Shown here in pieces: positions 1 through 64,000 of a stretch of DNA of 64,000 nucleotides. The notes beneath the pieces are model-generated. The model was not told the DNA's origin and searched no databases. It worked only from the letters and a program-made list of their open reading frames with translations. The stretch's first letter is position 1. Each line of letters starts with the position of its first letter. The position numbers were made by a program, and so were the translations under genes. The stretch is from Casimicrobium huifangae (GTDB taxonomy: Bacteria > Pseudomonadota > Gammaproteobacteria > Burkholderiales > Casimicrobiaceae), in assembly GCF_009746125.1 (NCBI RefSeq), contig NZ_CP041352.1:2030436-2094435 (forward strand), in the 5' to 3' direction.

Positions 1-19
1 ATAGTTTAGGTGTCAATAA

Positions 20-34
20 TTCGTTCAATTCGAA
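20..34. promoter_or_regulatory. possible MarR-type operator in front of the aminobenzoate operon
   Basis: A short inverted repeat, TTCG-N7-CGAA, lies just upstream of the ribosome binding site of the first gene. The operon encodes its own MarR-family regulator, and such regulators usually bind short palindromes at their own promoter. Only 58 bases of upstream sequence are visible and the repeat is short, so this is a weak guess. Confidence 0.2.
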
Positions 35-64
35 ACCCGACCAACGGGAAAAGGACGAATGAGC

Positions 65-2407
65 ATGCGAATCCTGTGCATCGGTGGCGGACCGGCGGGC
101 CTTTACTTCGCGCTGCTCATGAGGCTGCAGGACCCAGCGCACGTGATCCGCGTGGTCGAGCGCAACCGGCCGTTCGACACCTTTGGCTGGGGCGTGGTGT
201 TCTCCGACCAGACCCTCGGCAATCTACAACTGGCCGATCCGGTTACGGCGCAAGAGATTAGCGACGCTTTCAATCACTGGGACGACATCGACGTTCACTT
301 CAAGGGCCGCACCGTGCGCACCACCGGGCACGGCTTCTGTGGCATTGGCCGCAAGCGGCTGCTGAATATCCTGCAGGCCCGTTGTCAGGCGCTCGGGGTG
401 GAGCTGGTGTTCGAGACCGACGTCACCGACGACCAGACGCTGGCAGCCGAGTTTGGCGCCGATCTGGTGATCGCGTCCGACGGGCTCAACAGCCGCATCC
501 GCACCCGCTATGCCGACACCTACCAGCCGGATATCGACACCCGACTCTGCCGCTTTGTCTGGCTCGGCACCAAAAAGACGTTTGACGCCTTCACCTTCGC
601 CTTCGAGAAGACCGAGCACGGCTGGTTTCAGGCACACGCCTACCGCTACGACGGCGAGACCTCCACCTTCATCGTGGAAACGCCGGAACCAGTGTGGAAG
701 GCCCACGGCATTGAACAGATGGAGCAGGCCGAGGCCGTCGCGTTCTGCGAGCGACTGTTTGCAAAGTATCTCGATGGCCATGCACTGATGACCAACGCCA
801 GCCATCTGCGCGGCTCGGCGAACTGGATCCGCTTCCCGCGCGTGATCTGCAAGTCCTGGGTGCACTGGAACGGCGACGTACCCGTGGTGTTGATGGGCGA
901 TGCCTCGCATACGGCGCATTTCTCCATCGGGTCCGGCACCAAGCTCGCGCTGGAGGACGCCATCGAGCTGGCCAATTCGTTCAAGCGGCACGGCAATAGC
1001 GACCTGCGGGCCACGCTGGCGGACTACGAGGCCGTCCGCGGCGTCGAGGTGCTGAAGATTCAGAACGCGGCGCGCAACTCGATGGAGTGGTTCGAAAACG
1101 TCGAACGCTACACCGGCATGGATGCCGAGCAGTTCACCTATTCACTGCTGACCCGCTCGCAGCGGATCAGCCACGAGAACCTGCGCTTGCGCGATGGCCA
1201 ATGGGTTGGCGGATACGAGCGCTGGCTCGGTGGCGGCGAAGCGGCGACGCTGCCGATGCTGCTGCCATTGCAGGCGCGCAGTCTGACGCTCAAGAACCGC
1301 ATCGTCGTGTCGCCGATGGCGATGTATTCGGCGGTCGAAGGCGTGCCGCAGGACTTTCATTTGGTTCATCTTGGCGCGCGGGCCCTCGGCGGCGCGGCGC
1401 TGGTGTTTGCCGAAATGACCTGTGTGTCGCCAGAAGGCCGCATCACCCCCGGCTGCCCCGGCCTTTGGACCGACGAGCAGGCGCTGGCCTGGAAGCGCAT
1501 CGTGGACTTTGTGCATGGCTCCAGCGACGCCTGTATCGGCATGCAGATCGGTCACAGCGGGCCGAAAGGCTCAACGCAACTGGGCTGGCAGATGAGCGAC
1601 GAACCGTTGGCCGATGACAACTGGCCATTGCTGGCGGCGAGTGCTGTGCCGTACGGCCCGCACAATCAGGTGCCCAGGGCGATGACGCGCGACGACATGC
1701 ATCACGTTACCGGGCAGTTCGTCGAGGCGGCCATGCGCGCCGCGATGGCCGGTTTCGACTGGCTGGAGCTGCACTGCGCGCATGGCTATCTGCTCTCCAG
1801 CTTTATCTGCCCGCTGACGAACCATCGCGGCGACGAGTACGGCGGTAGTCTTGAAAACCGCTGTCGCTATCCGCTCGAGGTGTTCCGCGCGGTGCGTGCG
1901 GCGTGGCCCGAGCACCTGCCGATGAGCGTACGCATCTCGGCGCATGACTGGGCGCCGGGCGGCAACACGGCGGAAGACGCGGTGGCTATCGCCAGGCTGT
2001 TCAAGGGGGCCGGTGCTGATTTCATCGACGTGTCGTCGGGGCAGACCACGCGCGATGCCAAACCGTTGTACGGCCGCATGTACCAGACGCCATTTGCCGA
2101 TCGCATCCGCAATGAGGTGGGTATCCGCACTATCGCCGTTGGAGCGATCACCGACGGCGATCAGGCCAACAGCATCATCGCGGCCGGGCGGGCTGACCTG
2201 TGCGCCGTCGCGCGCCCGCATCTGGCCGACCCGGCGTGGACGCTGCATGAGGCGGCAAAGCTTGGCGATGTCGGAACGTCCTGGCCGAAGCAGTATCTGA
2301 GTGGCCGTGACCAGCTCTACCGCAATCTGGCGAAGGAGCGCGCAGTTGCGGCGGCGATGGCCGGGCTGTCGGCAGCTGAAGTCGCTGCGAAGCAACTGGA
2401 GCAATGA
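65..2407 (+). CDS. abmA: bifunctional 2-aminobenzoyl-CoA monooxygenase/reductase (AbmA-like)
   Basis: Two flavin enzymes are fused in about 780 residues. The N-terminal ~380 residues are a class A flavoprotein monooxygenase with GGGPAG near residue 8 and a GDASH FAD motif near residue 280; the rest is an Old Yellow Enzyme (NADH:flavin oxidoreductase) domain with an HCAHGYLL active-site stretch. This architecture is that of anthraniloyl-CoA monooxygenase, which hydroxylates and dearomatises 2-aminobenzoyl-CoA to an oxo-cyclohexene-CoA in the cytoplasm. The CoA ligase and beta-oxidation-like genes downstream support the assignment; salicylyl-CoA 5-hydroxylase has a similar monooxygenase half and is the main alternative. 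ATG 65 is 9 bases after AAGGA; ATG 59 is only 3 bases from it, so 65 is preferred. The end overlaps the next gene by 4 bases. Confidence 0.88.
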
Positions 2408-3219
2408 GCGTGACGGACGTGAATCAAGGCTCGCTCGCCGGACGGCACGCTGTCGTCACCGGCGGCTCGCGCGGCATCGGTCTTGCGATTGCGCAGGCGC
2501 TGGTGGAAGCTGGCGCGAACGCCACGCTGATGGCGCGCGATGCAGTGCGACTTGAATCAGCGATCGCCGTATTGCGGACAAGAGCCACCACTCAGCGCTT
2601 GTTTGCGGTTGCCGTGGACGTTGCTGATGAAGCCTCAGTCAACGCTGCGTTTGCTGCGGCGCGAGATGCCAACGGGGCAATCGACATTCTGGTTAATAAC
2701 GCGGGCGTAGCCGAGAGCGCACCGTTTGCGAAAACCTCGGTCGATCAATTTCAGCGGCTGATGGACATCAACCTCAAAGGCGTCTGGCTTTGTACACAGG
2801 CCTTCGCGGCCGGGTTGCCGAAAGACACCGCGGTAGAAGCACCGTGGCGCCATGTCGTTAATGTTGCCAGTACGGCCGCGCTGAAGGGGTATGCCTACGT
2901 CGCCGCCTACTGCGCCGCCAAGCACGGCGTGCTTGGTCTCACACGGGCGCTGGCGCTGGAATGGGCGCGACGGCGTGTGACGGTGAATGCCGTCTGCCCC
3001 GGCTACACCGACACCGACATCGTTGCCGCCGCCGTGGCCAACATCACCGCGAAGACCGGTCGCGATGCCGACGCTGCCCGGATGGAACTGGCGCGCAGCA
3101 ATCCGCAGGCGCAACTGGTGACGCCGGAGCAGGTGGCCAATGCCGTGCTCTGGCTGGTGAGCCCCGGTGCGGAATCAATGAACGGCCAGGCTATCAGCGT
3201 CTCGGGCGGGGAGATTTGA
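2404..3219 (+). CDS. short-chain dehydrogenase/reductase of the aminobenzoyl-CoA operon
   Basis: A 271-residue classical SDR. It has the NAD(P)-binding TGGSRGIG motif near residue 19, NNAG near residue 98, and a YCAAK catalytic Tyr/Lys near residue 163 preceded by a conserved Ser (NVAST). It starts inside the stop region of the monooxygenase gene (ATGA overlap) and its TGA overlaps the ATG of the MarR gene, so translation is coupled. In this pathway the dearomatised ring must pass through beta-oxidation-like steps, and a hydroxyacyl-CoA dehydrogenase role is likely. The exact substrate cannot be read from sequence. Confidence 0.85.
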
Positions 3220-3707
3220 TGGATCTGGAAGCAAGACTGCATGCCGACCACGGCGACGAACTGCGCCTGTGGCTGCGTATGCTGACCTGCACGCAACTCA
3301 TCGAGCAGCGCGTGCGCACGCGGCTGCGCGAGCAGTTCGAAACCACGCTGCCACGCTTCGACCTGATGGCGCAGCTTGAGCGCGTACCGGAAGGGCTCAA
3401 GATGAACGAGCTGTCACGTCGTCTGATGGTGACGGGCGGAAACGTCACCGGCATCACTGACCAGCTGGAAGCCGAAGGCATGGTGCAGCGGGTGCCGGTT
3501 GAAGGGGATCGTCGTGCGCTGCTGATCCGTCTGACGCCGACTGGCCGCAAGGCTTTCGCCGACATGGCGCACGAACACGAGAGCTGGATTGCCGACGCAC
3601 TGGGCGGCTTGAGCCCGCGCGAAGTGGATACCCTCTACAAACTGCTTGGCAAGGTCAAGCAGCATCTCAATCAACCGCACACCGAAACCACGACGGAGAC
3701 CGCCTGA
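3219..3707 (+). CDS. MarR-family transcriptional regulator
   Basis: A 162-residue protein of normal MarR length. The central winged helix-turn-helix includes [18 protein letters not shown] and the wing stretch [16 protein letters not shown], both typical of the family. The ATG overlaps the stop of the SDR gene (TGATG) and its own TGA overlaps the next ATG, so it is translated as part of the catabolic operon. MarR proteins of CoA-dependent aromatic pathways commonly repress their operon and are released by the acyl-CoA; here that is an inference. The reading frame is open further upstream inside the SDR gene, but that extension has no family similarity. Confidence 0.88.
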
Positions 3708-4561
3708 TGCGCGCCGACAACCCGATGGCACCTGGCTTCCGGCCGTTAGCCGACTATCAGGCCAGACACTTCCACTTCGCCGTTCGTGGTGAGGCAGACC
3801 AACGTGTCGCAGAGATCACCCTCAATCGCCCCGAGCGCAAGAACCCGCTGACGTTTGATTCGTATGCCGAGCTGCGCGACCTGTTCCGCGATCTGGTCTA
3901 CGCGACTGACATCAAGGCGGTGATCGTACGCGGCGAGGGCGGCAATTTCTGCTCGGGTGGCGACGTGCACGAGATCATCGGGCCATTGACGAAGATGTCG
4001 ATGCCCGAACTGCTCGCGTTCACACGCATGACCGGTGATCTGGTGCGAGCGATTCGCCAGTGCCCGCAGCCGGTGATCGCAGCGATCGACGGCATCTGCG
4101 CCGGGGCCGGTGCCATGGTCGCGCTGGCCAGCGATTTTCGTTTGGGCACGCCGAGTGCCAAGACAGCCTTCCTGTTCACTCGCGTCGGACTTGCGGGCGC
4201 CGATATGGGGGCGTGCGCGCTGCTGCCGCGCATGATCGGGCAGGGGCGGGCCTCGGAGCTGTTGTTCACCGGCCGCGCCATGACGGCAGACGAGGGGATG
4301 GCTTGGGGCTTCTTCAATGCTTTGCATACCTCAGATGCGCTGACTGGCGCCGCACAGTCGCTGGCGGAGTCGCTGGTCAGCGGCCCGACCTTTGCCCACG
4401 GCATGACCAAGACCATGCTCAATCAGGAATGGTCGATGACCATCGAGCAGGCGATTGAAGCCGAGGCGCAGGCACAAGCCATCTGCATGCAGACGCAGGA
4501 CTTTCATCGCGCTTATCACGCCTTTGCGGCGAAGCAGAAGCCGGTGTTTGAGGGGAACTGA
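3707..4561 (+). CDS. enoyl-CoA hydratase/isomerase family protein
   Basis: A 284-residue crotonase-fold protein. The conserved oxyanion-hole regions are visible as [11 protein letters not shown] near residue 81 and [17 protein letters not shown] near residue 128. The N-terminal ~25 residues are extra relative to the shortest family members. It starts at an ATG overlapping the MarR stop codon. In the aerobic aminobenzoyl-CoA pathway a crotonase-type enzyme would hydrate or hydrolytically open the non-aromatic ring; the family also contains isomerases and thioesterases, so the reaction is inferred from context. It is followed by a 51-base gap holding a C-rich/G-rich repeat. Confidence 0.85.
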
Positions 4562-4564
4562 CTT

Positions 4565-4610
4565 TTTTGTTCGCTCGCCCCATGTGGGAGAGGGTTAGGG
4601 AGAGGGTGCA
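4565..4610. repeat. G-rich dispersed repeat (GGGAGAGGGTTAGGG type) that also supplies a Shine-Dalgarno sequence
   Basis: The gap between the hydratase and acyl-CoA dehydrogenase genes is filled by CCCCATGTGGGAGAGGGTT followed by AGGGAGAGGGTG. It resembles the CTCTCCC/GGGAGAGG elements scattered in many proteobacterial genomes, one of which also lies at 57879-58075. Its GGGAGAGG at 4598-4605 is placed 7 bases before the ATG at 4613 and would serve as the ribosome binding site of the next gene. Confidence 0.5.
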
Positions 4611-4612
4611 CG

Positions 4613-5806
4613 ATGCGTCCAGACCAGTCTCATTTGTTACTGCCATTCTTCTATGATGTCCATCGCCAGCTCGGTGTGGACGTCGCTGCCTGGGCATCAG
4701 CCACCGCACCACGAATCGACGAGAGCGATGACCGGGCGGCTTGTCGGACGTGGGTGAAGGCGCTCGGCGACGCCGGCTTCCTGCGCTGGTGCGTGCCGTC
4801 GGCGTACGGTGGTGCACTGGCGGCGCTTGATTCGCGCGCGCTAGTGGTGCTGCGCGAAACGCTCGCCTTTTATTCGCCGCTTGCGGACTTTGCCTTCGCG
4901 ATGCAGGGCCTCGGCAGCGGCGCAATCACGCTGGCCGGAACGGACGCCCAGAAACAGGGCTATCTCGGTGCGGTCGCCCAAGGCCGGAAAATCGCCGCCT
5001 TCGCACTTTCGGAGCCAGGCGCCGGCTCGGATGTCGGCGCGCTCGCGACCACCGCCGTGAAGACAGCTGATGGCTGGGTGCTCAATGGCGAGAAGACCTG
5101 GATCAGTAACGGTGGCATCGCGGACTTTTACTGTGTGTTTGCCAAGACCGAGCCGGACGCCGGGACGCGCGGCATCAGCGCGTTCATTGTTGATGCCAGC
5201 GCTGCGGGCCTTGACGATAGTCGGCACATTCCGGTGATGGCACCACATCCACTCGCAACGGTCATGTTGCGCGATTGCGTCGTGCCCGATACCGCACTGC
5301 TGGGGCCGCTCAACGGCGGCTTCAAGCTGGCGATGCAGACGCTCGACATCTTCCGCGCGTCGGTTGCGGGCGCTGCGCTGGGCTTTGCCCGCCGTGCGCT
5401 GGTGGAGGCGACGCAGCACGCACAGCAGCGGCGCATGTTCGGCCACACGCTGGCGGATTTTCAGTTGACCCAGGCGAAGCTCGGTCAGATGGCCGCTGAT
5501 GTAGATGCCGGTGCCTTGCTGACTTATCGCGCTGCCTGGCTGCGCGACGACGCGGTGCGGCGTGGCAGCAACGCGCGCGTCACCGCCGAGCCCGCGATGG
5601 CCAAGATGACAGCCACCGAGAACGCGCAACGGGTGATCGATGCCGCGCTGCAAATGCACGGTGGCCTGGGCGTCATGGTGGGCAGCAAAGTTGAATCGCT
5701 GTATCGAGACATTCGCTCGCTGCGCATCTATGAAGGCGCCACCGAGGTGCAGCAGTTGATCATCGGCAAGCATGTGTTGTCGACGCTCAGTGCGGTCGGG
5801 CAATAG
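4613..5806 (+). CDS. acyl-CoA dehydrogenase family protein
   Basis: A 397-residue acyl-CoA dehydrogenase. The flavin-binding stretches are present: [14 protein letters not shown] near residue 126 and [10 protein letters not shown] near residue 159; the C-terminal helix bundle contains QMHGGLGVM and [11 protein letters not shown], where the Glu of YEG sits at the usual catalytic position. In the abm pathway an FAD dehydrogenase would oxidise the reduced ring or ring-opened CoA thioester. It is in the same operon, 51 bases after the hydratase gene. The start ATG is 7 bases behind a GGGAGAGG sequence that belongs to a dispersed repeat. Confidence 0.87.
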
Positions 5807-5834
5807 GGCAATTGGGGCAAAAGGAGAACTGTTG

Positions 5835-7484
5835 ATGACGACGCAGATGGACCGCTTCGTTCACGACCGCATGCCGGCAGTCGCCGACCTGCCGCAGATG
5901 CTCTACGAACTGCCCGAGCTGCAATTTCCCGGCAAGCTCAACGCCGTGGTGGAACTGCTTGATCGGCATGTCGCGGGCGGCGACGGCGAGCGAGTGCTGC
6001 TGCGCGACGCGCGCGGCGTGCTGACTTACGCGCAGGTGCTTGACCGCGTCAACCAGACGGCACGAGTGCTGATCGAAGATTTCGGTCTGGTCACAGGAAA
6101 CCGCGTGCTGCTGCGCGGCGGCAACAGCATTGATATGGCGATTGGCTGGCTGGCCACAGTGAAGGCCGGGCTCATCGCCGTAGCGACCATGCCGCTGTTG
6201 CGCGCTCGTGAGTTGACAGCGGTGATCCAGAAAGGCGAGATCGGCTTCGCGCTTTGTGCGCGACCGCTAATGGATGAGTTGACCGCGGCGCAACGCGACT
6301 GCCCGATGTTGAAGACCATCCTGAGCTTTGATGACCTGAACGCTCGGGCTACTGGCAAAAGCACTGACTGCCCGGCCGCCGAGACCGATGGCGATGATGT
6401 CGCGCTGATGGCCTTCACCAGCGGCACCACGGGCACGCCCAAGGCGGCGCTGCACACCCACCGCGACCTGCTGGCTGCCTGCGAGGCCTGGCCACGACAC
6501 GTGCTCCGTGCTACACCGGGCGACATCGTTGTCGGCTCGCCGCCGCTGGCGTTCACCTTCGGCCTCGGCGGCTTGCTGGTGTTTCCGATGTGGGCAGGCG
6601 CCAGTGTGTACTTCGCCGACGGCGCCTACACGCCGGAGTCGATGGTGGAGACCATTCGCAACGTGGGCGCCACCATCTGCTATACGGCGCCGACTTTCTA
6701 CCGGCGCATGGCTGTGTTCGCGGAACGAACCAGACTGCCCACGCTGCGTATCTGCGTCAGTGCAGGCGAGGCACTGCCCGATGCCACACGGCAACTCTGG
6801 AAGCAGGCGAGCGGGATCGAGATGCTCGACGGCATCGGCGCCACCGAGATGTTCCACATCTTCATCTCCAGCCAGCCCGAGGACGTGCGCCGTGGTGCAA
6901 TTGGCAAGGTCGTTCCCGGCTATCGTGCGCAGGTGGTCGACGAATCGGGGCAACCGCTGCCGCCTGGAGCCGTGGGCAAGCTCGCCGTGATTGGCCCGAC
7001 CGGTTGTAAGTACCTCGATGAGCCCCGGCAGAAGAAATACGTCGTCAACGGCTGGAACTACCCCGGCGACTCGTTCATGATGGACGCCGACGGCTACTTC
7101 TACTATCAGGCCCGCGACGACGACATGATCATCACCGCGGGCTACAACGTGGCTGGCCCCGAGGTGGAGAATTGCCTTGCGCTGCACGAGGCGGTGGCTG
7201 AATGCGCAGTCATCGGCAAGGCCGATGAAGAGCGCGGCATGCTGGTCAAGGCCTATGTGGTGCTAAAGGATGTTGCTGCTGCCAGCGATGCCACGCGGGT
7301 AGCGCTGCAGGACTTCGTCAAGGCCAATCTCGCCCCTTACAAATACCCGCGCCAGATCGAATTTGTGACATCGCTGCCGCGCACCGAGACGGGCAAACTG
7401 CAGCGCCATCGCCTGCGCGAAATGGAACGCAACGCGTTGATCGCATCGGCATCCGCAACGGCACAGGAGGCAAAACAATCATGA
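5835..7484 (+). CDS. abmG: 2-aminobenzoate-CoA ligase (benzoate-CoA ligase family)
   Basis: A 549-residue adenylate-forming ligase. The P-loop-like motif FTSGTTGTPKAALHTH is near residue 194, GIGATEMFHIF near residue 334, the YYQARDDDMIITAGYNV hinge near residue 423, and the C-terminal catalytic Lys in TETGKLQRHRL near residue 520. The early motif order and the GATEMFHIF stretch are characteristic of the benzoate/2-aminobenzoate-CoA ligase branch. It makes the CoA thioester from 2-aminobenzoate, ATP and CoA, the first step for the monooxygenase at the operon head. ATG 5835 follows AAGGAG by 8 bases. Its stop overlaps the RidA start (ATGA). Confidence 0.87.
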   Translation: MTTQMDRFVHDRMPAVADLPQMLYELPELQFPGKLNAVVELLDRHVAGGDGERVLLRDARGVLTYAQVLDRVNQTARVLIEDFGLVTGNRVLLRGGNSIDMAIGWLATVKAGLIAVATMPLLRARELTAVIQKGEIGFALCARPLMDELTAAQRDCPMLKTILSFDDLNARATGKSTDCPAAETDGDDVALMAFTSGTTGTPKAALHTHRDLLAACEAWPRHVLRATPGDIVVGSPPLAFTFGLGGLLVFPMWAGASVYFADGAYTPESMVETIRNVGATICYTAPTFYRRMAVFAERTRLPTLRICVSAGEALPDATRQLWKQASGIEMLDGIGATEMFHIFISSQPEDVRRGAIGKVVPGYRAQVVDESGQPLPPGAVGKLAVIGPTGCKYLDEPRQKKYVVNGWNYPGDSFMMDADGYFYYQARDDDMIITAGYNVAGPEVENCLALHEAVAECAVIGKADEERGMLVKAYVVLKDVAAASDATRVALQDFVKANLAPYKYPRQIEFVTSLPRTETGKLQRHRLREMERNALIASASATAQEAKQS

Positions 7485-7885
7485 AATTCCTGCAACCGCC
7501 CGACTGGCTGCCGCCGAAGGGGTACGCCAACGGCATCGCCGCGCGTGGCACGATGATTTTTGTTGGCGGCCAGATTGGCTGGAATGGCCAGCAGCAGTTC
7601 GAAACCGACGATTTCATCGCGCAGACCGCGCAGGCGCTGCGCAACATCCTCGCCGTCCTCCAAGCCGGCGGCGCAGGAGCCGAGCACATGGTGCGCATGA
7701 CCTGGTACATCATTGATCGTGACGAATACGTTGCCCGGCTCAAGGAACTGGGCGCGGTGTACCGCGAGGTCATGGGCCGCAATTTTCCGGCCATGAGCTG
7801 CGTCGAGGTCTCTCGTCTGGTCGAGGCGCGAGCCAAGGTGGAAATAGAGGTGACGGCGGTGCTGCCGGACGCCATCAAGGCCTGA
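7481..7885 (+). CDS. RidA-family protein (YjgF/YER057c/UK114)
   Basis: A 134-residue RidA-type protein with the family pattern GGQIGWN near residue 29, LAVLQAGGAGAEHMVRMTWYI in the middle, and an FPAMSCVEVSRLVE stretch. In canonical RidA an Arg follows near position 105 of the sequence IEVEVEAV; here the equivalent stretch is RAKVEIEVTAV. RidA enzymes hydrolyse reactive enamine/imine intermediates to ketones and ammonia. The monooxygenase/reductase product in this pathway keeps the amino group as an enamine, so a dedicated deaminase role fits well. The start overlaps the ligase stop by 4 bases. This appears to be the last gene of the operon; 174 bases with no clear gene follow. Confidence 0.85.
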   Translation: MKFLQPPDWLPPKGYANGIAARGTMIFVGGQIGWNGQQQFETDDFIAQTAQALRNILAVLQAGGAGAEHMVRMTWYIIDRDEYVARLKELGAVYREVMGRNFPAMSCVEVSRLVEARAKVEIEVTAVLPDAIKA

Positions 7886-7951
7886 TCGCCTTAGCTGTCG
7901 TTAGGATTTGTCTTTTCTTCAAAGGCTATGCGCCCGACAACGACTGCTTGA

Positions 7952-8398
<447 letters not shown>

Positions 8399-8434
8399 CG
8401 GGCAACGAGCCAATCACACTGAGGAGAAACTGGC

Positions 8435-8860
8435 ATGTCGATGATGGAAGAGTTCAAAACCTTTGCCCTGAAAGGCAATGTGATGGATCTGGCCGTGGGC
8501 GTCATCATTGGCGGCGCCTTTGGCAAGATCGTCGATTCGGCTGTAGGTGATCTGATCATGCCGATCGTCGGCAAAATCTTCGGCGGCCTCGATTTCTCCA
8601 GCATGCTGATCGTGCTCGGCGACAACCCGAACAAGCTGACCGCGCTGGCTGATCTCAAGAAAGCTGGCATCGCCACCTTTGCGTACGGCAACTTCATTAC
8701 CGTGCTGATCAACTTCATTATCCTGGCCTGGATCATCTTCCTGATGGTCAAGGCCATGAACAAGATGAAGAAGGAAGAACCAGCTGCCCCGGCCGCGCCG
8801 GCGCCGACACCCGAAGACGTGCTGCTGCTGCGCGAGATCCGCGACAGCCTCAAGAAATAG
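8435..8860 (+). CDS. mscL: large-conductance mechanosensitive channel
   Basis: A 141-residue MscL. The N-terminal amphipathic helix [13 protein letters not shown] leads into TM1 (about residues 17-46, [18 protein letters not shown]), a periplasmic loop, TM2 (about residues 78-102) and a cytoplasmic C-terminal helix [10 protein letters not shown]. An Ala/Pro-rich linker sits between TM2 and that helix and is a little longer than in E. coli. The homopentamer releases solutes upon hypo-osmotic shock. GAGGAG at 8421-8426 precedes ATG 8435. It is 36 bases after glnB and is followed by a strong terminator. Confidence 0.95.
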
Positions 8861-8891
8861 GGGCTTCGGGCGCGGCGATGCCGCACCCGTG

Positions 8892-8948
8892 CGACAGTCT
8901 GACTGTCGTCCAAAAAGAAAAACCGACCACTTGGTCGGTTTTTCTTTT
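8892..8948. terminator. bidirectional intrinsic terminator after mscL
   Basis: A perfect 17-base inverted repeat (8913-8929 and 8932-8948) consists of an A-rich foot, ACCGACCA, a two-base loop and the mirrored TGGTCGGT with a T-rich foot, so either strand gives a GC stem followed by a U tract. A smaller hairpin, CGACAGT-CTG-ACTGTCG, lies directly upstream at 8892-8908. The remaining ~220 bases up to the next gene contain no other gene I can support. Confidence 0.85.
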
Positions 8949-9099
8949 GCAGGCCGCTAAACTTGGGGCTTGGGTCTGTGGCTGCCTTGCTGCAGACGGG
9001 TTTACGCCCTTGGCTACCCGTAAACACGCGTTCAAAATGCGTGAGACGTGGGTTGAGGGTAACAGTGCGTCATATGCATTTTTCTGCAGTTTTCGATGG

Positions 9100-9126
9100 T
9101 TGCAAATCCTCAAAATTGCTTATACT
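9100..9126 (+). promoter_or_regulatory. possible promoter of the Liv-type transporter genes
   Basis: In an AT-rich stretch between the mscL terminator and the binding-protein gene, TTGCAA at 9100-9105 and TATACT at 9121-9126 resemble sigma70 -35 and -10 boxes, with a short 15-base spacer. The resulting leader would be about 40 bases. The spacing is suboptimal, so this is tentative. Confidence 0.3.
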
Positions 9127-9174
9127 TGATAACTAAATCGCTGGATTGACCCGGAGATTCATAAGGAGGTTCGA

Positions 9175-10317
9175 ATGGTCAAGGTACTTTGCGCTGCGGT
9201 AGCGGCCGCGCTCGCTGCATCGGCAGCACACGCACAACTCAAGGTCGGCCTGACGCTGTCGCTGACCGGTCCGGCGGCCTCGCTGGGCATCCCTGAGAAA
9301 AACACGGTTGACCTGATGCCGAAGAAGATCGGCGGACTCGACGTCACCTACGTCGTGCTCGACGATGCATCGGACACTACCAAAGCGGTGACCAACACCA
9401 AGAAGCTGATCACCGAAGACAAGGTGGACGTGATCGTTGGTTCGACCACCACGCCGAACGCCATGGCGATGATCGACGTCGTTGCTGAGGGTGAAACCCC
9501 GAACATTTCGCTTGGCGGCTCGGCGCGCATCGTCGACATCGCCAATCCGAAGACCAGGTGGGTGTTCAAGGTTTCGCAGCATGACTCGCTGATGGCCGAC
9601 GCTATCGCGGTTCACGCCAAAGCGGCCGGCATCAAGACGATGGGCTTCATTGGCTACAACGACGCCTACGGCGAGGGCTGGCTGGTTGAAATGAAGCGTT
9701 CGGCAGAAACGGCCGGTATCAAGCTTGATCCGATCGAGCGCTTTAACCGTACTGATGCCAGCACCACTGGCCAGACGCTCAAACTGATCTCGGCCAAGCC
9801 TGATGCCATTCTGATCGTCGGCTCCGGCACGCCGGCTGCCACGCCGCATAAAGAGCTGGTCGCGCGCGGCTACAAGGGCCGTCTGTATCAGACGCACGGC
9901 GTCGGCAACTCGGACTTCCTGCGCGTCGTCGGCAAGGACGGCAACGGCGCCTTCCTGCCTGCCGGCCCGATGCTCGCTTATGAGCAACTGCCGGACAGCA
10001 ACCCGATCAAGAAAGTCGCCAAGGACTACATCACGCAGTACGAAGCCAAGTTCGGTCCGCGCACGACCTTCGGCGGCCACGCCTGGGACTCGTACCTCGT
10101 GCTCGACAAGGCGGTTCCGGTCGCGCTCAAGTCTGGCGCCAAGCCTGGCACCAAGGAGTTCCGCGCCGCACTGCGCAATGCGCTGGAGAACACCAAGGAA
10201 GTGGTCGGCGTGCACGGCGTGTTCAACATGTCCGCGACCGAACACAACGGCCTCGATAACCGTGGCCGCACGATGTTCATGATCAAGGACGGCAAGTGGG
10301 CGCTGGCGACGAAGTAA
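9175..10317 (+). CDS. branched-chain amino acid/aromatic-type ABC transporter substrate-binding protein
   Basis: A 380-residue periplasmic binding protein (Peripla_BP_6/LivK-like). It has a short Sec signal peptide cut after AAHAQ (about residue 21), then LKVGLTLSLTGPAASLG, which is the usual family start, and the ligand-lobe stretches VGSTTTPNAMAM and GYNDAYGEG. AAGGAGG at 9163-9169 is an excellent ribosome binding site. The permease and ATPase genes follow after a hairpin terminator, which probably keeps the binding protein in excess. Its position after the abm operon suggests an aromatic acid such as 2-aminobenzoate as ligand, but amino acids are equally possible. Confidence 0.87.
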   Translation: MVKVLCAAVAAALAASAAHAQLKVGLTLSLTGPAASLGIPEKNTVDLMPKKIGGLDVTYVVLDDASDTTKAVTNTKKLITEDKVDVIVGSTTTPNAMAMIDVVAEGETPNISLGGSARIVDIANPKTRWVFKVSQHDSLMADAIAVHAKAAGIKTMGFIGYNDAYGEGWLVEMKRSAETAGIKLDPIERFNRTDASTTGQTLKLISAKPDAILIVGSGTPAATPHKELVARGYKGRLYQTHGVGNSDFLRVVGKDGNGAFLPAGPMLAYEQLPDSNPIKKVAKDYITQYEAKFGPRTTFGGHAWDSYLVLDKAVPVALKSGAKPGTKEFRAALRNALENTKEVVGVHGVFNMSATEHNGLDNRGRTMFMIKDGKWALATK

Positions 10318-10342
10318 CGTCGGTCTAGCGTCACTGAGGATG

Positions 10343-10375
10343 GGGCGATCCGGGATACCGGTTCGCCCTTTTTTT
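10343..10375 (+). terminator. terminator/attenuator between binding protein and permease genes
   Basis: GGGCGA and TCGCCC pair around an inner CCGG-GATA-CCGG stem and are followed by seven T residues. Partial termination here would give more binding protein than membrane components, a common arrangement in ABC importers. Alternatively the permease genes have their own promoter in the 70 bases downstream. Confidence 0.75.
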
Positions 10376-10444
10376 GAGGTTCGCCGACCGTCGCGGGCCT
10401 TGTCAGAATATCCGTCCCCGTTGCCGACTGCCGAAAGCTGACCG

Positions 10445-11473
10445 ATGGACTTTTCAATTGCTGCGCTGCTTGCCCAGGATGGCCTGACCAATGGCGCCAT
10501 TTACTGCCTGCTGGCGCTCGCACTGGTGCTGGTATTCGCGGTGACGCGGGTGATCTTTGTGCCGCAGGGTGAGTTCGTCGCCTTCACGGTGCTGACACTG
10601 GCGGCGTTCGAGCAGAACAAGCTGCCCGGCACCGTCTGGCTGCTGCTGGCGCTGGGCGTGACGGCCGCCGTGGCGGAGGTGTTGACCTACCGCAGCGATG
10701 TGCGGCGCATGCTGCGCGCGATGGCTGGCTCGGCGCTGCCCAGCATGGTCGCTGCAGCGCTGGTGTGGGGCGTGCATGCCATGCAGGCGGGTTTTCTGCT
10801 GCAGGTGCTGGCAACGGTGCTGGCAGTCACCGCGATGGGGCCAGCCGTGTATCGGCTGGCGTTCCAGCCGGTGGCGACGGCGCCGGTGCTGACGCTCCTG
10901 ATCGTTTCGGTCGCGGTTCACTTCGTGCTGACCGGGCTCGGCCTGCTGTTCTTTGGCGCAGAAGGCGCCCGCACCTCAGCGTTCACCAACGAGACATTCA
11001 GCATCGGTGGCATCAACATCTCCGGCCAGAGCCTGCTGGTCTACGCTTTTACCGCCGTGCTGGTGGTGGCGATGGGGCTGTTCTTCAAATACACGCTGTT
11101 CGGCAAGGCGCTTCGCGCCACGGCCGCGAACCGCACTGGCGCCCGCCTGGTCGGCGTCAGCCCCAACTTCGCCGGCAGCCTGAGCATCACGCTGGCGGCG
11201 GCAATCGGCGCCATGTCCGGCCTGCTGATTGGCCCGATCACCACGGTTTACTACGACTCTGGCTTTCTGGTCGGCCTGAAAGGCTTCGTCGGCGCCATCG
11301 TGGGCGGATTGGCGAGTTACCCAATCGCCGCTGCTGGCGCGATCTTTGTCGGCCTCATCGAGTCATTTTCATCGTTCTGGGCCAGCGCCTACAAGGAGGT
11401 GATCGTCTTCACGCTGATCCTGCCGATCCTGTTGTGGCGCTCGCTGACCACCCATCACCACGAGGAGGAGTGA
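10445..11473 (+). CDS. livH: LivH-type ABC transporter permease
   Basis: A 342-residue, strongly hydrophobic permease with about eight to nine membrane segments. The opening [38 protein letters not shown] pattern and the late cytoplasmic-loop stretch [20 protein letters not shown] are typical of LivH. An extra hydrophobic segment around residues 80-115 makes it longer than E. coli LivH (308 residues). It forms the channel with the LivM domain of the next gene. It ends one base before the next start. Confidence 0.9.
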
Positions 11474-11474
11474 G

Positions 11475-13225
11475 ATGAAACCTCGTGTTCTGGTTGCCGC
11501 TGCCGTGGCCGTCATCGCTGCGGCGCCGTTGCTGGCGCCGGCCTTCTACGTCACGCTGCTCAACTACATCGGGCTGTACAGCCTGGTAGCACTCGGACTG
11601 GTGCTGCTCACTGGCGTCGCCGGGCAAATCAGCTTCGGGCAGGCCGCCTTCGTCGGGCTCGGCGCCTACACCACGGCGGTGCTCACGACCCAATACGGCA
11701 TGTCGCCATGGATCACGCTGTTCATTGCCATCGCCATCACGCTGGTGATTGGCTACGTGCTGGGCATTATCACGCTGTCGATGGGCGGGCACTACTTGCC
11801 CCTGGCCACCATCGCGTGGGGCATTTCGCTCTACTTTCTGATGGGCACCATTGAGAGCTTTGGTGGCTTCACCGGTCTCACCGGCGTGCCCCCGGTATCG
11901 ATCTTCGGCTACACGCTGGAGAAGGAAGACCACTTCTACTATTTCATATGGCTGGTGGTGCTGGGGGCGCTCTGGTGCGCCGCCAATCTGCTGGATTCGC
12001 GGCCCGGCCGCGCGATTCGTGCGCTGAAGCAGGGCAGCACGATGGTGGAGGCGTTCGGTGTGCACCCGGGGCGGATGAAGACGGCCGTGTTTGTCATCGC
12101 CGCCGTGCTGGCCTGTTTGTCTGGCTGGCTGTATGCCCACCTGCAGCGCTTTGTGAACCCGACGCCGTTTGGCATCAATCAGGGCATCGAGTACCTGTTC
12201 ATGGCCGTGGTTGGCGGTGCCGTCAGTGTGTGGGGCGCGGTGCTTGGTGCCACGCTGGTCACGCTGCTCAAGACCTGGCTGCAGGACTTGCTGCCGAAGC
12301 TGCTGGGTGAGGCGGGTCAGTTCGAGATCATCGTGTTCGGCGTGTTGCTGGTGCTGTTGCTGCAATACGCCCGCGAAGGCCTGCTGCCGTATCTGCAGCG
12401 CTTTGTGCCTTCGCCGAAGCGGCCCTTGCCGGCGGCAGCGGACCACCTGCAGCATCGCAATATGCCGGCTGCCGGCACCCCGGTGCTAGAAGTGGACACC
12501 GCACGCAAGACCTTCGGCGGGCTGGTTGCCGTCAACGATGTGTCGTTCGACGTCAAAGCCTGTGAAGTGGTCGGGCTGATCGGCCCGAACGGCGCCGGCA
12601 AGAGCACCTGCTTCAACCTGATTTCCGGCGCGCTCGAGGCTACCTCCGGGTCAATCAAATTCATGGGCCACGAGTTGATTGGCGAAACCGCAAGCTCAAT
12701 CGCGAAGCTGGGCTTGGGCCGCACCTTCCAGCATGTGAAGCTGGTGCAGACCATGACGGTGGTCGAGAACGTGGCGCTGGGCGCCTACCTGCGCGGCAGC
12801 AAGGGGGTCATCCCCTCCGCACTGCGCCTGAACAAGGCGGAAGAAGAGGCCGCCTTCGCCGAAGCCGTGCGCCAGTTGCAGCGCGTAGGCCTCGCCGAGC
12901 ACGCACACGACGCCGCCGGCAGCCTGCCGCTGGGCAAACAGCGCGTGGTGGAGATTGCCCGCGCACTGGCGGCAGACCCGATCCTGCTGCTGCTCGACGA
13001 GCCGGCCGCGGGCCTGCGCTATGCCGAAAAGCAGCAGCTCGCCGCGCTGATCAAGACGCTGAAAGGCGAGGGCATGACCGTGTTGCTGGTGGAGCATGAC
13101 ATGGACTTCGTCATGGGTCTGGTCGACCGTCTGGTGGTACTCAATTTCGGGCAGAAATTGGCGCAGGGCCTGCCGGAGGCCGTGCAGGCCGACCCTGCCG
13201 TGCGTGAAGCCTATCTCGGAGCCTG

Positions 13226-13226
<1 letters not shown>
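11475..13226 (+). CDS. fused LivM permease - LivG ATPase
   Basis: A 583-residue protein that joins two normally separate subunits. Residues ~1-315 are a LivM-type permease ([19 protein letters not shown] near residue 47; loop [19 protein letters not shown]), then a 20-residue Pro/Ala linker, then residues ~335-583 are a LivG-type ATPase with Walker A GPNGAGKS at about 370, Walker [12 protein letters not shown] at about 503 and an H-loop EHDMDFVMG. The ABC signature reads LPLGKQR, a variant of the usual LSGGQ that occurs in the LivG branch. Energises uptake of the substrate bound by the upstream periplasmic protein. It overlaps livF by one base. Confidence 0.92.
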
Positions 13227-13957
<731 letters not shown>

Positions 13958-13976
13958 GGCTCCCCTTGGCAGGCAC

Positions 13977-13996
13977 GTGGGCAACGAGTTGCCCAC
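13977..13996. repeat. short palindromic repeat (GTGGGCAAC hairpin)
   Basis: GTGGGCAAC-GA-GTTGCCCAC forms a perfect 9-base stem, followed by CCTACGCG. The same GTGGGC/GCCCACCCTACGC words recur in the element at 45400-45494, so this is a member of a dispersed hairpin family, and it may also end livF transcription. Confidence 0.6.
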
Positions 13997-14061
13997 CCTA
14001 CGCGGCTAGCCCACACTGCTGGTTGAGCCCTAACCGTGTCGCCAGCTTGAGTGCCACTCAT

Positions 14062-14179
14062 CAGCTTTTCGATGAAAGCCTTATCGGACAGGGGCTCGGA
14101 CGGTGAATCGCACGTTACTCGACTAGGCCTCATTCCGCCGCCTGAGCCCATAGCCAATGCGGGTTAGCGATAAAAGTCG
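14062..14179. repeat. 118-bp imperfect palindrome, copy 1
   Basis: One of six intergenic elements of identical length. It begins CAGCTTTTCGATGAAAGC and ends GCGATAAAAGTCG; GGGC at element columns 31-34 faces GCCC at 85-88, and CGAC sits at the exact centre. It lies between livF and the dienelactone-hydrolase-like gene, both on the plus strand, and contains no plausible gene. Other copies are at 18232, 29163, 39550, 50398 and 62856. Confidence 0.85.
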
Positions 14180-14261
14180 TTAGCCACGGCGATTGTTTCC
14201 CCGCTACCGCAGTAGCGGTTGACGCGCTACAGTGAACGCTTCAATCAAGCGGAGTAGCGCC

Positions 14262-15176
14262 ATGAGCCAGCAGCAACAGTCCCAGCCGGTGACCCAGATC
14301 GAGATTGACCAGCGCGTCTACGATCTCTACGACGAGTATTGCCACGGCAAGATTGACCGTCGCGAATACCTCAAACGCGCCTCGGCGCTCGCTGCGCTGG
14401 GCATCCCCGCGCTGGCGATGGCGACCTCGCTGCTGCCGCAATACGCCAAGGCGCAGACCATCTCGTTCACCGATCCGCGTATCAAGGCAAGCTACGTGAC
14501 CTACCCGTCACCCGGCGGCAACGGCGACGGCAAGGACATGCGCGGCTACCTCGTGCAGCCCACCGGCAACGGCCCGTTCCCCGCGGTGCTCATCATCCAC
14601 GAAAATCGTGGCCTGAACCCCTACATCGAGGACGTCGCGCGCCGCGCCGCCGCCGCCGGCTACCTGGCGCTGGCGCCGGATGGGCTGGCACCGCTCGGCG
14701 GCTATCCCGGCAATGACGACGATGGCCGCACGCTGCAGGCCAAGCTCGATCAGGCCAAGCTGCGCACCGACATGCTCAACGGCGCCAAATGGCTCAAGGC
14801 GCACAAGCTCTCCACCGGCAAGCTCGGCGTCACCGGCTTCTGCTGGGGCGGCGGCACCAGCAACTTCCTCGCCACCGCGATGGGCAGCGACCTGCAGGCA
14901 TCAGCGCCGTACTACGGCGCCGCAGCGGCGACGGCCGACGTAGGCAAGATCAAGGCCGCCATGCTGATCCACTTTGCCGCCAAGGACGACGGCATCAACG
15001 GCATGTGGCCGGCGTACGAAGCGGCGCTAAAGGCAGCCGGCACCCGTTACGAGGCGCACATCTATCCCGACACACAGCACGGCTTCCACAACAACTCGAC
15101 GCCGCGCTACAACGAGGCCGCCGCCAAATTGTCGTGGGATCGCACCATCGAGCACTTCAAGAAGCATCTGGCCTGA
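14262..15176 (+). CDS. dienelactone hydrolase family protein, probably Tat-exported
   Basis: A 304-residue alpha/beta hydrolase of the DLH family. The Cys nucleophile is in GFCWGGG near residue 202, followed by the Asp in AAKDDGIN near residue 251 and the His in TQHGFHNN near residue 281, giving the Cys-Asp-His triad. Ahead of the domain is RREYLK (residues 33-38) followed by a hydrophobic stretch ending YAKAQ, which looks like a twin-arginine signal and suggests periplasmic location. ATG 14262 has GGAG 8 bases upstream; an in-frame GTG at 14232 is less likely. The physiological ester or lactone is unknown; no chlorocatechol genes are nearby. Confidence 0.85.
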   Translation: MSQQQQSQPVTQIEIDQRVYDLYDEYCHGKIDRREYLKRASALAALGIPALAMATSLLPQYAKAQTISFTDPRIKASYVTYPSPGGNGDGKDMRGYLVQPTGNGPFPAVLIIHENRGLNPYIEDVARRAAAAGYLALAPDGLAPLGGYPGNDDDGRTLQAKLDQAKLRTDMLNGAKWLKAHKLSTGKLGVTGFCWGGGTSNFLATAMGSDLQASAPYYGAAAATADVGKIKAAMLIHFAAKDDGINGMWPAYEAALKAAGTRYEAHIYPDTQHGFHNNSTPRYNEAAAKLSWDRTIEHFKKHLA

Positions 15177-15277
15177 CCCAGGCGGCGCCCACCGGTGATC
15201 GATGGCGCCGCCGCTATCGCCGTGCGCGCTGACCGGGTGGCGCAGCGCACGCTCGGTCAAACCACAACGCAGCGAAG

Positions 15278-18133
15278 CTACTGAAACGCCGACGGCGAGT
15301 AAGGGAAGTTCGTCCCGCAGAATTGGTTGAGCCGTTTACGCACCGGGTTCCACGCCGGTATGCCGGTGCCCGCGATGATGGCGTCTGCGCCAAAGCCCAG
15401 CATCGCGCGCACGAGGATCAGCCCTTCCAGTGGGGCCGAGAGCGTGTTGTCGCCACTCATATCGAGATTGCAGGCGATGTTGGCGTTGCCCGTGGAGCTG
15501 CGGAATGGGTAGGCGGTGCCGCTGATGATGAGTGTCGTTTCGGCGGTGCCGCCGGGGTTGGCACTGGTGTGGCGTACGGCGATGTAGTCGCCCGACAGAA
15601 AATCCCACGATCCGGAGAACCAGCCGGTGGAAAAACACGGTGATGCGCAGCCCACGTTGGGCGTCACGCATACGCCGGGCTGTGTAGCGATGCAAAACTC
15701 GCTGCCGACCGCGCCGGTCACGTAGGCCGTTTGCTGATTGTTCGGCGGCGTGGGCGTGATCGTCAGTCGAACTTCGTTGGACGTGCGCACACTGTTCGGT
15801 GGCACGTTGCTTTGATGAATGAAATTGAACGGATTCGGAATACGGTTCACGGCTGTCAGATCGGTGGAAAGGCGGCTCACGAAACCGTCACCGCCGCCGC
15901 CAAAGGTCCCTTGCTGCGCGTTAACGGTCGGGAAACCTCCGAAATTATTAAATCCCGCCAGATACACGCTGCCGCCATCGGGCGCCACGGCGAACGCGAT
16001 CGGGGAGTCATACCCCGTCCCGCCCAGATAGGTGCCTGCGCGGCGCGCGGTCAGCGCGGCGTTCAGACGCACGATGAAGGCGTCGTAGCTCCCGCCGCCG
16101 TAGGTGCTCTGATAGCCGTCGGCGACCAGCGCGGCAGGCAGGCCACCGTCGGTATCGCCCAGCACGAAGATTTCTCCAGTCTGTGGATGAATGCCGACCC
16201 GGCACGAGGAAGAACAGTCGTTTCCCGTGTCACCGAGATACGTGGATTGCAGAATGGCCGTGAGATCGGGGCTCAAGCGGCTGACAAAACCATCGTTTAA
16301 ACCACCGCCAAAGGTCGACTGTGCACCGCCCGCGCGTTGCGGCAGATCGCTCGAGAACGTGCTTCCGGCGACGATAACCTCTCCGCTGACGGGGTGCACG
16401 GCAACGCTATGCGCGCTGTCGCCGCCGGAACCGCCCAGATAGGTCGCACGCATCAGGGCCGAAAGGTCCTGTTTGAGTCGCGCGACGAAAGCGTCCTGAG
16501 AGCCGCCGATCACTGCCTGCGCGGCGCCCGCGAGCATGGCGGCGGGCAGTCCGCCGCCGGTCAATCCCGCGACAAAGATATCCCCCGAGCGCGGATCGAT
16601 CGCCAATGCATTGCCGATTTCGGTGTTGGTGCCCCCGATAAAGGTGTAGCGCGTAGTCGTTGTGGCCGGCCCAGACAGATCGGCAGGCAGGCGTGCAGCG
16701 AAGGCGTCAAAAAGGCCGCCAAACGAAGTTTGCGATCCCACTAGCGTGCCCGGCAGCACAGCGGAACTGGTTGAACCGACGACATGAACGAAACCCGTGT
16801 GAGGATGCACAGCGATGGCGTTAATTTCCTCGCCCAGCCCGGCACCGCCAAAAAACGTTGCTTTCGTCAACGTGCGCAAATCTGCACTCAGCTGCGCGAC
16901 AAAGCCGTCTTGAGCATTCGCGTCGCCAGCGCCCGCGTGAGTGGGCTGAAGCGCGTTGGTCGTGCTGCCTGCCGGGAACGTCGACGTGCCCGCGACTTGT
17001 CCCGCTACATACACCGCACCACTGCCCGGATGAAACGCGATGGCGTTACAGCGAACGTCACCGTTGCCGAGATAGGTGGACTGCAACAACTGTTGCAGGT
17101 CAGCGCTGTAGCGACTGACGACGCAGGACGTGCCTGTAGCGCTCGTCTGCGCGCCGCTCGCCGTCTGCGGGAAGCCTGGCGAATTGGTAATCCCGGCGAC
17201 ATACACCTGGCCCGAATGCGGATGCACCGCGATGGCATTGACTTGATCGTAGCCGGTGCCGCCGAGATAGGTCGAAGCGAGGAGCGGATCGATCACGAGT
17301 GGGCGGCTGGCGTCATATTCACCCAGCGTGAAGCCGTAGCGCTGCTGCGAAGCATCAAGCGCGTAGGCGACGGGCACCGGTGTGCGCTCGCCCGACGCTG
17401 TTTCCTGAAACGCAATTGGCGCGGTGAAGGCGACCGGGCCGTTGCCGGTGTGGGCGATGAGTTCGCCTTTGTCGTTGATTTCGAGCTTTTGTGCGCCATC
17501 GAGTTTGATGCGGATTTGCTTCGGGTCGTGCTGCGCCGCGACGGTGAAGATTTTTTCGACGTTCGCACCCGCGTTGTTGCGCGTCGCGCGCAGTTGCACG
17601 TTGACGCCGGGGTAGATGTCGCCGAGGTTGACGCGCTGATAGCCAGAGGTGCTGTGCGCGGACGCCTTCGCATGCGTGTGGGTGAAGTCGCTGGTGCGGG
17701 TAGCGCCGGGTTGATCGCCGACCGGCGCCGTGATGATCCGTTTGCCAGTGGCCGAGACGAAGGATTCGCTGAGAGCCCAGCCGCCGGTGGCAGTTTTGCG
17801 GGCCGGGGGCAAGCTGTAGACGAGCTGACCGTCGGTGGTCACAAACAGCGTACCGGCAAAGGTCGGAGCGGCAAACGCGGCGCGCGCGTCCCACTGGCCG
17901 GCGTTGGCTACGAAAGGCACCGCCGAAAGGGATGCTTTGGACAGCATGCCCGCTTGATCGGGAGCCAGCACGGCCTGCGCCGGGTGGCTGAGCAGCATCA
18001 GAGACGTCGCCAATGTGAGTCCGGCGAGGCTGGCGGAGCGCATCTGGCGGCGCAGGCTGGGGTGATACTGTGGGCCGCGAAAAAACGACTGGCCAAATGG
18101 ACGCCCGCCCGCGGTGGCGCTGCTGTGCTGCAT
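15278..18133 (-). CDS. large secreted SBBP-repeat (beta-propeller) protein with dockerin-like C-terminus
   Basis: A 951-residue exported protein. A signal segment ends HPAQA near residue 54. Residues ~60-285 form the conserved domain that usually precedes SBBP repeats (VANAGQWDARAAF, DIYPGVNVQLRA). Residues ~285-757 hold about ten SBBP beta-propeller repeats of 45-55 residues with the pattern STYLGG...AIAVHP.SGEVYVAG. A beta-sandwich-like part follows, and near residue 890 the segment CNLDMSGDNTLSAPLEG is an EF-hand/dockerin-like calcium motif, then a RAMLGF helix and a conserved NQFCGTNF end. The start is the ATG behind GAGGGGA; an upstream in-frame ATG at 18259 would fall inside a repeat element. 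Function unknown; surface adhesion or binding is plausible. Confidence 0.85.
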   Translation of the reverse strand: MQHSSATAGGRPFGQSFFRGPQYHPSLRRQMRSASLAGLTLATSLMLLSHPAQAVLAPDQAGMLSKASLSAVPFVANAGQWDARAAFAAPTFAGTLFVTTDGQLVYSLPPARKTATGGWALSESFVSATGKRIITAPVGDQPGATRTSDFTHTHAKASAHSTSGYQRVNLGDIYPGVNVQLRATRNNAGANVEKIFTVAAQHDPKQIRIKLDGAQKLEINDKGELIAHTGNGPVAFTAPIAFQETASGERTPVPVAYALDASQQRYGFTLGEYDASRPLVIDPLLASTYLGGTGYDQVNAIAVHPHSGQVYVAGITNSPGFPQTASGAQTSATGTSCVVSRYSADLQQLLQSTYLGNGDVRCNAIAFHPGSGAVYVAGQVAGTSTFPAGSTTNALQPTHAGAGDANAQDGFVAQLSADLRTLTKATFFGGAGLGEEINAIAVHPHTGFVHVVGSTSSAVLPGTLVGSQTSFGGLFDAFAARLPADLSGPATTTTRYTFIGGTNTEIGNALAIDPRSGDIFVAGLTGGGLPAAMLAGAAQAVIGGSQDAFVARLKQDLSALMRATYLGGSGGDSAHSVAVHPVSGEVIVAGSTFSSDLPQRAGGAQSTFGGGLNDGFVSRLSPDLTAILQSTYLGDTGNDCSSSCRVGIHPQTGEIFVLGDTDGGLPAALVADGYQSTYGGGSYDAFIVRLNAALTARRAGTYLGGTGYDSPIAFAVAPDGGSVYLAGFNNFGGFPTVNAQQGTFGGGGDGFVSRLSTDLTAVNRIPNPFNFIHQSNVPPNSVRTSNEVRLTITPTPPNNQQTAYVTGAVGSEFCIATQPGVCVTPNVGCASPCFSTGWFSGSWDFLSGDYIAVRHTSANPGGTAETTLIISGTAYPFRSSTGNANIACNLDMSGDNTLSAPLEGLILVRAMLGFGADAIIAGTGIPAWNPVRKRLNQFCGTNFPYSPSAFQ

Positions 18134-18231
18134 TGATTTCCCCTCAGAAGCGGCTGCTGCGCCTGTTTGTTGTTCGCACCGTATTCGATAGACACGCCCC
18201 GGCATAGCGAAATGCACCAATTGCACCCTGT

Positions 18232-18349
18232 CAGCTTTATGCGGGAATGACCATTGCATAAGGGCTTGAGGCGCTAAAGCGGTGAAAGTCGACCCGCCAT
18301 CAAAAGTGCGCTAAAGCCCACAGCCACTGTGCATTCTTGACGAAAGTTA
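18232..18349. repeat. 118-bp imperfect palindrome, copy 2
   Basis: Begins CAGCTTTATGCGGGAATG and ends GACGAAAGTTA, with AAGGGCTTGA at columns 29-38, TAAAGCCCA facing it and AAAGTCGACC at the centre. It lies between the divergently transcribed SBBP gene and tldD, so it cannot be a terminator for either, and promoters of both would have to sit within or beside it. Confidence 0.85.
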
Positions 18350-18435
18350 ATCGTTGTAGTGGTCGGCTGCCGACAGCGAATGGGCCGGCAACGCCTGTGC
18401 TACCCTCACCGCGTTTTTCCTCCGACGACTGTTTG

Positions 18436-19872
18436 ATGTCTGCCTCTCTCGCTACCGCGCAATCGCTGCTGCTCGCCCCCGCCAACCTCTCGCTCGACCA
18501 GCTCTCCGCCACGCTTGGCGGCTTGAGCAAACGCGGCGTGGAGTTCGCCGATCTTTACTTTGAGCATCACAAGTCCGAGTCCTGGTCGCTGGAAGAGGGC
18601 ATCGTCAAAAGCGGCAGTTTTTCGATTGAATCCGGGGTGGGCGTGCGCGCGATCACCGGCGAGCAGACGGCGTTCGCCTACTCTGGCGACATCGGTCTGG
18701 CGTCCATCACCGAAGCCGCCAATACGGTTGCGGCGATCGGCCGCGCCGGGCAGAGCGCTTCGGTCGCAGTGAATGGCAAGACGGTGCATCCGGCGCTCTA
18801 CACGGCTGCCGATCCGCTGGCCTCAATCAGCGACGACGCCAAGATCGCCCTGCTGCGCGAAGCCGAGCGCATCGCCCGCGCCCGTGACCCGCGCGTAACG
18901 CAGGTGATGGTGAACCTGGCCTGCGAGCATGTGGTGATGCTGGTGATGCGTACGGATGGTGTGATCGCTGCCGATGTGCGGCCGTTGTGCCGCCTCAACG
19001 TGTCCGCCATAGTCGAAAGCAATGGAAAGCGTGAGCAGGGCCGTTCTGGTGGAGGCGGTCGTTACGGCTTCGAGCACTTCGATAGCGAATTCATCACCAA
19101 GCGCGCTCACGAAGCGGTGGACATGGCGATCCTGAACCTTGATGCCCGTCCCGCCCCAGCGGGTGTGATGCCGGTCGTCTGCGGGCCCGGCTGGCCCGGC
19201 GTGCTGCTGCACGAAGCGATTGGTCACGGTCTCGAAGGCGACTTCAACCGCAAGGGCTCCTCGGCGTTCACTGGTCGCATCGGCGAACGTGTCGCCGCGC
19301 CCGGCGTGACGGTACTGGACGACGGCACCCTCAAGGACCGTCGCGGCTCGCTCACCGTGGACGACGAAGGCACGCCGACGCACGCCACGGTGCTGATCGA
19401 GGACGGCATCCTCAAGGGGTACATGCAGGACACCATGAATGCCCGCCTGATGGGCGTCGCGCCCACCGGCAATGGCCGCCGCGAGAGCTACGCGCACCTG
19501 CCAATGCCGCGCATGACCAACACCTACATGCTGGGCGGCCAGCATGATCCGCAGGAAATCATCGCCAGCGTCGAAAACGGCATCTACGCCGTCAACTTCG
19601 GCGGCGGGCAGGTGGACATCACCAGCGGCAAGTTCGTCTTCACCATGGACGAAGCCTGGAAGATCGAAAACGGCAAGCTGATGTACCCGATCAAGGGCGC
19701 CACGCTGATCGGCAACGGCCCCGATGCCCTCACCCGCGTTACCATGATCGGCAACGACATGGCGCTCGACGAAGGCATCGGCGTCTGTGGCAAGGAAGGC
19801 CAGAGCGTGCCGGTCGGGATCGGGCAGCCGACGCTGCGTATTGAAGGCCTGACGGTGGGCGGCACGGCGTAG
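18436..19872 (+). CDS. tldD: metalloprotease TldD
   Basis: A 478-residue protein, against 481 in E. coli. The zinc motif HEAIGH is at residues 259-264, followed by GLEGDFNRKGSSAFTGRIGE and a later TSGKFVFTMDEAWKIENGK stretch, all highly conserved in TldD. With TldE it forms a heterodimeric protease that trims leader peptides and helps degrade CcdA-type antitoxins. TldE is not in this window. The start is ATG 18436, directly after a pyrimidine-rich leader; an upstream in-frame ATG at 18337 adds 33 unrelated residues. Confidence 0.95.
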   Translation: MSASLATAQSLLLAPANLSLDQLSATLGGLSKRGVEFADLYFEHHKSESWSLEEGIVKSGSFSIESGVGVRAITGEQTAFAYSGDIGLASITEAANTVAAIGRAGQSASVAVNGKTVHPALYTAADPLASISDDAKIALLREAERIARARDPRVTQVMVNLACEHVVMLVMRTDGVIAADVRPLCRLNVSAIVESNGKREQGRSGGGGRYGFEHFDSEFITKRAHEAVDMAILNLDARPAPAGVMPVVCGPGWPGVLLHEAIGHGLEGDFNRKGSSAFTGRIGERVAAPGVTVLDDGTLKDRRGSLTVDDEGTPTHATVLIEDGILKGYMQDTMNARLMGVAPTGNGRRESYAHLPMPRMTNTYMLGGQHDPQEIIASVENGIYAVNFGGGQVDITSGKFVFTMDEAWKIENGKLMYPIKGATLIGNGPDALTRVTMIGNDMALDEGIGVCGKEGQSVPVGIGQPTLRIEGLTVGGTA

Positions 19873-19916
19873 CCGCCCCACCGCCAATTTCGTCGCGAAC
19901 GGTACAGTACCGGGAA

Positions 19917-21062
19917 ATGAGCGACGCCAACCAAACCCCGCGCTTTCGCCGCACGAAGCGTGTCGCAGTGGTACTGGCTGGGTTGCTGATTCTCGTTGTC
20001 GCACTGCTTGTATTGCGCTGGCAGCTCGCGACCCAGCGCATTGATCAGGTTGCAACAAAGGCCGCAACATTGGCTGCTACCCGGAAGGTGGCCGTTTCGG
20101 GTGACGATGCACGCCGCGCTGGCGCGCCCGCCCGCCTTGGTGGCGCCAGTGAGGCAGCGGGCGTTGCTGCTATGCATATGTCGAGCGTCGACGCTTATCG
20201 CGAGCGAAGTGCTGATGACCGCGCTGCATTGCCTCACATCCGCGGTGCAATGGACGGTGCTGCATTGGCGCGGCTGCAGACGCTGGCGGATGCGGGCAAC
20301 GCCCGAGCAGCCTGCATCCTGAGTGCTCAGGCAACCAAATGCAACTTCCTGCCTGGCGTCGTTCGCGACAGCATTACCCAGCTGTCTGCCGGCGTGGCCT
20401 TGCATCACGAGCGCGGCAGTATTCCATCGCCCGAAATGTTGCGCGCACTGGAGCACTCTCGCACCAGTGCATCCGCCCTTGCCCGCGAGTGTGCGGGGGC
20501 GCCGGCGATGCCGCCGGACGCCGCGTGGCGGTATCTGCTGCAATCGGCGTTGCTGGGCTATGAGCCGGCGATGCTGCTATTTTCGCAATGGCCGCCGGTT
20601 GACTTTGGTGAACCCAATACCTCTGTCGATGCGGTCATCGCCTACCTTCGCTATTCGGGTTCGCTGACCGAGGCGCTTGCGCAACGCGGCGATCTCAACG
20701 CGATCACGTCGCTGACATGGGAGTACGGCCACCACGGTCCGAACGTACTTCAGGCGCTGGGCCTGCGTGCGCTGCCGGCAGATCCGACTCGTGCGCTCAT
20801 GTATGCCTACGTACGCGAGGGGGTGATGCTTCGCCGCGAGGCCGAGCGTCCCGGATCGACCGCGGCATATGGCCAGGCACATGCCGCAGTGGAGCGCGTT
20901 CTTCCCGCCGTCGACGAAGCGGGCCGGCAGTGGGCGCGGCAGATGGCGGATCAAATGCTGGCGACATTCACACCAGACGCGCTTCGCCCGTCGGCCCCCG
21001 CATCGGAACAGGCGGAAGAGCCCACGCTGTGGCAGCAACTCGAGGACATATGCAGGGAGTAA
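19917..21062 (+). CDS. membrane-anchored protein of unknown function
   Basis: A 381-residue protein. A basic N-terminus (residues 1-17) is followed by one transmembrane helix (about 18-38) and a long alpha-helical, Ala-rich periplasmic domain with several Cys (CILSAQATKC, REC, EDIC at the C-terminus). Segments such as ALARLQTLADAGNARAACIL and DLNAITSLTWEYG are reminiscent of Sel1/TPR-type helical repeats, but I cannot assign a family. It starts 44 bases after tldD on the same strand. A protein of similar design but little obvious sequence identity is encoded at 59575-60657. Confidence 0.7.
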   Translation: MSDANQTPRFRRTKRVAVVLAGLLILVVALLVLRWQLATQRIDQVATKAATLAATRKVAVSGDDARRAGAPARLGGASEAAGVAAMHMSSVDAYRERSADDRAALPHIRGAMDGAALARLQTLADAGNARAACILSAQATKCNFLPGVVRDSITQLSAGVALHHERGSIPSPEMLRALEHSRTSASALARECAGAPAMPPDAAWRYLLQSALLGYEPAMLLFSQWPPVDFGEPNTSVDAVIAYLRYSGSLTEALAQRGDLNAITSLTWEYGHHGPNVLQALGLRALPADPTRALMYAYVREGVMLRREAERPGSTAAYGQAHAAVERVLPAVDEAGRQWARQMADQMLATFTPDALRPSAPASEQAEEPTLWQQLEDICRE

Positions 21063-21181
21063 AACGCTACCGGCGTCGGCGTTGTGTGGCGATACACGAC
21101 GGCGGTCGCGCGTTGATGGCATGATTGCGGCCGCAAATTCGTCTACTTGTCCAGCTCATTGCATTAATCCGGAGTTGATCC

Positions 21182-21886
21182 ATGTCCCGCCCATTGCTCG
21201 CTGTCGTCCTCGTTGCACTGTCTGTCACCGCCTGCGGCCCCAGCCCCGAGCAGGTGGCGCGTGAGGAGGCGCTGAAAAAGCTCGATCAGGCCGCCAAGGA
21301 GATGGAGGCAGCAGGCAAACGCGCCGAGGCTGCCGCCGCCAAGGGCGATGTGGGCGCGGCTGTCGGCGAGGCGATGAAGGCGTTGGGTGGGCTGGCGGGC
21401 GCCGCCGGCGGCGGTTCGTATGAGCCGGTGGACTTCCGCAAGCTCAAGGAGGCGCTGCCGCAGGAGCTGCCAGGCTTTGAAAAGGGCGAAGGCTCGGGCG
21501 AGAAGAACAATGCTTTCGGCATTTCAGTGTCTGAGGCGAAGCAGTCGTTCCGCACCGCCGACGGCAACAAGCGCGTGCGCTTCGAGATTACCGATCCGGG
21601 CTCACTCGCCGGCCCGTTCGCGCTGGCCAACGTCTGGCTCAACGTCGAGGTGGACAAGGAGTCCGGCGACGGCTACGAGAAAACTTCCACCGTCGGTGGC
21701 CGCAAGATTCACGAAAAGTGGAGCAAGGACAGCAAGCGCGGCGAGGTGCAGATGGTCGTCGGCAACCGTTTCATGGTTGAGGTGAATGCCGAAGGCGTGG
21801 AAATGAACGACGTCAAGGCCCTGCTTGGCAAGGTTGACGTCGCCCGACTGGAAGCAATGAAGGGCGAAGGCAAGAAAGCGTCGTAG
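21182..21886 (+). CDS. putative lipoprotein of unknown function
   Basis: A 234-residue protein with a lipoprotein signal: hydrophobic segment then SVTACGP, so Cys 19 would be lipidated. Residues ~22-65 are a charged Ala/Lys/Glu-rich coiled-coil-like stretch, then a Gly-rich hinge (GGLAGAAGGGSYEPV), then a compact C-terminal domain with strands such as RFEITDPGSLAGPFALANVWLNVEV. The domain resembles proteins that carry such a periplasmic sandwich but I do not recognise a named family. ATG 21182 follows CCGGAG by 5-6 bases. It is probably separately transcribed. Confidence 0.7.
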   Translation: MSRPLLAVVLVALSVTACGPSPEQVAREEALKKLDQAAKEMEAAGKRAEAAAAKGDVGAAVGEAMKALGGLAGAAGGGSYEPVDFRKLKEALPQELPGFEKGEGSGEKNNAFGISVSEAKQSFRTADGNKRVRFEITDPGSLAGPFALANVWLNVEVDKESGDGYEKTSTVGGRKIHEKWSKDSKRGEVQMVVGNRFMVEVNAEGVEMNDVKALLGKVDVARLEAMKGEGKKAS

Positions 21887-21913
21887 TCGCGACGCGATCC
21901 GTGCTGCGGCGGC

Positions 21914-22330
21914 TCAGGACACCGCCGCCGTCTGCATCAACTCTTCGATCAGGGCCACCGATACGGCGCCCGACACCGCATAGGGATCAAGCACCGCCTT
22001 CGCCGAGTGCTTCAGCAGCACCGCCATATTGAGGCGGTCAAAGCTCACCTTGCCCATGGACCAGTCGGCAAACTTGCGCGCCATGATTTCCTCGAAGTGC
22101 AACAACTGAACGTCATGATGACGCGGGTCTCTGGCGATCCGGTTGTAGGTTTCGCTGACTTCCTTGCGACCGCCCTCCAGCATTTGCAGAAAGATGAATG
22201 TGTTGGTGCAGAGCACCCCGGTAATGCCATTGGCCGGGTTGTTGCGGCGGGAGACGGCGAGGATATCTTCGAACTGGGCGGGCGTCAGCGTCGCTTTGGC
22301 GCGGCTGGCATAGACGAGACGGACGAGCAT
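21914..22330 (-). CDS. short BLUF-domain blue-light photoreceptor
   Basis: A 138-residue single-domain BLUF protein. The flavin-switch residues are in place: Tyr 7 in LVYAS, Asn 31 in RRNNPANGITG, Gln 49 in FLQMLEG, and Trp 90/Met 92 in ADWSMG. After residue ~95 only a short helical cap remains, with no output domain, so it must act through a partner protein. Its ATG lies 2 bases after the stop of folE on the same strand, so the two genes are very likely co-transcribed and translationally coupled. Confidence 0.92.
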   Translation of the reverse strand: MLVRLVYASRAKATLTPAQFEDILAVSRRNNPANGITGVLCTNTFIFLQMLEGGRKEVSETYNRIARDPRHHDVQLLHFEEIMARKFADWSMGKVSFDRLNMAVLLKHSAKAVLDPYAVSGAVSVALIEELMQTAAVS

Positions 22331-22332
22331 GA

Positions 22333-23076
22333 TCAGGACTTTCGGCTATCAATCAAAGCGAGAAATTCGCGACGCAGGTTGGCGTCTTTCAGGAACGAGC
22401 CGCGCATCACGCTGTTGATCATCTTCGAGTCAACATCCTTGACGCCGCGCCACTGCATGCAGAAGTGATCGGCCTCCATCACCACGGCGAGGCCATCCGG
22501 CTGAATCTTTTCCTGCAGCAGGTTGGCGAGCTGGCTCACCGCTTCCTCCTGAATCTGCGGGCGGCTCATCACCCAATCCGCGAGGCGCGCGTACTTTGAC
22601 AGGCCGATCAGGTTGGAATGCTGGTTGGGCATCACGCCGATCCACACGCGTCCCATGATCGGGCACAGGTGATGCGAGCAGGCCGAGCGGATGGTGATCG
22701 GGCCGACGATCATCAGCTCGTTCAGGTGCTCTACGTTGGGGAATTCGGTGACCGAGGGCTGCGCGGTGTAACGGCCACGAAACACTTCATTCAGGAACAT
22801 CTTCGCGACGCGCTTGGCGGTGTCCTGTGTGTTGTGGTCGCTCTCGGTATCGATGACGAGGCTCCTCAACACCTCGCGCATCTTTGTTTCCACCTCGGCC
22901 TGCAACTCGGCAGCTTCGCCGTCGCGAATGAATTCACTGATGTTGTCGTTGGCGTGAAAACGCTGTCCGGCGGCCTTGATGCGGGTTCGCACCCGCTCGG
23001 AGGCTGGCATGGACGCCAAGTCGCGCTCGGCGGCGGCGCGCGCGTCGGCGTGTTTGGTCGAGGATTCAGCGGTCAT
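22333..23076 (-). CDS. folE: GTP cyclohydrolase I
   Basis: A 247-residue enzyme converting GTP to 7,8-dihydroneopterin triphosphate, the first step of folate/pterin synthesis. Zinc ligands are visible in SACSHHLCP and in the late FCMQWRGVKD motif; PNQHSNLIGLSKYARLADW is the conserved substrate region. The N-terminal ~60 residues are poorly conserved and Ala-rich. The ATG chosen (reverse complement of 23074-23076) is the first that gives a normal length; further upstream in-frame extension has no family similarity. It heads a two-gene operon with the BLUF gene and is divergent from uraA. Confidence 0.94.
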   Translation of the reverse strand: MTAESSTKHADARAAAERDLASMPASERVRTRIKAAGQRFHANDNISEFIRDGEAAELQAEVETKMREVLRSLVIDTESDHNTQDTAKRVAKMFLNEVFRGRYTAQPSVTEFPNVEHLNELMIVGPITIRSACSHHLCPIMGRVWIGVMPNQHSNLIGLSKYARLADWVMSRPQIQEEAVSQLANLLQEKIQPDGLAVVMEADHFCMQWRGVKDVDSKMINSVMRGSFLKDANLRREFLALIDSRKS

Positions 23077-23305
23077 CGTTGCAACATCCAGGGTGGCCGG
23101 AAGAACATTTTCGCATGGCTGATTAACCCGGTTGCGTGTATTGACTTCGCCAAGGACCTTTGTCGCAACGCCCACGCGGGGCGCCCGGCGACAGGGAAAT
23201 TTGGCACGCCTATTGCGCCCCCGCCGTTCTGTCGCTACAAACGACGCTGGCCTGCACAACGGGCCGGACAACAACTTCCAATACGTCATCACGAGAGGAA
23301 ATACG

Positions 23306-24574
23306 ATGGGACTTTTCAGCTGGAAAGAGAACAACTCGGGCGGCATCGTCGCACCCGACGAGCGGCTGCCGTATGGGGCGACGGTCGCGATGGGCATTCA
23401 GCACGTCATCGCCATGTTCGGCGCCACGGTGCTGGCGCCGATCCTGATGGGCTTTGATCCGAACGTCGCCATTCTGATGAGCGGCGTTGGAACACTGATT
23501 TTCTTTCTGATCGTCGGCGGTAAAGTGCCGAGCTACCTGGGCTCCAGCTTCGCGTTCATCGGGGTGGTGATCGCGGCGACCGCGTATGCGGGCAAGGGAC
23601 CGAACTCGAATCTCGCGGTTGCGCTGGGTGGCATCATCGCTTGCGGCGCCGCGATTGCGGTGATCGGCCTCATCGTACAGATGATCGGCGTCGGCTGGAT
23701 CGAAAAGTTCATGCCGCCGGTCGTTACCGGTGCCGTGGTTGCGGTGATCGGCCTCAACCTCGCCGGCATCCCGATCAAGAACATGGCGCCGACGCCGTTC
23801 GATGCGTGGATGCAGGCGGTGACGTTTGTCTGTGTGGGCCTGGTGGCGGTGTACACGAAGGGGTTGATGCAGCGGCTGCTGATCCTCGTCGGGCTCATTC
23901 TCGCGAGCATCGTGTACGCCATCCTCACCAACGGCATGGGGCTCGGCAAAGCGATCGACCTCTCCGGCGTGGCCAACGCCGCGTGGTTCGGTGCACCGAA
24001 CTTCGTGTCCCCCACGTTTGACGCCAACGCGATGCTGCTGATCGTGCCGGTGGCCATCATTCTGATCGCCGAGAACCTCGGACACGTCAAGGCGGTGTCG
24101 GCGATGACAGGCAAGAACCTCGACCAGTACATGGGCCGTGCCTTCATCGGCGACGGCGTGGCAACGATGGTCTCCGGCGCTGCCGGCGGAACGGGGGTAA
24201 CGACCTATGCCGAGAACATCGGCGTCATGGCCGCCACCAAAATCTACTCGACGCTGATCTTCGTCGTCGCTGGCCTCATCGCCATCCTGCTCGGCTTCTC
24301 GCCGAAATTCGGTGCGTTGATCCAGGCCATACCACTCGCGGTGATGGGCGGTGTCTCCATCGTCGTGTTCGGCCTCATCGCCGTCGCTGGCGCCAAGATC
24401 TGGGTCGACAACAAGGTGGACTTCAGCAACAACACCAACCTCATCGTCGCCGCGGTCACGCTGGTGCTTGGCACCGGCGACTATACGCTGAAGTTTGGCG
24501 GATTCACTCTGGGTGGAATTGGGACGGCTACGTTTGGGGCGATTCTGCTCTACGCGATTTTGCGGAAGCGGTAG
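23306..24574 (+). CDS. uraA: uracil/xanthine permease of the NCS2 family
   Basis: A 422-residue transporter with about 12-14 membrane segments. Family motifs are clear: MGIQHVIAMFGATVLAPIL near the start, SYLGSSFAFIGVV in TM3, the substrate Glu in IAENLGHVKAVSAMTG, and TTYAENIGVMAATKIYS, which is close to UraA. It imports uracil with protons. ATG 23306 follows GAGAGGAA. The frame is open upstream to 23132 across the folE promoter region, but that part is not conserved. The end is followed by a repeat element. Confidence 0.9.
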   Translation: MGLFSWKENNSGGIVAPDERLPYGATVAMGIQHVIAMFGATVLAPILMGFDPNVAILMSGVGTLIFFLIVGGKVPSYLGSSFAFIGVVIAATAYAGKGPNSNLAVALGGIIACGAAIAVIGLIVQMIGVGWIEKFMPPVVTGAVVAVIGLNLAGIPIKNMAPTPFDAWMQAVTFVCVGLVAVYTKGLMQRLLILVGLILASIVYAILTNGMGLGKAIDLSGVANAAWFGAPNFVSPTFDANAMLLIVPVAIILIAENLGHVKAVSAMTGKNLDQYMGRAFIGDGVATMVSGAAGGTGVTTYAENIGVMAATKIYSTLIFVVAGLIAILLGFSPKFGALIQAIPLAVMGGVSIVVFGLIAVAGAKIWVDNKVDFSNNTNLIVAAVTLVLGTGDYTLKFGGFTLGGIGTATFGAILLYAILRKR

Positions 24575-24594
24575 CGCGCAACCGTAAACCCGTA

Positions 24595-24719
24595 GCCCGT
24601 ATGCTCGCATCCGGGCCAACTGATACGAACTGGCCTATCTCGCCACCCAGTCAGTGCCTTCGTCGTGGCGGTTGAATGGCAGAAGGAAAGGAACCCGGAT
24701 GCGAGCATCCGGGCTACGG
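24595..24719. repeat. inverted-repeat element (GTAGCCCGGATGCTCGCATCCGG type)
   Basis: Arms at about 24590-24615 and 24696-24719 are near-perfect inverted copies of GTAGCCCG-ATGCTCGCATCCGG, about 80 bases apart. Similar Arg-rich-looking hairpin elements are common between genes in many proteobacteria. The right arm ends a few bases before the ribosome binding site of the next small gene. A second element built the same way is at 25543-25652, and the two bracket two unknown genes. Confidence 0.7.
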
Positions 24720-24735
24720 TACTAAAGGAGTGGCT

Positions 24736-25053
24736 GTGGAGAACCATGAAATCGGAGTTGGGCGTCACAGGATTCGTGTCGGGGACACAGTGCACGTGCG
24801 GTTGTCTACAGGATTTGACTACGTGGCCGAGATAGCTGTGTCTGCTGCAGAGCTAGGGAAAATAACAGGCACTGTCGTCGAGCTTTACGATTGGGAGTCA
24901 AGATGTTTGGTCGAAGTCTCTGACGCCCGAGCACGATTTCGAGGACGCTGTTTGACGTTCTCTGATCGAGACGTCTTTCGGTCAAAGTACGGCGACGATT
25001 CTGCTCTCGGGTGTGAAATACCGCGTCTGGGTGGGAATGCAGAGCAGGAGTAG
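24736..25053 (+). CDS. small hypothetical protein
   Basis: A 105-residue protein with no signal peptide. The opening GVGRHRIRVGDTVHVRLSTGFDYVAEI and GKITGTVVELYDWESRCLVEV suggest a small beta-barrel (SH3/OB-like) fold, but I recognise no family. The GTG at 24736 is preceded by AAAGGAG at 24724-24730, which supports translation. Codon use is less GC-biased than in neighbours, and the gene sits between two inverted-repeat elements, so it may be horizontally acquired. Confidence 0.6.
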   Translation: MENHEIGVGRHRIRVGDTVHVRLSTGFDYVAEIAVSAAELGKITGTVVELYDWESRCLVEVSDARARFRGRCLTFSDRDVFRSKYGDDSALGCEIPRLGGNAEQE

Positions 25054-25117
25054 CGCCGTCCTCTGTATTAGTCTTCAGCCCGAACTCTGCTAAATTCACA
25101 CTCTTTTTGGGGGACTT

Positions 25118-25537
25118 ATGAAGAGGTCGGTCAAACTTGTTCCACTCTGTCTGGCTGTTTTGGCTGGTCTGCATGGCTGCTCCATGACGATTAATGCGCG
25201 TATATATGACTTGGGCGGCTCCGGCGGCGTAGCAAATGCTGAATTCAAGTGGACGGGCAGCGGTACAGGTCCTTTGACGGGGTCATTGCCGGATGGAGAA
25301 TCGTTCCGGGGGGAATACACCACTGTGGCATCAGGAATCACCGGATGGGGGACGACGTTTAGCAGCGTCTACACCGTCAATCTCAGTAACGATTTGCAAC
25401 GCGGTTCCGCCATAGCGACAGGCAACCGTGGCACGGTCATTGATTGCGAATACGTTGTTCGGTCCGGTTCAGCGACTGGCTATGGCGTCTGTAGGGACAA
25501 CAAGAAACGCACATACCGCCTGATGTTTGGCGGCTAG
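25118..25537 (+). CDS. small putative lipoprotein
   Basis: A 139-residue protein with a lipoprotein-type signal: MKRSVK, a hydrophobic stretch and a lipobox ending LHGC with Cys 21. The mature part (residues 22-139) is Gly/Thr/Ser-rich and predicted beta, with two Cys (DCEY, GVCRD) that could form a disulfide. It resembles small outer-membrane lipoproteins but has no family I can name. GGGGGACTT precedes the ATG. It is between two repeat elements and has lower GC than its surroundings. Confidence 0.65.
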   Translation: MKRSVKLVPLCLAVLAGLHGCSMTINARIYDLGGSGGVANAEFKWTGSGTGPLTGSLPDGESFRGEYTTVASGITGWGTTFSSVYTVNLSNDLQRGSAIATGNRGTVIDCEYVVRSGSATGYGVCRDNKKRTYRLMFGG

Positions 25538-25542
25538 TAACG

Positions 25543-25652
25543 TAGCCCGCAGAAGCGAAGCGCGTCCGGGTTCCCGTTAGGTCTACCGAAAGCTCTCTTC
25601 GACACGGTTCGATTGACAAATGCCTTGACGCGCTTCGCTCCTCAAGGCTACT
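25543..25652. repeat. inverted-repeat element (GTAGCC...GAAGCGCGTC type)
   Basis: Left arm CGTAGCCCGCAGAAGCGAAG with CGCGTCC (25543-25570) is mirrored by GACGCGCTTCGCTCCTCAAG with GCTAC (25627-25651). It is built like the element at 24595-24719 (GTAGCC tips, GC-rich arms) but with a different arm sequence. The -35 box of the toxin-antitoxin operon begins right at its right end. Confidence 0.7.
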
Positions 25653-25680
25653 TGACTGTGCGTACGCAAAAGCGTACGCT
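25652..25680 (+). promoter_or_regulatory. promoter and palindromic operator of the yefM-yoeB operon
   Basis: TTGACT (25652-25657) and TACGCT (25675-25680) are 17 bases apart, as sigma70 boxes should be. The spacer and -10 hold GCGTACGC-AAAA-GCGTACGC, an inverted repeat of two identical palindromic half sites at 25660-25679. YefM-type antitoxins bind GTAC-centred palindromes at their own promoter, so autoregulation is expected. The predicted transcription start, 6-7 bases after the -10, coincides with the antitoxin ATG. Confidence 0.7.
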
Positions 25681-25686
25681 TTGCAA

Positions 25687-25932
25687 ATGACCACCGTTCT
25701 AACCGCCAGCGAAGCCCGAGCCAACCTTTACCGTCTGATCGACGAGGCGGCAGATTCGCATGAACCCATCGCGATCACCGGTAAGCGCGCGAACGCGGTG
25801 CTGGTGTCGGAAGACGATTGGAACGCGATTCAGGAGACGCTGTATTTGCTCTCGGTGCCGGGCATGCGTGAGTCCATCAAGGATGGTATGGCGCAGCCGG
25901 TCGGCAAGCTTGCCAAGAAGCTCGATTGGTGA
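25687..25932 (+). CDS. yefM: YefM/Phd-family antitoxin
   Basis: An 81-residue antitoxin. The N-terminal dimerisation/DNA-binding part reads LTASEARANLYRLIDEAADSHEPIAITGKRANAVLVSEDDW, the classic YefM pattern, and is followed by QETLYLLSVPGMRESI and a basic C-terminal tail that would wrap the toxin. It neutralises YoeB and represses the operon. No Shine-Dalgarno sequence precedes the ATG, and the likely transcription start is at or next to it, so the mRNA may be leaderless. A TTG 6 bases upstream is an unlikely alternative. Its stop overlaps the toxin start. Confidence 0.9.
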   Translation: MTTVLTASEARANLYRLIDEAADSHEPIAITGKRANAVLVSEDDWNAIQETLYLLSVPGMRESIKDGMAQPVGKLAKKLDW

Positions 25933-26192
25933 GCTGGCAACTCGTCTTCACCAAGTACGCCCAAAAAGACGCGAAGAAGCTTGCCTCAAGCGGGCTCAAG
26001 CGGAACGCGCAGGAGTTGCTGGATGTACTTGCGGTCAATCCGTTTCAGAACCCGCCACCCTATGAAAAACTTGTCGGCGACCTGAGCGGCGCATACTCGC
26101 GGCGCATCAATATCCAGCATCGGTTGGTCTATCAGGTACTTGAAGCGGAGAAGATCGTGAAGGTCCTGAGAATGTGGACTCACTACGATTAG
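25929..26192 (+). CDS. yoeB: YoeB/Txe-family ribosome-dependent mRNA interferase toxin
   Basis: An 87-residue RelE-superfamily toxin. The YoeB signature [19 protein letters not shown] is present and the likely catalytic residues Glu 47, Arg 65 and His 85 (MWTHYD at the C-terminus) match Glu46/Arg65/His83 of E. coli YoeB. It cleaves mRNA in the ribosomal A site. The GTG start lies in the overlap GTGA with the antitoxin stop; an in-frame TTG 3 bases earlier is the alternative. All key residues are intact, so the toxin looks functional. Confidence 0.9.
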
Positions 26193-26221
26193 CCTCGCCG
26201 CAGCGTGATTTAGCACAAAAA

Positions 26222-26260
26222 CTGTACGCATTGACAGTGTTTCGCGCAGCAGGTGATAAT
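26222..26260 (+). promoter_or_regulatory. LexA box and sigma70 promoter of uvrB
   Basis: CTGT-N8-ACAG at 26222-26237 is a perfect LexA core, flanked by A and T as in strong SOS boxes. It overlaps the -35 box TTGACA (26231-26236); the -10 box GATAAT (26255-26260) follows after 18 bases. LexA bound here would block RNA polymerase, as expected for the SOS gene uvrB. The predicted start of transcription falls at 26266-26267, on the A of the uvrB ATG. Confidence 0.85.
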
Positions 26261-26266
26261 CCCGCG

Positions 26267-28300
26267 ATGCGCGTCACCTTCCCGAACTCCCCTTACTCGC
26301 TAGAGCAGCCGTATCCACCCGCAGGCGACCAGCCCACGGCGATTGCTACGCTGGTGGACGGCATCGACTCGGGCTTGCAGTACCAGACGCTGCTTGGTGT
26401 GACCGGCTCCGGCAAGACCTTCACGATGGCGAACGTGATTGCGCGCACCGGGCGCCCGGCGATTGTGATGGCGCCGAACAAGACGCTGGCGGCGCAGCTC
26501 TACAGCGAGTTTCGCGAGTTCTTTCCCGACAACGCGGTCGAGTATTTCGTCAGTTACTACGACTACTACCAGCCCGAGGCGTACGTGCCGTCGCGCGATC
26601 TGTTCATCGAGAAAGACAGCCAGATCAACGAGCACATCGAGCAGATGCGGCTCTCGGCCACCAAGAGCATCATGGAGCGGCCGGACTGCATCATCGTGGC
26701 GTCGGTCTCCTGCATCTACGGCATCGGCGACCCGGTGGACTATCACTCAATGATCCTGCACCTGCGCGAGGGTGACAAGATGGACCAGCGCGCCGCGATC
26801 CGGCGCCTGACCGAGATGCAGTACGACCGCAACGACATGGACTTCGCCCGTGGCCGCTTCCGCCTGCGTGGCGAGGTGCTCGACATCTTCCCGGCCGAGC
26901 ACGCCGAGACGGCGGTGCGCGTTACTTTCTTCGACGACGAGATCGAGCAGTTGCAACTGTTTGACCCGCTCACTGGGCATATCAAGCAGAAGATTGGCCG
27001 CTTCACGGTGTTCCCCGGCTCGCACTACGTGGCGCCGCGCTCGAACGTGCTCAAGGCGGTGGACAAGATCAAGGAGGAGCTGCGCCAGCAGAAGCAGTTT
27101 TTCATCGACCAGATGAAGCTGATTGAGGCGCAGCGTATCGAGCAGCGCACCCGGTTCGATCTCGAAATGCTGGCCGAGATTGGCTTCTGCAAGGGCATTG
27201 AGAACTACTCGCGGCACATGAGCGGGCGACAGGCGGGCGAGCCGCCGCCGACGCTGATTGATTACTTGCCGCGCAATTCGCTGATGTTCATCGACGAATC
27301 GCATGTGACGGTGAGCCAGGTGGGCGGCATGTATCACGGCGACCGTTCGCGCAAGGAAAACCTCGTCAACTACGGCTTCCGGCTGCCGAGCGCGCTGGAC
27401 AACCGGCCACTCAAGTTCGAGGAATTCGAGAAGCTGATGCCGCAGACGATCTTCGTCTCGGCCACGCCGCAGAAGTACGAGCAGGAGCACGCCGATCAGG
27501 TGGCCGAGCAACTGGTGCGCCCAACCGGGCTGGTGGACCCGGTGCTGCACGTGCGTCCGGTGGCCACGCAGGTGGACGATCTGCTCGCCGAGGCGCACGC
27601 CCGCGCCGACAAGGGCGAGCGCGTGCTGGTGACCACGCTCACCAAGCGCATGGCCGAAGATCTGACCGATTACCTGAACGAAAATGGCCTCAAGGCGCGC
27701 TATCTGCACAGCGATATCGACACCGTGGAGCGGGTGGAGATCATCCGTGACCTGCGGCTGGGTGAGTTCGACGTGCTGGTGGGCATCAACCTGCTGCGCG
27801 AAGGGCTGGACATTCCTGAGGTGTCACTGGTCGCGATTCTCGATGCCGACAAGGAAGGCTTCCTGCGTGCCGAACGCAGCTTGATCCAGACCATCGGCCG
27901 TGCGGCACGGCACATCAATGGCACCGCGATCCTGTACGCCGACAGCATCACCGATTCGATGAAAAAGGCGATCGGTGAGACAGAGCGCCGTCGCAACAAG
28001 CAGATGGCGTTCAACCAGGCGCACGGCATCGTGCCCAAGGGCGTGGAAAAAGCGATCAAGGATCTTATCGACGGCGTTTATGACGCCGAAGAAGAGAAGC
28101 GCACCGCCAAGGATGCCAAGGTCAAGAAGGAGTTCGCTGCGCTCGACGAAAAGGGCCGCGAGAAGACGCTCAAGCAGCTCGAAAAGGCCATGTTCGACGC
28201 CGCCAAGAACCTCGAATTCGAAAAGGCCGCCGAACTACGCGACCAGCTCACCAAGCTGAAGGAAGAGATGTTTGGGGTGGGGCACGCAGGAGCGGGCTGA
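26267..28300 (+). CDS. uvrB: UvrABC system protein B
   Basis: A 677-residue excision-repair helicase (673 in E. coli). Walker A GVTGSGKT is at residues 44-51, the damage-sensing beta-hairpin [15 protein letters not shown] follows near residue 97, helicase motifs include FIDESH and the late QTIGRAARH, and the C-terminal UvrC-binding UVR motif is [11 protein letters not shown]. It loads onto lesions delivered by UvrA and recruits UvrC. The ATG has no Shine-Dalgarno sequence and is placed at the predicted transcription start; SOS control is visible in the LexA box just upstream. Confidence 0.96.
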
Positions 28301-28332
28301 GAGCGAAGGCGACTCAGTCGTGCGTGACGCCC

Positions 28333-28417
28333 TGTGGGAGCGGCTCTGCCGCGACTGTGGTGGCACGCCAAAGATGGTTGCTGGGCAAACGATGGTCGCG
28401 GCAGAGCCGCTCCTACA
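28333..28417. repeat. inverted repeat (TGTGGGAGCGGCTCTGCCGCGA type)
   Basis: Two 22-base arms, TGTGGGAGCGGC.. at 28333-28354 and its mirror at 28396-28417, differ at one base and enclose 41 bases. Such TGTAGGAGCGGC elements are frequent intergenic hairpins in gamma- and betaproteobacteria. It fills most of the 211-base gap between uvrB and marC; the rest of the gap shows nothing. Confidence 0.75.
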
Positions 28418-28511
28418 ACGCGGCTGGCGCGCTGGCTTGACTCACAACGACGCCGGCTGACCGTTCGCGAGCACCTGCGGCCATCTGCCATAACCCGACG
28501 ATAATCGTTGC

Positions 28512-29162
28512 ATGGAACTCGCCGCCTACCTGAAATCCTTCCTCGGCCTGCTGGCCATTGTGGACCCGTTCATTGCGGTGCCGATGTTCCTTGCACTCAC
28601 GCCGACTGCCACCGCGCAGGATCGCATGCGCATTGCGCGCATTGCGGCGATTGCAGTGTTCTGTGTGCTGTCGGTGGGTTTGCTCGGCGGCGGGCCGGTG
28701 CTGGATTTCTTCGGTATTTCGCTCTCGGCCTTCAAAGTGGCGGGCGCACTGTTGCTGCTGCTGTCAGCGGTCGATAGCTTCAACGCGGCGCCGGGCCGGC
28801 AGCGGCAGACGCCGGAGGAGGAGGCCGAGGCGCACAGCAAGCATGCGGTGGCGGTGGTGCCGATCGCGACGCCGCTGCTGGCAGGGCCGGGCGCCATTTC
28901 AATGGTGATCGTGTTTGGCCAGTCGCATCCCGGCGTGAAGACGCTGGGGCAGGTGGCTCACCTTGGCATGCTGCTGCTGGTGATCGCGGTCGTCGCGCTG
29001 ATCACCTGGCTCACGCTCAGGGCGGCGCAGCGCGTGTCCGTGGTGCTCGGCATCACAGGCATGAACGTCGCCACCCGCGTCGGCGGTTTGATCACTGCGG
29101 CGCTGGCGATCGAGATTCTGGCATCCGGGCTGACCGGGCTGTTTCCGGGGTTGAAGCAGTAG
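28512..29162 (+). CDS. MarC-family integral membrane protein
   Basis: A 216-residue protein with six membrane segments. The start LKSFLGLLAIVDPFIAVPMFLALT and the central PIATPLLAGPGAISMVIVF are the two half-repeats typical of MarC/UPF0056 proteins. Despite the name, MarC has no proven role in multiple antibiotic resistance, and its function is unknown. A charged cytoplasmic loop (RQRQTPEEEAEAHSKH) separates the halves. Its stop codon directly abuts a 118-bp palindromic repeat. Confidence 0.9.
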   Translation: MELAAYLKSFLGLLAIVDPFIAVPMFLALTPTATAQDRMRIARIAAIAVFCVLSVGLLGGGPVLDFFGISLSAFKVAGALLLLLSAVDSFNAAPGRQRQTPEEEAEAHSKHAVAVVPIATPLLAGPGAISMVIVFGQSHPGVKTLGQVAHLGMLLLVIAVVALITWLTLRAAQRVSVVLGITGMNVATRVGGLITAALAIEILASGLTGLFPGLKQ

Positions 29163-29280
29163 CAGCTTTTTGCTGAAAGCAGCACGGGACAAGGGCTTGA
29201 CGGCAGGTTTTGGCAAAAACCGACTCTGCAATGAACTTGGCGGCCAGCCCTGTTTGGATAAGCCTTACAGCAAAAAGCTG
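29163..29280. repeat. 118-bp imperfect palindrome, copy 3
   Basis: Begins at the base after the marC stop codon. Its ends are a perfect 13-base inverted repeat, CAGCTTTTTGCTG and CAGCAAAAAGCTG, the best-kept termini of the six copies. AAGGGCTTGA faces CCAGCCCTG, and CCGACT lies at the centre. It separates marC from the converging TRAP transporter genes; the ~120 bases between it and dctM show no gene. Confidence 0.9.
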
Positions 29281-29399
29281 ATCGATAAACCGCCCTTGTC
29301 GTGCAGCAAACCGACGCATCAGCGGTGCCATGAAATGAACACGGCCAGTGGCGGGTGTTGCTCCCGCGCACTAGCCGCGCTGCATGGTCTGGTGTGGCG

Positions 29400-30686
29400 C
29401 TATTTGCTCAAGAGCAATTGCGGTAGCCACAGTGACAGTGCCGGCACGTAAGTGACCAGCGCCAGCACCAGCAGTAGTGCACCAAAGAATGGCAATAGCG
29501 CCTTCACCAGTGCTTCGATCGAAATTTTGCCGACGGCGCTGCCAACGAACAGCAGGCCGCCCACTGGTGGCGTCAGCAGGCCGATCGACAGATTTACCAT
29601 CATGATCATGCCGAAGTGCACCGGATCGACGCCAATGGACTTCACAACTGGCATCAGGATCGGCGTCAGGATCAGGATCAGCGGCGCCATGTCCATCATG
29701 GTGCCGAGAATCAGCATCATGATGTTCATGCACATCAGCAGCACGTAGCGATCCGTCGACAGCGTCGAGAACATCGTGGTGATCTGCTGCGGTAGTTGCA
29801 TCAGCGTCATGATGTAACCAAAGGCGGCAGCAAAGCCGATCAGGATCATCACGATGGTGACGGTTTTCACCGTGCGATGTACGAGTTTTGGCAGGTCGCG
29901 CCACTTGTAGTCGCGATAGATGAACATGGTGACAAAGAATGCCCACAGCACGGCAATTGCCGCCGATTCGGTGGCGGTGAAAATGCCGGAGAGGATGCCG
30001 CCGAGGATGATGACCATCGTCATCAGCCCCCACAGCGCATCGATGCAAATCTTGATGGCCTGTTTGAACGGGATGACTTCGCCCTTCGGGAAATTGCGCT
30101 TGTGGGCGGTGTAGAGACACAGCACCACCAGCGTAAGCCCAAGCAGCAGGCCCGGCAGCACGCCGGCGATGAATAGCGCCGAGATTGACACCGTGCCGCC
30201 AGCCGCCAGCGAATAGATTACGGCGTTATGACTGGGCGGAATCAGGATGGCTTGCACTGAGCCGCTGACGGTGACCGCCGTCGAGAAGTCACGCGGGTAG
30301 CCCTTCTTCTCCATCTCGGGGATCAATACCGAGCCGATCGAAGCGGTGTCTGCCACCGACGAGCCGGAGATCGCGCCGAAGAAGGTTGAGGCGAGGATAT
30401 TCACCAGCGACAAACCGCCGCGGATGAAGCCGACCAGCACGCTGGCGAAGTTCACCAGCCGTCGCGACATGCCGCCCTCGGCCATGATGGCGCCGGCCAG
30501 CACGAAGAACGGGATGGCCAGCAGCGAGAATTTGTTGACGCCAGCGGCGATCTGGATCATCACCGCGTCGATCGGAATGTCGATCCACCAGGCGCCAATG
30601 ATGGCCGCTGCGCCCAGCGCATAGGCAACCGGCACGCCAAGGATCATGAGCACGGCAAAGCTGCCGAGCAGCACCAGCGCGTCCAT
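29400..30686 (-). CDS. dctM: TRAP transporter large permease (DctM family)
   Basis: A 428-residue protein with about 12 membrane segments. Family features include NKFSLLAIPFFVLAGAIMAEGG, FFGAISGSSVADTASIGSVLIPEM and the late NLSIGLLTPPVGGLLFVG. It is the sodium-driven translocation subunit. Its ATG overlaps the stop of dctQ by one base. The gene closes the uronate operon udh-lactonase-dctP-dctQ-dctM, so a hexuronate or related sugar acid is the probable substrate. The frame is open upstream into dctQ, but that part is not family sequence. Confidence 0.93.
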   Translation of the reverse strand: MDALVLLGSFAVLMILGVPVAYALGAAAIIGAWWIDIPIDAVMIQIAAGVNKFSLLAIPFFVLAGAIMAEGGMSRRLVNFASVLVGFIRGGLSLVNILASTFFGAISGSSVADTASIGSVLIPEMEKKGYPRDFSTAVTVSGSVQAILIPPSHNAVIYSLAAGGTVSISALFIAGVLPGLLLGLTLVVLCLYTAHKRNFPKGEVIPFKQAIKICIDALWGLMTMVIILGGILSGIFTATESAAIAVLWAFFVTMFIYRDYKWRDLPKLVHRTVKTVTIVMILIGFAAAFGYIMTLMQLPQQITTMFSTLSTDRYVLLMCMNIMMLILGTMMDMAPLILILTPILMPVVKSIGVDPVHFGMIMMVNLSIGLLTPPVGGLLFVGSAVGKISIEALVKALLPFFGALLLVLALVTYVPALSLWLPQLLLSK

Positions 30687-31216
30687 CAGTTCGCTCCTTC
30701 GCCGTGGTCGATATCGTGATCGAAGCGCACGATGGCGCGATTGTTTTGCGGGCCGTAGGTCATGTGTTCGAGAACGAATAGCAGGGTGAACAGGCCACCA
30801 ACCGGGACTGGCAGGTAGCTGAAGCCAACTGGCATCCAAGGTAGCTCAGCGATGCTTTGCCCCCAGGTTTCCATGCAGAGCTTGGCGCCGTACACCACCA
30901 TGAAAACCGCCAGCGACAGCATCACGACATGCACCACCAGTGCGGCGAAGCGTTGCAGGCCTGCCGGCAGGCGGTCAGTGACCATCGCCACGGCGATGTG
31001 CGAGCCAGCACGATAGCTTGCGGCCGCGCCGATGAAGGTGAACACCACCATCAGCAGGATCGAAATTGGCTCCGGCCACTGCGAGCCGCTGCCCAGTACG
31101 TAGCGGGCAAAAATGCCCCACGGAATGATCAGCGACATGAAAAAAATGGCTGCACCGGCGAGCCAGATGCAGATGTTGTAGAGCGCGTCCATCGCGCCCA
31201 AGATTGGTTCCCTCAC
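30686..31216 (-). CDS. dctQ: TRAP transporter small permease (DctQ family)
   Basis: A 176-residue protein with four membrane helices (about residues 13-33, 47-66, 87-108 and 130-150), as in DctQ. The first helix is followed by IPWGIFARYVLGSGSQWPEPIS, matching the conserved W.E pattern of the family. The GTG at 31216 has GGGAGG just upstream; an ATG 8 codons downstream (31192) lacks a comparable site. It pairs with DctM to form the membrane part of the transporter. Confidence 0.85.
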   Translation of the reverse strand: MREPILGAMDALYNICIWLAGAAIFFMSLIIPWGIFARYVLGSGSQWPEPISILLMVVFTFIGAAASYRAGSHIAVAMVTDRLPAGLQRFAALVVHVVMLSLAVFMVVYGAKLCMETWGQSIAELPWMPVGFSYLPVPVGGLFTLLFVLEHMTYGPQNNRAIVRFDHDIDHGEGAN

Positions 31217-31347
31217 CGGTGCCTCCCGTTTCACCTTTTGTGACGTGGCAGCTGCGGCGCTGCGCAAGCTTCGCCGTCTACTGTCACGATGCGGTCGTGG
31301 CCAGCGGCTGCCGGTGATGGCAACCGCCGTACCACGCAGCGTCTGCC

Positions 31348-32325
31348 TTACTTGACGTCGGCGACGCGCTTCATCAGATCGGCGAGCTGGGCGCCGTACT
31401 TGGCGCGCACCGGAGCGGTGGCGTCATAGAAGGGTTTCTGGTCGACACTGACGAACTCGATGCCAGAGGCCTTGAGCTTGCCGGTGTATTCGGCGACGCT
31501 CTTGTCCCACAGCGCGCGCTGCTCCATCTGCGCTTCGCGCGAGAGCTTCTTGACCAGAGCTTTGTCGGCATCCGAGAGCTTGTCCCAGGTCACCTTGGAC
31601 ATCACAAAGATTTCCGGGATGATCAGGTGGTTGGTCTGGGCGTAGTACTTGGTGCCCGTTGTGTAGTGATTGGACGTGAAGTAGCTCGGAGCGTTGTTCT
31701 CGGCGCCATCGATCACGCCGGTTTGCAATGCGCTGAAGACTTCTCCGTAGGCCATCGAAATGCCATTGCCGCCCATGGCGTTCATGGTGTCGACGAACAG
31801 CGGGTTGCCCATCATGCGCACCTTTACGCCCTTCAGGTCAGCCGGGCTGGTGACCTTCTTCTTGGTGTAGAGGCTGCGCGAACCGCCATCCATCCAGCCG
31901 AGTGCGACCAGTTTGGCCGGGCTGCTGGTGACTTTGGCCAGCAGCTCGTCGCCTACCGGACCATCGATCACCTTGCGCATATGCGCTTCGTCGCGGAACA
32001 CGAACGGCATGTTGAACACGTTCACTTCGGGAACGATTGGGCCGATCACGCCGAGCGAAATGCGCGCCATCTGGATTGCACCCAGTTGCACCTGCTCAAC
32101 GGCTTCTTTCTCCTGACCAAGTACCGCACCCGGGAACATCTGGATCTTGATGCGACCGTTGGTGGCGGCCTCAAGCTTCTTGCCCATGTTGTCGATGGCG
32201 GCAACCGTCGGATAACCGGCCGGATGCGTGTCATGGGACTTGATCACGATGTTTTGCGCTTGCACGGCAAACGACAGCGCGCCACACAGGGTCGCAGCAG
32301 CGAGAGCTTTTAGCTGGAATTTCAC
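31348..32325 (-). CDS. dctP: TRAP transporter substrate-binding protein (DctP family)
   Basis: A 325-residue periplasmic protein with a signal peptide cut after AVQAQ (about residue 24). The DctP pattern is clear: AVEQVQLGAIQMARIS, MPFVFRDEAHMRKV, the ligand-carboxylate Arg in LKGVKVRMMGNP, and GVIDGAENN. The GTG start follows a perfect AAGGAGG (32331-32337 on the other strand). Given udh and the lactonase in the same operon, galacturonate, glucuronate or an aldarate is the likely ligand. It shares a membrane pair with, possibly, the orphan DctP at 48247. Confidence 0.92.
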   Translation of the reverse strand: MKFQLKALAAATLCGALSFAVQAQNIVIKSHDTHPAGYPTVAAIDNMGKKLEAATNGRIKIQMFPGAVLGQEKEAVEQVQLGAIQMARISLGVIGPIVPEVNVFNMPFVFRDEAHMRKVIDGPVGDELLAKVTSSPAKLVALGWMDGGSRSLYTKKKVTSPADLKGVKVRMMGNPLFVDTMNAMGGNGISMAYGEVFSALQTGVIDGAENNAPSYFTSNHYTTGTKYYAQTNHLIIPEIFVMSKVTWDKLSDADKALVKKLSREAQMEQRALWDKSVAEYTGKLKASGIEFVSVDQKPFYDATAPVRAKYGAQLADLMKRVADVK

Positions 32326-32388
32326 AGGAACCTCCTTGTTTGATAACACTGGAACACAGACACAGGGTTGGATAGGCGAGCGGGTGGG

Positions 32389-33279
32389 TCAGGTCAGCCG
32401 AACCTTTGGCTCAGGCAGCCCTTGCACACCTGGCCGCAGGGCGAACACACCGCCTGCCAGCGGTTGATCGGAAAGATCAACGCCGCCGGGGCGGATCGAG
32501 GTGACGAACAGGGTATCAAGGTTTTCCCCACCAAACGCGCACATCGCCGGCTTTTTCACCGGGACAGCGAACGAGCGGTCGAGTTTGCCGTCGGGGGTGT
32601 AGCGATGAACGAAGCCGGCATCGTTGCCGCAAATCCAGTAGCAGCCGTCAGCGTCCACTGCGGCGCCATCGGGGCGGCCGGCCATCGTGCCGCCGGCGAT
32701 GAAAACCCGGCGGTTGGCCGGGGTGCCGGTTGCAACGTCGTAGTCGTATGCCCAGACGGTGGTTACCGTGGGATGTGAATCGGAGAGGTACATGGTGCGG
32801 CCGTCGGGGCTGAACGCCATGCCGTTGGGCACGATCAGCTGATCAACGAGGGCACGCTGATTGCCGTTTGCGTCGAAGCTGCTGACGACGCCGACTGTTT
32901 TCGCCGCCGCCATGTCGAGGAACATGGTGCCCGCAAGAAAGCGGCCCTGACGATCGCAACGACCGTCGTTGAAACGCATGCCAGGCTCGGCATGGCGAGC
33001 CGCAGCGAGCAGTTCGGTGTTAACGCTACCATCGTCAGCGAGCGTTGCCATGAAAACGCCACTTTCCATCGCTGCCAGCCAGCGCCGTCCATCAATGTGG
33101 GCGATGCAGCCAGCCATTTCCGGCAACGACCAGGCGCGTACCGCGCCGCTACGGCTGTTCCAGCACAGGATCGCCTTGGCTGGAATGTCCACCCAATACA
33201 GCGATGCCTCGTCGGCACGCCACACCGGGCTTTCGCCGACGCCATGCTTGCCGTCAAAAATCAGCTCAGCAACAGCCAT
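32389..33279 (-). CDS. SMP-30/gluconolactonase family lactonase (aldarolactonase)
   Basis: A 296-residue six-bladed beta-propeller lactonase. Metal-ligand motifs are GESPVW (Glu 16), the Asn in MRFNDGRCD near residue 103, VPNGMAFSPDG near residue 150 and RPDGAAVDADG near residue 202. No signal peptide, so cytoplasmic. It lies 3 bases after udh. Uronate dehydrogenase releases an aldaric-acid lactone, and this enzyme would open it to galactarate or glucarate. The family covers many sugar lactones, so the substrate is inferred from the operon. Confidence 0.88.
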   Translation of the reverse strand: MAVAELIFDGKHGVGESPVWRADEASLYWVDIPAKAILCWNSRSGAVRAWSLPEMAGCIAHIDGRRWLAAMESGVFMATLADDGSVNTELLAAARHAEPGMRFNDGRCDRQGRFLAGTMFLDMAAAKTVGVVSSFDANGNQRALVDQLIVPNGMAFSPDGRTMYLSDSHPTVTTVWAYDYDVATGTPANRRVFIAGGTMAGRPDGAAVDADGCYWICGNDAGFVHRYTPDGKLDRSFAVPVKKPAMCAFGGENLDTLFVTSIRPGGVDLSDQPLAGGVFALRPGVQGLPEPKVRLT

Positions 33280-33282
33280 GAA

Positions 33283-34092
33283 TCAGGCCGGCGGGTAGGG
33301 GCCAAACTTGACGAACTGCCCGCCCTGATACATCGCAGCAGGGTCGTCGGCAGGCAGACGCGGCACGTTGGCTTCCACTTCGGCGCGGAACGGGTCCGAC
33401 GAGTCTTTCGGCGTCCAGCCGAGATGCGTCGCCAGCCGGTTGTCCCACCACGACGGTTTGTTGTCGGATGCCGCGTAAACAACCGTATGGCCGACGTTGG
33501 GAGTGAAGATTGCGCAGCGAATGAGTTCGGTCAGATCGTCATAGCTGAGCCAGGTGCTCAGCATGCGATGGTCCAGCGCCTTCGGGAACGACGAGCCGAT
33601 ACGCATGCACACGGTCTCGACGCCATAGCGGTCGTAATAAAAGCGCGACAGCAGTTCACCAAACGCCTTGCTGACGCCGTAGTTGCCGTCTGGCCGCATC
33701 GGCGCGGTGGCATCAAGACGGTCGGTCTGCTTATGAAAGCCGACGACGTGGTTGGAGCTGGCGAACACCACGCGCTTCACGCCTTTCTGGCGTACACCTT
33801 CATAGAGGTTGTAGGCCCCGCGGATATTGGCGTTCAGGATCGGTTCGAACGGGCCGTCGATCGACATGCCACCGAGATGCACCACCGCATCGACTCCATC
33901 GAGTAGCGCCAGCATGGCGTCGTAGTTGCCGAGATCGCAGCGGACAGCTTCCTCGTGTGCGGCGGTGGCGCCGAGGTCGGCGACGTCGGAGACGCGGACG
34001 ATTTGCGCGAACTGATTCAGGCGCGGGCGAAGCGCCTTGCCCAAACCGCCTGCGGCCCCAGTCAGTAGCAACCTGTTGATTTTTTGTGACAT
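33283..34092 (-). CDS. udh: uronate dehydrogenase
   Basis: A 269-residue NAD-dependent extended SDR, the size of known uronate dehydrogenases (265-268). GAAGGLG (residues 12-18) binds NAD, Ser 112-113 in ASSNHVVGFH and Tyr 138/Lys 142 in NYGVSK form the catalytic set, and RIGSSFPKALDHRMLSTWLS is characteristic for Udh. It oxidises D-galacturonate or D-glucuronate to the aldarolactone. It is the first gene of the TRAP operon; a GntR-type site lies 30 bases upstream of its start and a LacI-type site about 125 bases upstream. Confidence 0.9.
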   Translation of the reverse strand: MSQKINRLLLTGAAGGLGKALRPRLNQFAQIVRVSDVADLGATAAHEEAVRCDLGNYDAMLALLDGVDAVVHLGGMSIDGPFEPILNANIRGAYNLYEGVRQKGVKRVVFASSNHVVGFHKQTDRLDATAPMRPDGNYGVSKAFGELLSRFYYDRYGVETVCMRIGSSFPKALDHRMLSTWLSYDDLTELIRCAIFTPNVGHTVVYAASDNKPSWWDNRLATHLGWTPKDSSDPFRAEVEANVPRLPADDPAAMYQGGQFVKFGPYPPA

Positions 34093-34121
34093 TTCAGATG
34101 TGGCAGGAAAGAGAGCGGAAT

Positions 34122-34140
34122 TTATAAGACATCATACAAC
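34122..34140. promoter_or_regulatory. GntR-type operator, site 1 (udh-TRAP operon)
   Basis: Read toward udh, the sequence is TTGTATGATGTCTTATAA. The core GAYRTC with TGTAT before it and TTAT after it recurs at four other pectin/uronate promoters (35476, 40919, 48115, 49324). It is 30 bases from the udh ATG, where a repressor would overlap the promoter. Confidence 0.65.
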
Positions 34141-34216
34141 AGGCTAGTGCGTACCAATCAGTAATCTGGTGTCCAGCGGAGGGCCGATCGGTGCCGGTAC
34201 CCGCCGTCGCGGCTTG

Positions 34217-34234
34217 AATGGTAGCGCTAACATG
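34217..34234. promoter_or_regulatory. LacI-type operator upstream of the udh operon
   Basis: AATGGTAGCGCTAACATG is an almost perfect palindrome around the central GCGC, as LacI/GntR(gluconate)-type repressors recognise. Similar sites lie in front of the LacI-family gene itself (50547) and the IlvD/Edd dehydratase (51727). Confidence 0.65.
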
Positions 34235-34542
34235 CAATGTAGTCGTTTCCGCAAAGCGAGTCAAATACTGCTGACGGCCATCGCCGAAACGCGATCGGAA
34301 AAGCTGCGGTGACGTGAGCGCAAGCGCCGGGGTAGGGTCTCGCGGCGGTGAGGGACCGTCGCCAAATCCAGCGCGCGCCGCCGTCTGGCATGTCGCCAGA
34401 TGTTTGCAAAACCGTCCGTGCACTGGCGTTTGCACTGCCAATACAATGCGTCCAGCATCCTGTCGCCCTGCTGCAAGTCGTTTCACCAGGCTGTGCGGGC
34501 GAAGTATGATGTCGAACAAACAGAAGAGTGCACAATCCGCCG

Positions 34543-35277
34543 ATGAACAAACCGACCGCACCACGTACGCCGCGCAAGAGCCGCAGCCTAGCCGTTGACC
34601 TGGTTGAGACGCTGCAATCCCGCATCAAGGATGGCACCTACGCGCCCGGCATGCGGATGCCGACGGAGGCGGAGATCATGGCGGAGCATGGTGTCAGCCG
34701 GACGGTGGTACGGGAAGCCATTTCCCGCTTGCAGCAGGCGCGTCTGGTGGTTACCCAGCACGGTATTGGCAGCTTTGTCAGTGAGGCGTTGCCGGAGGAG
34801 CCGGGTTTCCGCATTGACCCTGTTGATGTGGAAACGGTCGTGGACCTGGTTAACGTGCTTGAGCTGCGGGTGAGTCTGGAGACCGAATCGGCGGGTCTGG
34901 CGGCGTCACGTCGCAATCTGCGTCAACTGGGTGAAATGCAGGCGGCGGTGAATGAGTTTGCCGCCTGTGCGGCCGAGGGCAAGGACACCATCGAGGCTGA
35001 CTTCCGCTTCCATCTGGCCATCGCCGAGGCAACACAGAACCCGCACTTTTTCGATCTCATGCGCCACCTGGGTACCACGGTAATCCCGCGAGCCCGCGTG
35101 AACTCGCCGCAACTGGCCAAGGAAGAGAAGAGCGCCTACCTCGAGCGCGTCAACCGTGAGCACAAGATGATCTTTGACGCCATTGAGCGCCAGGATTCAG
35201 ACTCGGCGCGGGCAGCGATGCGTGTCCACCTGACCAACAGCCGCGAACGCCTGCGCCGCGTGACCGAAGAGTCCTGA
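34543..35277 (+). CDS. GntR-family transcriptional regulator, FadR (FCD) subfamily
   Basis: A 244-residue regulator. Residues ~12-80 are a winged helix-turn-helix (GMRMPTEAEIMAEHGVSRTVVREAISRLQQARLVVTQHGIGSFV) and residues ~100-225 an FCD ligand domain with DFRFHLAIAEATQNPHF and a metal-binding His near HLTNSRERL. FCD regulators sense small carboxylates, here probably a uronate or its oxidation product. It sits between the udh-TRAP operon and the TonB receptor gene, with a similar candidate operator on each side, which makes it the best candidate regulator of the pectin genes. The start could also be GTG 34528. Confidence 0.88.
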   Translation: MNKPTAPRTPRKSRSLAVDLVETLQSRIKDGTYAPGMRMPTEAEIMAEHGVSRTVVREAISRLQQARLVVTQHGIGSFVSEALPEEPGFRIDPVDVETVVDLVNVLELRVSLETESAGLAASRRNLRQLGEMQAAVNEFAACAAEGKDTIEADFRFHLAIAEATQNPHFFDLMRHLGTTVIPRARVNSPQLAKEEKSAYLERVNREHKMIFDAIERQDSDSARAAMRVHLTNSRERLRRVTEES

Positions 35278-35649
35278 CCGTACAGGATCGGGCCGCTGCC
35301 CTGGCGGTCGTATAAGTCCCCTCTGGAACCAGGTCGGCTGAACGGCGGATTGCCTTGGTCCGCGTGCCCTCGTGCCCGCAACTTTTTTTCGCTATCGCGG
35401 TAGGGCACCGTGTTTGTCATTTTTTTGGCACGGGCTTGTGCCCCATCACTGACTGATTTCTCAACAGATGTCAGATGTATGATGTCTATGCTATAGTTTC
35501 CGCAAGATGAGTGGACGCAGCGGTTTTTTTTTGCTGTGGCGCGTCTCAAGCGCGCCGCAGTGAAGGCTGAGTCAGGGCATTGGACAGACACCGACAGTGA
35601 TCGTACAAGTCGCTGGCGGTGGGGGATCAGCAACAAGGAGGAGAGATCA
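35278..35649 (+). other. leader and promoter region of the TonB receptor gene
   Basis: A 372-base gap on the plus strand. It holds a GCAC-GGGCTT-GTGC hairpin near 35428-35443, the GntR-type site at 35476-35496, and a nine-T run at about 35523-35532 after a GC-rich stretch. If transcription starts near the GntR site, the receptor mRNA has a leader of roughly 150 bases. No small gene with a ribosome binding site is apparent. Confidence 0.5.
35476..35496. promoter_or_regulatory. GntR-type operator, site 2 (TonB receptor gene)
   Basis: TGTATGATGTCTATGCTATAG matches site 1 exactly over TGTATGATGTCT. Another GATGTC half-site lies 7 bases upstream. It precedes the TonB-dependent receptor gene and follows the GntR gene. 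Confidence 0.65.
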
Positions 35650-38631
35650 GTGAAGCACGGCAAACCATTTCTTTTGTCGCCGGTAGCCATCGCGCTGCTG
35701 GCAGCCTGGGGACAGGCATCGGCGCAACAGCCGCCTGCTACCCCGGCCGCGCCCGCAGCACCGGCAGCGGCACCTGCAGCGGAGCAACCGAAGAGCAGCA
35801 ATGTCGTCGAGCAGGTGGTGGTGACCGGCTTCCGGGCCTCGCTCGAAAGCGCGATCAACAAGAAGCGCGAGGACAACGGCATCGTTGACGTAGTGAAGGC
35901 CGAAGACATCGCCAAGTTCCCGGACACCAATCTCGCCGAGTCGCTACAACGCGTGCCCGGGGTGGTGATCGCGCGTGACGCCGGCGAAGGCCGCAACATC
36001 ACTGTGCGCGGCCTCGGTTCGCAGTTCACCCGCGTTCGCATCAACGGGCTGGAGGCGCTGGCAACGACCGGCGGCACCGACAGTTCCGGCGGCAACAACC
36101 GCTCGCGTGGCTTCGACTTCAACGTGTTCGCCTCCGAGCTGTTCAACTCAATCACTGTCCGCAAGAGCTCCTCGGCAGACGTTGACGAGGGCTCACTGGG
36201 CGCCACGGTGGATCTGCAGTCTGGCCGTCCGTTCGACTACAAGGGACTGACCGCCGTTTTCTCCGCCAAGGAGCGTTACAACGACCTGTCCGGCACCACC
36301 GACCCGCGTGCCGCTTTCCTGCTGTCGAATACGTGGGTCGATGGCAAGGTAGGCGCCCTGATCTCCGGTGCCTATTCAAAGCGCCGCTTGTTTGAGGAAG
36401 GCTTCAGCTCGGTACGCTGGGACAACGGAGCGTCCTCAGGCGGCTGGTGTGCCCCGACCGGCACGACGGCCAATCCGAGCACCTCAACTGCGACCACCTG
36501 CGGCCCGGCGGCGCAGGGTGTTGCACGGCTCACCGGCAATGCCGATACCAACGCTGCCTATACCGCTGCCAGCGACGTCAACAACTTTCACCCGCGCCTG
36601 CCACGCTACGGCCGCCTCACGCACGATCAGGACCGCATCGGCCTGACCGGCGCGCTGCAGTTCCGGCCGCGTGAAGGCACGCTGATGACGCTCGACATGA
36701 TGTATTCCAAGCTCGATGCAACGCGGCAGGAAGACTATCTCGAGGCGATCTCCTTCAGCCGCACATTGTCACAAGGCGGCAAGCCGCAGACCAGTGTGGT
36801 CTCGACGGCCTATGCCGCCAACGGCGCGCTGCTGTATGGCGTCTACAACGGTGTCGATATCCGCTCCGAATCGCGCTACGACAAGCTGTCCACCGAGTTC
36901 ACGCAGCCCACCTTCACGCTGGAGCAAGACATCGGTGAGTCGATCAAGGTGACGGCCAAGGTGGGCCGCGCCGAGTCCCGCTTCCGCAACCCGATCCAGA
37001 CCACCACGACGCTTGATGCGTTGAACGTTAACGGCTATTCGATTGACTTCCGTGGCAACGATCGCCTGCCGCTGATCAAGTATCCGTTCGACGTCACCCA
37101 GGTGGGCGGGGCGCTGACGCTGGTCGGCGTGCCGGTTGCCGCTTCGGGCACGCAGCCCACGACGATCGCCAACACGACGTCCAGCGAGATCCGCATTCGC
37201 CCGCAAGGCACCACCAACCGCAACGACGTTGCCCAGTTGAATGTGGCGTGGGAGGCGGTGCCGGACAAGCTGACCATCAAGTTCGGCCCAGACTACAAGA
37301 AGTATCTGTTCGACACCTACGAGTTCCGTCGTGTCAACCAGAACGACACCATCTTCGCGCCACCGGCAGGCTCCAGCGTGGCCAGTCTGACGACGACGCT
37401 CAACGGCTTCGGTCGCGGCCTCAACCTGCCAGGCGGTACGCCGACTTCGTGGGTGATTCCGAATCTGAGCGCAATCACGCAGGCGTACAACATCTACTGC
37501 AACTGCATCATCAGCGGTCCGGCTGGTGGTCCCGGCGACTTCACGCTGTCGTCGATCACCAACGGCAATGCCCGCGGCAACAATCAGAGCGTCAGCGAGA
37601 CGGATACCGGCGGCTGGTTCATGGCTGACTTCTCGCACACGCTGTTCGGCCGCCCGGTGCGCGGCAACGCGGGCGCACGTTACGTTGAAACCAAGATGTC
37701 AGCGACCGGCTATCAGGCCGCCAGCGGCGGCACCCAGGTGACGGTGGACAACAAGTACAGCGATTTCCTGCCGTCCGCCAACATTGCGATGGACGTCACC
37801 CGGGACTTTGTCGTGCGCCTGGCTGCGGCGAAAGTCATGTCGCGTCCGCCGCTCGGCAGCGTCAGCCCCGGCGGCTCGATCAGTACCACGGGCACGTTGT
37901 CGATCTCGACCGGCAACCCGTTGTTGAAACCGTATCGCGCCAAGACCTTTGATGCGAGCTTCGAGTGGTACTTCAACAAGAACTCGATCGTGAGCCTGGG
38001 GCTGTTCCAGAAGAACATCAGCACCTACATCCAGAGCCTGCGCGTCAACGTGCCGTACAGCCAGACCGGCTTGCCGCGTTCGCTGTTGCCGGCCAACTTC
38101 ACCGGTGAAGAAGTGTTCCAGGTCACCACGCCGGTGAACACTGACGGTGGCAAGCTGACCGGTTTCGAACTGAACTACCAGCAGCCGCTGAGCTTCCTGC
38201 CGGGACGCTTGAAGCATCTCGGCGTGCTGGCGAACTACACCCAGGTACGTTCACGCATCGCCTATCTGGTGTCGCCCACGGGCAGCGCCACGATCACCGA
38301 CGACCTGCTGAACCTGTCGCCGAAGTCGTATAACGCTACCCTTTACTACGACGACGGCCGCTTCAGCGCGCGCGTTTCCGGCTCGTATCGCAGCGGTTAC
38401 CTGACCCGTGTTCCGGGCCAGAACAACAATGACGTTGAGGGCACCAACAAGTCGCTCAACGTTGATGCGTCGATCTCGTACAAATGGAGCCCGAAACTCG
38501 AGCTGACACTGGAAGGCGTGAACCTGACCAATCAGGCCAACGACCAGTTCATCAGCCGTGCGCGCAACAGCTCGGTGGCCTACACCGTGACCGGCCGCGA
38601 AGTGCTGGCGGGCTTCCGCTACAAGTTCTAG
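35650..38631 (+). CDS. TonB-dependent receptor, Caulobacter/Xanthomonas oligosaccharide type
   Basis: A 993-residue outer-membrane receptor. Signal peptide ends ASAQQ (about residue 26), then an Ala/Pro-rich linker and the plug start VVEQVVVTGFRASLESAINKK, which is the hallmark of the TonB-Xanth-Caul group. Plug motifs NLAESLQRVPGVVI, NITVRGLGSQFTRVRINGLE and a beta-barrel of about 22 strands follow, ending in the terminal Phe of AGFRYKF. Such receptors import plant-wall oligosaccharides. The GTG start has AAGGAGG at 35635-35641. Flanking genes point to pectin fragments as ligand. A GntR-type site lies upstream. Confidence 0.92.
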   Translation: MKHGKPFLLSPVAIALLAAWGQASAQQPPATPAAPAAPAAAPAAEQPKSSNVVEQVVVTGFRASLESAINKKREDNGIVDVVKAEDIAKFPDTNLAESLQRVPGVVIARDAGEGRNITVRGLGSQFTRVRINGLEALATTGGTDSSGGNNRSRGFDFNVFASELFNSITVRKSSSADVDEGSLGATVDLQSGRPFDYKGLTAVFSAKERYNDLSGTTDPRAAFLLSNTWVDGKVGALISGAYSKRRLFEEGFSSVRWDNGASSGGWCAPTGTTANPSTSTATTCGPAAQGVARLTGNADTNAAYTAASDVNNFHPRLPRYGRLTHDQDRIGLTGALQFRPREGTLMTLDMMYSKLDATRQEDYLEAISFSRTLSQGGKPQTSVVSTAYAANGALLYGVYNGVDIRSESRYDKLSTEFTQPTFTLEQDIGESIKVTAKVGRAESRFRNPIQTTTTLDALNVNGYSIDFRGNDRLPLIKYPFDVTQVGGALTLVGVPVAASGTQPTTIANTTSSEIRIRPQGTTNRNDVAQLNVAWEAVPDKLTIKFGPDYKKYLFDTYEFRRVNQNDTIFAPPAGSSVASLTTTLNGFGRGLNLPGGTPTSWVIPNLSAITQAYNIYCNCIISGPAGGPGDFTLSSITNGNARGNNQSVSETDTGGWFMADFSHTLFGRPVRGNAGARYVETKMSATGYQAASGGTQVTVDNKYSDFLPSANIAMDVTRDFVVRLAAAKVMSRPPLGSVSPGGSISTTGTLSISTGNPLLKPYRAKTFDASFEWYFNKNSIVSLGLFQKNISTYIQSLRVNVPYSQTGLPRSLLPANFTGEEVFQVTTPVNTDGGKLTGFELNYQQPLSFLPGRLKHLGVLANYTQVRSRIAYLVSPTGSATITDDLLNLSPKSYNATLYYDDGRFSARVSGSYRSGYLTRVPGQNNNDVEGTNKSLNVDASISYKWSPKLELTLEGVNLTNQANDQFISRARNSSVAYTVTGREVLAGFRYKF

Positions 38632-38645
38632 TCACCAGGCAACGA

Positions 38646-38710
38646 GTGGATGCTGCCCGCGCAGCATCCATCTGGCCGCGCCGGGCATCCACCCGTCGCG
38701 GCGTTTTTTT
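38646..38710 (+). terminator. double-hairpin terminator after the TonB receptor gene
   Basis: GGATGCTGC-CCG-GCAGCATCC-like pairing at 38646-38668 is followed by a second stem, GCCGCG..GGG facing CCC..CGCGGC (38675-38702), and then TTTTTTT (38704-38710). This is a good intrinsic terminator; the next gene starts 14 bases after the T run, so it would need its own promoter or read-through. Confidence 0.75.
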
Positions 38711-38723
38711 GGGGATTACAGGC

Positions 38724-39527
38724 ATGAAACTCCATCGCACATTCATCAGGTTCGCGGCCACCGCAATCGTCGTGTGCGGAATGGCGCAACATTCTCCGGG
38801 GTATTCGCAGACAATGGACACATCGCGCACGATCGCCGACAAGGGCATTCGCGTGATACTGGTCGGTGACTCGACGATGGCGACACGCACGGGCTACGGC
38901 GATGCGCTGTGCAAGCGCTTTGTTGCGAGCACCGAGTGCATCAATCTGGCGCGCGGCGGACGCAGCTCGAAGAGCTTTCGCGTCGAAGGATTGTGGGACA
39001 ACATGCTGAAGATTCTTGCCGACAACCAGGCGAGTGCGGCGTCTGGCAATGCGCGCAAGACCTGGGTACTCATCCAGTTCGGCCATAACGATCAGCCCGG
39101 CAAAGCCGAGCGCTCCACCGATCTGGTGACTGAATTTCCGGTCAACATGGCGCGCTATGTCGACGAGGTACGGGCTGCAGGTGGCGAAACGGTGCTGGTG
39201 ACGCCGCTGACACGTCGCAGCTTCAAGGACAGTGTCTTGCAGAATGACTTGCGACCCTGGGCTGAGGCGGTGATACGCGTCGCACGCGAAAGGTCGGTAC
39301 CGGTGATTGACCTTAATGCGAAGAGTTACGCCGCAGTCGCTGCGATGGGTACTGCGGAGGCCGATACGCTGGCCGAAGAGCCGCAGCCGAAAATGCCATT
39401 GCCGGAGGGCGTGAAAAGCCGTTTCGACTACACCCACCTGGGGCCCAAGGGGGCCAGCCTGTTTGCTGACATGATGGCGAGCGAAATTGCTGCGGTGGTC
39501 CCGGCGATGGCGAGGTATTTGCGCTGA
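38724..39527 (+). CDS. rhamnogalacturonan acetylesterase (CE12, GDSL/SGNH hydrolase)
   Basis: A 267-residue secreted esterase. The signal peptide ends around GYSQT (residue 30). SGNH blocks are present: VGDSTMA near residue 47 (nucleophile Ser), NLARGG with the conserved Gly, IQFGHND near residue 114 (Asn), and the Asp/His pair in RFDYTHLGPKG near residue 236. The GDST and FGHND forms match the CE12 family, which removes acetyl groups from rhamnogalacturonan. It would open pectin for the lyases encoded downstream. The reading frame extends upstream across the terminator, but ATG 38724 starts the signal peptide. Confidence 0.88.
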   Translation: MKLHRTFIRFAATAIVVCGMAQHSPGYSQTMDTSRTIADKGIRVILVGDSTMATRTGYGDALCKRFVASTECINLARGGRSSKSFRVEGLWDNMLKILADNQASAASGNARKTWVLIQFGHNDQPGKAERSTDLVTEFPVNMARYVDEVRAAGGETVLVTPLTRRSFKDSVLQNDLRPWAEAVIRVARERSVPVIDLNAKSYAAVAAMGTAEADTLAEEPQPKMPLPEGVKSRFDYTHLGPKGASLFADMMASEIAAVVPAMARYLR

Positions 39528-39549
39528 TCGCTTCCGCTTTCCTGGTTAT

Positions 39550-39667
39550 CAGTTTTGCGCTGTGAGCCTTATTGCAATTGGGCTTAAGGTAATTTTTGGC
39601 AGATAGTCGGCTTTCCAGAAAATAGGTCTGCAGCCCACAATTCAATGGAGTTGAGGCCAAAAAGCTG
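39550..39667. repeat. 118-bp imperfect palindrome, copy 4
   Basis: Begins CAGTTTTGCGCTGTGAGC and ends GGCCAAAAAGCTG. TTGGGCTTAA faces GCAGCCCA (shifted by one base relative to other copies), with ATAGTCGGCT at the centre. It lies between the convergent esterase and pectinesterase genes. Confidence 0.85.
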
Positions 39668-39693
39668 ATGCATATCGGCCGTCGATCCAAGCC

Positions 39694-40866
39694 TTAACGC
39701 GATCCGACCGGCCAGTCGCCCAACACTTCAGCTACCGTGTAGCGCATCGCCTCGCTGTCGCTTAACTGCCGACGCTTGCTGTTGCCGGCCCGTGCCACGC
39801 CGGGGCCGTGGCTGCGGTATTCAAAGAAACGAGAATCTTCCGGATGAAATACGGTACGGGTTGGACCGCTCTTTTGCAGGCCAGTCATTGACCACCAGCC
39901 ATCCTGTGCGATGTGGTCATCCATGAAGCACTCGATGAACACGCTGCTGCCCACCGCGTTCGGGTCGGCGTAACGGCCATCGGGGAAGGTGGCCGCTGGA
40001 TGCCATGGTCGGCCTAACGCGTGCGAGTTGGCGGGCACCAGGGCGCTCTCGCGCAGCAGCTTGCAACGCAGGAAGACGAGGCCGTAGCGGTCGCGCAGTT
40101 GCGTGCTCGGCGCTGTGACATAGCCATGCGGCGCCACGTTGGGCTTGCGGCGCGGGCGGCTCACGATGTCGCAGGCGTCGAACACTGCCTGCCCGGCGCC
40201 GAAGATGAAGTCCACATTGCCGCTGACCAGGCAGTCGCGGAAGTAGCTACGCCCGGCGTCAACGAAGAGCGTGTCCTGATAGCCAGTGATTGACACGTTG
40301 CGCAACTGCGCACGGTCAGATCCTTTCGCCAGCATCAACGCGACGGCCTGCGGGTCGTTGGTGTAGGTGGGGTCGCCCGGATGCTTGGCGTCGTTGGCGA
40401 GGTAGTCATAGCCGTTTTCGATGGTCAGGTTAGTCGCTGCAAAGCCCGGCGCACGAACAATCAGGGTGGCGCAGCCAAACGTGGTCCAGGTGCCGACGCC
40501 GGACGGACGCGTTTGCCCGGAGTAGGCATCAAAGCTGATCACGCAACCAGTGCGACTTTCACCAGTCAGGTGAATATTGGGCTTGGTGATTTCCAGCTTC
40601 TCGCGGTACAGGCCCGGCCGCAAAGTGATGCGCCATGGCGCGTACCAATCTGTGGGCGCGGCATCGAGCGCCTGTTCCAGCGTGCGAAAGTGTGGCAGCC
40701 CAGCGTGTCGTTCGCCCGCCGTGCCTCGGTAAGTTGCATCGACTACCGCGTCTGGCGAGCCGAACTCACGGTGGGTGGCGGCGCCATTCATCGTTGCGCA
40801 GCCGCCGATCGCGACCAAGGGGAGAGTGGCAAGTGTTTCAAGCAGATGACGGCGTCTGGATTGCAT
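39694..40866 (-). CDS. pectin methylesterase (CE8), lipoprotein-type signal
   Basis: A 390-residue pectinesterase. The signal ends in a lipobox-like IGGCAT (Cys 23), so the enzyme is probably membrane-anchored. The parallel beta-helix active site is intact: GYQDTLFV (first Asp) near residue 196, GNVDFIFG (second Asp) near residue 217, and LGRPWHP with the catalytic Arg near residue 289. It de-methylates homogalacturonan so that pectate and oligogalacturonate lyases can act. It is transcribed away from the Tog-like transporter operon and shares the 260-base intergenic region with it, where GntR-type site 3 lies 53 bases upstream of this gene. Confidence 0.92.
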   Translation of the reverse strand: MQSRRRHLLETLATLPLVAIGGCATMNGAATHREFGSPDAVVDATYRGTAGERHAGLPHFRTLEQALDAAPTDWYAPWRITLRPGLYREKLEITKPNIHLTGESRTGCVISFDAYSGQTRPSGVGTWTTFGCATLIVRAPGFAATNLTIENGYDYLANDAKHPGDPTYTNDPQAVALMLAKGSDRAQLRNVSITGYQDTLFVDAGRSYFRDCLVSGNVDFIFGAGQAVFDACDIVSRPRRKPNVAPHGYVTAPSTQLRDRYGLVFLRCKLLRESALVPANSHALGRPWHPAATFPDGRYADPNAVGSSVFIECFMDDHIAQDGWWSMTGLQKSGPTRTVFHPEDSRFFEYRSHGPGVARAGNSKRRQLSDSEAMRYTVAEVLGDWPVGSR

Positions 40867-40918
40867 GGTCGGATGTGGGACAGGAGGTAGGTGTGTACAA
40901 GCAAGGTGAGAAATTAGA

Positions 40919-40937
40919 TGTCAGACATCCTATGAGC
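40919..40937. promoter_or_regulatory. GntR-type operator, site 3 (pectinesterase / Tog-like operon)
   Basis: TGTCAGACATCCTATGAGC fits the shared pattern TGTATGAYRTCTTAT with three mismatches. It is 53 bases upstream of the pectinesterase start and 190 bases upstream of the first transporter gene, so it could control either or both. Confidence 0.55.
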
Positions 40938-41126
40938 ATGATACACTGCCTCGCGTCGCGTCAAAAAAGCAGCAGAAGACGAGGATGCGGCCTCAGAGAC
41001 TGGAAAAGGAAGGAACACGCGTGCAACAAAGGCGACCGGCCAGCGGCCCCGGTACATTGACGAGCCTGGAGGCGCAAGCGGCCGGGCGGGCGCAACCCCG
41101 ACGCACGCGCGAACAGGGGTTCACTC

Positions 41127-42011
41127 ATGTATGAGAACCGCAAGCTGGGCTTCATGTACGTGCTGCCGTTCGTCATCGGCGTCGCGCTGTTCAAGCTCTT
41201 CCCGTTCGTGATGTCCTTCGCGCTGTCGTTCACGCAGTACGACCTGATCGAGCCACCCAAGTACATCGGCGTCGAGAACTACCGCGAGATGTTCACGACC
41301 GACAAGCTGTTCCCGAAGTCGCTGGGCGTCACGCTGATGTTCGTCGCGCTGACCGTGCCGCTGCGCCTCGCGGCGGCGCTGTTCGTCGCGCAGATCCTCA
41401 ACTTCAAGCTGCGCGGCATCAACTTCTTCCGCTCGGCGTTCTATCTGCCGTCGATCCTGGGCGGCTCGATCGCCGTGAGCATCCTGTGGCGCTTCATCTT
41501 CTCGCGCAACGGACTGATCAACCAGGCGTTGATCGCGCTGGGCTTCGATCCGATCCTGTGGCTCGCTGACGAGCAGTATTCGCTGTGGACCATTGTGCTG
41601 CTCAACGTCTGGCAGTTCGGCTCGTCAATGGTGATCTTCCTCGCCGCGCTGCAGAACGTGCCGCAGTCGCTGTACGAGGCCGCCGCGATGGACGGTGCCG
41701 GCAAGGGGACCGTGTTCTTCCGCATCACGGTGCCGCTGATCACGCCGGTGATCTTCTTCAATCTGATCATGCAGACGGTGCACGCGTTTCAGGAATTCAA
41801 CGGGCCGTACATGGTCACCGAGGGCGGGCCGCTGCATTCGACCTATCTGCTGTCGCTCTACATCTACGAGCAGAGCTTCAAGCTGTTCAATCTGGGCTAC
41901 GGCACGGCGCTGTCGTGGGTGCTGTTCGCACTGGTCGCGGTGCTGAGCGCCGTCGCGTTTTACTCGTCGAAGTACTGGGTGTACTACGCCGGTGAGAAAG
42001 AGGGCAAATAA
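41127..42011 (+). CDS. togM: carbohydrate ABC transporter permease (MalF/TogM-like)
   Basis: A 294-residue permease with six membrane helices. The EAA loop reads YEAAAMDGAGKGTVFFRITVPLITPV near residue 178. It belongs to the CUT1 sugar-transporter group. With the next three genes it forms a complete importer arranged permease-permease-ATPase-binding protein, the order of TogMNAB in pectinolytic enterobacteria, and oligogalacturonate lyase follows. Substrate therefore inferred to be oligogalacturonides; other CUT1 sugars are possible. No strong Shine-Dalgarno sequence precedes the ATG (CAGGGG only). Confidence 0.85.
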   Translation: MYENRKLGFMYVLPFVIGVALFKLFPFVMSFALSFTQYDLIEPPKYIGVENYREMFTTDKLFPKSLGVTLMFVALTVPLRLAAALFVAQILNFKLRGINFFRSAFYLPSILGGSIAVSILWRFIFSRNGLINQALIALGFDPILWLADEQYSLWTIVLLNVWQFGSSMVIFLAALQNVPQSLYEAAAMDGAGKGTVFFRITVPLITPVIFFNLIMQTVHAFQEFNGPYMVTEGGPLHSTYLLSLYIYEQSFKLFNLGYGTALSWVLFALVAVLSAVAFYSSKYWVYYAGEKEGK

Positions 42012-42914
42012 ATGAGCGGCGCCTCCAATCCGGTTGTGAACGACACCAGCGACATCGTGGTCGACGGCTACCAGCTGCGTCGCGAGCGCATCAACATGAT
42101 CGTGCGCTACACGCTGCTGATCGCGGTGGGACTGCTGATGCTGTACCCGTTGATCTGGCTGATAGGTGCCTCGTTCAAGAGCAACGCCGAGATCTTCACC
42201 GAGGTCGGCTTCTGGCCGTCGAGCTTCGACATCACGCCGTACGTCAAGGGCTGGAAGACCAGCACCGAATACACCTTCACGCGCTATTTCGCCAACTCGT
42301 TCCTGATCGTGATTCCGCGCATCATCGTGACGGTGATCTCCTGCGTGCTGGTTGCCTACGCCTTCGCGCGCTTCGATTTCTTCGGCAAGAAGGTGCTGTT
42401 CGCGATCATGGTCGCGACCATGATGCTGCCGCAGATCGTGCTGCGCATTCCGCAGTACATCATGTTCCAGCAGTTCGACATGATCGACTCCTACGCGCCG
42501 CTGATCCTGCCCTCAGCCTTCGCGACCGATACTTTCTTCGTGTTCATGCTGGTGCAGTTCCTGCGCGGCATTCCGCGCGACATGGAAGAGGCCGCGCAGA
42601 TGGACGGTTGCAACTCGCTGCAGATGCTCTGGTACATCATCGTGCCGCTGCTGAAGCCCGCGATCATCTCGGTCATCGTGTTCCAGTTCATCTGGACCAT
42701 GAACGACTTCATCGGCCCGCTGATCTACCTGTCGAGCGTCGAGAAGTATCCGGTCTCGCTGGCGCTCAAGCTGAGCATAGGCGCGACGGAAGAGGTCGAA
42801 TGGAACAGCGTCATCGCCATCTCGGTACTCGCGCTGGTGCCCTCGGTGGCGGTGTTCTTCGCCGCGCAGAAGCACTTCGTCGACGGCGTCGCAAGCACCG
42901 GCCTCAAGGGCTAG
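42012..42914 (+). CDS. togN: carbohydrate ABC transporter permease (MalG/TogN-like)
   Basis: A 300-residue permease with six membrane helices. The EAA loop is EEAAQMDGCNSLQMLWYIIVPLLKPA near residue 196. The ATG directly follows the TAA of the preceding permease, so the pair is co-translated. It forms the second half of the membrane channel. The cytoplasmic N-terminal 30 residues are charged and precede the first helix. Confidence 0.88.
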   Translation: MSGASNPVVNDTSDIVVDGYQLRRERINMIVRYTLLIAVGLLMLYPLIWLIGASFKSNAEIFTEVGFWPSSFDITPYVKGWKTSTEYTFTRYFANSFLIVIPRIIVTVISCVLVAYAFARFDFFGKKVLFAIMVATMMLPQIVLRIPQYIMFQQFDMIDSYAPLILPSAFATDTFFVFMLVQFLRGIPRDMEEAAQMDGCNSLQMLWYIIVPLLKPAIISVIVFQFIWTMNDFIGPLIYLSSVEKYPVSLALKLSIGATEEVEWNSVIAISVLALVPSVAVFFAAQKHFVDGVASTGLKG

Positions 42915-42935
42915 CAAAGTTTACGGAACGAGCAC

Positions 42936-44063
<1,128 letters not shown>

Positions 44064-44091
44064 AACCGGCCGCATGACCACAGGAGTCCGC

Positions 44092-45390
44092 ATGAAGTTT
44101 TCCATCCGCACCTTGAGCGCTTCGCTCTTCTGCTTCGGTCTCACCGGCACCTTCGCGGCGAGCGCCTCCGCGCAGGAATTGCGCTTCTCGTGGTGGGGCG
44201 GGGGCGAGCGGCACGAAGCCATGCTCAAGGCCGCGCGCCTGTTCGAGGCCAAGAACCCCGGCGTCAAGATCAAGGCCGAGTACTCGGGCTTTCAGGGCTA
44301 TCAGGAACGGCTGTCGACGCAGATCGCGGGCCGCAACGAGCCCGACGTGATGCAGGTCAACTGGGCCTGGCTGTCCGCCTTCTCGAAGAACGGCGAGGGC
44401 TTCTACGACCTGCGCAAGGCCGGCGCCGCCGTCAAGACCAGCGAGTTCAGCGAGCACGACCTCGCATTGACCACCATCAACGGCAAGCTCAATGCGCTGC
44501 CGGTCGGCTTCACGGCGCGCATCTTCTACTGGAACAAGGCCGTCCTCGACAAGGCCGGCGTCGCTATGCCCAAGACCTGGGACGACCTGTTCACCGCGGG
44601 CAAGGCATTCCGCGCCAAGGTCGGCGACAAGGGCTATCTGCTCGATGGCAATCTGTACGACTTGATCCTGGTGAGCCACGCCTACGCGTATCAGAAGCAC
44701 GGCACGCCGTGGATCGATGCCAGGACGGGCAAGGTCGCAATGAGCGCGGCGGCCCTGAAAGACTGGGTGGCGTTCTACAAGCGCCTGCAGGACGAAAACG
44801 TCGCGACACCGCTGCCGTATCGCGCGAGTCTCGGCGGCGTCGAAAAGCCCGTCGAGCAGCAGCCCGACTGGGTCGCCGGCAACTGGGGCGGTGTCTACAC
44901 CTGGGACTCGACGGTGCGCGTGTTTGGCAGCACGCTGCCAGGCAAGGGCAAGGAGCTCGAGGTCGGCGACTTCCTGACGCTGCCGGGCGCCAAAAACAGC
45001 GGCATGTTCGGCCGCCCGGTGCACGTCTACGCAGTGTCGAAGCGCAGCAAGCAGCCCGAGCTCGCCGCGAAGTTCGCGAGCTTCATGCTGACCGATCCCG
45101 AGGCGATCCGCATTCTCGACGTTACGCGAGGCATTCCAGCGTCGGCCATCGCGTTCCAGATCCTGCAGAAGGAAGACCGCCTGCGGCCGATCGAGGTCAA
45201 GGCGTATGCGCGCATCTCGACGCAGCAGAAGTCGAACGCGATCACGCCGCCCGCGCCGCAGTTCGAGCATCCGCGTGTGCAGAAGTTTGTGCGTGAAGTG
45301 TTCGAGGCGGTTGGCTACGGCAAGATGACGCCGGATGAAGCCGCAAAACAATTGAATGAGCAGGGTTCAACCATCCTGAACCGCCTGTAG
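44092..45390 (+). CDS. togB: sugar ABC transporter substrate-binding protein (TogB-like)
   Basis: A 432-residue extracellular solute-binding protein (family 1). Signal peptide cut after ASASAQ (about residue 27), then ELRFSWWGGGERHEAMLKA, the typical family start, and VMQVNWAWLSAFSKNGEG. CAGGAG lies 5 bases before the ATG. It is the last gene of the Tog-like set and would deliver oligogalacturonides or related oligomers to the permeases. The frame is open upstream inside the ATPase gene but only the part from ATG 44092 is family sequence. Confidence 0.9.
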   Translation: MKFSIRTLSASLFCFGLTGTFAASASAQELRFSWWGGGERHEAMLKAARLFEAKNPGVKIKAEYSGFQGYQERLSTQIAGRNEPDVMQVNWAWLSAFSKNGEGFYDLRKAGAAVKTSEFSEHDLALTTINGKLNALPVGFTARIFYWNKAVLDKAGVAMPKTWDDLFTAGKAFRAKVGDKGYLLDGNLYDLILVSHAYAYQKHGTPWIDARTGKVAMSAAALKDWVAFYKRLQDENVATPLPYRASLGGVEKPVEQQPDWVAGNWGGVYTWDSTVRVFGSTLPGKGKELEVGDFLTLPGAKNSGMFGRPVHVYAVSKRSKQPELAAKFASFMLTDPEAIRILDVTRGIPASAIAFQILQKEDRLRPIEVKAYARISTQQKSNAITPPAPQFEHPRVQKFVREVFEAVGYGKMTPDEAAKQLNEQGSTILNRL

Positions 45391-45399
45391 TCACACGGA

Positions 45400-45494
45400 T
45401 GCAGGGTGGGCAATTCGTTGCCCGCCAACCGCGAACTGCGCGAACTGAAGTCTGCGATTGCATGACACCGCGTGGGCAGAGCCCACCCTACGCA
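45400..45494. repeat. hairpin element with GTGGGC/GCCCACCCTACGC arms
   Basis: Outer arms TGCAGGGTGGGC (45400-45411) and GCCCACCCTACGCA (45481-45494) are inverted. Inside are small stems GGGCAA-TTCG-TTGCCC and GTGGGC-AGA-GCCCAC. It shares its core words with the hairpin at 13977-13996 and lies between the transporter operon and oligogalacturonate lyase; it might reduce read-through. Confidence 0.65.
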
Positions 45495-45516
45495 ATAAAC
45501 GAACCGCGTCACGACC

Positions 45517-46668
45517 ATGCCAAAACACACCGTTCACAACCTGAAATTCCGCACTTACGCCGATCGTGATACAGGTGCCACCGTCACCCAGCTGACGCCG
45601 CCCGAAGTGGTCTGCCATCGCAACTACTTCTATCAAAAGTGTTTCAGCAACGACGGCTCACAGCTTCTGTTCGCGGGTGAGTTTGACGGGCGCCGCAACT
45701 ACTTCATGCTCGACTTTGCGGCAAAGACGGCGCGGCAACTCACCCAGGGTGACGGCGAAAACGCGTTCGGCGGCTTCCTGAGTCCGGACGACAAACTGCT
45801 CTACATGGTGCGCGGCGGCCGCTCGCTGATCCGCGTGCATCTCGATACGCTGGCGGAGGACGTCGTCTACACCTCACCACCCGACTGGGTCAGCTATGGC
45901 ACTTGGGTCGCCAACAGCGCCTGCACCAAGCTCGTGGGCATAGAGATCGCCAAGGACGACTGGTTTCCGTTGTCGGACTGGACCAAGTTCCGCGAGATGT
46001 TCCTCAACAAGCCGCGCTGCCGTCTGATCCGCATCGATCTTGCGAGTGGCGAGCGTACGGTGATTCACGAGGAAAAGCTCTGGCTGGGTCATCCACTGTA
46101 TCGTCCCGGCGACGACAATACGGTCGCGTTTTGCCACGAGGGCCCGCACGACATGATTGATGCCCGCATGTGGTTCATCAATGAAGACGGCAGCAATATT
46201 CGCTGCGGCAAGCCGCACGACCAGGGCGAGAGCTGCACGCACGAGTTCTTCGTGCCCGATGGCTCGAAGATGATCTATGTCTCGTACAAGGAAGGCGACC
46301 CCAACCGCTACATCCGTTCGCTCGACCCGGCGACGTTACGCGATGATCTGATCATCACCATGCCGCCGTGCTCGCATCTGATGAGCAACCATACCGGCAC
46401 GCTGATCGTAGGTGACGGCTGCGATACACCGATGGATGTGCAGAACAAGGAAGCCCATACGCTGGAGCCCGACCCCTATCTGCATGTATTCGATGTGAAC
46501 ACCAGGACCGACCGCAAGGTGGCGCGCCACGACACGTCGTGGGCGGTGGTCAAGGGCGACCGCCAGTTGACGCATCCGCACCCCTCGTTCAGTCCGGACG
46601 AGAAGTCGGTGCTGTACTCATCGGACTGCAATGGCAACACGGCGCTGTTTCTGGCGTCCGTTCAGTAA
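45517..46668 (+). CDS. ogl: oligogalacturonate lyase (PL22)
   Basis: A 383-residue protein without signal peptide, close to the 388 residues of Ogl. It is a seven-bladed propeller lyase; the Mn-binding set is visible in CSHLMSNHTG near residue 289 and QLTHPHPSFSPDE near residue 349, including the conserved Gln and two His. GHPLYRPGD and DARMWFINEDG are also typical. In the cytoplasm it cleaves digalacturonate and its unsaturated form to monomers, including 5-keto-4-deoxyuronate. KduI and KduD, which use that product, are not in this window. Confidence 0.93.
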   Translation: MPKHTVHNLKFRTYADRDTGATVTQLTPPEVVCHRNYFYQKCFSNDGSQLLFAGEFDGRRNYFMLDFAAKTARQLTQGDGENAFGGFLSPDDKLLYMVRGGRSLIRVHLDTLAEDVVYTSPPDWVSYGTWVANSACTKLVGIEIAKDDWFPLSDWTKFREMFLNKPRCRLIRIDLASGERTVIHEEKLWLGHPLYRPGDDNTVAFCHEGPHDMIDARMWFINEDGSNIRCGKPHDQGESCTHEFFVPDGSKMIYVSYKEGDPNRYIRSLDPATLRDDLIITMPPCSHLMSNHTGTLIVGDGCDTPMDVQNKEAHTLEPDPYLHVFDVNTRTDRKVARHDTSWAVVKGDRQLTHPHPSFSPDEKSVLYSSDCNGNTALFLASVQ

Positions 46669-46676
46669 CCAGCATC

Positions 46677-48029
46677 ATGCGCAGTGACGTGTGCGGTGCG
46701 ACGGCGTGCCTGCTGATCGCCACGCTGATCGTTGCTGGCTGCGGCACGGCACCCGGCAGGCCAACGGCGCCCGCCGCCACCAGTACATCGGCGTCGAGGC
46801 TAACCTCGATGTCTACCGATCAGGGCTGGGCGGGGCTTGACGGGCCGGTGACCGGTGGTGCCGAGGCAAGAGCAGAGCACATCTACCGCGTACGCAACCG
46901 TGCCGAGCTGGTGGCTGCGTTGTCCGGTGGTGGATCGCGGCACTCGCGTGATACACCGAAGGTCGTTTACGTCGAAGGCAACATCGACCTCAGCGTTGAT
47001 GCGCAGAACCGGCCGCTGACCGAAGCCGACTATCGAGACGCCGAATTCAGCTGGGACGCGTACGCCAAGGCCTACGAGCCGGTGACCTGGGGCAAGACCG
47101 CGCCCAGCGGCCCGCAGGAAGCCGCGCGCAGGCGTTCTGCCGAGCGGCAGGCGGCGGTGGTGGTGATCCCGGTGGGCTCCAACACCAGCCTGATCGGCGT
47201 CGGCCGCGATGCAATGATCAAACATGGCAACCTGATGGTGCGCGATGCGCATAACGTGATCATTCGCAACATCACCTTCGAGGACGCCTACGACTACTTT
47301 CCGGCGTGGGACCCGAAGGACAACGCCAACGGCGAGTGGAATGCGGAATACGACAACGTCACGCTGGTCAATGCGCGACGGGTATGGATTGACCGTTGCA
47401 CTTTCAGCGACGGTGCACGGCCGGATCGCATCAATCGCTCGCTGTTCGGCCGCCCGATGCAGTTTCACGACGGCCTGCTCGACATCATCCGTGGATCCGA
47501 CCTGGTCACCGTCTCCTACAACCACTTCAAAAATCACGACAAGGGTCTGCTGATCGGCAATAGCGACAGCCGCGCCGATGACGAAGGCAAGCTGCGGGTG
47601 ACGATGCATCACAACTGGTTTGAGGATGTGAAGGAACGCTCGCCGCGCGTGCGCTACGGTCGGGTGCATCTCTACAACAACCTCTACAGCGCCAGTCCCG
47701 GTGCCGACTACCCCTACGGCTATTCGATCGGCGTCGGCTTCAAGTCGCGCATCATCGCGGAAGACAACGTGTTCGCGCTGCCGCAGCGGGCAAACCTGAC
47801 GCCGTTCAAATTGTGGCGGGGTGAACGCATCGGGGCGTCCGGCAATCGCTGGGCGGACGCCATCGCCGGGCCGGATGTGGACGCGGTGGCGCTGTTGCAG
47901 CGGCAATCTGCCAGCGCGTCCATCATTGCAGAGCCGGGCTGGGTGGTGCCGTACGGCTACGCCCGTGATGCGGTAGTTGATGTCGCGGCAAAGGTGCGCG
48001 CTGGCGCAGGGGCAGCACGTCAACCGTAA
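46677..48029 (+). CDS. pectate lyase family 1 (PL1), lipoprotein
   Basis: A 450-residue secreted lyase. The signal has a lipobox LIVAGCG with Cys 22, so membrane anchoring is likely. The beta-helix active site shows the calcium stretch EYDNVTLVNARRVWIDRCTF near residue 225, DGLLDIIRGSDLVTVSYNHF near residue 266, and RSPRVRYG near residue 322, which is the RxPxxR motif with the catalytic Arg. An insertion around residues 100-160 is longer than in enterobacterial Pel proteins. It starts 8 bases after ogl, so it belongs to the same transcription unit, and its product feeds the transporters and Ogl. Confidence 0.92.
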   Translation: MRSDVCGATACLLIATLIVAGCGTAPGRPTAPAATSTSASRLTSMSTDQGWAGLDGPVTGGAEARAEHIYRVRNRAELVAALSGGGSRHSRDTPKVVYVEGNIDLSVDAQNRPLTEADYRDAEFSWDAYAKAYEPVTWGKTAPSGPQEAARRRSAERQAAVVVIPVGSNTSLIGVGRDAMIKHGNLMVRDAHNVIIRNITFEDAYDYFPAWDPKDNANGEWNAEYDNVTLVNARRVWIDRCTFSDGARPDRINRSLFGRPMQFHDGLLDIIRGSDLVTVSYNHFKNHDKGLLIGNSDSRADDEGKLRVTMHHNWFEDVKERSPRVRYGRVHLYNNLYSASPGADYPYGYSIGVGFKSRIIAEDNVFALPQRANLTPFKLWRGERIGASGNRWADAIAGPDVDAVALLQRQSASASIIAEPGWVVPYGYARDAVVDVAAKVRAGAGAARQP

Positions 48030-48114
48030 CACTTGGGCGGGGTGGCCGGTCGCGCTGGCACCGTCAGCACAAGAAGAGCACGGCTTTCAGAATCCGATGT
48101 GTCTGATGATACGA

Positions 48115-48133
48115 CGTAGGACATCTTATGATA
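48115..48133. promoter_or_regulatory. GntR-type operator, site 4 (orphan DctP gene)
   Basis: CGTAGGACATCTTATGATA matches the shared pattern over GACATCTTAT, the same core as site 5. It is 115 bases upstream of the DctP start in a 217-base gap that has no other recognisable feature. Confidence 0.6.
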
Positions 48134-48246
48134 TGTTCCGACTGTGCGGTCGCGCCGCGATCCCCGAGGCGCTGCCGCACAACCGCAGCATCCGGCCACA
48201 ACAACACAAATTCGGGTAACCGCTGCGGACAAACAGGAGGTTCGTC

Positions 48247-49275
48247 ATGCAGTTGTTTCCCGGTATCAGTTCGCTCGGCGCCATCGCTGCAATCGCAGTC
48301 TGCTCACTCATTGCCGTTGCCCCGGTGTCGGGCCAACAAGGCGCTGCACCACCGGTTGCAGCGGCCAGCGCAGTGAATCTTCGTCTGTGGAATATTCACC
48401 CGGAAGGCTACCCGGTCACTGTCGCACTCAACAGTTTCGCGGAAGACGTCCGGGCAAGGACCGGCGGCCGCGTCAACGTGCAGGTTTTCTCCAACGCCGT
48501 GCTCGGTGACCAGCCAAAGGCAGTGAGCATGCTCAAGGCGGGTGAGCTGGACATGGGCGAATTCGGCCTGGCGCCGCTGACCGAGGCAGTGCCCAGCATG
48601 AAGGCCATCACGCTGCCGTTTTTGTTCCAGGACGCCGAGCACATGTTCCGCCATATGGATGGCGCAATGGGTGACAAATTCAAGGAGCGACTCTCCGCCG
48701 CCGGCTTTGTCGTGATTGGCTGGTACGACGGCGGTGCGCGCTCGTTCTACTGCGTCGGCAAGCGGGTGCAGGGCCCACGCGACTTCGCCGGGCTGCGCAT
48801 CCGCGTGCAGGGTACCGAAATCTTCAAGGAAATGATTACCTTGCTGGGCGCCACGCCGACGATGGTGCCGTACAAGGATGTGAAGGGGGCATTCGAAGAT
48901 GGCAAGATCGACTGCGCGGAAAACAATTTGCCATCGTTCATTTCGGCCGGACACTACAAGCACGCCAAGTATTTCTTTCAGACCAATCATGTGGTGACAC
49001 CCGAGGCGCTGGTGGTGTCGACCGCCGCCTGGAAGAAGCTCAGCACCGCCGATCAGGCTGCGATCCGTGCGGCAGGGCAGGCGTCGGCGGTTTACATGCG
49101 TCAGCTCTGGAACAAGCAGGTGGACGAGGCTCGCGCTACCGCAGTGAAGGCGGGCATCGTGTTTGACCGCCCCATCGAGTATGGCGCTTACGTGAGCCGC
49201 ATGAAGCCAATGCACCAGAAGTATTGGCGCGATGCCTCGACGCGTGACGAACTGCTGACGATCCTGGCGAACTGA
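48247..49275 (+). CDS. orphan TRAP transporter substrate-binding protein (DctP family)
   Basis: A 342-residue periplasmic protein. Signal peptide ends around VSGQQ (residue 29) followed by an Ala/Pro-rich spacer. Core DctP motifs: AVSMLKAGELDMGEFG, LPFLFQDAEHMFRHMDG, the ligand Arg in FAGLRIRVQGTEIF and GKIDCAENN. AGGAGG at 48237-48242 is a strong ribosome binding site. There are no DctQ/DctM genes next to it; the nearest pair is at 29400-31216, whose own DctP is clearly homologous. It may therefore be a second receptor for those membrane subunits, or use a pair elsewhere. Confidence 0.88.
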   Translation: MQLFPGISSLGAIAAIAVCSLIAVAPVSGQQGAAPPVAAASAVNLRLWNIHPEGYPVTVALNSFAEDVRARTGGRVNVQVFSNAVLGDQPKAVSMLKAGELDMGEFGLAPLTEAVPSMKAITLPFLFQDAEHMFRHMDGAMGDKFKERLSAAGFVVIGWYDGGARSFYCVGKRVQGPRDFAGLRIRVQGTEIFKEMITLLGATPTMVPYKDVKGAFEDGKIDCAENNLPSFISAGHYKHAKYFFQTNHVVTPEALVVSTAAWKKLSTADQAAIRAAGQASAVYMRQLWNKQVDEARATAVKAGIVFDRPIEYGAYVSRMKPMHQKYWRDASTRDELLTILAN

Positions 49276-49323
49276 GTGGCGTAAAAAAATGCGGCAAGAA
49301 GCATTGCGTTTGAAAGAGGTCAT

Positions 49324-49343
49324 CTGATAAGATGTCATACAAC
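49324..49343. promoter_or_regulatory. GntR-type operator, site 5 (kdgD), overlapping a possible -10 box
   Basis: Read on the minus strand this is GTTGTATGACATCTTATCAG, sharing TTGTATGA and TCTTAT with site 1. On the plus strand it overlaps GATAAG/TAAGAT, which with TTGCGT at 49304-49309 could be the kdgD promoter, so a bound repressor would block it. Confidence 0.6.
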
Positions 49344-49405
49344 AAGATCAAACGCAATCTCATCGGAGCTACGTCGCCTGCGGGCTCACCGCAGGTTCAA
49401 TACGC

Positions 49406-50320
49406 ATGACACCTTCAGAACTCAAGTCCACACTGCAGTCCGGTCTCCTTTCGTTCCCGCTCACCGATTTCGATGCGGCTGGCGACTTCAACGCCGATGG
49501 CTATCGCCGCCGCCTCGAATGGCTCGCGCCGTACGGAGCAACGGCACTGTTCGCGGCCGGCGGTACGGGTGAGTTCTTTTCGCTGACCGGCGACGAATAT
49601 CCGCTGATCATCAAGACTGCTGTGGATACCTGTCGCGGCAAGGTGCCCATCATCGCCGGTGCCGGCGGACCCACGCGCTTTGCGATCGCCTGCGCGCAGG
49701 CGGCCGAGCAGGCGGGTGCGCAGGGCATCCTGCTGCTGCCGCACTATCTGACCGAAGCAGGGCAGGAAGGCATCGCGGCACATGTAGAAGCTGTATGCAA
49801 CAGCACGAAGCTCGGCGTGATCGTCTACAACCGCGCGCAGAGCCGTCTTTCCCCGACAACACTGGCCGGGCTGGCGGAACGCTGCCCTAACCTGATTGGC
49901 TTCAAGGACGGCATCGGCGACATCGAGCTGATGGTCTCGATCTATCAGAAGATGGGCGATCGCTTTTCGTACCTCGGCGGTCTGCCAACGGCGGAGGTGT
50001 ATGCCGCAGCCTACAAGGCGCTCGGCACGCCGGTGTACTCGTCGGCAGTGTTCAACTTCATCCCGCGTACGGCGATGGACTTCTACCATGCGGTCGCCGC
50101 CAACGACCAGGGGACGCAGGATCGTCTGCTGAAAGATTTCTTTCTACCCTACCTGACGATCCGCAATCGCATGCCGGGTTACGCCGTCAGCATCGTCAAG
50201 GCGGGTGCTGCGATCGTTGGCCACGGCGCCGGGCCAGTGCGTCCGCCGTTGACGGATCTCGTCGCGGAAGAGGTGAACGAGCTGGCAACCCTGATCAAGG
50301 CGCTGGGTCCGCAGGACTGA
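49406..50320 (+). CDS. kdgD: 5-dehydro-4-deoxyglucarate dehydratase
   Basis: A 304-residue member of the DapA/NAL superfamily. The Schiff-base Lys 167 is in [12 protein letters not shown] and the Tyr 141 in [18 protein letters not shown] and [11 protein letters not shown] are typical of KdgD. It dehydrates and decarboxylates 5-keto-4-deoxy-glucarate to 2,5-dioxopentanoate (ketoglutarate semialdehyde). It is downstream of Udh and the lactonase in the oxidative uronate pathway and upstream of the dehydrogenase at 58097. No GarD/GudD-type aldarate dehydratase, which normally makes its substrate, is present in the window. Confidence 0.92.
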
Positions 50321-50397
50321 CCGGTCGCAGGCGGCCGACACTGCTGTCTGCGGCGTGCGAACCCGCCCGGCGTCGGACCAACCGGGCCGGGACGTTA

Positions 50398-50515
50398 TGC
50401 CTTTTTTGTTGCAATGGCTTTCGCATTGGGCGCCAGGGGCGAAAGTGCGTAAAGTCGATAAACAGGCAAACAGGCTCGCAAGCCCAATTCGTATGCGCCT
50501 TTCAGTAAAAAGCTA
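50398..50515. repeat. 118-bp imperfect palindrome, copy 5
   Basis: Begins TGCCTTTTTTGTTGCAATGG and ends TCAGTAAAAAGCTA. TTGGGCGCCA faces GCAAGCCCAATT, and TAAAGTCGAT lies at the centre. It is between kdgD and the LacI-type regulator gene and overlaps no supported gene. Confidence 0.85.
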
Positions 50516-50546
50516 TAAGCGGTAGCTGCATGGTGTCCGGTTCGCA

Positions 50547-50564
50547 TCGGGTTAGCGTTAACAT
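50547..50564. promoter_or_regulatory. LacI-type operator in front of the LacI-family gene
   Basis: TCGGGTTAGCGTTAACAT resembles the sites at 34217 and 51727 (GTTAGCG-TAACAT). Its position 9 bases before the GTG start suggests autoregulation. Confidence 0.55.
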
Positions 50565-50572
50565 CAGGCATC

Positions 50573-51649
50573 GTGCCTTCGTCCTCCCGCTCTTCCACGG
50601 CGTCGTCTGCGACGCGCTCATCCCGCACCAGACCGGCTCGCCGCACGCCGCGCCGTGGCACCGGCGGCACCACGCTGAACGATGTCGCCGCGCTCGCCGG
50701 TGTGTCGGCCATTACGGTGTCGCGGGCGCTGAAGAAACCCGACGTGGTGGCGCAGGAAACGCTGGCACGTATCCAGGACGCCGTTGCGCGCACCGGCTAC
50801 GTGCCCAACCTGATCGCCGGCGGTCTCGCGTCCAATCGCACTGGCCTGATTGCGGCGCTGGTGCCAACCATTGCCGGATCGGTCTTCCTCGATACCGTGC
50901 AGGCGCTAACCGATGCCTGCGACGAGGCCGGCTGCCAGTTGATGCTGGGGCAGAGCGGCTACACCGGTTTTCGCGAGGATGCACTGATCAACGCTATCGT
51001 CGGCCGCCGTCCGGACGGTATCGTGCTCACCGGCATCATGCACTCGCCCGAGGGGCGCAAACGGCTCCTGGCTTCCGGCATTCCGGTGGTCGAAACCTGG
51101 GATCTGACACCAACGCCGATCGACATGCTGGTCGGCTTTTCGCACGAGCGGGTCGGCATGGAGGTGGCGGATTACCTCTATGGCAAGGGCTATCGGCGGC
51201 CCGCCATCGTCACGGCCGAGGACTACCGCGCCGGGTTGCGGCGAGCGGGCTTCGAGCACCGCATGCGTTCGCTTGGCGTGCTGGACATTCCGGTGCGGGT
51301 GGTCACCGCCCCGACCATGCTGCGGCATGGCCGCGAATCGATGACCGAGCTGATGCAGCGCACGGCGCCTCCAGATGTCATTTTCTGCAGCTCGGACGTG
51401 CTCGCCCACGGCGTCATCACCGAGGCGCAGGCGCGTGGCATGCAGGTGCCTGGGGACATCGCGGTAATGGGCTTCGGCGATCTGGCGTTTTCCCCGTACT
51501 TGCATCCCGCCTTGAGCACCGTCCACATCGACGGTACCGCGATCGGCCGGCAGGCCGCCCGGTTCATTCTCGACCGGATCGAAGGTCACGACATCGGCGA
51601 GCGGGTGCGCGACATCGGCTTCACGATCGTCCCGCGTCAGAGCGCCTAG
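50573..51649 (+). CDS. LacI-family transcriptional regulator (gluconate GntR-like)
   Basis: A 358-residue regulator. A Ser/Arg-rich N-terminal tail of about 30 residues precedes the helix-turn-helix TLNDVAALAGVSAITVSRALKKPDVV and the hinge YVPNLIAGGLASNRTGLIAALVPTIAG. The ligand domain is of the GntR (gluconate) branch (DACDEAGCQLMLGQSGY, RPDGIVLTGI, IAVMGFGDL). It likely senses a sugar acid. GTG 50573 is the only good start before the DNA-binding region. Matching palindromes lie before itself, before the dehydratase gene downstream and before udh. Confidence 0.9.
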   Translation: MPSSSRSSTASSATRSSRTRPARRTPRRGTGGTTLNDVAALAGVSAITVSRALKKPDVVAQETLARIQDAVARTGYVPNLIAGGLASNRTGLIAALVPTIAGSVFLDTVQALTDACDEAGCQLMLGQSGYTGFREDALINAIVGRRPDGIVLTGIMHSPEGRKRLLASGIPVVETWDLTPTPIDMLVGFSHERVGMEVADYLYGKGYRRPAIVTAEDYRAGLRRAGFEHRMRSLGVLDIPVRVVTAPTMLRHGRESMTELMQRTAPPDVIFCSSDVLAHGVITEAQARGMQVPGDIAVMGFGDLAFSPYLHPALSTVHIDGTAIGRQAARFILDRIEGHDIGERVRDIGFTIVPRQSA

Positions 51650-51726
51650 CGGCCTCGTCCAATTCACCCCGCCATGGGGTGACGCAGCTTTTGGCAGTTT
51701 TGACGCCAAAACGACAGCATTGCGCA

Positions 51727-51744
51727 AATGTTAGCGCTATCATT
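51727..51744. promoter_or_regulatory. LacI-type operator in front of the IlvD/Edd dehydratase gene
   Basis: AATGTTAGCGCTATCATT is a near-perfect palindrome around GCGC, 85 bases before the dehydratase ATG and between it and the LacI-family gene. It is the best match of the three sites to a symmetrical ATGTTAGCGCTAACAT. Confidence 0.75.
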
Positions 51745-51829
51745 GACGCTGTGAAAACTGGACGGCGCGTCCACAAAGCGCCAGATCAACCAGTCCGCTG
51801 ACATCGCACCACTGCATTGGAACGTTGAA

Positions 51830-53572
51830 ATGACCACACGCAAAAAGCCCGAAGAACTCCGCAGCCACCGCTGGTACGGTGTCAAAGACCTCCGCTCGTT
51901 CGGGCACCGCTCACGCACCGCGCAGATGGGCTATCACCGCAGTGATTACGCTGGCAAGCCGGTCATCGCGATCATCAACACCTGGAGCGACATCAATCCC
52001 TGTCACACGCACTTCAAGCAGCGCGTGGAAGAGGTGAAGCGCGGCGTCTGGCAGGCAGGCGGCTTTCCTGTCGAAATGCCAGCGCTGTCGCTCTCCGAGC
52101 CGATGCAGAAACCAACCACCATGCTCTATCGCAACCTGCTGGCGATGGAGACCGAGGAGCTGCTCAAGTCCTATCCGGCCGACGGCTGCGTGCTGATGGG
52201 CGGCTGTGACAAGACCACCCCGGCGCTGGTGATGGGTGCGGTGTCGATGAACCTTCCAACGATCTTCCTGCCCGCCGGGCCCATGCTGCGCGGTGACTAT
52301 AAGGGGCAATACCTCGGCTCCGGCTCTGACACCTGGAAATACTGGGCTGAGCTGCGCGCTGGCAACATCACCGAGAACGACTGGCAGGACGTGGAGGACG
52401 GCATCGCCCGCTCGCCCGGTCACTGCATGACGATGGGCACTGCGTCCACGCTGACCAGCGCCGTCGAAGCGCTGGGCCTCACGCTGCCCGGCGCTGCGTC
52501 GATCCCGGCGCCGGACTCGCGCCACGCGCAGATGGCCACGCTCACCGGCAAACGCATTGTCGATATGGTGTGGGAAGACCTGAAACCGCTCGACATCCTG
52601 ACCAAGCAGTCGTTCCGCAATGCGGTCACCACCGTGCTCGCGCTTGGCGGCTCGACCAACTCTGTGGTGCATCTGGTCGCCATGGCCAAGCGCTCCGGTA
52701 TCAGCCTGAACATCGACGAGTTCGACGAAATCGCGCGTTCGACCCCGGTAATCGCCAATCTGCGTCCGAGCGGCAAGTACCTGATGGAAGATTTCTATTA
52801 CGCAGGTGGCCTGCGCGCCTTCCTCGCGCGGCTGGGTGATCGCATCGACGGCACACAGAAGACCTGCATGGGCACCACGCTGGGCGAGAACATTGCCGAC
52901 GCCAAGGTCTACAACGATGACGTGATCATGCCGCTCGACAAGCCGCTGGTCGCCAAGGATGGCCTTGCGGTGCTGCGTGGCAATCTGGCACCCGGTGGCG
53001 CTGTCATCAAGCCCGCCGCGATGGAGCCGCATCTGCGCAAGCATCAGGGCAAGGCCGTGGTGTTCAAGGACTACAACGACATGTCGGCGCGCATCGATTC
53101 GCCTGACCTCGATGTCGATAAGGACAGCGTGATCGTTCTGCAAAGCGCCGGTCCGCAGGGCGCGCCGGGCATGCCGGAGTGGGGCCAGTTGCCGATTCCG
53201 CAGAAGCTGTTGAAGGAAGGCGTACGTGACATGCTGCGCATCAGCGACGCACGCATGAGCGGCACCAGCTACGGCGCCTGCGTGCTGCACGTAACGCCCG
53301 AGTCGCACGTGGGCGGCCCGCTGGCGCTGGTTCAGACGGGCGACGTGATCGCGATCGACATCGAAGCGCGCAGCATCAACATGCTGGTCAGCGACGACGA
53401 ACTCGCGCGCCGCCGCGCCGCATGGAAGCCGCCGATCCCGAAGTTCACCCGCGGCTATGGTGCGCTGTACCTCAAACACATCCAGCAGGCCGACAATGGC
53501 TGCGACTTTGACTTCCTCGAGCCCGGCTACGGCGAGGTCAATCCGGCTGGCGGTGAGCCGGAGATTCACTAG
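51830..53572 (+). CDS. IlvD/Edd-family sugar-acid dehydratase (arabinonate dehydratase-like)
   Basis: A 580-residue [Fe-S] dehydratase. Three cluster cysteines are visible: NPCHTHF near residue 63, GGCDKTTPA near residue 131 and [11 protein letters not shown] near residue 202. The [17 protein letters not shown] start, the 580-residue length and [19 protein letters not shown] near the C-terminus fit the pentonate/hexonate dehydratase branch (L-arabinonate dehydratase type) better than IlvD or Edd. It would convert an aldonate to its 2-keto-3-deoxy form. In this locus it could serve arabinonate or, less conventionally, galactarate. A LacI-type operator lies upstream. Confidence 0.88.
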
Positions 53573-53596
53573 ACGGCAACGCTGATAAACGCTGTT

Positions 53597-53690
53597 GTCC
53601 CCGCGAAGGCGGGGACCCATACCGTGCGCTGGGTCGTGTAATGAGCAAGATGCGCTGCGCATGGTCCGCTCTGATTTCCGCCTTCGCGGA
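53597..53690. repeat. dispersed repeat with GTCCCCGC-GAAG-GCGGGGAC hairpin
   Basis: A perfect 8-base stem with GAAG loop (53597-53616) and a second hairpin TCCGC-CTTC-GCGGA (53677-53690) in opposite sense bound an element of about 95 bases. GTCATCCCCGCGAAGGCGG elements of this kind are common in betaproteobacteria. It may also end transcription after the dehydratase gene. Confidence 0.7.
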
Positions 53691-53768
53691 CATGACAACT
53701 CAACGTTCAATCACACGCGGCAATGACACAGCAGTGAACAAGAAGCACCAATCAACAAGGAGAGGCAT

Positions 53769-54872
<1,104 letters not shown>

Positions 54873-54888
54873 GCGCCTGCCGCAAGTC

Positions 54889-54925
54889 CCCCCTGTACGG
54901 CAGGGGAGACGTCTGCGCAGCAGAC
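54889..54925. repeat. hairpin repeat (CCCCTG/CAGGGG and GTCTG/CAGAC)
   Basis: CCCCTG-TACGG-CAGGGG is followed by GTCTG-CGCAG-CAGAC. The wording matches a common Burkholderiales intergenic element; partial copies continue to about 55016 (CCCTCCGCCCCTTCGGGG). It separates the lactonase gene from the first Bug gene. Confidence 0.6.
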
Positions 54926-55046
54926 AGAGGGGTTGGTCGCTCAAGACTGGCGTTCTTTCGCACCGCGCGACCCCTCCGCCCCTTCGGGGCACCTCCTTTG
55001 CCTTGCAGGGGAGGCTGTTGGATTACTTTTGGTTGATAGCAGCATC

Positions 55047-56024
55047 ATGATGACCATCAAGCGGATATCTCACCTCCTGGCCCTGGGCGCGCTCTGCGCA
55101 GTGCATTCGGCACCGACATTCGCGCAAGCCTATCCCTCCAAACCAGTCACTGTGGTGGTGCCGTTTTCGCCCGGCGGTGGCACTGACATTGGCGCCCGCC
55201 TGATTGCGCAAAAGCTCACTGCCAAGTGGGGGCAATCGGTCATCGTCGAAAACCGCGCGGGTGCCGGCGGGCTGGTCGGCGCCGATCTGGTCGCCAAAGC
55301 GAAGCCAGACGGTTACACCCTGCTGGTCGGCAACGTCGGTACCCAGGCGATCAATCAGTCGCTGTACAAGATGCCCTACAACGCCGACACGGCATTTGCG
55401 CCAATCTCGATGATTGCCGAGCTGCCGTTCGTGATGCTGGCTGGGCCGAGCGTGACCGCCAAGACGCCGAAAGAGTTTGTCGCACTTGCCAAGGCCGAGC
55501 CAGGCAAGCGCACCTACGCAAGTTCGGGACAGGGCGGTTCGCCGCACCTGACCGCCGAGATCTTTCAGGGCGCAGCAGGCGTCAAGCTAACGCACGTGCC
55601 GTACAAGGGCGGTGGCCCCGCGATGACCGACCTGATGGCTGGTCACGTCGATATCCTTTTTGCCTCGGTGCTTGAAGGTTCGGGCCACGTCAAGGCAGGC
55701 AAGCTGAAGGCGCTGGCAGTGAGCAGCGCTACGCGCTCGCCGGCGCTGCCGGATGTGCCCACGCTCGCGGAGGCGGGTATTGCCAATTCCGAATCCGGCT
55801 CGTGGATTGCCATGTTCGCTCCCACTGGCACGCCGCAAGCCATCGTTGACAAGATCGCTGCCGACATCAAGGAGGCCGTTGCCCAGGCGGATACGAAGCA
55901 GACGCTGATCGGCCAGGGTGCCACGCCCTGGTCCACCACGCCGTCCGAGCTCAAGGCCATCATCGAACGTGATCGCGTTCGCTACGGCAAAGTCATCACT
56001 GATCGCAGCATCAAGGTCGAATAA
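55047..56024 (+). CDS. Bug-family (TctC-like) substrate-binding protein 1
   Basis: A 325-residue periplasmic protein. Signal peptide ends APTFAQ (about residue 27), then YPSKPVTVVVPFSPGGGTDIGARLIAQ, the standard Bug beginning, NRAGAGGLVGADLVAKAKPDGYTLLVG and VPYKGGGPAMTDLMAGHVD. Bug proteins bind carboxylates and other small metabolites; their TctAB membrane partners are usually encoded elsewhere, and none is here. Two consecutive ATGs (55047, 55050) could start translation. Very large Bug families are typical of Burkholderiales, which supports the taxonomic guess. Confidence 0.9.
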   Translation: MMTIKRISHLLALGALCAVHSAPTFAQAYPSKPVTVVVPFSPGGGTDIGARLIAQKLTAKWGQSVIVENRAGAGGLVGADLVAKAKPDGYTLLVGNVGTQAINQSLYKMPYNADTAFAPISMIAELPFVMLAGPSVTAKTPKEFVALAKAEPGKRTYASSGQGGSPHLTAEIFQGAAGVKLTHVPYKGGGPAMTDLMAGHVDILFASVLEGSGHVKAGKLKALAVSSATRSPALPDVPTLAEAGIANSESGSWIAMFAPTGTPQAIVDKIAADIKEAVAQADTKQTLIGQGATPWSTTPSELKAIIERDRVRYGKVITDRSIKVE

Positions 56025-56067
56025 GTCGAACCCGATGCCAACATCCATTTCGAGTTTTCCCACAGCC

Positions 56068-57087
56068 ATGAAATCAATCCATCTCCACCCTTCGCGCCGC
56101 TTGGTGCTGCGCTCGCTGGCGGCGCTCACGACCGTCGTCATCGCCGCTGCCGTAGCCACTCCAGCACAGGCACAGACCGACGGTCCGTGGCCCACCCGCC
56201 CCATCACCTGGGTGGTGCCATTCACGCCTGGCGGCTCGACCGATGTCATTGGCCGCACCATCGGGCAGAAGCTGGCCGATGTCCTCAAGCAGCCGGTGGT
56301 GGTGGATAACAAGCCGGGCGCGGCTGGCGCCGTGGGAGCCGCCTTCGTTGCCAAGTCGAAGCCCGATGGCTACACGCTGTTCGGCGGCACCATCAGCACC
56401 CACGCCATCAATGCGAGCCTTTACAAGAATCTTGCGTACGACCCGGTGAAGGACTTCGAGCCCATCACGCTGGTGGCGTCGCTGCCGAACGTGCTGATCG
56501 TCAGCCCGAGCCTCGGCGTCAACAATGTGGCCGAACTGATTGCCTTGTTGAAGAAAGACGCCAGCAAACGGCAATTTGCATCCTCGGGCGCCGGGACTTC
56601 TGCGCATCTCGCAGGAGAGTTGCTCGGTGATCTGATCGGCGTGCAACTCACGCATATCCCCTACAAGGGCACGCCGCCGGCGCTGATTGATGTGTCGACC
56701 GGGCAAGTGCCATTCATGTTTGATCAGCTCACTGCCGCGAAATCGCTCGCCGACGCTGGAAAGCTGAAGATCATTGCGGTGACCACGCCCAAGCGCGTTG
56801 CCATTGCACCGAATCTTCCGACGATGATGGAGAGCGGCGTGCCGAACTTTCAGATGTCGAGCTGGCAGGCCGTCTACGCGCCGAAAGGTACGCCGAAGGC
56901 CGTCGTGCAGCGCCTGAACGCCGAGATCGTGAAGATCCTGCACCTGCCGGACGTGAAGGAAAAGCTCGGCACGTCGCTTGGCATGGAGATCGTCGGCAGC
57001 ACGCCCGAAGAGCTGGCGGCGCACATGGCGAAAGAGATTCCGCGCTGGGCGGAGCTGGTGAAGAAGTCTGGCGCGACGGCGAATTGA
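56068..57087 (+). CDS. Bug-family (TctC-like) substrate-binding protein 2
   Basis: A 339-residue paralogue of the preceding gene. The signal peptide MKSIHLHPSRRLVLRSLAAL.. ends TPAQAQ (about residue 36); then WPTRPITWVVPFTPGGSTDVIGRTIGQ, NKPGAAGAVGAAFVAKSKPDGYTLFGG and IPYKGTPPALIDVSTGQVP. An upstream in-frame ATG at 56035 adds 11 residues with no better ribosome binding site. Two adjacent Bug genes in a sugar-acid cluster suggest receptors for two related acids such as pentonates. Confidence 0.88.
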   Translation: MKSIHLHPSRRLVLRSLAALTTVVIAAAVATPAQAQTDGPWPTRPITWVVPFTPGGSTDVIGRTIGQKLADVLKQPVVVDNKPGAAGAVGAAFVAKSKPDGYTLFGGTISTHAINASLYKNLAYDPVKDFEPITLVASLPNVLIVSPSLGVNNVAELIALLKKDASKRQFASSGAGTSAHLAGELLGDLIGVQLTHIPYKGTPPALIDVSTGQVPFMFDQLTAAKSLADAGKLKIIAVTTPKRVAIAPNLPTMMESGVPNFQMSSWQAVYAPKGTPKAVVQRLNAEIVKILHLPDVKEKLGTSLGMEIVGSTPEELAAHMAKEIPRWAELVKKSGATAN

Positions 57088-57148
57088 CTTTCGCTCACGA
57101 TGACGACGGAAATGAACGCGACCCTCATCAAAAAATTGAGCCTGCAAT

Positions 57149-57868
57149 ATGTCTGAACTAAGCCCCACCACCTACGCCCATTTGAAAAAAGTCAGCGTCG
57201 CCACGCTTTGCACGCAACTGTTCAAGCGAGGCTTCCGCAATGTCTTCATTCAGGACATTGCCCGTCTCACTGATCCGTCTGACGGCAACCTCGTCGGCCC
57301 GGCCTACACCATGCGCAACATCCCCGCGCGCGAGGATCTCGACCAGATCAGCGCTTTCGACAATCCCGATCACCCGCAACGCAAGGGGGTGGAGAGCGTG
57401 CCGCCGGGGCATGTGCTGGTGGTTGATACCCGTCGCGAAACACGCGTCGCGTCGGGCGGGGAAATCCTCACCACGCGTCTCATGGTGCGCGGTGCAGCGG
57501 GACTGGTGTCAGACGGCCCGGTGCGCGACAGCGGCCGTATCGCCGAGATGGATTTCCCGGTGTATTGCGCGGGGGGCAGCGCGCCGCTGAACCTGATCCA
57601 TCATCACACGGTGGACCTCAACGTGCCGATCGGTTGCGGTGGCGTGGCCGTGTACCCCGGCGACATCATCGTTGGCGACGAAGAGGGCGTGGTGGTAATT
57701 CCTGCACACCTGGCCGATGAAGTCGCCGCCGATGCCGCGGCGCAGGAGGTGATGGAAGTATTCATTCTTGAGCGCGTGCAGAACGGCGCCAAGCTGCCCG
57801 GAACCTATCCGCCCAACGCCGAAACGAAGGCGGCATTTGAGGTGTGGAAGAAGGAACGAGGACTTTGA
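57149..57868 (+). CDS. RraA-like/HMG aldolase family protein
   Basis: A 239-residue protein of the RraA/DlpA superfamily. GEILTTRLMVRGAAGLVSDGPVRDSGRI near residue 110 carries the conserved Gly-Asp/Arg stretch that binds the metal and oxalo/keto acid in class II HMG/CHA aldolases, and PVYCAGGSAPLN follows. The family contains the RNase E regulator RraA, but this length and context favour a keto-acid aldolase, perhaps splitting 2-keto-3-deoxypentonate or a related acid. It starts 61 bases after the second Bug gene. Confidence 0.82.
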   Translation: MSELSPTTYAHLKKVSVATLCTQLFKRGFRNVFIQDIARLTDPSDGNLVGPAYTMRNIPAREDLDQISAFDNPDHPQRKGVESVPPGHVLVVDTRRETRVASGGEILTTRLMVRGAAGLVSDGPVRDSGRIAEMDFPVYCAGGSAPLNLIHHHTVDLNVPIGCGGVAVYPGDIIVGDEEGVVVIPAHLADEVAADAAAQEVMEVFILERVQNGAKLPGTYPPNAETKAAFEVWKKERGL

Positions 57869-57878
57869 GAGTTTGTTC

Positions 57879-58075
57879 CCCTCTCCCTTGAGGGGAGAGG
57901 GGGGGGAGAGGGTGACGGTGGCTCGATCTTTTGAGATCGCACTCCAGGCTGTCAACCCCTCTCCCTGACCCTGCCTTGCAGGCCGCACTCGCGCAAGCAT
58001 GCGCTCGCCGTTCCAGCGGCGGCTCGCATGCGAGCCGAAACCCCGCTTCCACCCAACAAGGGGAGAGGGAACCCG
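57879..58075. repeat. C/G-rich dispersed repeat (CCTCTCCC-TTGA-GGGAGAGG)
   Basis: A perfect hairpin CCTCTCCC-TTGA-GGGGAGAGG at 57880-57900 begins an element whose end words CCCAACAAGGGGAGAGG appear at 58051-58070. The 228-base gap before the aldehyde dehydrogenase gene holds nothing else recognisable. It is related to the G-rich repeat at 4565-4610. Confidence 0.55.
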
Positions 58076-58096
58076 ATACAGCTACAAGGAACCAAC

Positions 58097-59545
58097 ATGA
58101 CACAGCACAACAATTTCATCAACGGCGAATGGGTCGCAGGCGCGAGCTATACGCCCAACATCAACCCGTCCAATCTGAGTGACGTGATCGGCGAGTACGC
58201 GCAGGCCGATGCCGCGCAAGTTGAGACCGCCGTGGCCGCAGCAAAAGCCGCCTTTCCGGCGTGGTCCACCGGCGGCGTGCAGGCGCGCAGCGATGCGCTC
58301 GACAAAATCGGCAACGAAATCCTTGCGCGGCGTGAGGAGCTCGGCACACTGCTGTCGCGCGAAGAGGGCAAGACCAAAGCCGAAGGCATCGGCGAGGCAG
58401 CTCGTGCGGGCTACATCTTCAAGTTTTTCGCGGGCGAATGTCTGCGCCTGGCGGGTGAAACGATCCCGTCGGTGCGACCCAACATTGGTGTTGAAGTGAC
58501 GCGCGAGCCGATCGGCGTCGTTGGCCTCATCACACCGTGGAATTTCCCGATTGCCATTCCGTCGTGGAAGATCGCACCGGCGCTGGCGTATGGCAACTGC
58601 GTCGTCATCAAGCCGGCCGATCTGGTGCCCGGCTGCGCCTGGGCGATTGCCGACATCATTTCGCGCAGCGGCATTCCGGCCGGTGTGTTCAATCTGGTCA
58701 TGGGTCGTGGCTCGGTGGTGGGCGAGGGCATCATCCAGCACCGTGATGTGAACGCGATCAGCTTCACCGGTTCGGTGGGTGTGGGCAGCCGCATTGCGGC
58801 GGCAGCGGCACAGAAGCTCAAGAAAGTGCAGCTCGAAATGGGCGGCAAGAATCCGCAGATCGTGCTCGATGATGCCGATCTCAAGACGGCGGTTGAACTC
58901 TGCGTGCAGTCCGCGTTTTTCTCGACCGGCCAGCGCTGCACGGCGTCGAGCCGTTTGATCGTGACTGAAGGCATCTATCCGAAGTTCATCGAGGCGATGA
59001 AGGCGCGCATGGCCACGCTCAAGGTAGATGACGCGCTGAAGGCCGGCACCGACATCGGCCCGGTGTCGAGCAGGGACCAGCTCGAGCAGGACCAGCAGTA
59101 CGTGCAGATCGGCAAGGACGAGGGAGCGACGCTCGCGTGCGGCGGTGACCTGATCGCAACGAGCAGCGACGGCAACAAGGGCTTCTTCATGGCGCCAGCG
59201 CTGTTCTCGGAAAGCGCGGCCAGCATGCGCATCAACAAGGAAGAAATCTTCGGCCCGGTCGCCAGCGTCATCAAGGTGAAGAACTACGAAGAAGCGCTGG
59301 CCACCGCCAACGACACCGAGTTCGGCCTGTCCGCCGGTATTGCCACCACCTCGCTGAAGCACGCGACACACTTCAAACGCCACTCGCAGGCAGGCATGGT
59401 GATGGTCAATCTGCCGACGGCCGGTGTCGACTATCACGTCCCGTTCGGTGGCCGCAAAGGCTCAAGCTACGGCTCACGCGAGCAGGGCAAATACGCGGCG
59501 GAATTCTTCACCACGGTGAAGACGGCGTACACCTACGCGGGATAG
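58097..59545 (+). CDS. aldehyde dehydrogenase, probably ketoglutarate-semialdehyde dehydrogenase
   Basis: A 482-residue NAD(P)-dependent ALDH. TPWNFPIAIPSWKIAPALAYGN is near residue 148, the general-base Glu 247 is in LEMGGKNPQIV, and the nucleophile Cys 281 in STGQRCTASSR. The group NFPIAIPSWK and the C-terminal VPFGGRKGSSYGSREQG are typical of the 2,5-dioxopentanoate dehydrogenases found next to arabinonate and glucarate genes. It would oxidise the KdgD product to 2-oxoglutarate. ATG 58097 follows AAGGA; the frame is open upstream through the repeat but not conserved. Confidence 0.9.
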   Translation: MTQHNNFINGEWVAGASYTPNINPSNLSDVIGEYAQADAAQVETAVAAAKAAFPAWSTGGVQARSDALDKIGNEILARREELGTLLSREEGKTKAEGIGEAARAGYIFKFFAGECLRLAGETIPSVRPNIGVEVTREPIGVVGLITPWNFPIAIPSWKIAPALAYGNCVVIKPADLVPGCAWAIADIISRSGIPAGVFNLVMGRGSVVGEGIIQHRDVNAISFTGSVGVGSRIAAAAAQKLKKVQLEMGGKNPQIVLDDADLKTAVELCVQSAFFSTGQRCTASSRLIVTEGIYPKFIEAMKARMATLKVDDALKAGTDIGPVSSRDQLEQDQQYVQIGKDEGATLACGGDLIATSSDGNKGFFMAPALFSESAASMRINKEEIFGPVASVIKVKNYEEALATANDTEFGLSAGIATTSLKHATHFKRHSQAGMVMVNLPTAGVDYHVPFGGRKGSSYGSREQGKYAAEFFTTVKTAYTYAG

Positions 59546-59574
59546 CCGCGCCGGCGACGTGCCTTGACGATGCG

Positions 59575-60657
59575 CTACGGCTTCCTGCGGCGAAGCCCCA
59601 GCGCTGCCGGGTCGCCACCGTTGATTGCACGCAAATACTGCTCGACCTGTTTGTCGAGCAGCGCAGGGTTGAGGCCGTCGCGCGTGAGCGCAGCGCGCAC
59701 GGCGGCACCAAGATCGTCACCGGTGCACGCACCGAACTTGAGGCAAGCTTCCCGTGCCCACAGGCTGTCCTGCCCGCAATACGAACCAAGCTGGCACAAC
59801 GCAAGTTGCCAGGCGATCGGTGTTACCGCGTCGGCGTAGTAGCGCGGGTCTGTCATTCCCTGCGCCGATATATTGGCGGTGAGGTTGGCCAGCAGCGGTT
59901 GCACAACTTGTCCCAGCAGAGCAAGCGTGCCAGCGTCTCGGTCACGCAATGCACGGCCAATGAGGTCGTACTGCTCGGGTGTCAAGGCACCCAGATCCAG
60001 TGGTTGTGTCACCAGGTTCATCAGCTCGGGGTAAAGCGCCCCTCGAGCGATCAGCCGTTGCAGCGCTGTGTTGGCGTCGGCCTTGGCACTGTCGAGGCTG
60101 AAGTCTTTGCACGCCTGAACCAAGACTCGGTTGCTCTCCTGCATGCGGGTGCGTTCGCTCGCCTCGCGCAAGGGGTCAGGTGGCTCCTTGCCGGTGGAAG
60201 CACGCAGACGCACTGGTACCCAGGCACCGGCGTTCGCCTGCACCTTGGCGGCTGCGCTGGCGTTGCGCAGGCAAAAGTCGATCATCTCCATTGCAAATGC
60301 ATTGGCCGCCACGTCGTCGGCGTTGGCCGCGTCGCGAATCGAAACGGCGAGCGCTGTGCTGGCCTGCAATTCGGCGATACGCACCGTGCGGCGTGGCTGC
60401 GAGTCAGACGCCACCGGCGCTGCGCTGGCGTGCAACTGTCCCGATAGCGCCCCCGGTGCATTGGGGTCAATGGCGCGGATTGTTGATGTGCCTGCCGCAG
60501 CCGTACCCGCAGCGTTGGCCGAGGAGCCGGCGACACCGGCGCTACCCGCTGCGGCTACCGTGCGGCCGTCCGCAGCGGTACGGCCGTTCCACCCATACAA
60601 GGCAACGAGCGCCAGGGCGGCGAGCAGGAGCAGAACGGGGATGGGGCGCAGACGCAT
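59575..60657 (-). CDS. membrane-anchored protein of unknown function
   Basis: A 360-residue protein. A basic tip (MRLR) and a hydrophobic helix (residues ~5-22) anchor a periplasmic part that is Ala/Gly-rich at first (residues 25-90) and then largely helical, with Cys residues in DFCLRN, QACKDF, ALCQLGSYCG and REACLKFGACTGDD. Repeated helix-Cys pairs suggest a disulfide-stabilised helical fold. The ATG follows GAAGG. It resembles the product of 19917-21062 in layout but I cannot show that they are homologous. No family recognised. Confidence 0.7.
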   Translation of the reverse strand: MRLRPIPVLLLLAALALVALYGWNGRTAADGRTVAAAGSAGVAGSSANAAGTAAAGTSTIRAIDPNAPGALSGQLHASAAPVASDSQPRRTVRIAELQASTALAVSIRDAANADDVAANAFAMEMIDFCLRNASAAAKVQANAGAWVPVRLRASTGKEPPDPLREASERTRMQESNRVLVQACKDFSLDSAKADANTALQRLIARGALYPELMNLVTQPLDLGALTPEQYDLIGRALRDRDAGTLALLGQVVQPLLANLTANISAQGMTDPRYYADAVTPIAWQLALCQLGSYCGQDSLWAREACLKFGACTGDDLGAAVRAALTRDGLNPALLDKQVEQYLRAINGGDPAALGLRRRKP

Positions 60658-60892
60658 ACCTTCACGTGGGCGAACGATCACGACGGATGGAGTTTAGCGG
60701 CCACACCGGCGACTTATCGCCGCGAAACATCTCCGCACGCAGCTCGTCGCATGATGAATTGCTTGCTGATGACAGTTTGACGGCCAGGATTCCGTCTGAA
60801 CCATGACCGGCCAACGCTTGTTGGCGGGCCATCGAATCCACCCAACCTACCGCGCTGCCCCGGCAGCGATTCCCATGCGCTGTACCCTTCTC

Positions 60893-62821
60893 ATGAAACG
60901 CCTGTCCAGGCTGGCGGTTGCCACCATGATGTTGCTTGCCGGCCTGGCATCAACGGCACCGGCCCTGGCCGCCGAACGCTTTGTGTCCACCACCGGCAGT
61001 GACAGCACGGGCAACGGGTCGCGCGCTGCGCCGTATCGCACGCTCTCGCGGGTGCTGTCGCCATCGGCGGGCATCGTTCGCGCGGGCGATGTGGTCACCC
61101 TGCTGGCTACAGCGTCCAACCCGGTGTTCAACGAGTGTGATGTGCGCTTGCGGGTGCCGCTGACGATCCGCTCGGACGCGGCGCGACGGGCGCATATTCA
61201 TTGCGACATACAGACGCCAGACAGCGTGACCATCCAGATTGACCCGGACGCGTCGGGTTCGCGGCTGTCGAACCTTGAAATCAGTGGTGGCCGCTACTAC
61301 GGCATCTTTCTGCAGACCGACTGGGATGTGCAGGGCAATCCCGGTGGACGCGGCGCGTCGAAGATCGTGATCGAGGACGTCTACGTGCATGACACCGGCC
61401 GCGACGCCATCAAGATCACGCCGAAGAGCGACTATGTGACCATTCGCCGCGCCGAGATTGCCCGCAGCGGTGCCGGCTACGCGCCGGGCACGCCGCTGGA
61501 CGACAAGAACGCAGAAGGCATCGATAACGTCAACGGATCGTTCATGATCGTGGAAGACAGCTACATCCACGATACCGCGACCACCGGCGTTTACTTCAAG
61601 GGCGGCGCAACCGATGTGATCGTGCAACGCAATCGCATCGAAAACGTCGGCATTGCTGGGGTGCTGGTGGGCTTTGACACCAGCCCGGAATATTTCGATA
61701 CGGTGCGCAACCCGCAGTATTACGAGGCGATCCGCGGCATCGTGCGCAACAACGTGATCCGCAATGCCAACTACGCTGGCATCGGTCTCTATGCCGCGCA
61801 GGACAGCGTGGTTGCCAATAACACCGTGATCAATACCGGCAATCTTGGTCACGCAGCACTTTACTTCGGCGTTACTTTCCAGGACTACGAGCCCGCTGCC
61901 GGGCGACCGGCCAACCGTGGGGTGGTGCTGCGCAACAACCTTGTCCAGCAGCAGGGCGGCGACTGCATCCGCATCCGCTATTCGGACGAACTGGGTGGCT
62001 TGTCCGGGTTGGCTGGCACCGTGGACAGCGATTTCAATGTGTTTCATGCTGCATCCGGCGCCTGCGTGTTCGCCGACGCGCGGCCGGGCAGCACGCTCGC
62101 TGGCAGTGGGCTCGCCGCGTGGCGCACGGCCATGCAGGCCGACGGCGCCAGCACCGAGGTCGCAGTGGCGCTGGACAGCACTGGCCGGCCACTGAGCGGC
62201 GGGGCCACCGAAGGGCGAGGCGCGCCGCTGCCGGCCGTCGTTGATGATCTGCAGCGGGTGGTGCGGGCATCGCCACCGGATATTGGCGCGCATCAGGCGA
62301 CGGCGGCTGCCGGTGTTCGCGTAATGTCGGAGTTCCGTCATGGCGAGCTTGACTACTACTTCATCACCGCGCGCGACGACGAGAAGCAACTGCTCGACGC
62401 CGTCAGCGGCTGGCAACGCACCGGGGCGGAGTTCAAGGTGCATGCCAGCGTGCAGACCGGGCTGCATGGCATTGCCCGCTACTACTTTGATCAGGTGGCG
62501 CGCGGCGGCCAGCGCGGGTCGCACTTCTACACGGCCATCGCTGCCGAGAAAGACGCGCTCGCTGCGCTGAACCCGGGCAACGCACGGGCACCGCGAGTGC
62601 CGTTTGCTGAAGGAGAGGATGGCTATGTACCTTTACCAATCGTCAACGGCAGCGTGGCAAGCTGCGGCGCGGGCTACTGGCCGATCTACCGGGCGTTTCG
62701 CGGGCCGGCGCGGTTTGCTGATGATGCCAACCACCGGTTCACCACTGACGCCCGTCTGCACGAGCGGCTGGTCGCCGCCGGCTGGGATGGTGAGGGCGTG
62801 AAGCTCTGCGCGTTGCGCTGA
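60893..62821 (+). CDS. secreted right-handed beta-helix protein with C-terminal DUF5648-like domain
   Basis: A 642-residue exported protein. Signal peptide ends APALAAE (about residue 28). Residues ~30-470 form a parallel beta-helix: ERFVSTTGSDSTGNGSRAAPYRTL at the start is typical of pectate-lyase-like and PL9/DUF1565 proteins, followed by coil repeats such as GVYFKGGATDVIVQRNRIENVG and VANNTVINTGN. Residues ~490-642 resemble DUF5648 (EFRHGELDYYFITARDDEKQLLD), often fused to secreted enzymes. The helix fold and the neighbouring pectin locus make a polysaccharide role plausible, but I see no proven catalytic set. In-frame ATGs at 60803 and 60875 are less likely starts. Confidence 0.82.
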   Translation: MKRLSRLAVATMMLLAGLASTAPALAAERFVSTTGSDSTGNGSRAAPYRTLSRVLSPSAGIVRAGDVVTLLATASNPVFNECDVRLRVPLTIRSDAARRAHIHCDIQTPDSVTIQIDPDASGSRLSNLEISGGRYYGIFLQTDWDVQGNPGGRGASKIVIEDVYVHDTGRDAIKITPKSDYVTIRRAEIARSGAGYAPGTPLDDKNAEGIDNVNGSFMIVEDSYIHDTATTGVYFKGGATDVIVQRNRIENVGIAGVLVGFDTSPEYFDTVRNPQYYEAIRGIVRNNVIRNANYAGIGLYAAQDSVVANNTVINTGNLGHAALYFGVTFQDYEPAAGRPANRGVVLRNNLVQQQGGDCIRIRYSDELGGLSGLAGTVDSDFNVFHAASGACVFADARPGSTLAGSGLAAWRTAMQADGASTEVAVALDSTGRPLSGGATEGRGAPLPAVVDDLQRVVRASPPDIGAHQATAAAGVRVMSEFRHGELDYYFITARDDEKQLLDAVSGWQRTGAEFKVHASVQTGLHGIARYYFDQVARGGQRGSHFYTAIAAEKDALAALNPGNARAPRVPFAEGEDGYVPLPIVNGSVASCGAGYWPIYRAFRGPARFADDANHRFTTDARLHERLVAAGWDGEGVKLCALR

Positions 62822-62855
62822 TGCCTGCGGGGGTGCGAGCAACACCTCGAAGTCA

Positions 62856-62973
62856 GTGACTTTTTCGTAGAAGCCCCACTGCATAGGGCGCCGCACCGCA
62901 ATTGACGGATAGTCGACTTCAGTTGTTTTTGCGCTCTGAGCCCAGTTCGATAGCGGCTTTCACCGAAAAGCTG
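62856..62973. repeat. 118-bp imperfect palindrome, copy 6
   Basis: Begins GTGACTTTTTCGTAGAAGCC and ends TTCACCGAAAAGCTG. TAGGGCGCCG faces TGAGCCCAG, and ATAGTCGACTT is the centre. It lies between the convergent beta-helix gene and hemA. Its left terminus is the most diverged of the six. Confidence 0.82.
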
Positions 62974-63018
62974 CTGGGCACTCCGCGTGCCGGCGCCGCA
63001 GCGCCGAGCGTTGCACCG

Positions 63019-64000
63019 TCAGGCTGCGACGGCCTGCTTTTCGCGTACCAGATCCAGCGCCGTCCATTCGGCGTCCAGCGCATCGACGAAAACGTCGAGC
63101 ATGGCGGACGTGTGGCACGGCCCCGGCGCGATGCGGATGCGCTCGGTGCCGCGCGGCACCGTGGGGTAATTGATCGGCTGCAGGTAGATACCGTGGCGGT
63201 CCTGCAGGCGGTCGGTCAGCGTTTTCACCTTCACCGGATCGCCCACGAATACCGGCACGATGTGCGATTTGCTCGGCATCACCGGCAGGCCGATGGCCGT
63301 CAGCCGCGCCTTCATCTCCGCCACGCGCTCGCGCTGCAGGCGGCGCTCTTCCTGCGAATTCATCAGGTGACTGACGCTGGCAATCGCGCCCGCCGCCAGC
63401 ACCGGAGCCAGTGAGGTGGAGAAGATGAACGAGGCGCCGAAGCTGCGGATGCAGTCCACCACCGCCGTATCGCCGGTGACGTAGCCGCCCTGCATGCCGA
63501 AGGCCTTGCCCAGCGTGCCCTGGATCACGTCGATCTGGTCGGCGACGCCCGTCTCCTGCGACACGCCGCCACCACGGTTGCCGTACATGCCCACCGCGTG
63601 CACCTCGTCAAGGTAAGTCATGGCGCCGTATTTCTTGGCGATGCGGGCAAATTCACCGATGGGGGCGATGTTGCCGCTCATCGAATAAACGCTCTCAAAC
63701 ACCACCAGCTTCGGGCGGTCCGGGCTGATGGCGGCCAGCTTGGCTTCAAGGTCGCGCGGGCTGTTGTGCTCGAAGATCACGCGGTCGCTGTTGGCGCGAC
63801 GGATGCCTTCGATCATCGAATTGTGGTTGTCGGCGTCAGACAGGATCACCGTGTCCGGCAGCAGCGAGCCCAGCACCGAGAGCGAGGCCAGATTGGCGCT
63901 GTAGCCCGAGGTGAAGGTCAGCGCGGCCGGCTTGTCGTGCAGCTTCGCCAGCAGGCGCTCCAGCTCCACATGCAGCGCATTGGTGCCGCCGATGTTGCGG
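63019..64000 (-). CDS. hemA: 5-aminolevulinate synthase (3' part; gene runs off the window)
   Basis: The frame is open to the window edge, so the N-terminal third is missing. The visible 327 residues begin [14 protein letters not shown] and include [42 protein letters not shown], the PLP-lysine motif GTLGKAFG and the C-terminal [21 protein letters not shown]. The [12 protein letters not shown] ending and the HNSMIEGIR stretch are diagnostic for ALAS rather than KBL or BioF. It condenses glycine and succinyl-CoA to 5-aminolevulinate (C4 pathway of haem synthesis). Most betaproteobacteria use the glutamyl-tRNA route, so this gene is unusual if the host is one. Confidence 0.9.

What the first reader, a model, noticed from the sequence alone, without database searches (positions are those of the whole stretch)
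14062..62973. Six-copy family of exactly 118-bp intergenic palindromes (ERIC-like, apparently undescribed)
Seen directly: intervals 14062-14179, 18232-18349, 29163-29280, 39550-39667, 50398-50515 and 62856-62973 are all 118 bp and align column by column (one copy shifts its right GCCC by one base). Shared columns: terminal CAGCTTTT-like start and AAAAGCTG-like end (AAAG at columns 112-115 in all six), TGAAAGC-like/GCTTTCA-like words next to the ends, GGGC at 31-34 in all, GCCC at 84/85-88, and CG at the exact centre (59-60) usually inside AGTCGACT. Paired columns sum to 119, so the whole element is a symmetric imperfect palindrome, while sequence between the conserved blocks differs strongly. 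All copies are intergenic: one between divergent genes, three between convergent genes, two between co-directional genes, so terminator function alone does not explain them. Fixed length plus high divergence suggests selection on an RNA or DNA structure or old copies of a non-autonomous mobile element. ERIC (about 126 bp) and Correia elements have a similar design but other sequences.
Basis: seen in the sequence. Interest (0 to 1): 0.9.

Follow-up and report, generated by a model that had tools for sequence, protein, structure and literature searches.

The report
Regularly spaced 118-bp chromosomal DNA palindromes
A genus of betaproteobacteria carries several hundred rigidly built two-fold symmetric DNA sites between its genes, kept apart from one another along the chromosome, whose middle part is a different one at nearly all sites in a close relative; they look like docking sites for an unknown chromosome-wide DNA-binding machine.

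Summary
The six palindromes are real and belong to a family of about 360 copies in this 4.47-Mb betaproteobacterial chromosome (66 in 824 kb examined; none in reversed controls). Each is two 58/59-bp arms around AAAGTCGACTTT, with about 40 bits of conservation per arm. Found in one genus, plus one phage contig.

They do not behave like ordinary MITEs or RNA hairpins. No pair of 57 sampled copies exceeds 64% identity. No target-site duplications (0 of 71). Arms of one copy match each other no better than arms of different copies. Copies lie between genes, favour convergent gaps, avoid each other (1 spacing under 3 kb against 8.9 expected), and several sit at the same loci in related species.

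In sister species G012 ends, inner block, centre and length are the same, but a 24-bp middle module differs in 28 of 29 copies, also at loci where G000 has the other module.

Best explanation: double-stranded docking sites for a fast-evolving symmetric DNA-binding complex that organises or insulates the chromosome, kept by selection in place. Shown: architecture, dispersion, shared loci, module difference. Inferred: protein and function. Main rival: a transposon-derived family.

The parts
14062..14179 (.). 118-bp dyad element, copy 1 (between co-directional genes); orthologous copy in G011
18232..18349 (.). 118-bp dyad element, copy 2 (between divergent genes)
29163..29280 (.). 118-bp dyad element, copy 3, the window copy with the highest profile score; starts at the base after the stop codon of ORF 28512-29162 (convergent gap); the place after the same gene is occupied in G001 and G015 (directly after the stop, read from the sequence), G012 (about 24 bp on) and G013 (about 110 bp on)
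39550..39667 (.). 118-bp dyad element, copy 4 (convergent gap)
50398..50515 (.). dyad element, copy 5 (co-directional genes); one-base gap in the left arm in the block alignment; orthologous copy in G011
62856..62973 (.). dyad element, copy 6 (convergent gap, downstream of the ALAS gene); one-base gap in the left arm in the block alignment; elements next to ALAS also in G011, G005, G013 and, with the other middle module, G012
29163..29175 (.). outer block of copy 3, CAGCTTTTTGCTG; its mirror is 29268-29280
   Evidence: arm consensus
29175..29199 (.). middle module of the left arm (arm positions about 13-37, A type, consensus GAAA.cCcCATT..At.tGGGCTtaa), the part that differs in G012
29207..29210 (.). 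inner A/T block (arm positions 45-48)
29216..29227 (.). centre of symmetry (family consensus AAAGTCGACTTT, arm positions 54-59 and their mirror)

Best explanation
Each element is a double-stranded docking site for a large, two-fold symmetric DNA-binding complex. About 360 such sites are dispersed along the chromosome between genes and serve the chromosome rather than the neighbouring gene, most likely as anchors or insulators that separate topological domains (median spacing about 11 kb). The complex reads each 59-bp arm in blocks: an outer block, a swappable middle block which is itself a dyad and probably binds one protein dimer, an inner A/T block and the shared centre. The sites are maintained in place by selection. 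When the recognition specificity of the protein reading the middle block changes, the sites in that lineage follow. Shown: block architecture, rigid spacing, absence of recent copies among those sampled, dispersion, occupation of several orthologous loci, species-wide difference of the middle module. Inferred: the protein, its dimeric reading, that selection acts site by site, and the anchoring or insulating role.
For: (1) Arms of 58 or 59 bp (86 and 28 of 114 sampled). With 31 gap lengths allowed on each side of GTCGAC there are 80 genome matches, and 77 with only the 5 lengths 46-50; 0 in the backward control each time. (2) Columns at 91-99% (C4, T5-T7, A16, G31, G32, C59 in the sampled set) beside linkers near random level; about 40 bits per arm sampled (46 in the biased set of 71). 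(3) No recent duplicates seen: highest pairwise identity 0.636 among 57 sampled and 0.695 among 71 collected copies, where column-independent draws give a maximum of 0.664 on average and reach 0.695 in 9 of 200. (4) No pair covariation: read as double strand. (5) Dispersion: spacing CV 0.63 against 0.925 in 2000 gap-constrained simulations (p=0.001); 1 of 51 spacings under 3 kb against 8.9 expected; median 10.85 kb. (6) Convergent gaps favoured: 14 of 24 against 24 of 123 other gaps of at least 118 bp, Fisher p=2e-4 (2 of the 40 elements lie at stretch ends and are not classed); 15 of 38 against 38 of 227 gaps of at least 100 bp in the contiguous set, p=0.003. (7) Elements at the same loci in related species. 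(8) Module difference: 28 of 29 G012 elements are type B, 68 of 69 G000 records type A. G012 groups with G000, with A-type G011 next (94% support each). 14 of 59 B columns have no base above 45%, against a single recent founder.
Against: No protein partner was identified and no function measured. Linkers of orthologous copies in G011 are hardly more alike than those of paralogues (0.37 against 0.335, 4 pairs; G012 0.342 against 0.284, 5 pairs), while 4-fold sites are 0.645 identical between G000 and G011 (14 genes) and most element-free intergenic stretches still align above shuffled level: the elements change faster than plain vertical drift predicts. About 80 bits per site is far more than needed to mark 360 places. 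A retuning of hundreds of sites on one branch would need strong selection. Pairwise identities spread more widely than independent columns give (sd 0.044 against 0.036, 0 of 200 permutations). Several same-genus genomes give few or no matches to model R1 at E<=1e-6 (G002 0, G014 0, G016 0, G009 2, G010 4, G006 5), and G002 has only weak A-profile matches (best E 5e-4) in 439 kb, so the function would be dispensable unless other types exist there. At many relatives' ALAS and uvrB places no element was detected. Folding energy is lower than in controls. Partial and half elements exist (9 of 80 collected; 9 of 66 sampled, some possibly only cut by stretch ends). The spacing and gap tests use my own simple gene caller; the systematic sample, outside the spacing test, has one pair 1.1 kb apart.
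Confidence: 0.45

Rival explanations
1. Transposon-derived family: each element is two transposase-binding ends joined head to head (a MITE of a transposon with long, multi-block ends). The recognising protein still acts on the copies and changes specificity between species; transposition immunity keeps copies apart.
For: A review treats intergenic palindromic elements such as ERIC and CIR as MITEs (PMC10969869, passages). Same tips with a different middle block in related species is what related transposases would give (inference). Mutual avoidance could be transposition immunity. One copy sits in a phage contig (L329). Orthologous linkers retain little vertical signal.
Against: 0 of 71 copies have a target-site duplication of 3, 4, 5, 6, 8 or 9 bp. 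No sister copies: highest identity 0.636 of 1596 sampled pairs. A dead family should decay evenly, not keep some columns at 91-99%. A and B types occupy the same loci in sister species. No autonomous copy was noticed, but I did not search systematically for one.
Confidence: 0.33
2. Strong gyrase sites: the element is a preferred wrapping and cleavage site of DNA gyrase that relieves supercoils between convergent genes, as BIME-2 does in E. coli.
For: The E. coli gyrase motif is about 130 bp and symmetric about the cleavage site, and BIME-2 repeats are enriched for gyrase cleavage (PMC6379681, passages). Size, symmetry and the convergent preference fit.
Against: The gyrase motif is degenerate with 10.75-bp G+C periodicity in the arms. 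Here periodicity at 10.75 is weak and inconsistent: permutation p 0.14 whole element and 0.026 left arm (strongest arm period 7.5) for type A; 0.03 for type B, 0.16 at 10.5. A species-wide module difference between sister species is not expected of gyrase (inference).
Confidence: 0.08
3. RNA element: transcribed hairpins that act as bidirectional terminators or 3'-end stabilisers.
For: Preference for convergent gaps and places soon after stop codons; folding z-score -2.48 for 71 real copies against -1.87 for one column-permuted set, and -2.98 for 27 B copies; column-permuted sets fold less well.
Against: No excess of complementary stacks between arms or inside arms; 9 of 40 sampled elements lie between divergent genes; Rfam finds nothing in the window.
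Confidence: 0.06
4. A drive or gene-conversion system: an unknown enzyme acts at the centre and the sites spread or homogenise by ectopic copying, as uptake sequences or homing sites do, without host benefit.
For: Consensus differs in concert between species although copies are not recent; orthologous linkers change fast. 13 shared exact runs of 18 or more columns against 0.4 expected; of the 8 listed, 5 join two copies that were themselves collected by BLAST similarity to one copy.
Against: Same-element arms are no closer than others; 14 of 59 B columns lack a majority founder base; only one of the 8 listed runs joins systematically sampled copies.
Confidence: 0.08

Closest known systems
ERIC (enterobacterial repetitive intergenic consensus)
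   Same: Long imperfect palindrome of similar length, dispersed between genes (from the finding text and the review PMC10969869, passages; details recalled)
   Different: Other sequence (recalled) and taxon; here copies are about 49-53% identical with near-invariant columns, no young copies seen, even dispersion, species-wide module difference
REP/BIME and REPIN elements with their RAYT transposases
   Same: Hundreds of extragenic two-armed palindromes; arms conserved, spacer less so; type differs between genomes together with a protein (PMC3116915, passages)
   Different: REPINs form hairpins with common compensatory changes; here none is detected. The single PF01797 hit of G000 lies about 4 kb from the nearest element of a capped list, and G008 has elements but no PF01797 match
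CIR elements of Caulobacter (Chen and Shapiro 2003)
   Same: Reported strictly intergenic repeats (via the review; the original paper is not held)
   Different: CIRs are associated with CcrM sites (the review's name for them). Here GANTC is depleted: 14 found, 32 expected from shuffles, in 71 copies
E. coli gyrase motif / BIME-2 gyrase sites
   Same: About 130 bp, symmetric about a centre, BIME-2 intergenic
   Different: Degenerate and periodic, not about 40 bits per arm; no module difference known (recalled)
MITEs such as Correia, RUP and NEMIS elements
   Same: Short, palindromic, intergenic, no gene (recalled)
   Different: No target-site duplication, no young copies seen

Membership tests
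MITE | Target-site duplication flanking copies | tested here: not met
   0 of 71 copies at 3, 4, 5, 6, 8 or 9 bp; 8 against 9.4 expected at 2 bp
MITE | Copies descended from recent transposition (some near-identical) | tested here: not met
   highest identity 0.636 of 1596 pairs, 0.695 of 2485, 0.653 of 351 in G012; about a sixth to a fifth of the copies were compared
MITE | Terminal inverted repeats | tested here: met
   whole element is a dyad of two arms
MITE | Related autonomous transposon with the same ends | not tested
   no systematic search made
REPIN/REP-RAYT | Hairpin with compensatory changes | tested here: not met
   no covarying stacks; folding energy nevertheless somewhat lower than in controls
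REPIN/REP-RAYT | RAYT gene flanked by copies and present wherever the repeat is | tested here: not met
   one weak PF01797 hit in G000 at 4154873-4155211, nearest element of the capped list 4150790-4150905; none in G008, which has elements. The surroundings of the hit were not read
ERIC | ERIC consensus sequence | not tested
   consensus not fetched; difference recalled only
CIR | CcrM site GANTC in the repeat | tested here: not met
   GANTC 14 against 32.2 in shuffles over 71 copies
Known structured RNA | Match to an Rfam model | tested here: not met
   0 matches in the window at gathering thresholds
Strong gyrase site | Symmetric site of about 130 bp | tested here: met
   116-122 bp, dyad
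Strong gyrase site | 10.75-bp G+C periodicity in the arms | tested here: inconclusive
   p 0.026 left arm and 0.14 whole (A), 0.03 whole (B); strongest arm period 7.5
Strong gyrase site | Gyrase cleavage in vivo | not testable with these tools
   needs Topo-Seq

The most novel reading that the evidence does not exclude
A chromosome-wide lattice of sequence-encoded anchor sites of unusual size and information (two 59-bp arms, about 80 bits), mutually spaced at roughly 11 kb and read by a fast-evolving modular DNA-binding complex. When the complex swaps one recognition module, hundreds of sites in the lineage are retuned in place: a bacterial counterpart of rapidly co-evolving centromere or insulator systems.
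Probability: 0.3. Interest if true: 0.93.

Novelty: new variant of a known kind. Interest (0 to 1): 0.76.

Why it matters
If the sites are anchors, this genus offers sequence-defined chromosomal domain boundaries with natural variants (type A, type B, scarce) in close relatives, which would make the question of what sets topological domains in bacteria directly testable. If the family is transposon-derived, it is a case of a repeat whose copies keep their conserved blocks although their linkers are no longer related, with an unexplained species-wide module exchange. Either way it does not fit the usual reading of dispersed palindromic repeats as recently moved, decaying copies.

Tried and rejected
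RNA or cruciform structure: rejected as the main constraint, since neither arm-arm nor local stacks covary (top stack z 3.0 against a null maximum averaging 2.9 and reaching 3.4 in 20 permutations; 2.4 against 2.6; single near-neighbour pairs reach z 4.1). The folding-energy difference remains unexplained and is told as evidence against.

RAYT/REPIN: rejected. CcrM/CIR and IHF sites: GANTC depleted, IHF consensus 0 against 0.5 expected.

Empty-site comparison: no clean empty orthologous site with both flanks was found, so insertion boundaries could not be read. In G011 the locus of copy 2 lacks the neighbouring gene and shows no element. Next to ALAS an element was found in 4 of 15 relatives (G011, G012, G005, G013); in the other 11 no A-profile match lies next to it (B profile not applied to them). 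After the 28512-29162 gene an element was found in G012, G015, G001 and G013; G010, G014, G002, G008 and G016 have the gene without an A-profile match; in G004 and G006 the gene was not aligned beside uvrB, and the contigs of G011, G005 and G003 end near uvrB.

Other genera: 0 of 43 same-family or same-order genomes with model R1 at E<=1e-6, and 14 of 17 genus genomes including the own one have matches (stricter filters, at most 61 candidates scored per genome, strands counted apart). 0 hits with the A and B profiles in 160 kb of G017 and 218 kb of G019 (one stretch of G019 contains N runs). In a 399-genome order search with the ends-and-centre pattern, 8 genomes outside the genus have 1-2 matches, fewer than the 19 (my count) with a match to the backward control; these were not examined further.

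Viral contigs: the first pattern gave 87 stretches (80 scored, the other 7), two further patterns 8 (one of them L329 again) and 20: one of these 114 distinct loci, L329, is genuine. Plasmid and phage collections: no match to the 29163 copy.

Gene-conversion test inconclusive. In one search the uvrB and ALAS 4-fold counts were out of frame and are not used; one search replaces them. Species name: a guess (Casimicrobium) could not be confirmed and is not claimed.

Biases: the 71-copy set was partly collected by similarity to copy 29163, by model score and by the exact pattern. One search repeats the main measures on a systematic plus contiguous sample (66 elements, 57 used as full length, 824 kb). 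In one search the 69 G000 records may include one counted twice through overlapping stretches. G012 and most other genus genomes are in many contigs; the one A-type element of G012 lies on a 15-kb contig and could be contamination. One orthologous pair (G015) was cut out of register and its identities are not used.
Full report
What was claimed and whether it is there. The six intervals exist as described and align. Scored against a profile of the other five, each copy lies 71 bits or more above any place outside the elements in the window. Three refinements: arms are 59 or 58 bp, so two window copies need a one-base gap; two further bases outside each end are conserved; and palindromicity alone does not single the copies out, the shared blocks do.

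How many and where. The window lies at 2,030,436-2,094,435 of a single-contig 4,465,898-bp genome. In 824 kb (window, 400 kb systematic sample, 400 kb contiguous sample, overlaps counted once) there are 66 elements, 80 per Mb, extrapolating to about 358. Reversed sequences give none. An exact ends-and-centre pattern occurs 77 times genome-wide, and 80 times when the two gaps may each vary over 31 lengths, so the spacing is rigid. Of 40 sampled elements none lies inside a gene and 4 overlap the end of a predicted gene by 2-21 bp; 14 of 24 convergent gaps of at least 118 bp hold one, against 15 of 85 co-directional and 9 of 38 divergent, with 2 elements unclassed at stretch ends (Fisher convergent against the rest p=2e-4). 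In the contiguous G000 and G012 set it is 15 of 38, 30 of 159 and 8 of 68 gaps of at least 100 bp (p=0.003).

Anatomy. The arm consensus from 71 copies is CAGCTTTTtgctGAAA.cCcCATT..At.tGGGCTtaa.gg...Aatt.gccaAAAGTC, 46 bits; from the less biased 57 sampled copies it is 40 bits. In the sampled set C4, T5-T7, A16, G31, G32 and C59 are at 91-99% while many linker columns have no base above 45%. The middle module is itself a dyad (GCCC..GGGC) at the level of the consensus. Adjacent columns 46-47 depend on each other, as expected of protein reading of A-tracts (inference).

Double strand, not hairpin. Arms of one copy are as different from each other as arms of different copies: 0.520 against 0.515 and 0.477 against 0.470. 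No stack of pairs exceeds permuted controls. Real copies fold somewhat better than column-permuted ones: -36.05 against -32.29 kcal/mol, mean z -2.48 against -1.87 for one permuted set. Part of this is dinucleotide content; no specific helix accounts for the rest.

Not recently mobile. No pair among 57 sampled copies exceeds 0.636 identity, nor 0.695 among 71. The maximum is close to what column-independent draws give, although the spread is wider. There are no target-site duplications. Under plain decay after a burst, conserved columns could not stay above 90% while linkers are near random (inference). Only about a sixth to a fifth of all copies were compared, so a few young pairs elsewhere are not excluded.

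Dispersion. In 464 kb of contiguous G000 and 330 kb of G012, 51 spacings have a CV of 0.63 and a single value under 3 kb. Random placement into the available gaps gives 0.925 (sd 0.12; p=0.001) and 8.9 (0 of 2000 simulations as low). For G000 alone p=0.012 on both measures. The separate systematic sample has one pair 1.1 kb apart.

Distribution and loci. Model R1 hits 14 of 17 genus genomes including the own one, and 0 of 43 others of the family or order. The element directly after the stop codon at 29163 sits at the same place in G015 and G001, and close by in G013 and G012. 14062, 50398, 62856 and e691579 have counterparts in G011 with alignable flanks. Sharing is partial: copy 2 is absent in G011, and next to ALAS an element was found in 4 of 15 relatives (the B profile was not applied to the rest). 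Since 14 of 24 convergent gaps are occupied anyway, co-occupation of a gap alone is weak evidence; the exact position after the stop codon and the alignable flanks in G011 are stronger.

The module difference. G012 groups with G000, and A-type G011 joins them next (uvrB plus ALAS tree, 94% support each). G012's elements have the same ends, inner block, centre and 59-bp arms, but the consensus CAGCTTTTtggctc.AaCGACcgcc.g.cGGTCgTT.caGcc..ATTTt....aAAGTC: the middle GCCC..GGGC dyad is replaced by CGACC..GGTCG (27 full copies, 46.7 bits). 28 of 29 G012 elements are type B and 68 of 69 G000 records type A. At 29163, 62856, L012, L014 and L007 (a half element in G000) both species have an element at the same locus, of different type; three of these five come from loci that had been collected because they hold an element. 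One of two G007 elements looked at also has type-B arms, on a separate branch. B copies are as diverse as A copies (highest identity 0.653), and 14 of 59 columns carry no base above 45%, so they are not en bloc copies of one recent founder.

Interpretation. Selection in place on a double-stranded site read block by block by a symmetric complex accounts for rigid spacing, column contrast, lack of young copies, shared loci and dispersion. A specificity change of the partner would account for the module difference. I place this at 0.45. The transposon-derived reading (0.33) explains the module difference and the fast linker turnover (0.37 against 0.335 for paralogues, with 4-fold sites at 0.645) more easily, but not the absent duplications and young copies. 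Gyrase, RNA and drive readings are less likely. The neighbours named by family search (uvrB one gene away, ALAS, a pectinesterase) share no obvious theme, which argues against gene-specific regulation; this was not tested formally.

Literature. Searches for intergenic palindromes in Caulobacter, betaproteobacteria, ERIC, and regularly spaced elements showed no description of this family in the titles and abstract beginnings listed (some lists were capped); the library holds only openly licensed papers. From papers I saw passages of PMC10969869, PMC6379681 and PMC3116915; the Chen and Shapiro paper is not held.

Noticed in passing
L329:8843-8958 (IMGVR_UViG_3300049488_000082): A genuine A-type element in a 12.5-kb phage contig, beside a phage ATP-dependent DNA ligase gene and with a DUF1376 primosomal protein on the contig; the only genuine one among 114 distinct pattern loci scored.
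   Followed up: partly
L146:3691 and L277:2471: The only cross-type elements seen: one B-type in G000 and one A-type in G012; horizontal transfer or, for G012, contamination.
   Followed up: no
L007, L008, L023, L028 (from position 1501 in each): Elements in G000 with a good left arm up to the centre and a poor or missing right arm; the L007 locus carries a full B element in G012.
   Followed up: partly
window about 24593-24715 and 25535-25657: Two other large inverted repeats of different sequence in the window, seen in the dyad scan.
   Followed up: no
L152 near 4755; L226 near 8891, L238 near 14462: An inverted-repeat element with CCCCGCGAAGGCGGGGACCC-like ends, seen in G000 and G002.
   Followed up: no
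window 63019-63969: A 5-aminolevulinate synthase (TIGR01821, over the curated cut-off) in a betaproteobacterium, where the C5 haem pathway is usual (recalled).
   Followed up: no
window 15278-18259: A 993-aa ORF with no NCBIfam match, with divergent relatives, some with stops inside, in G012, G010, G006 and G016.
   Followed up: no
L165, elements e4289621 and e4295727: Neighbouring elements 6 kb apart share a 23-column identical run in one arm, a possible conversion tract.
   Followed up: no
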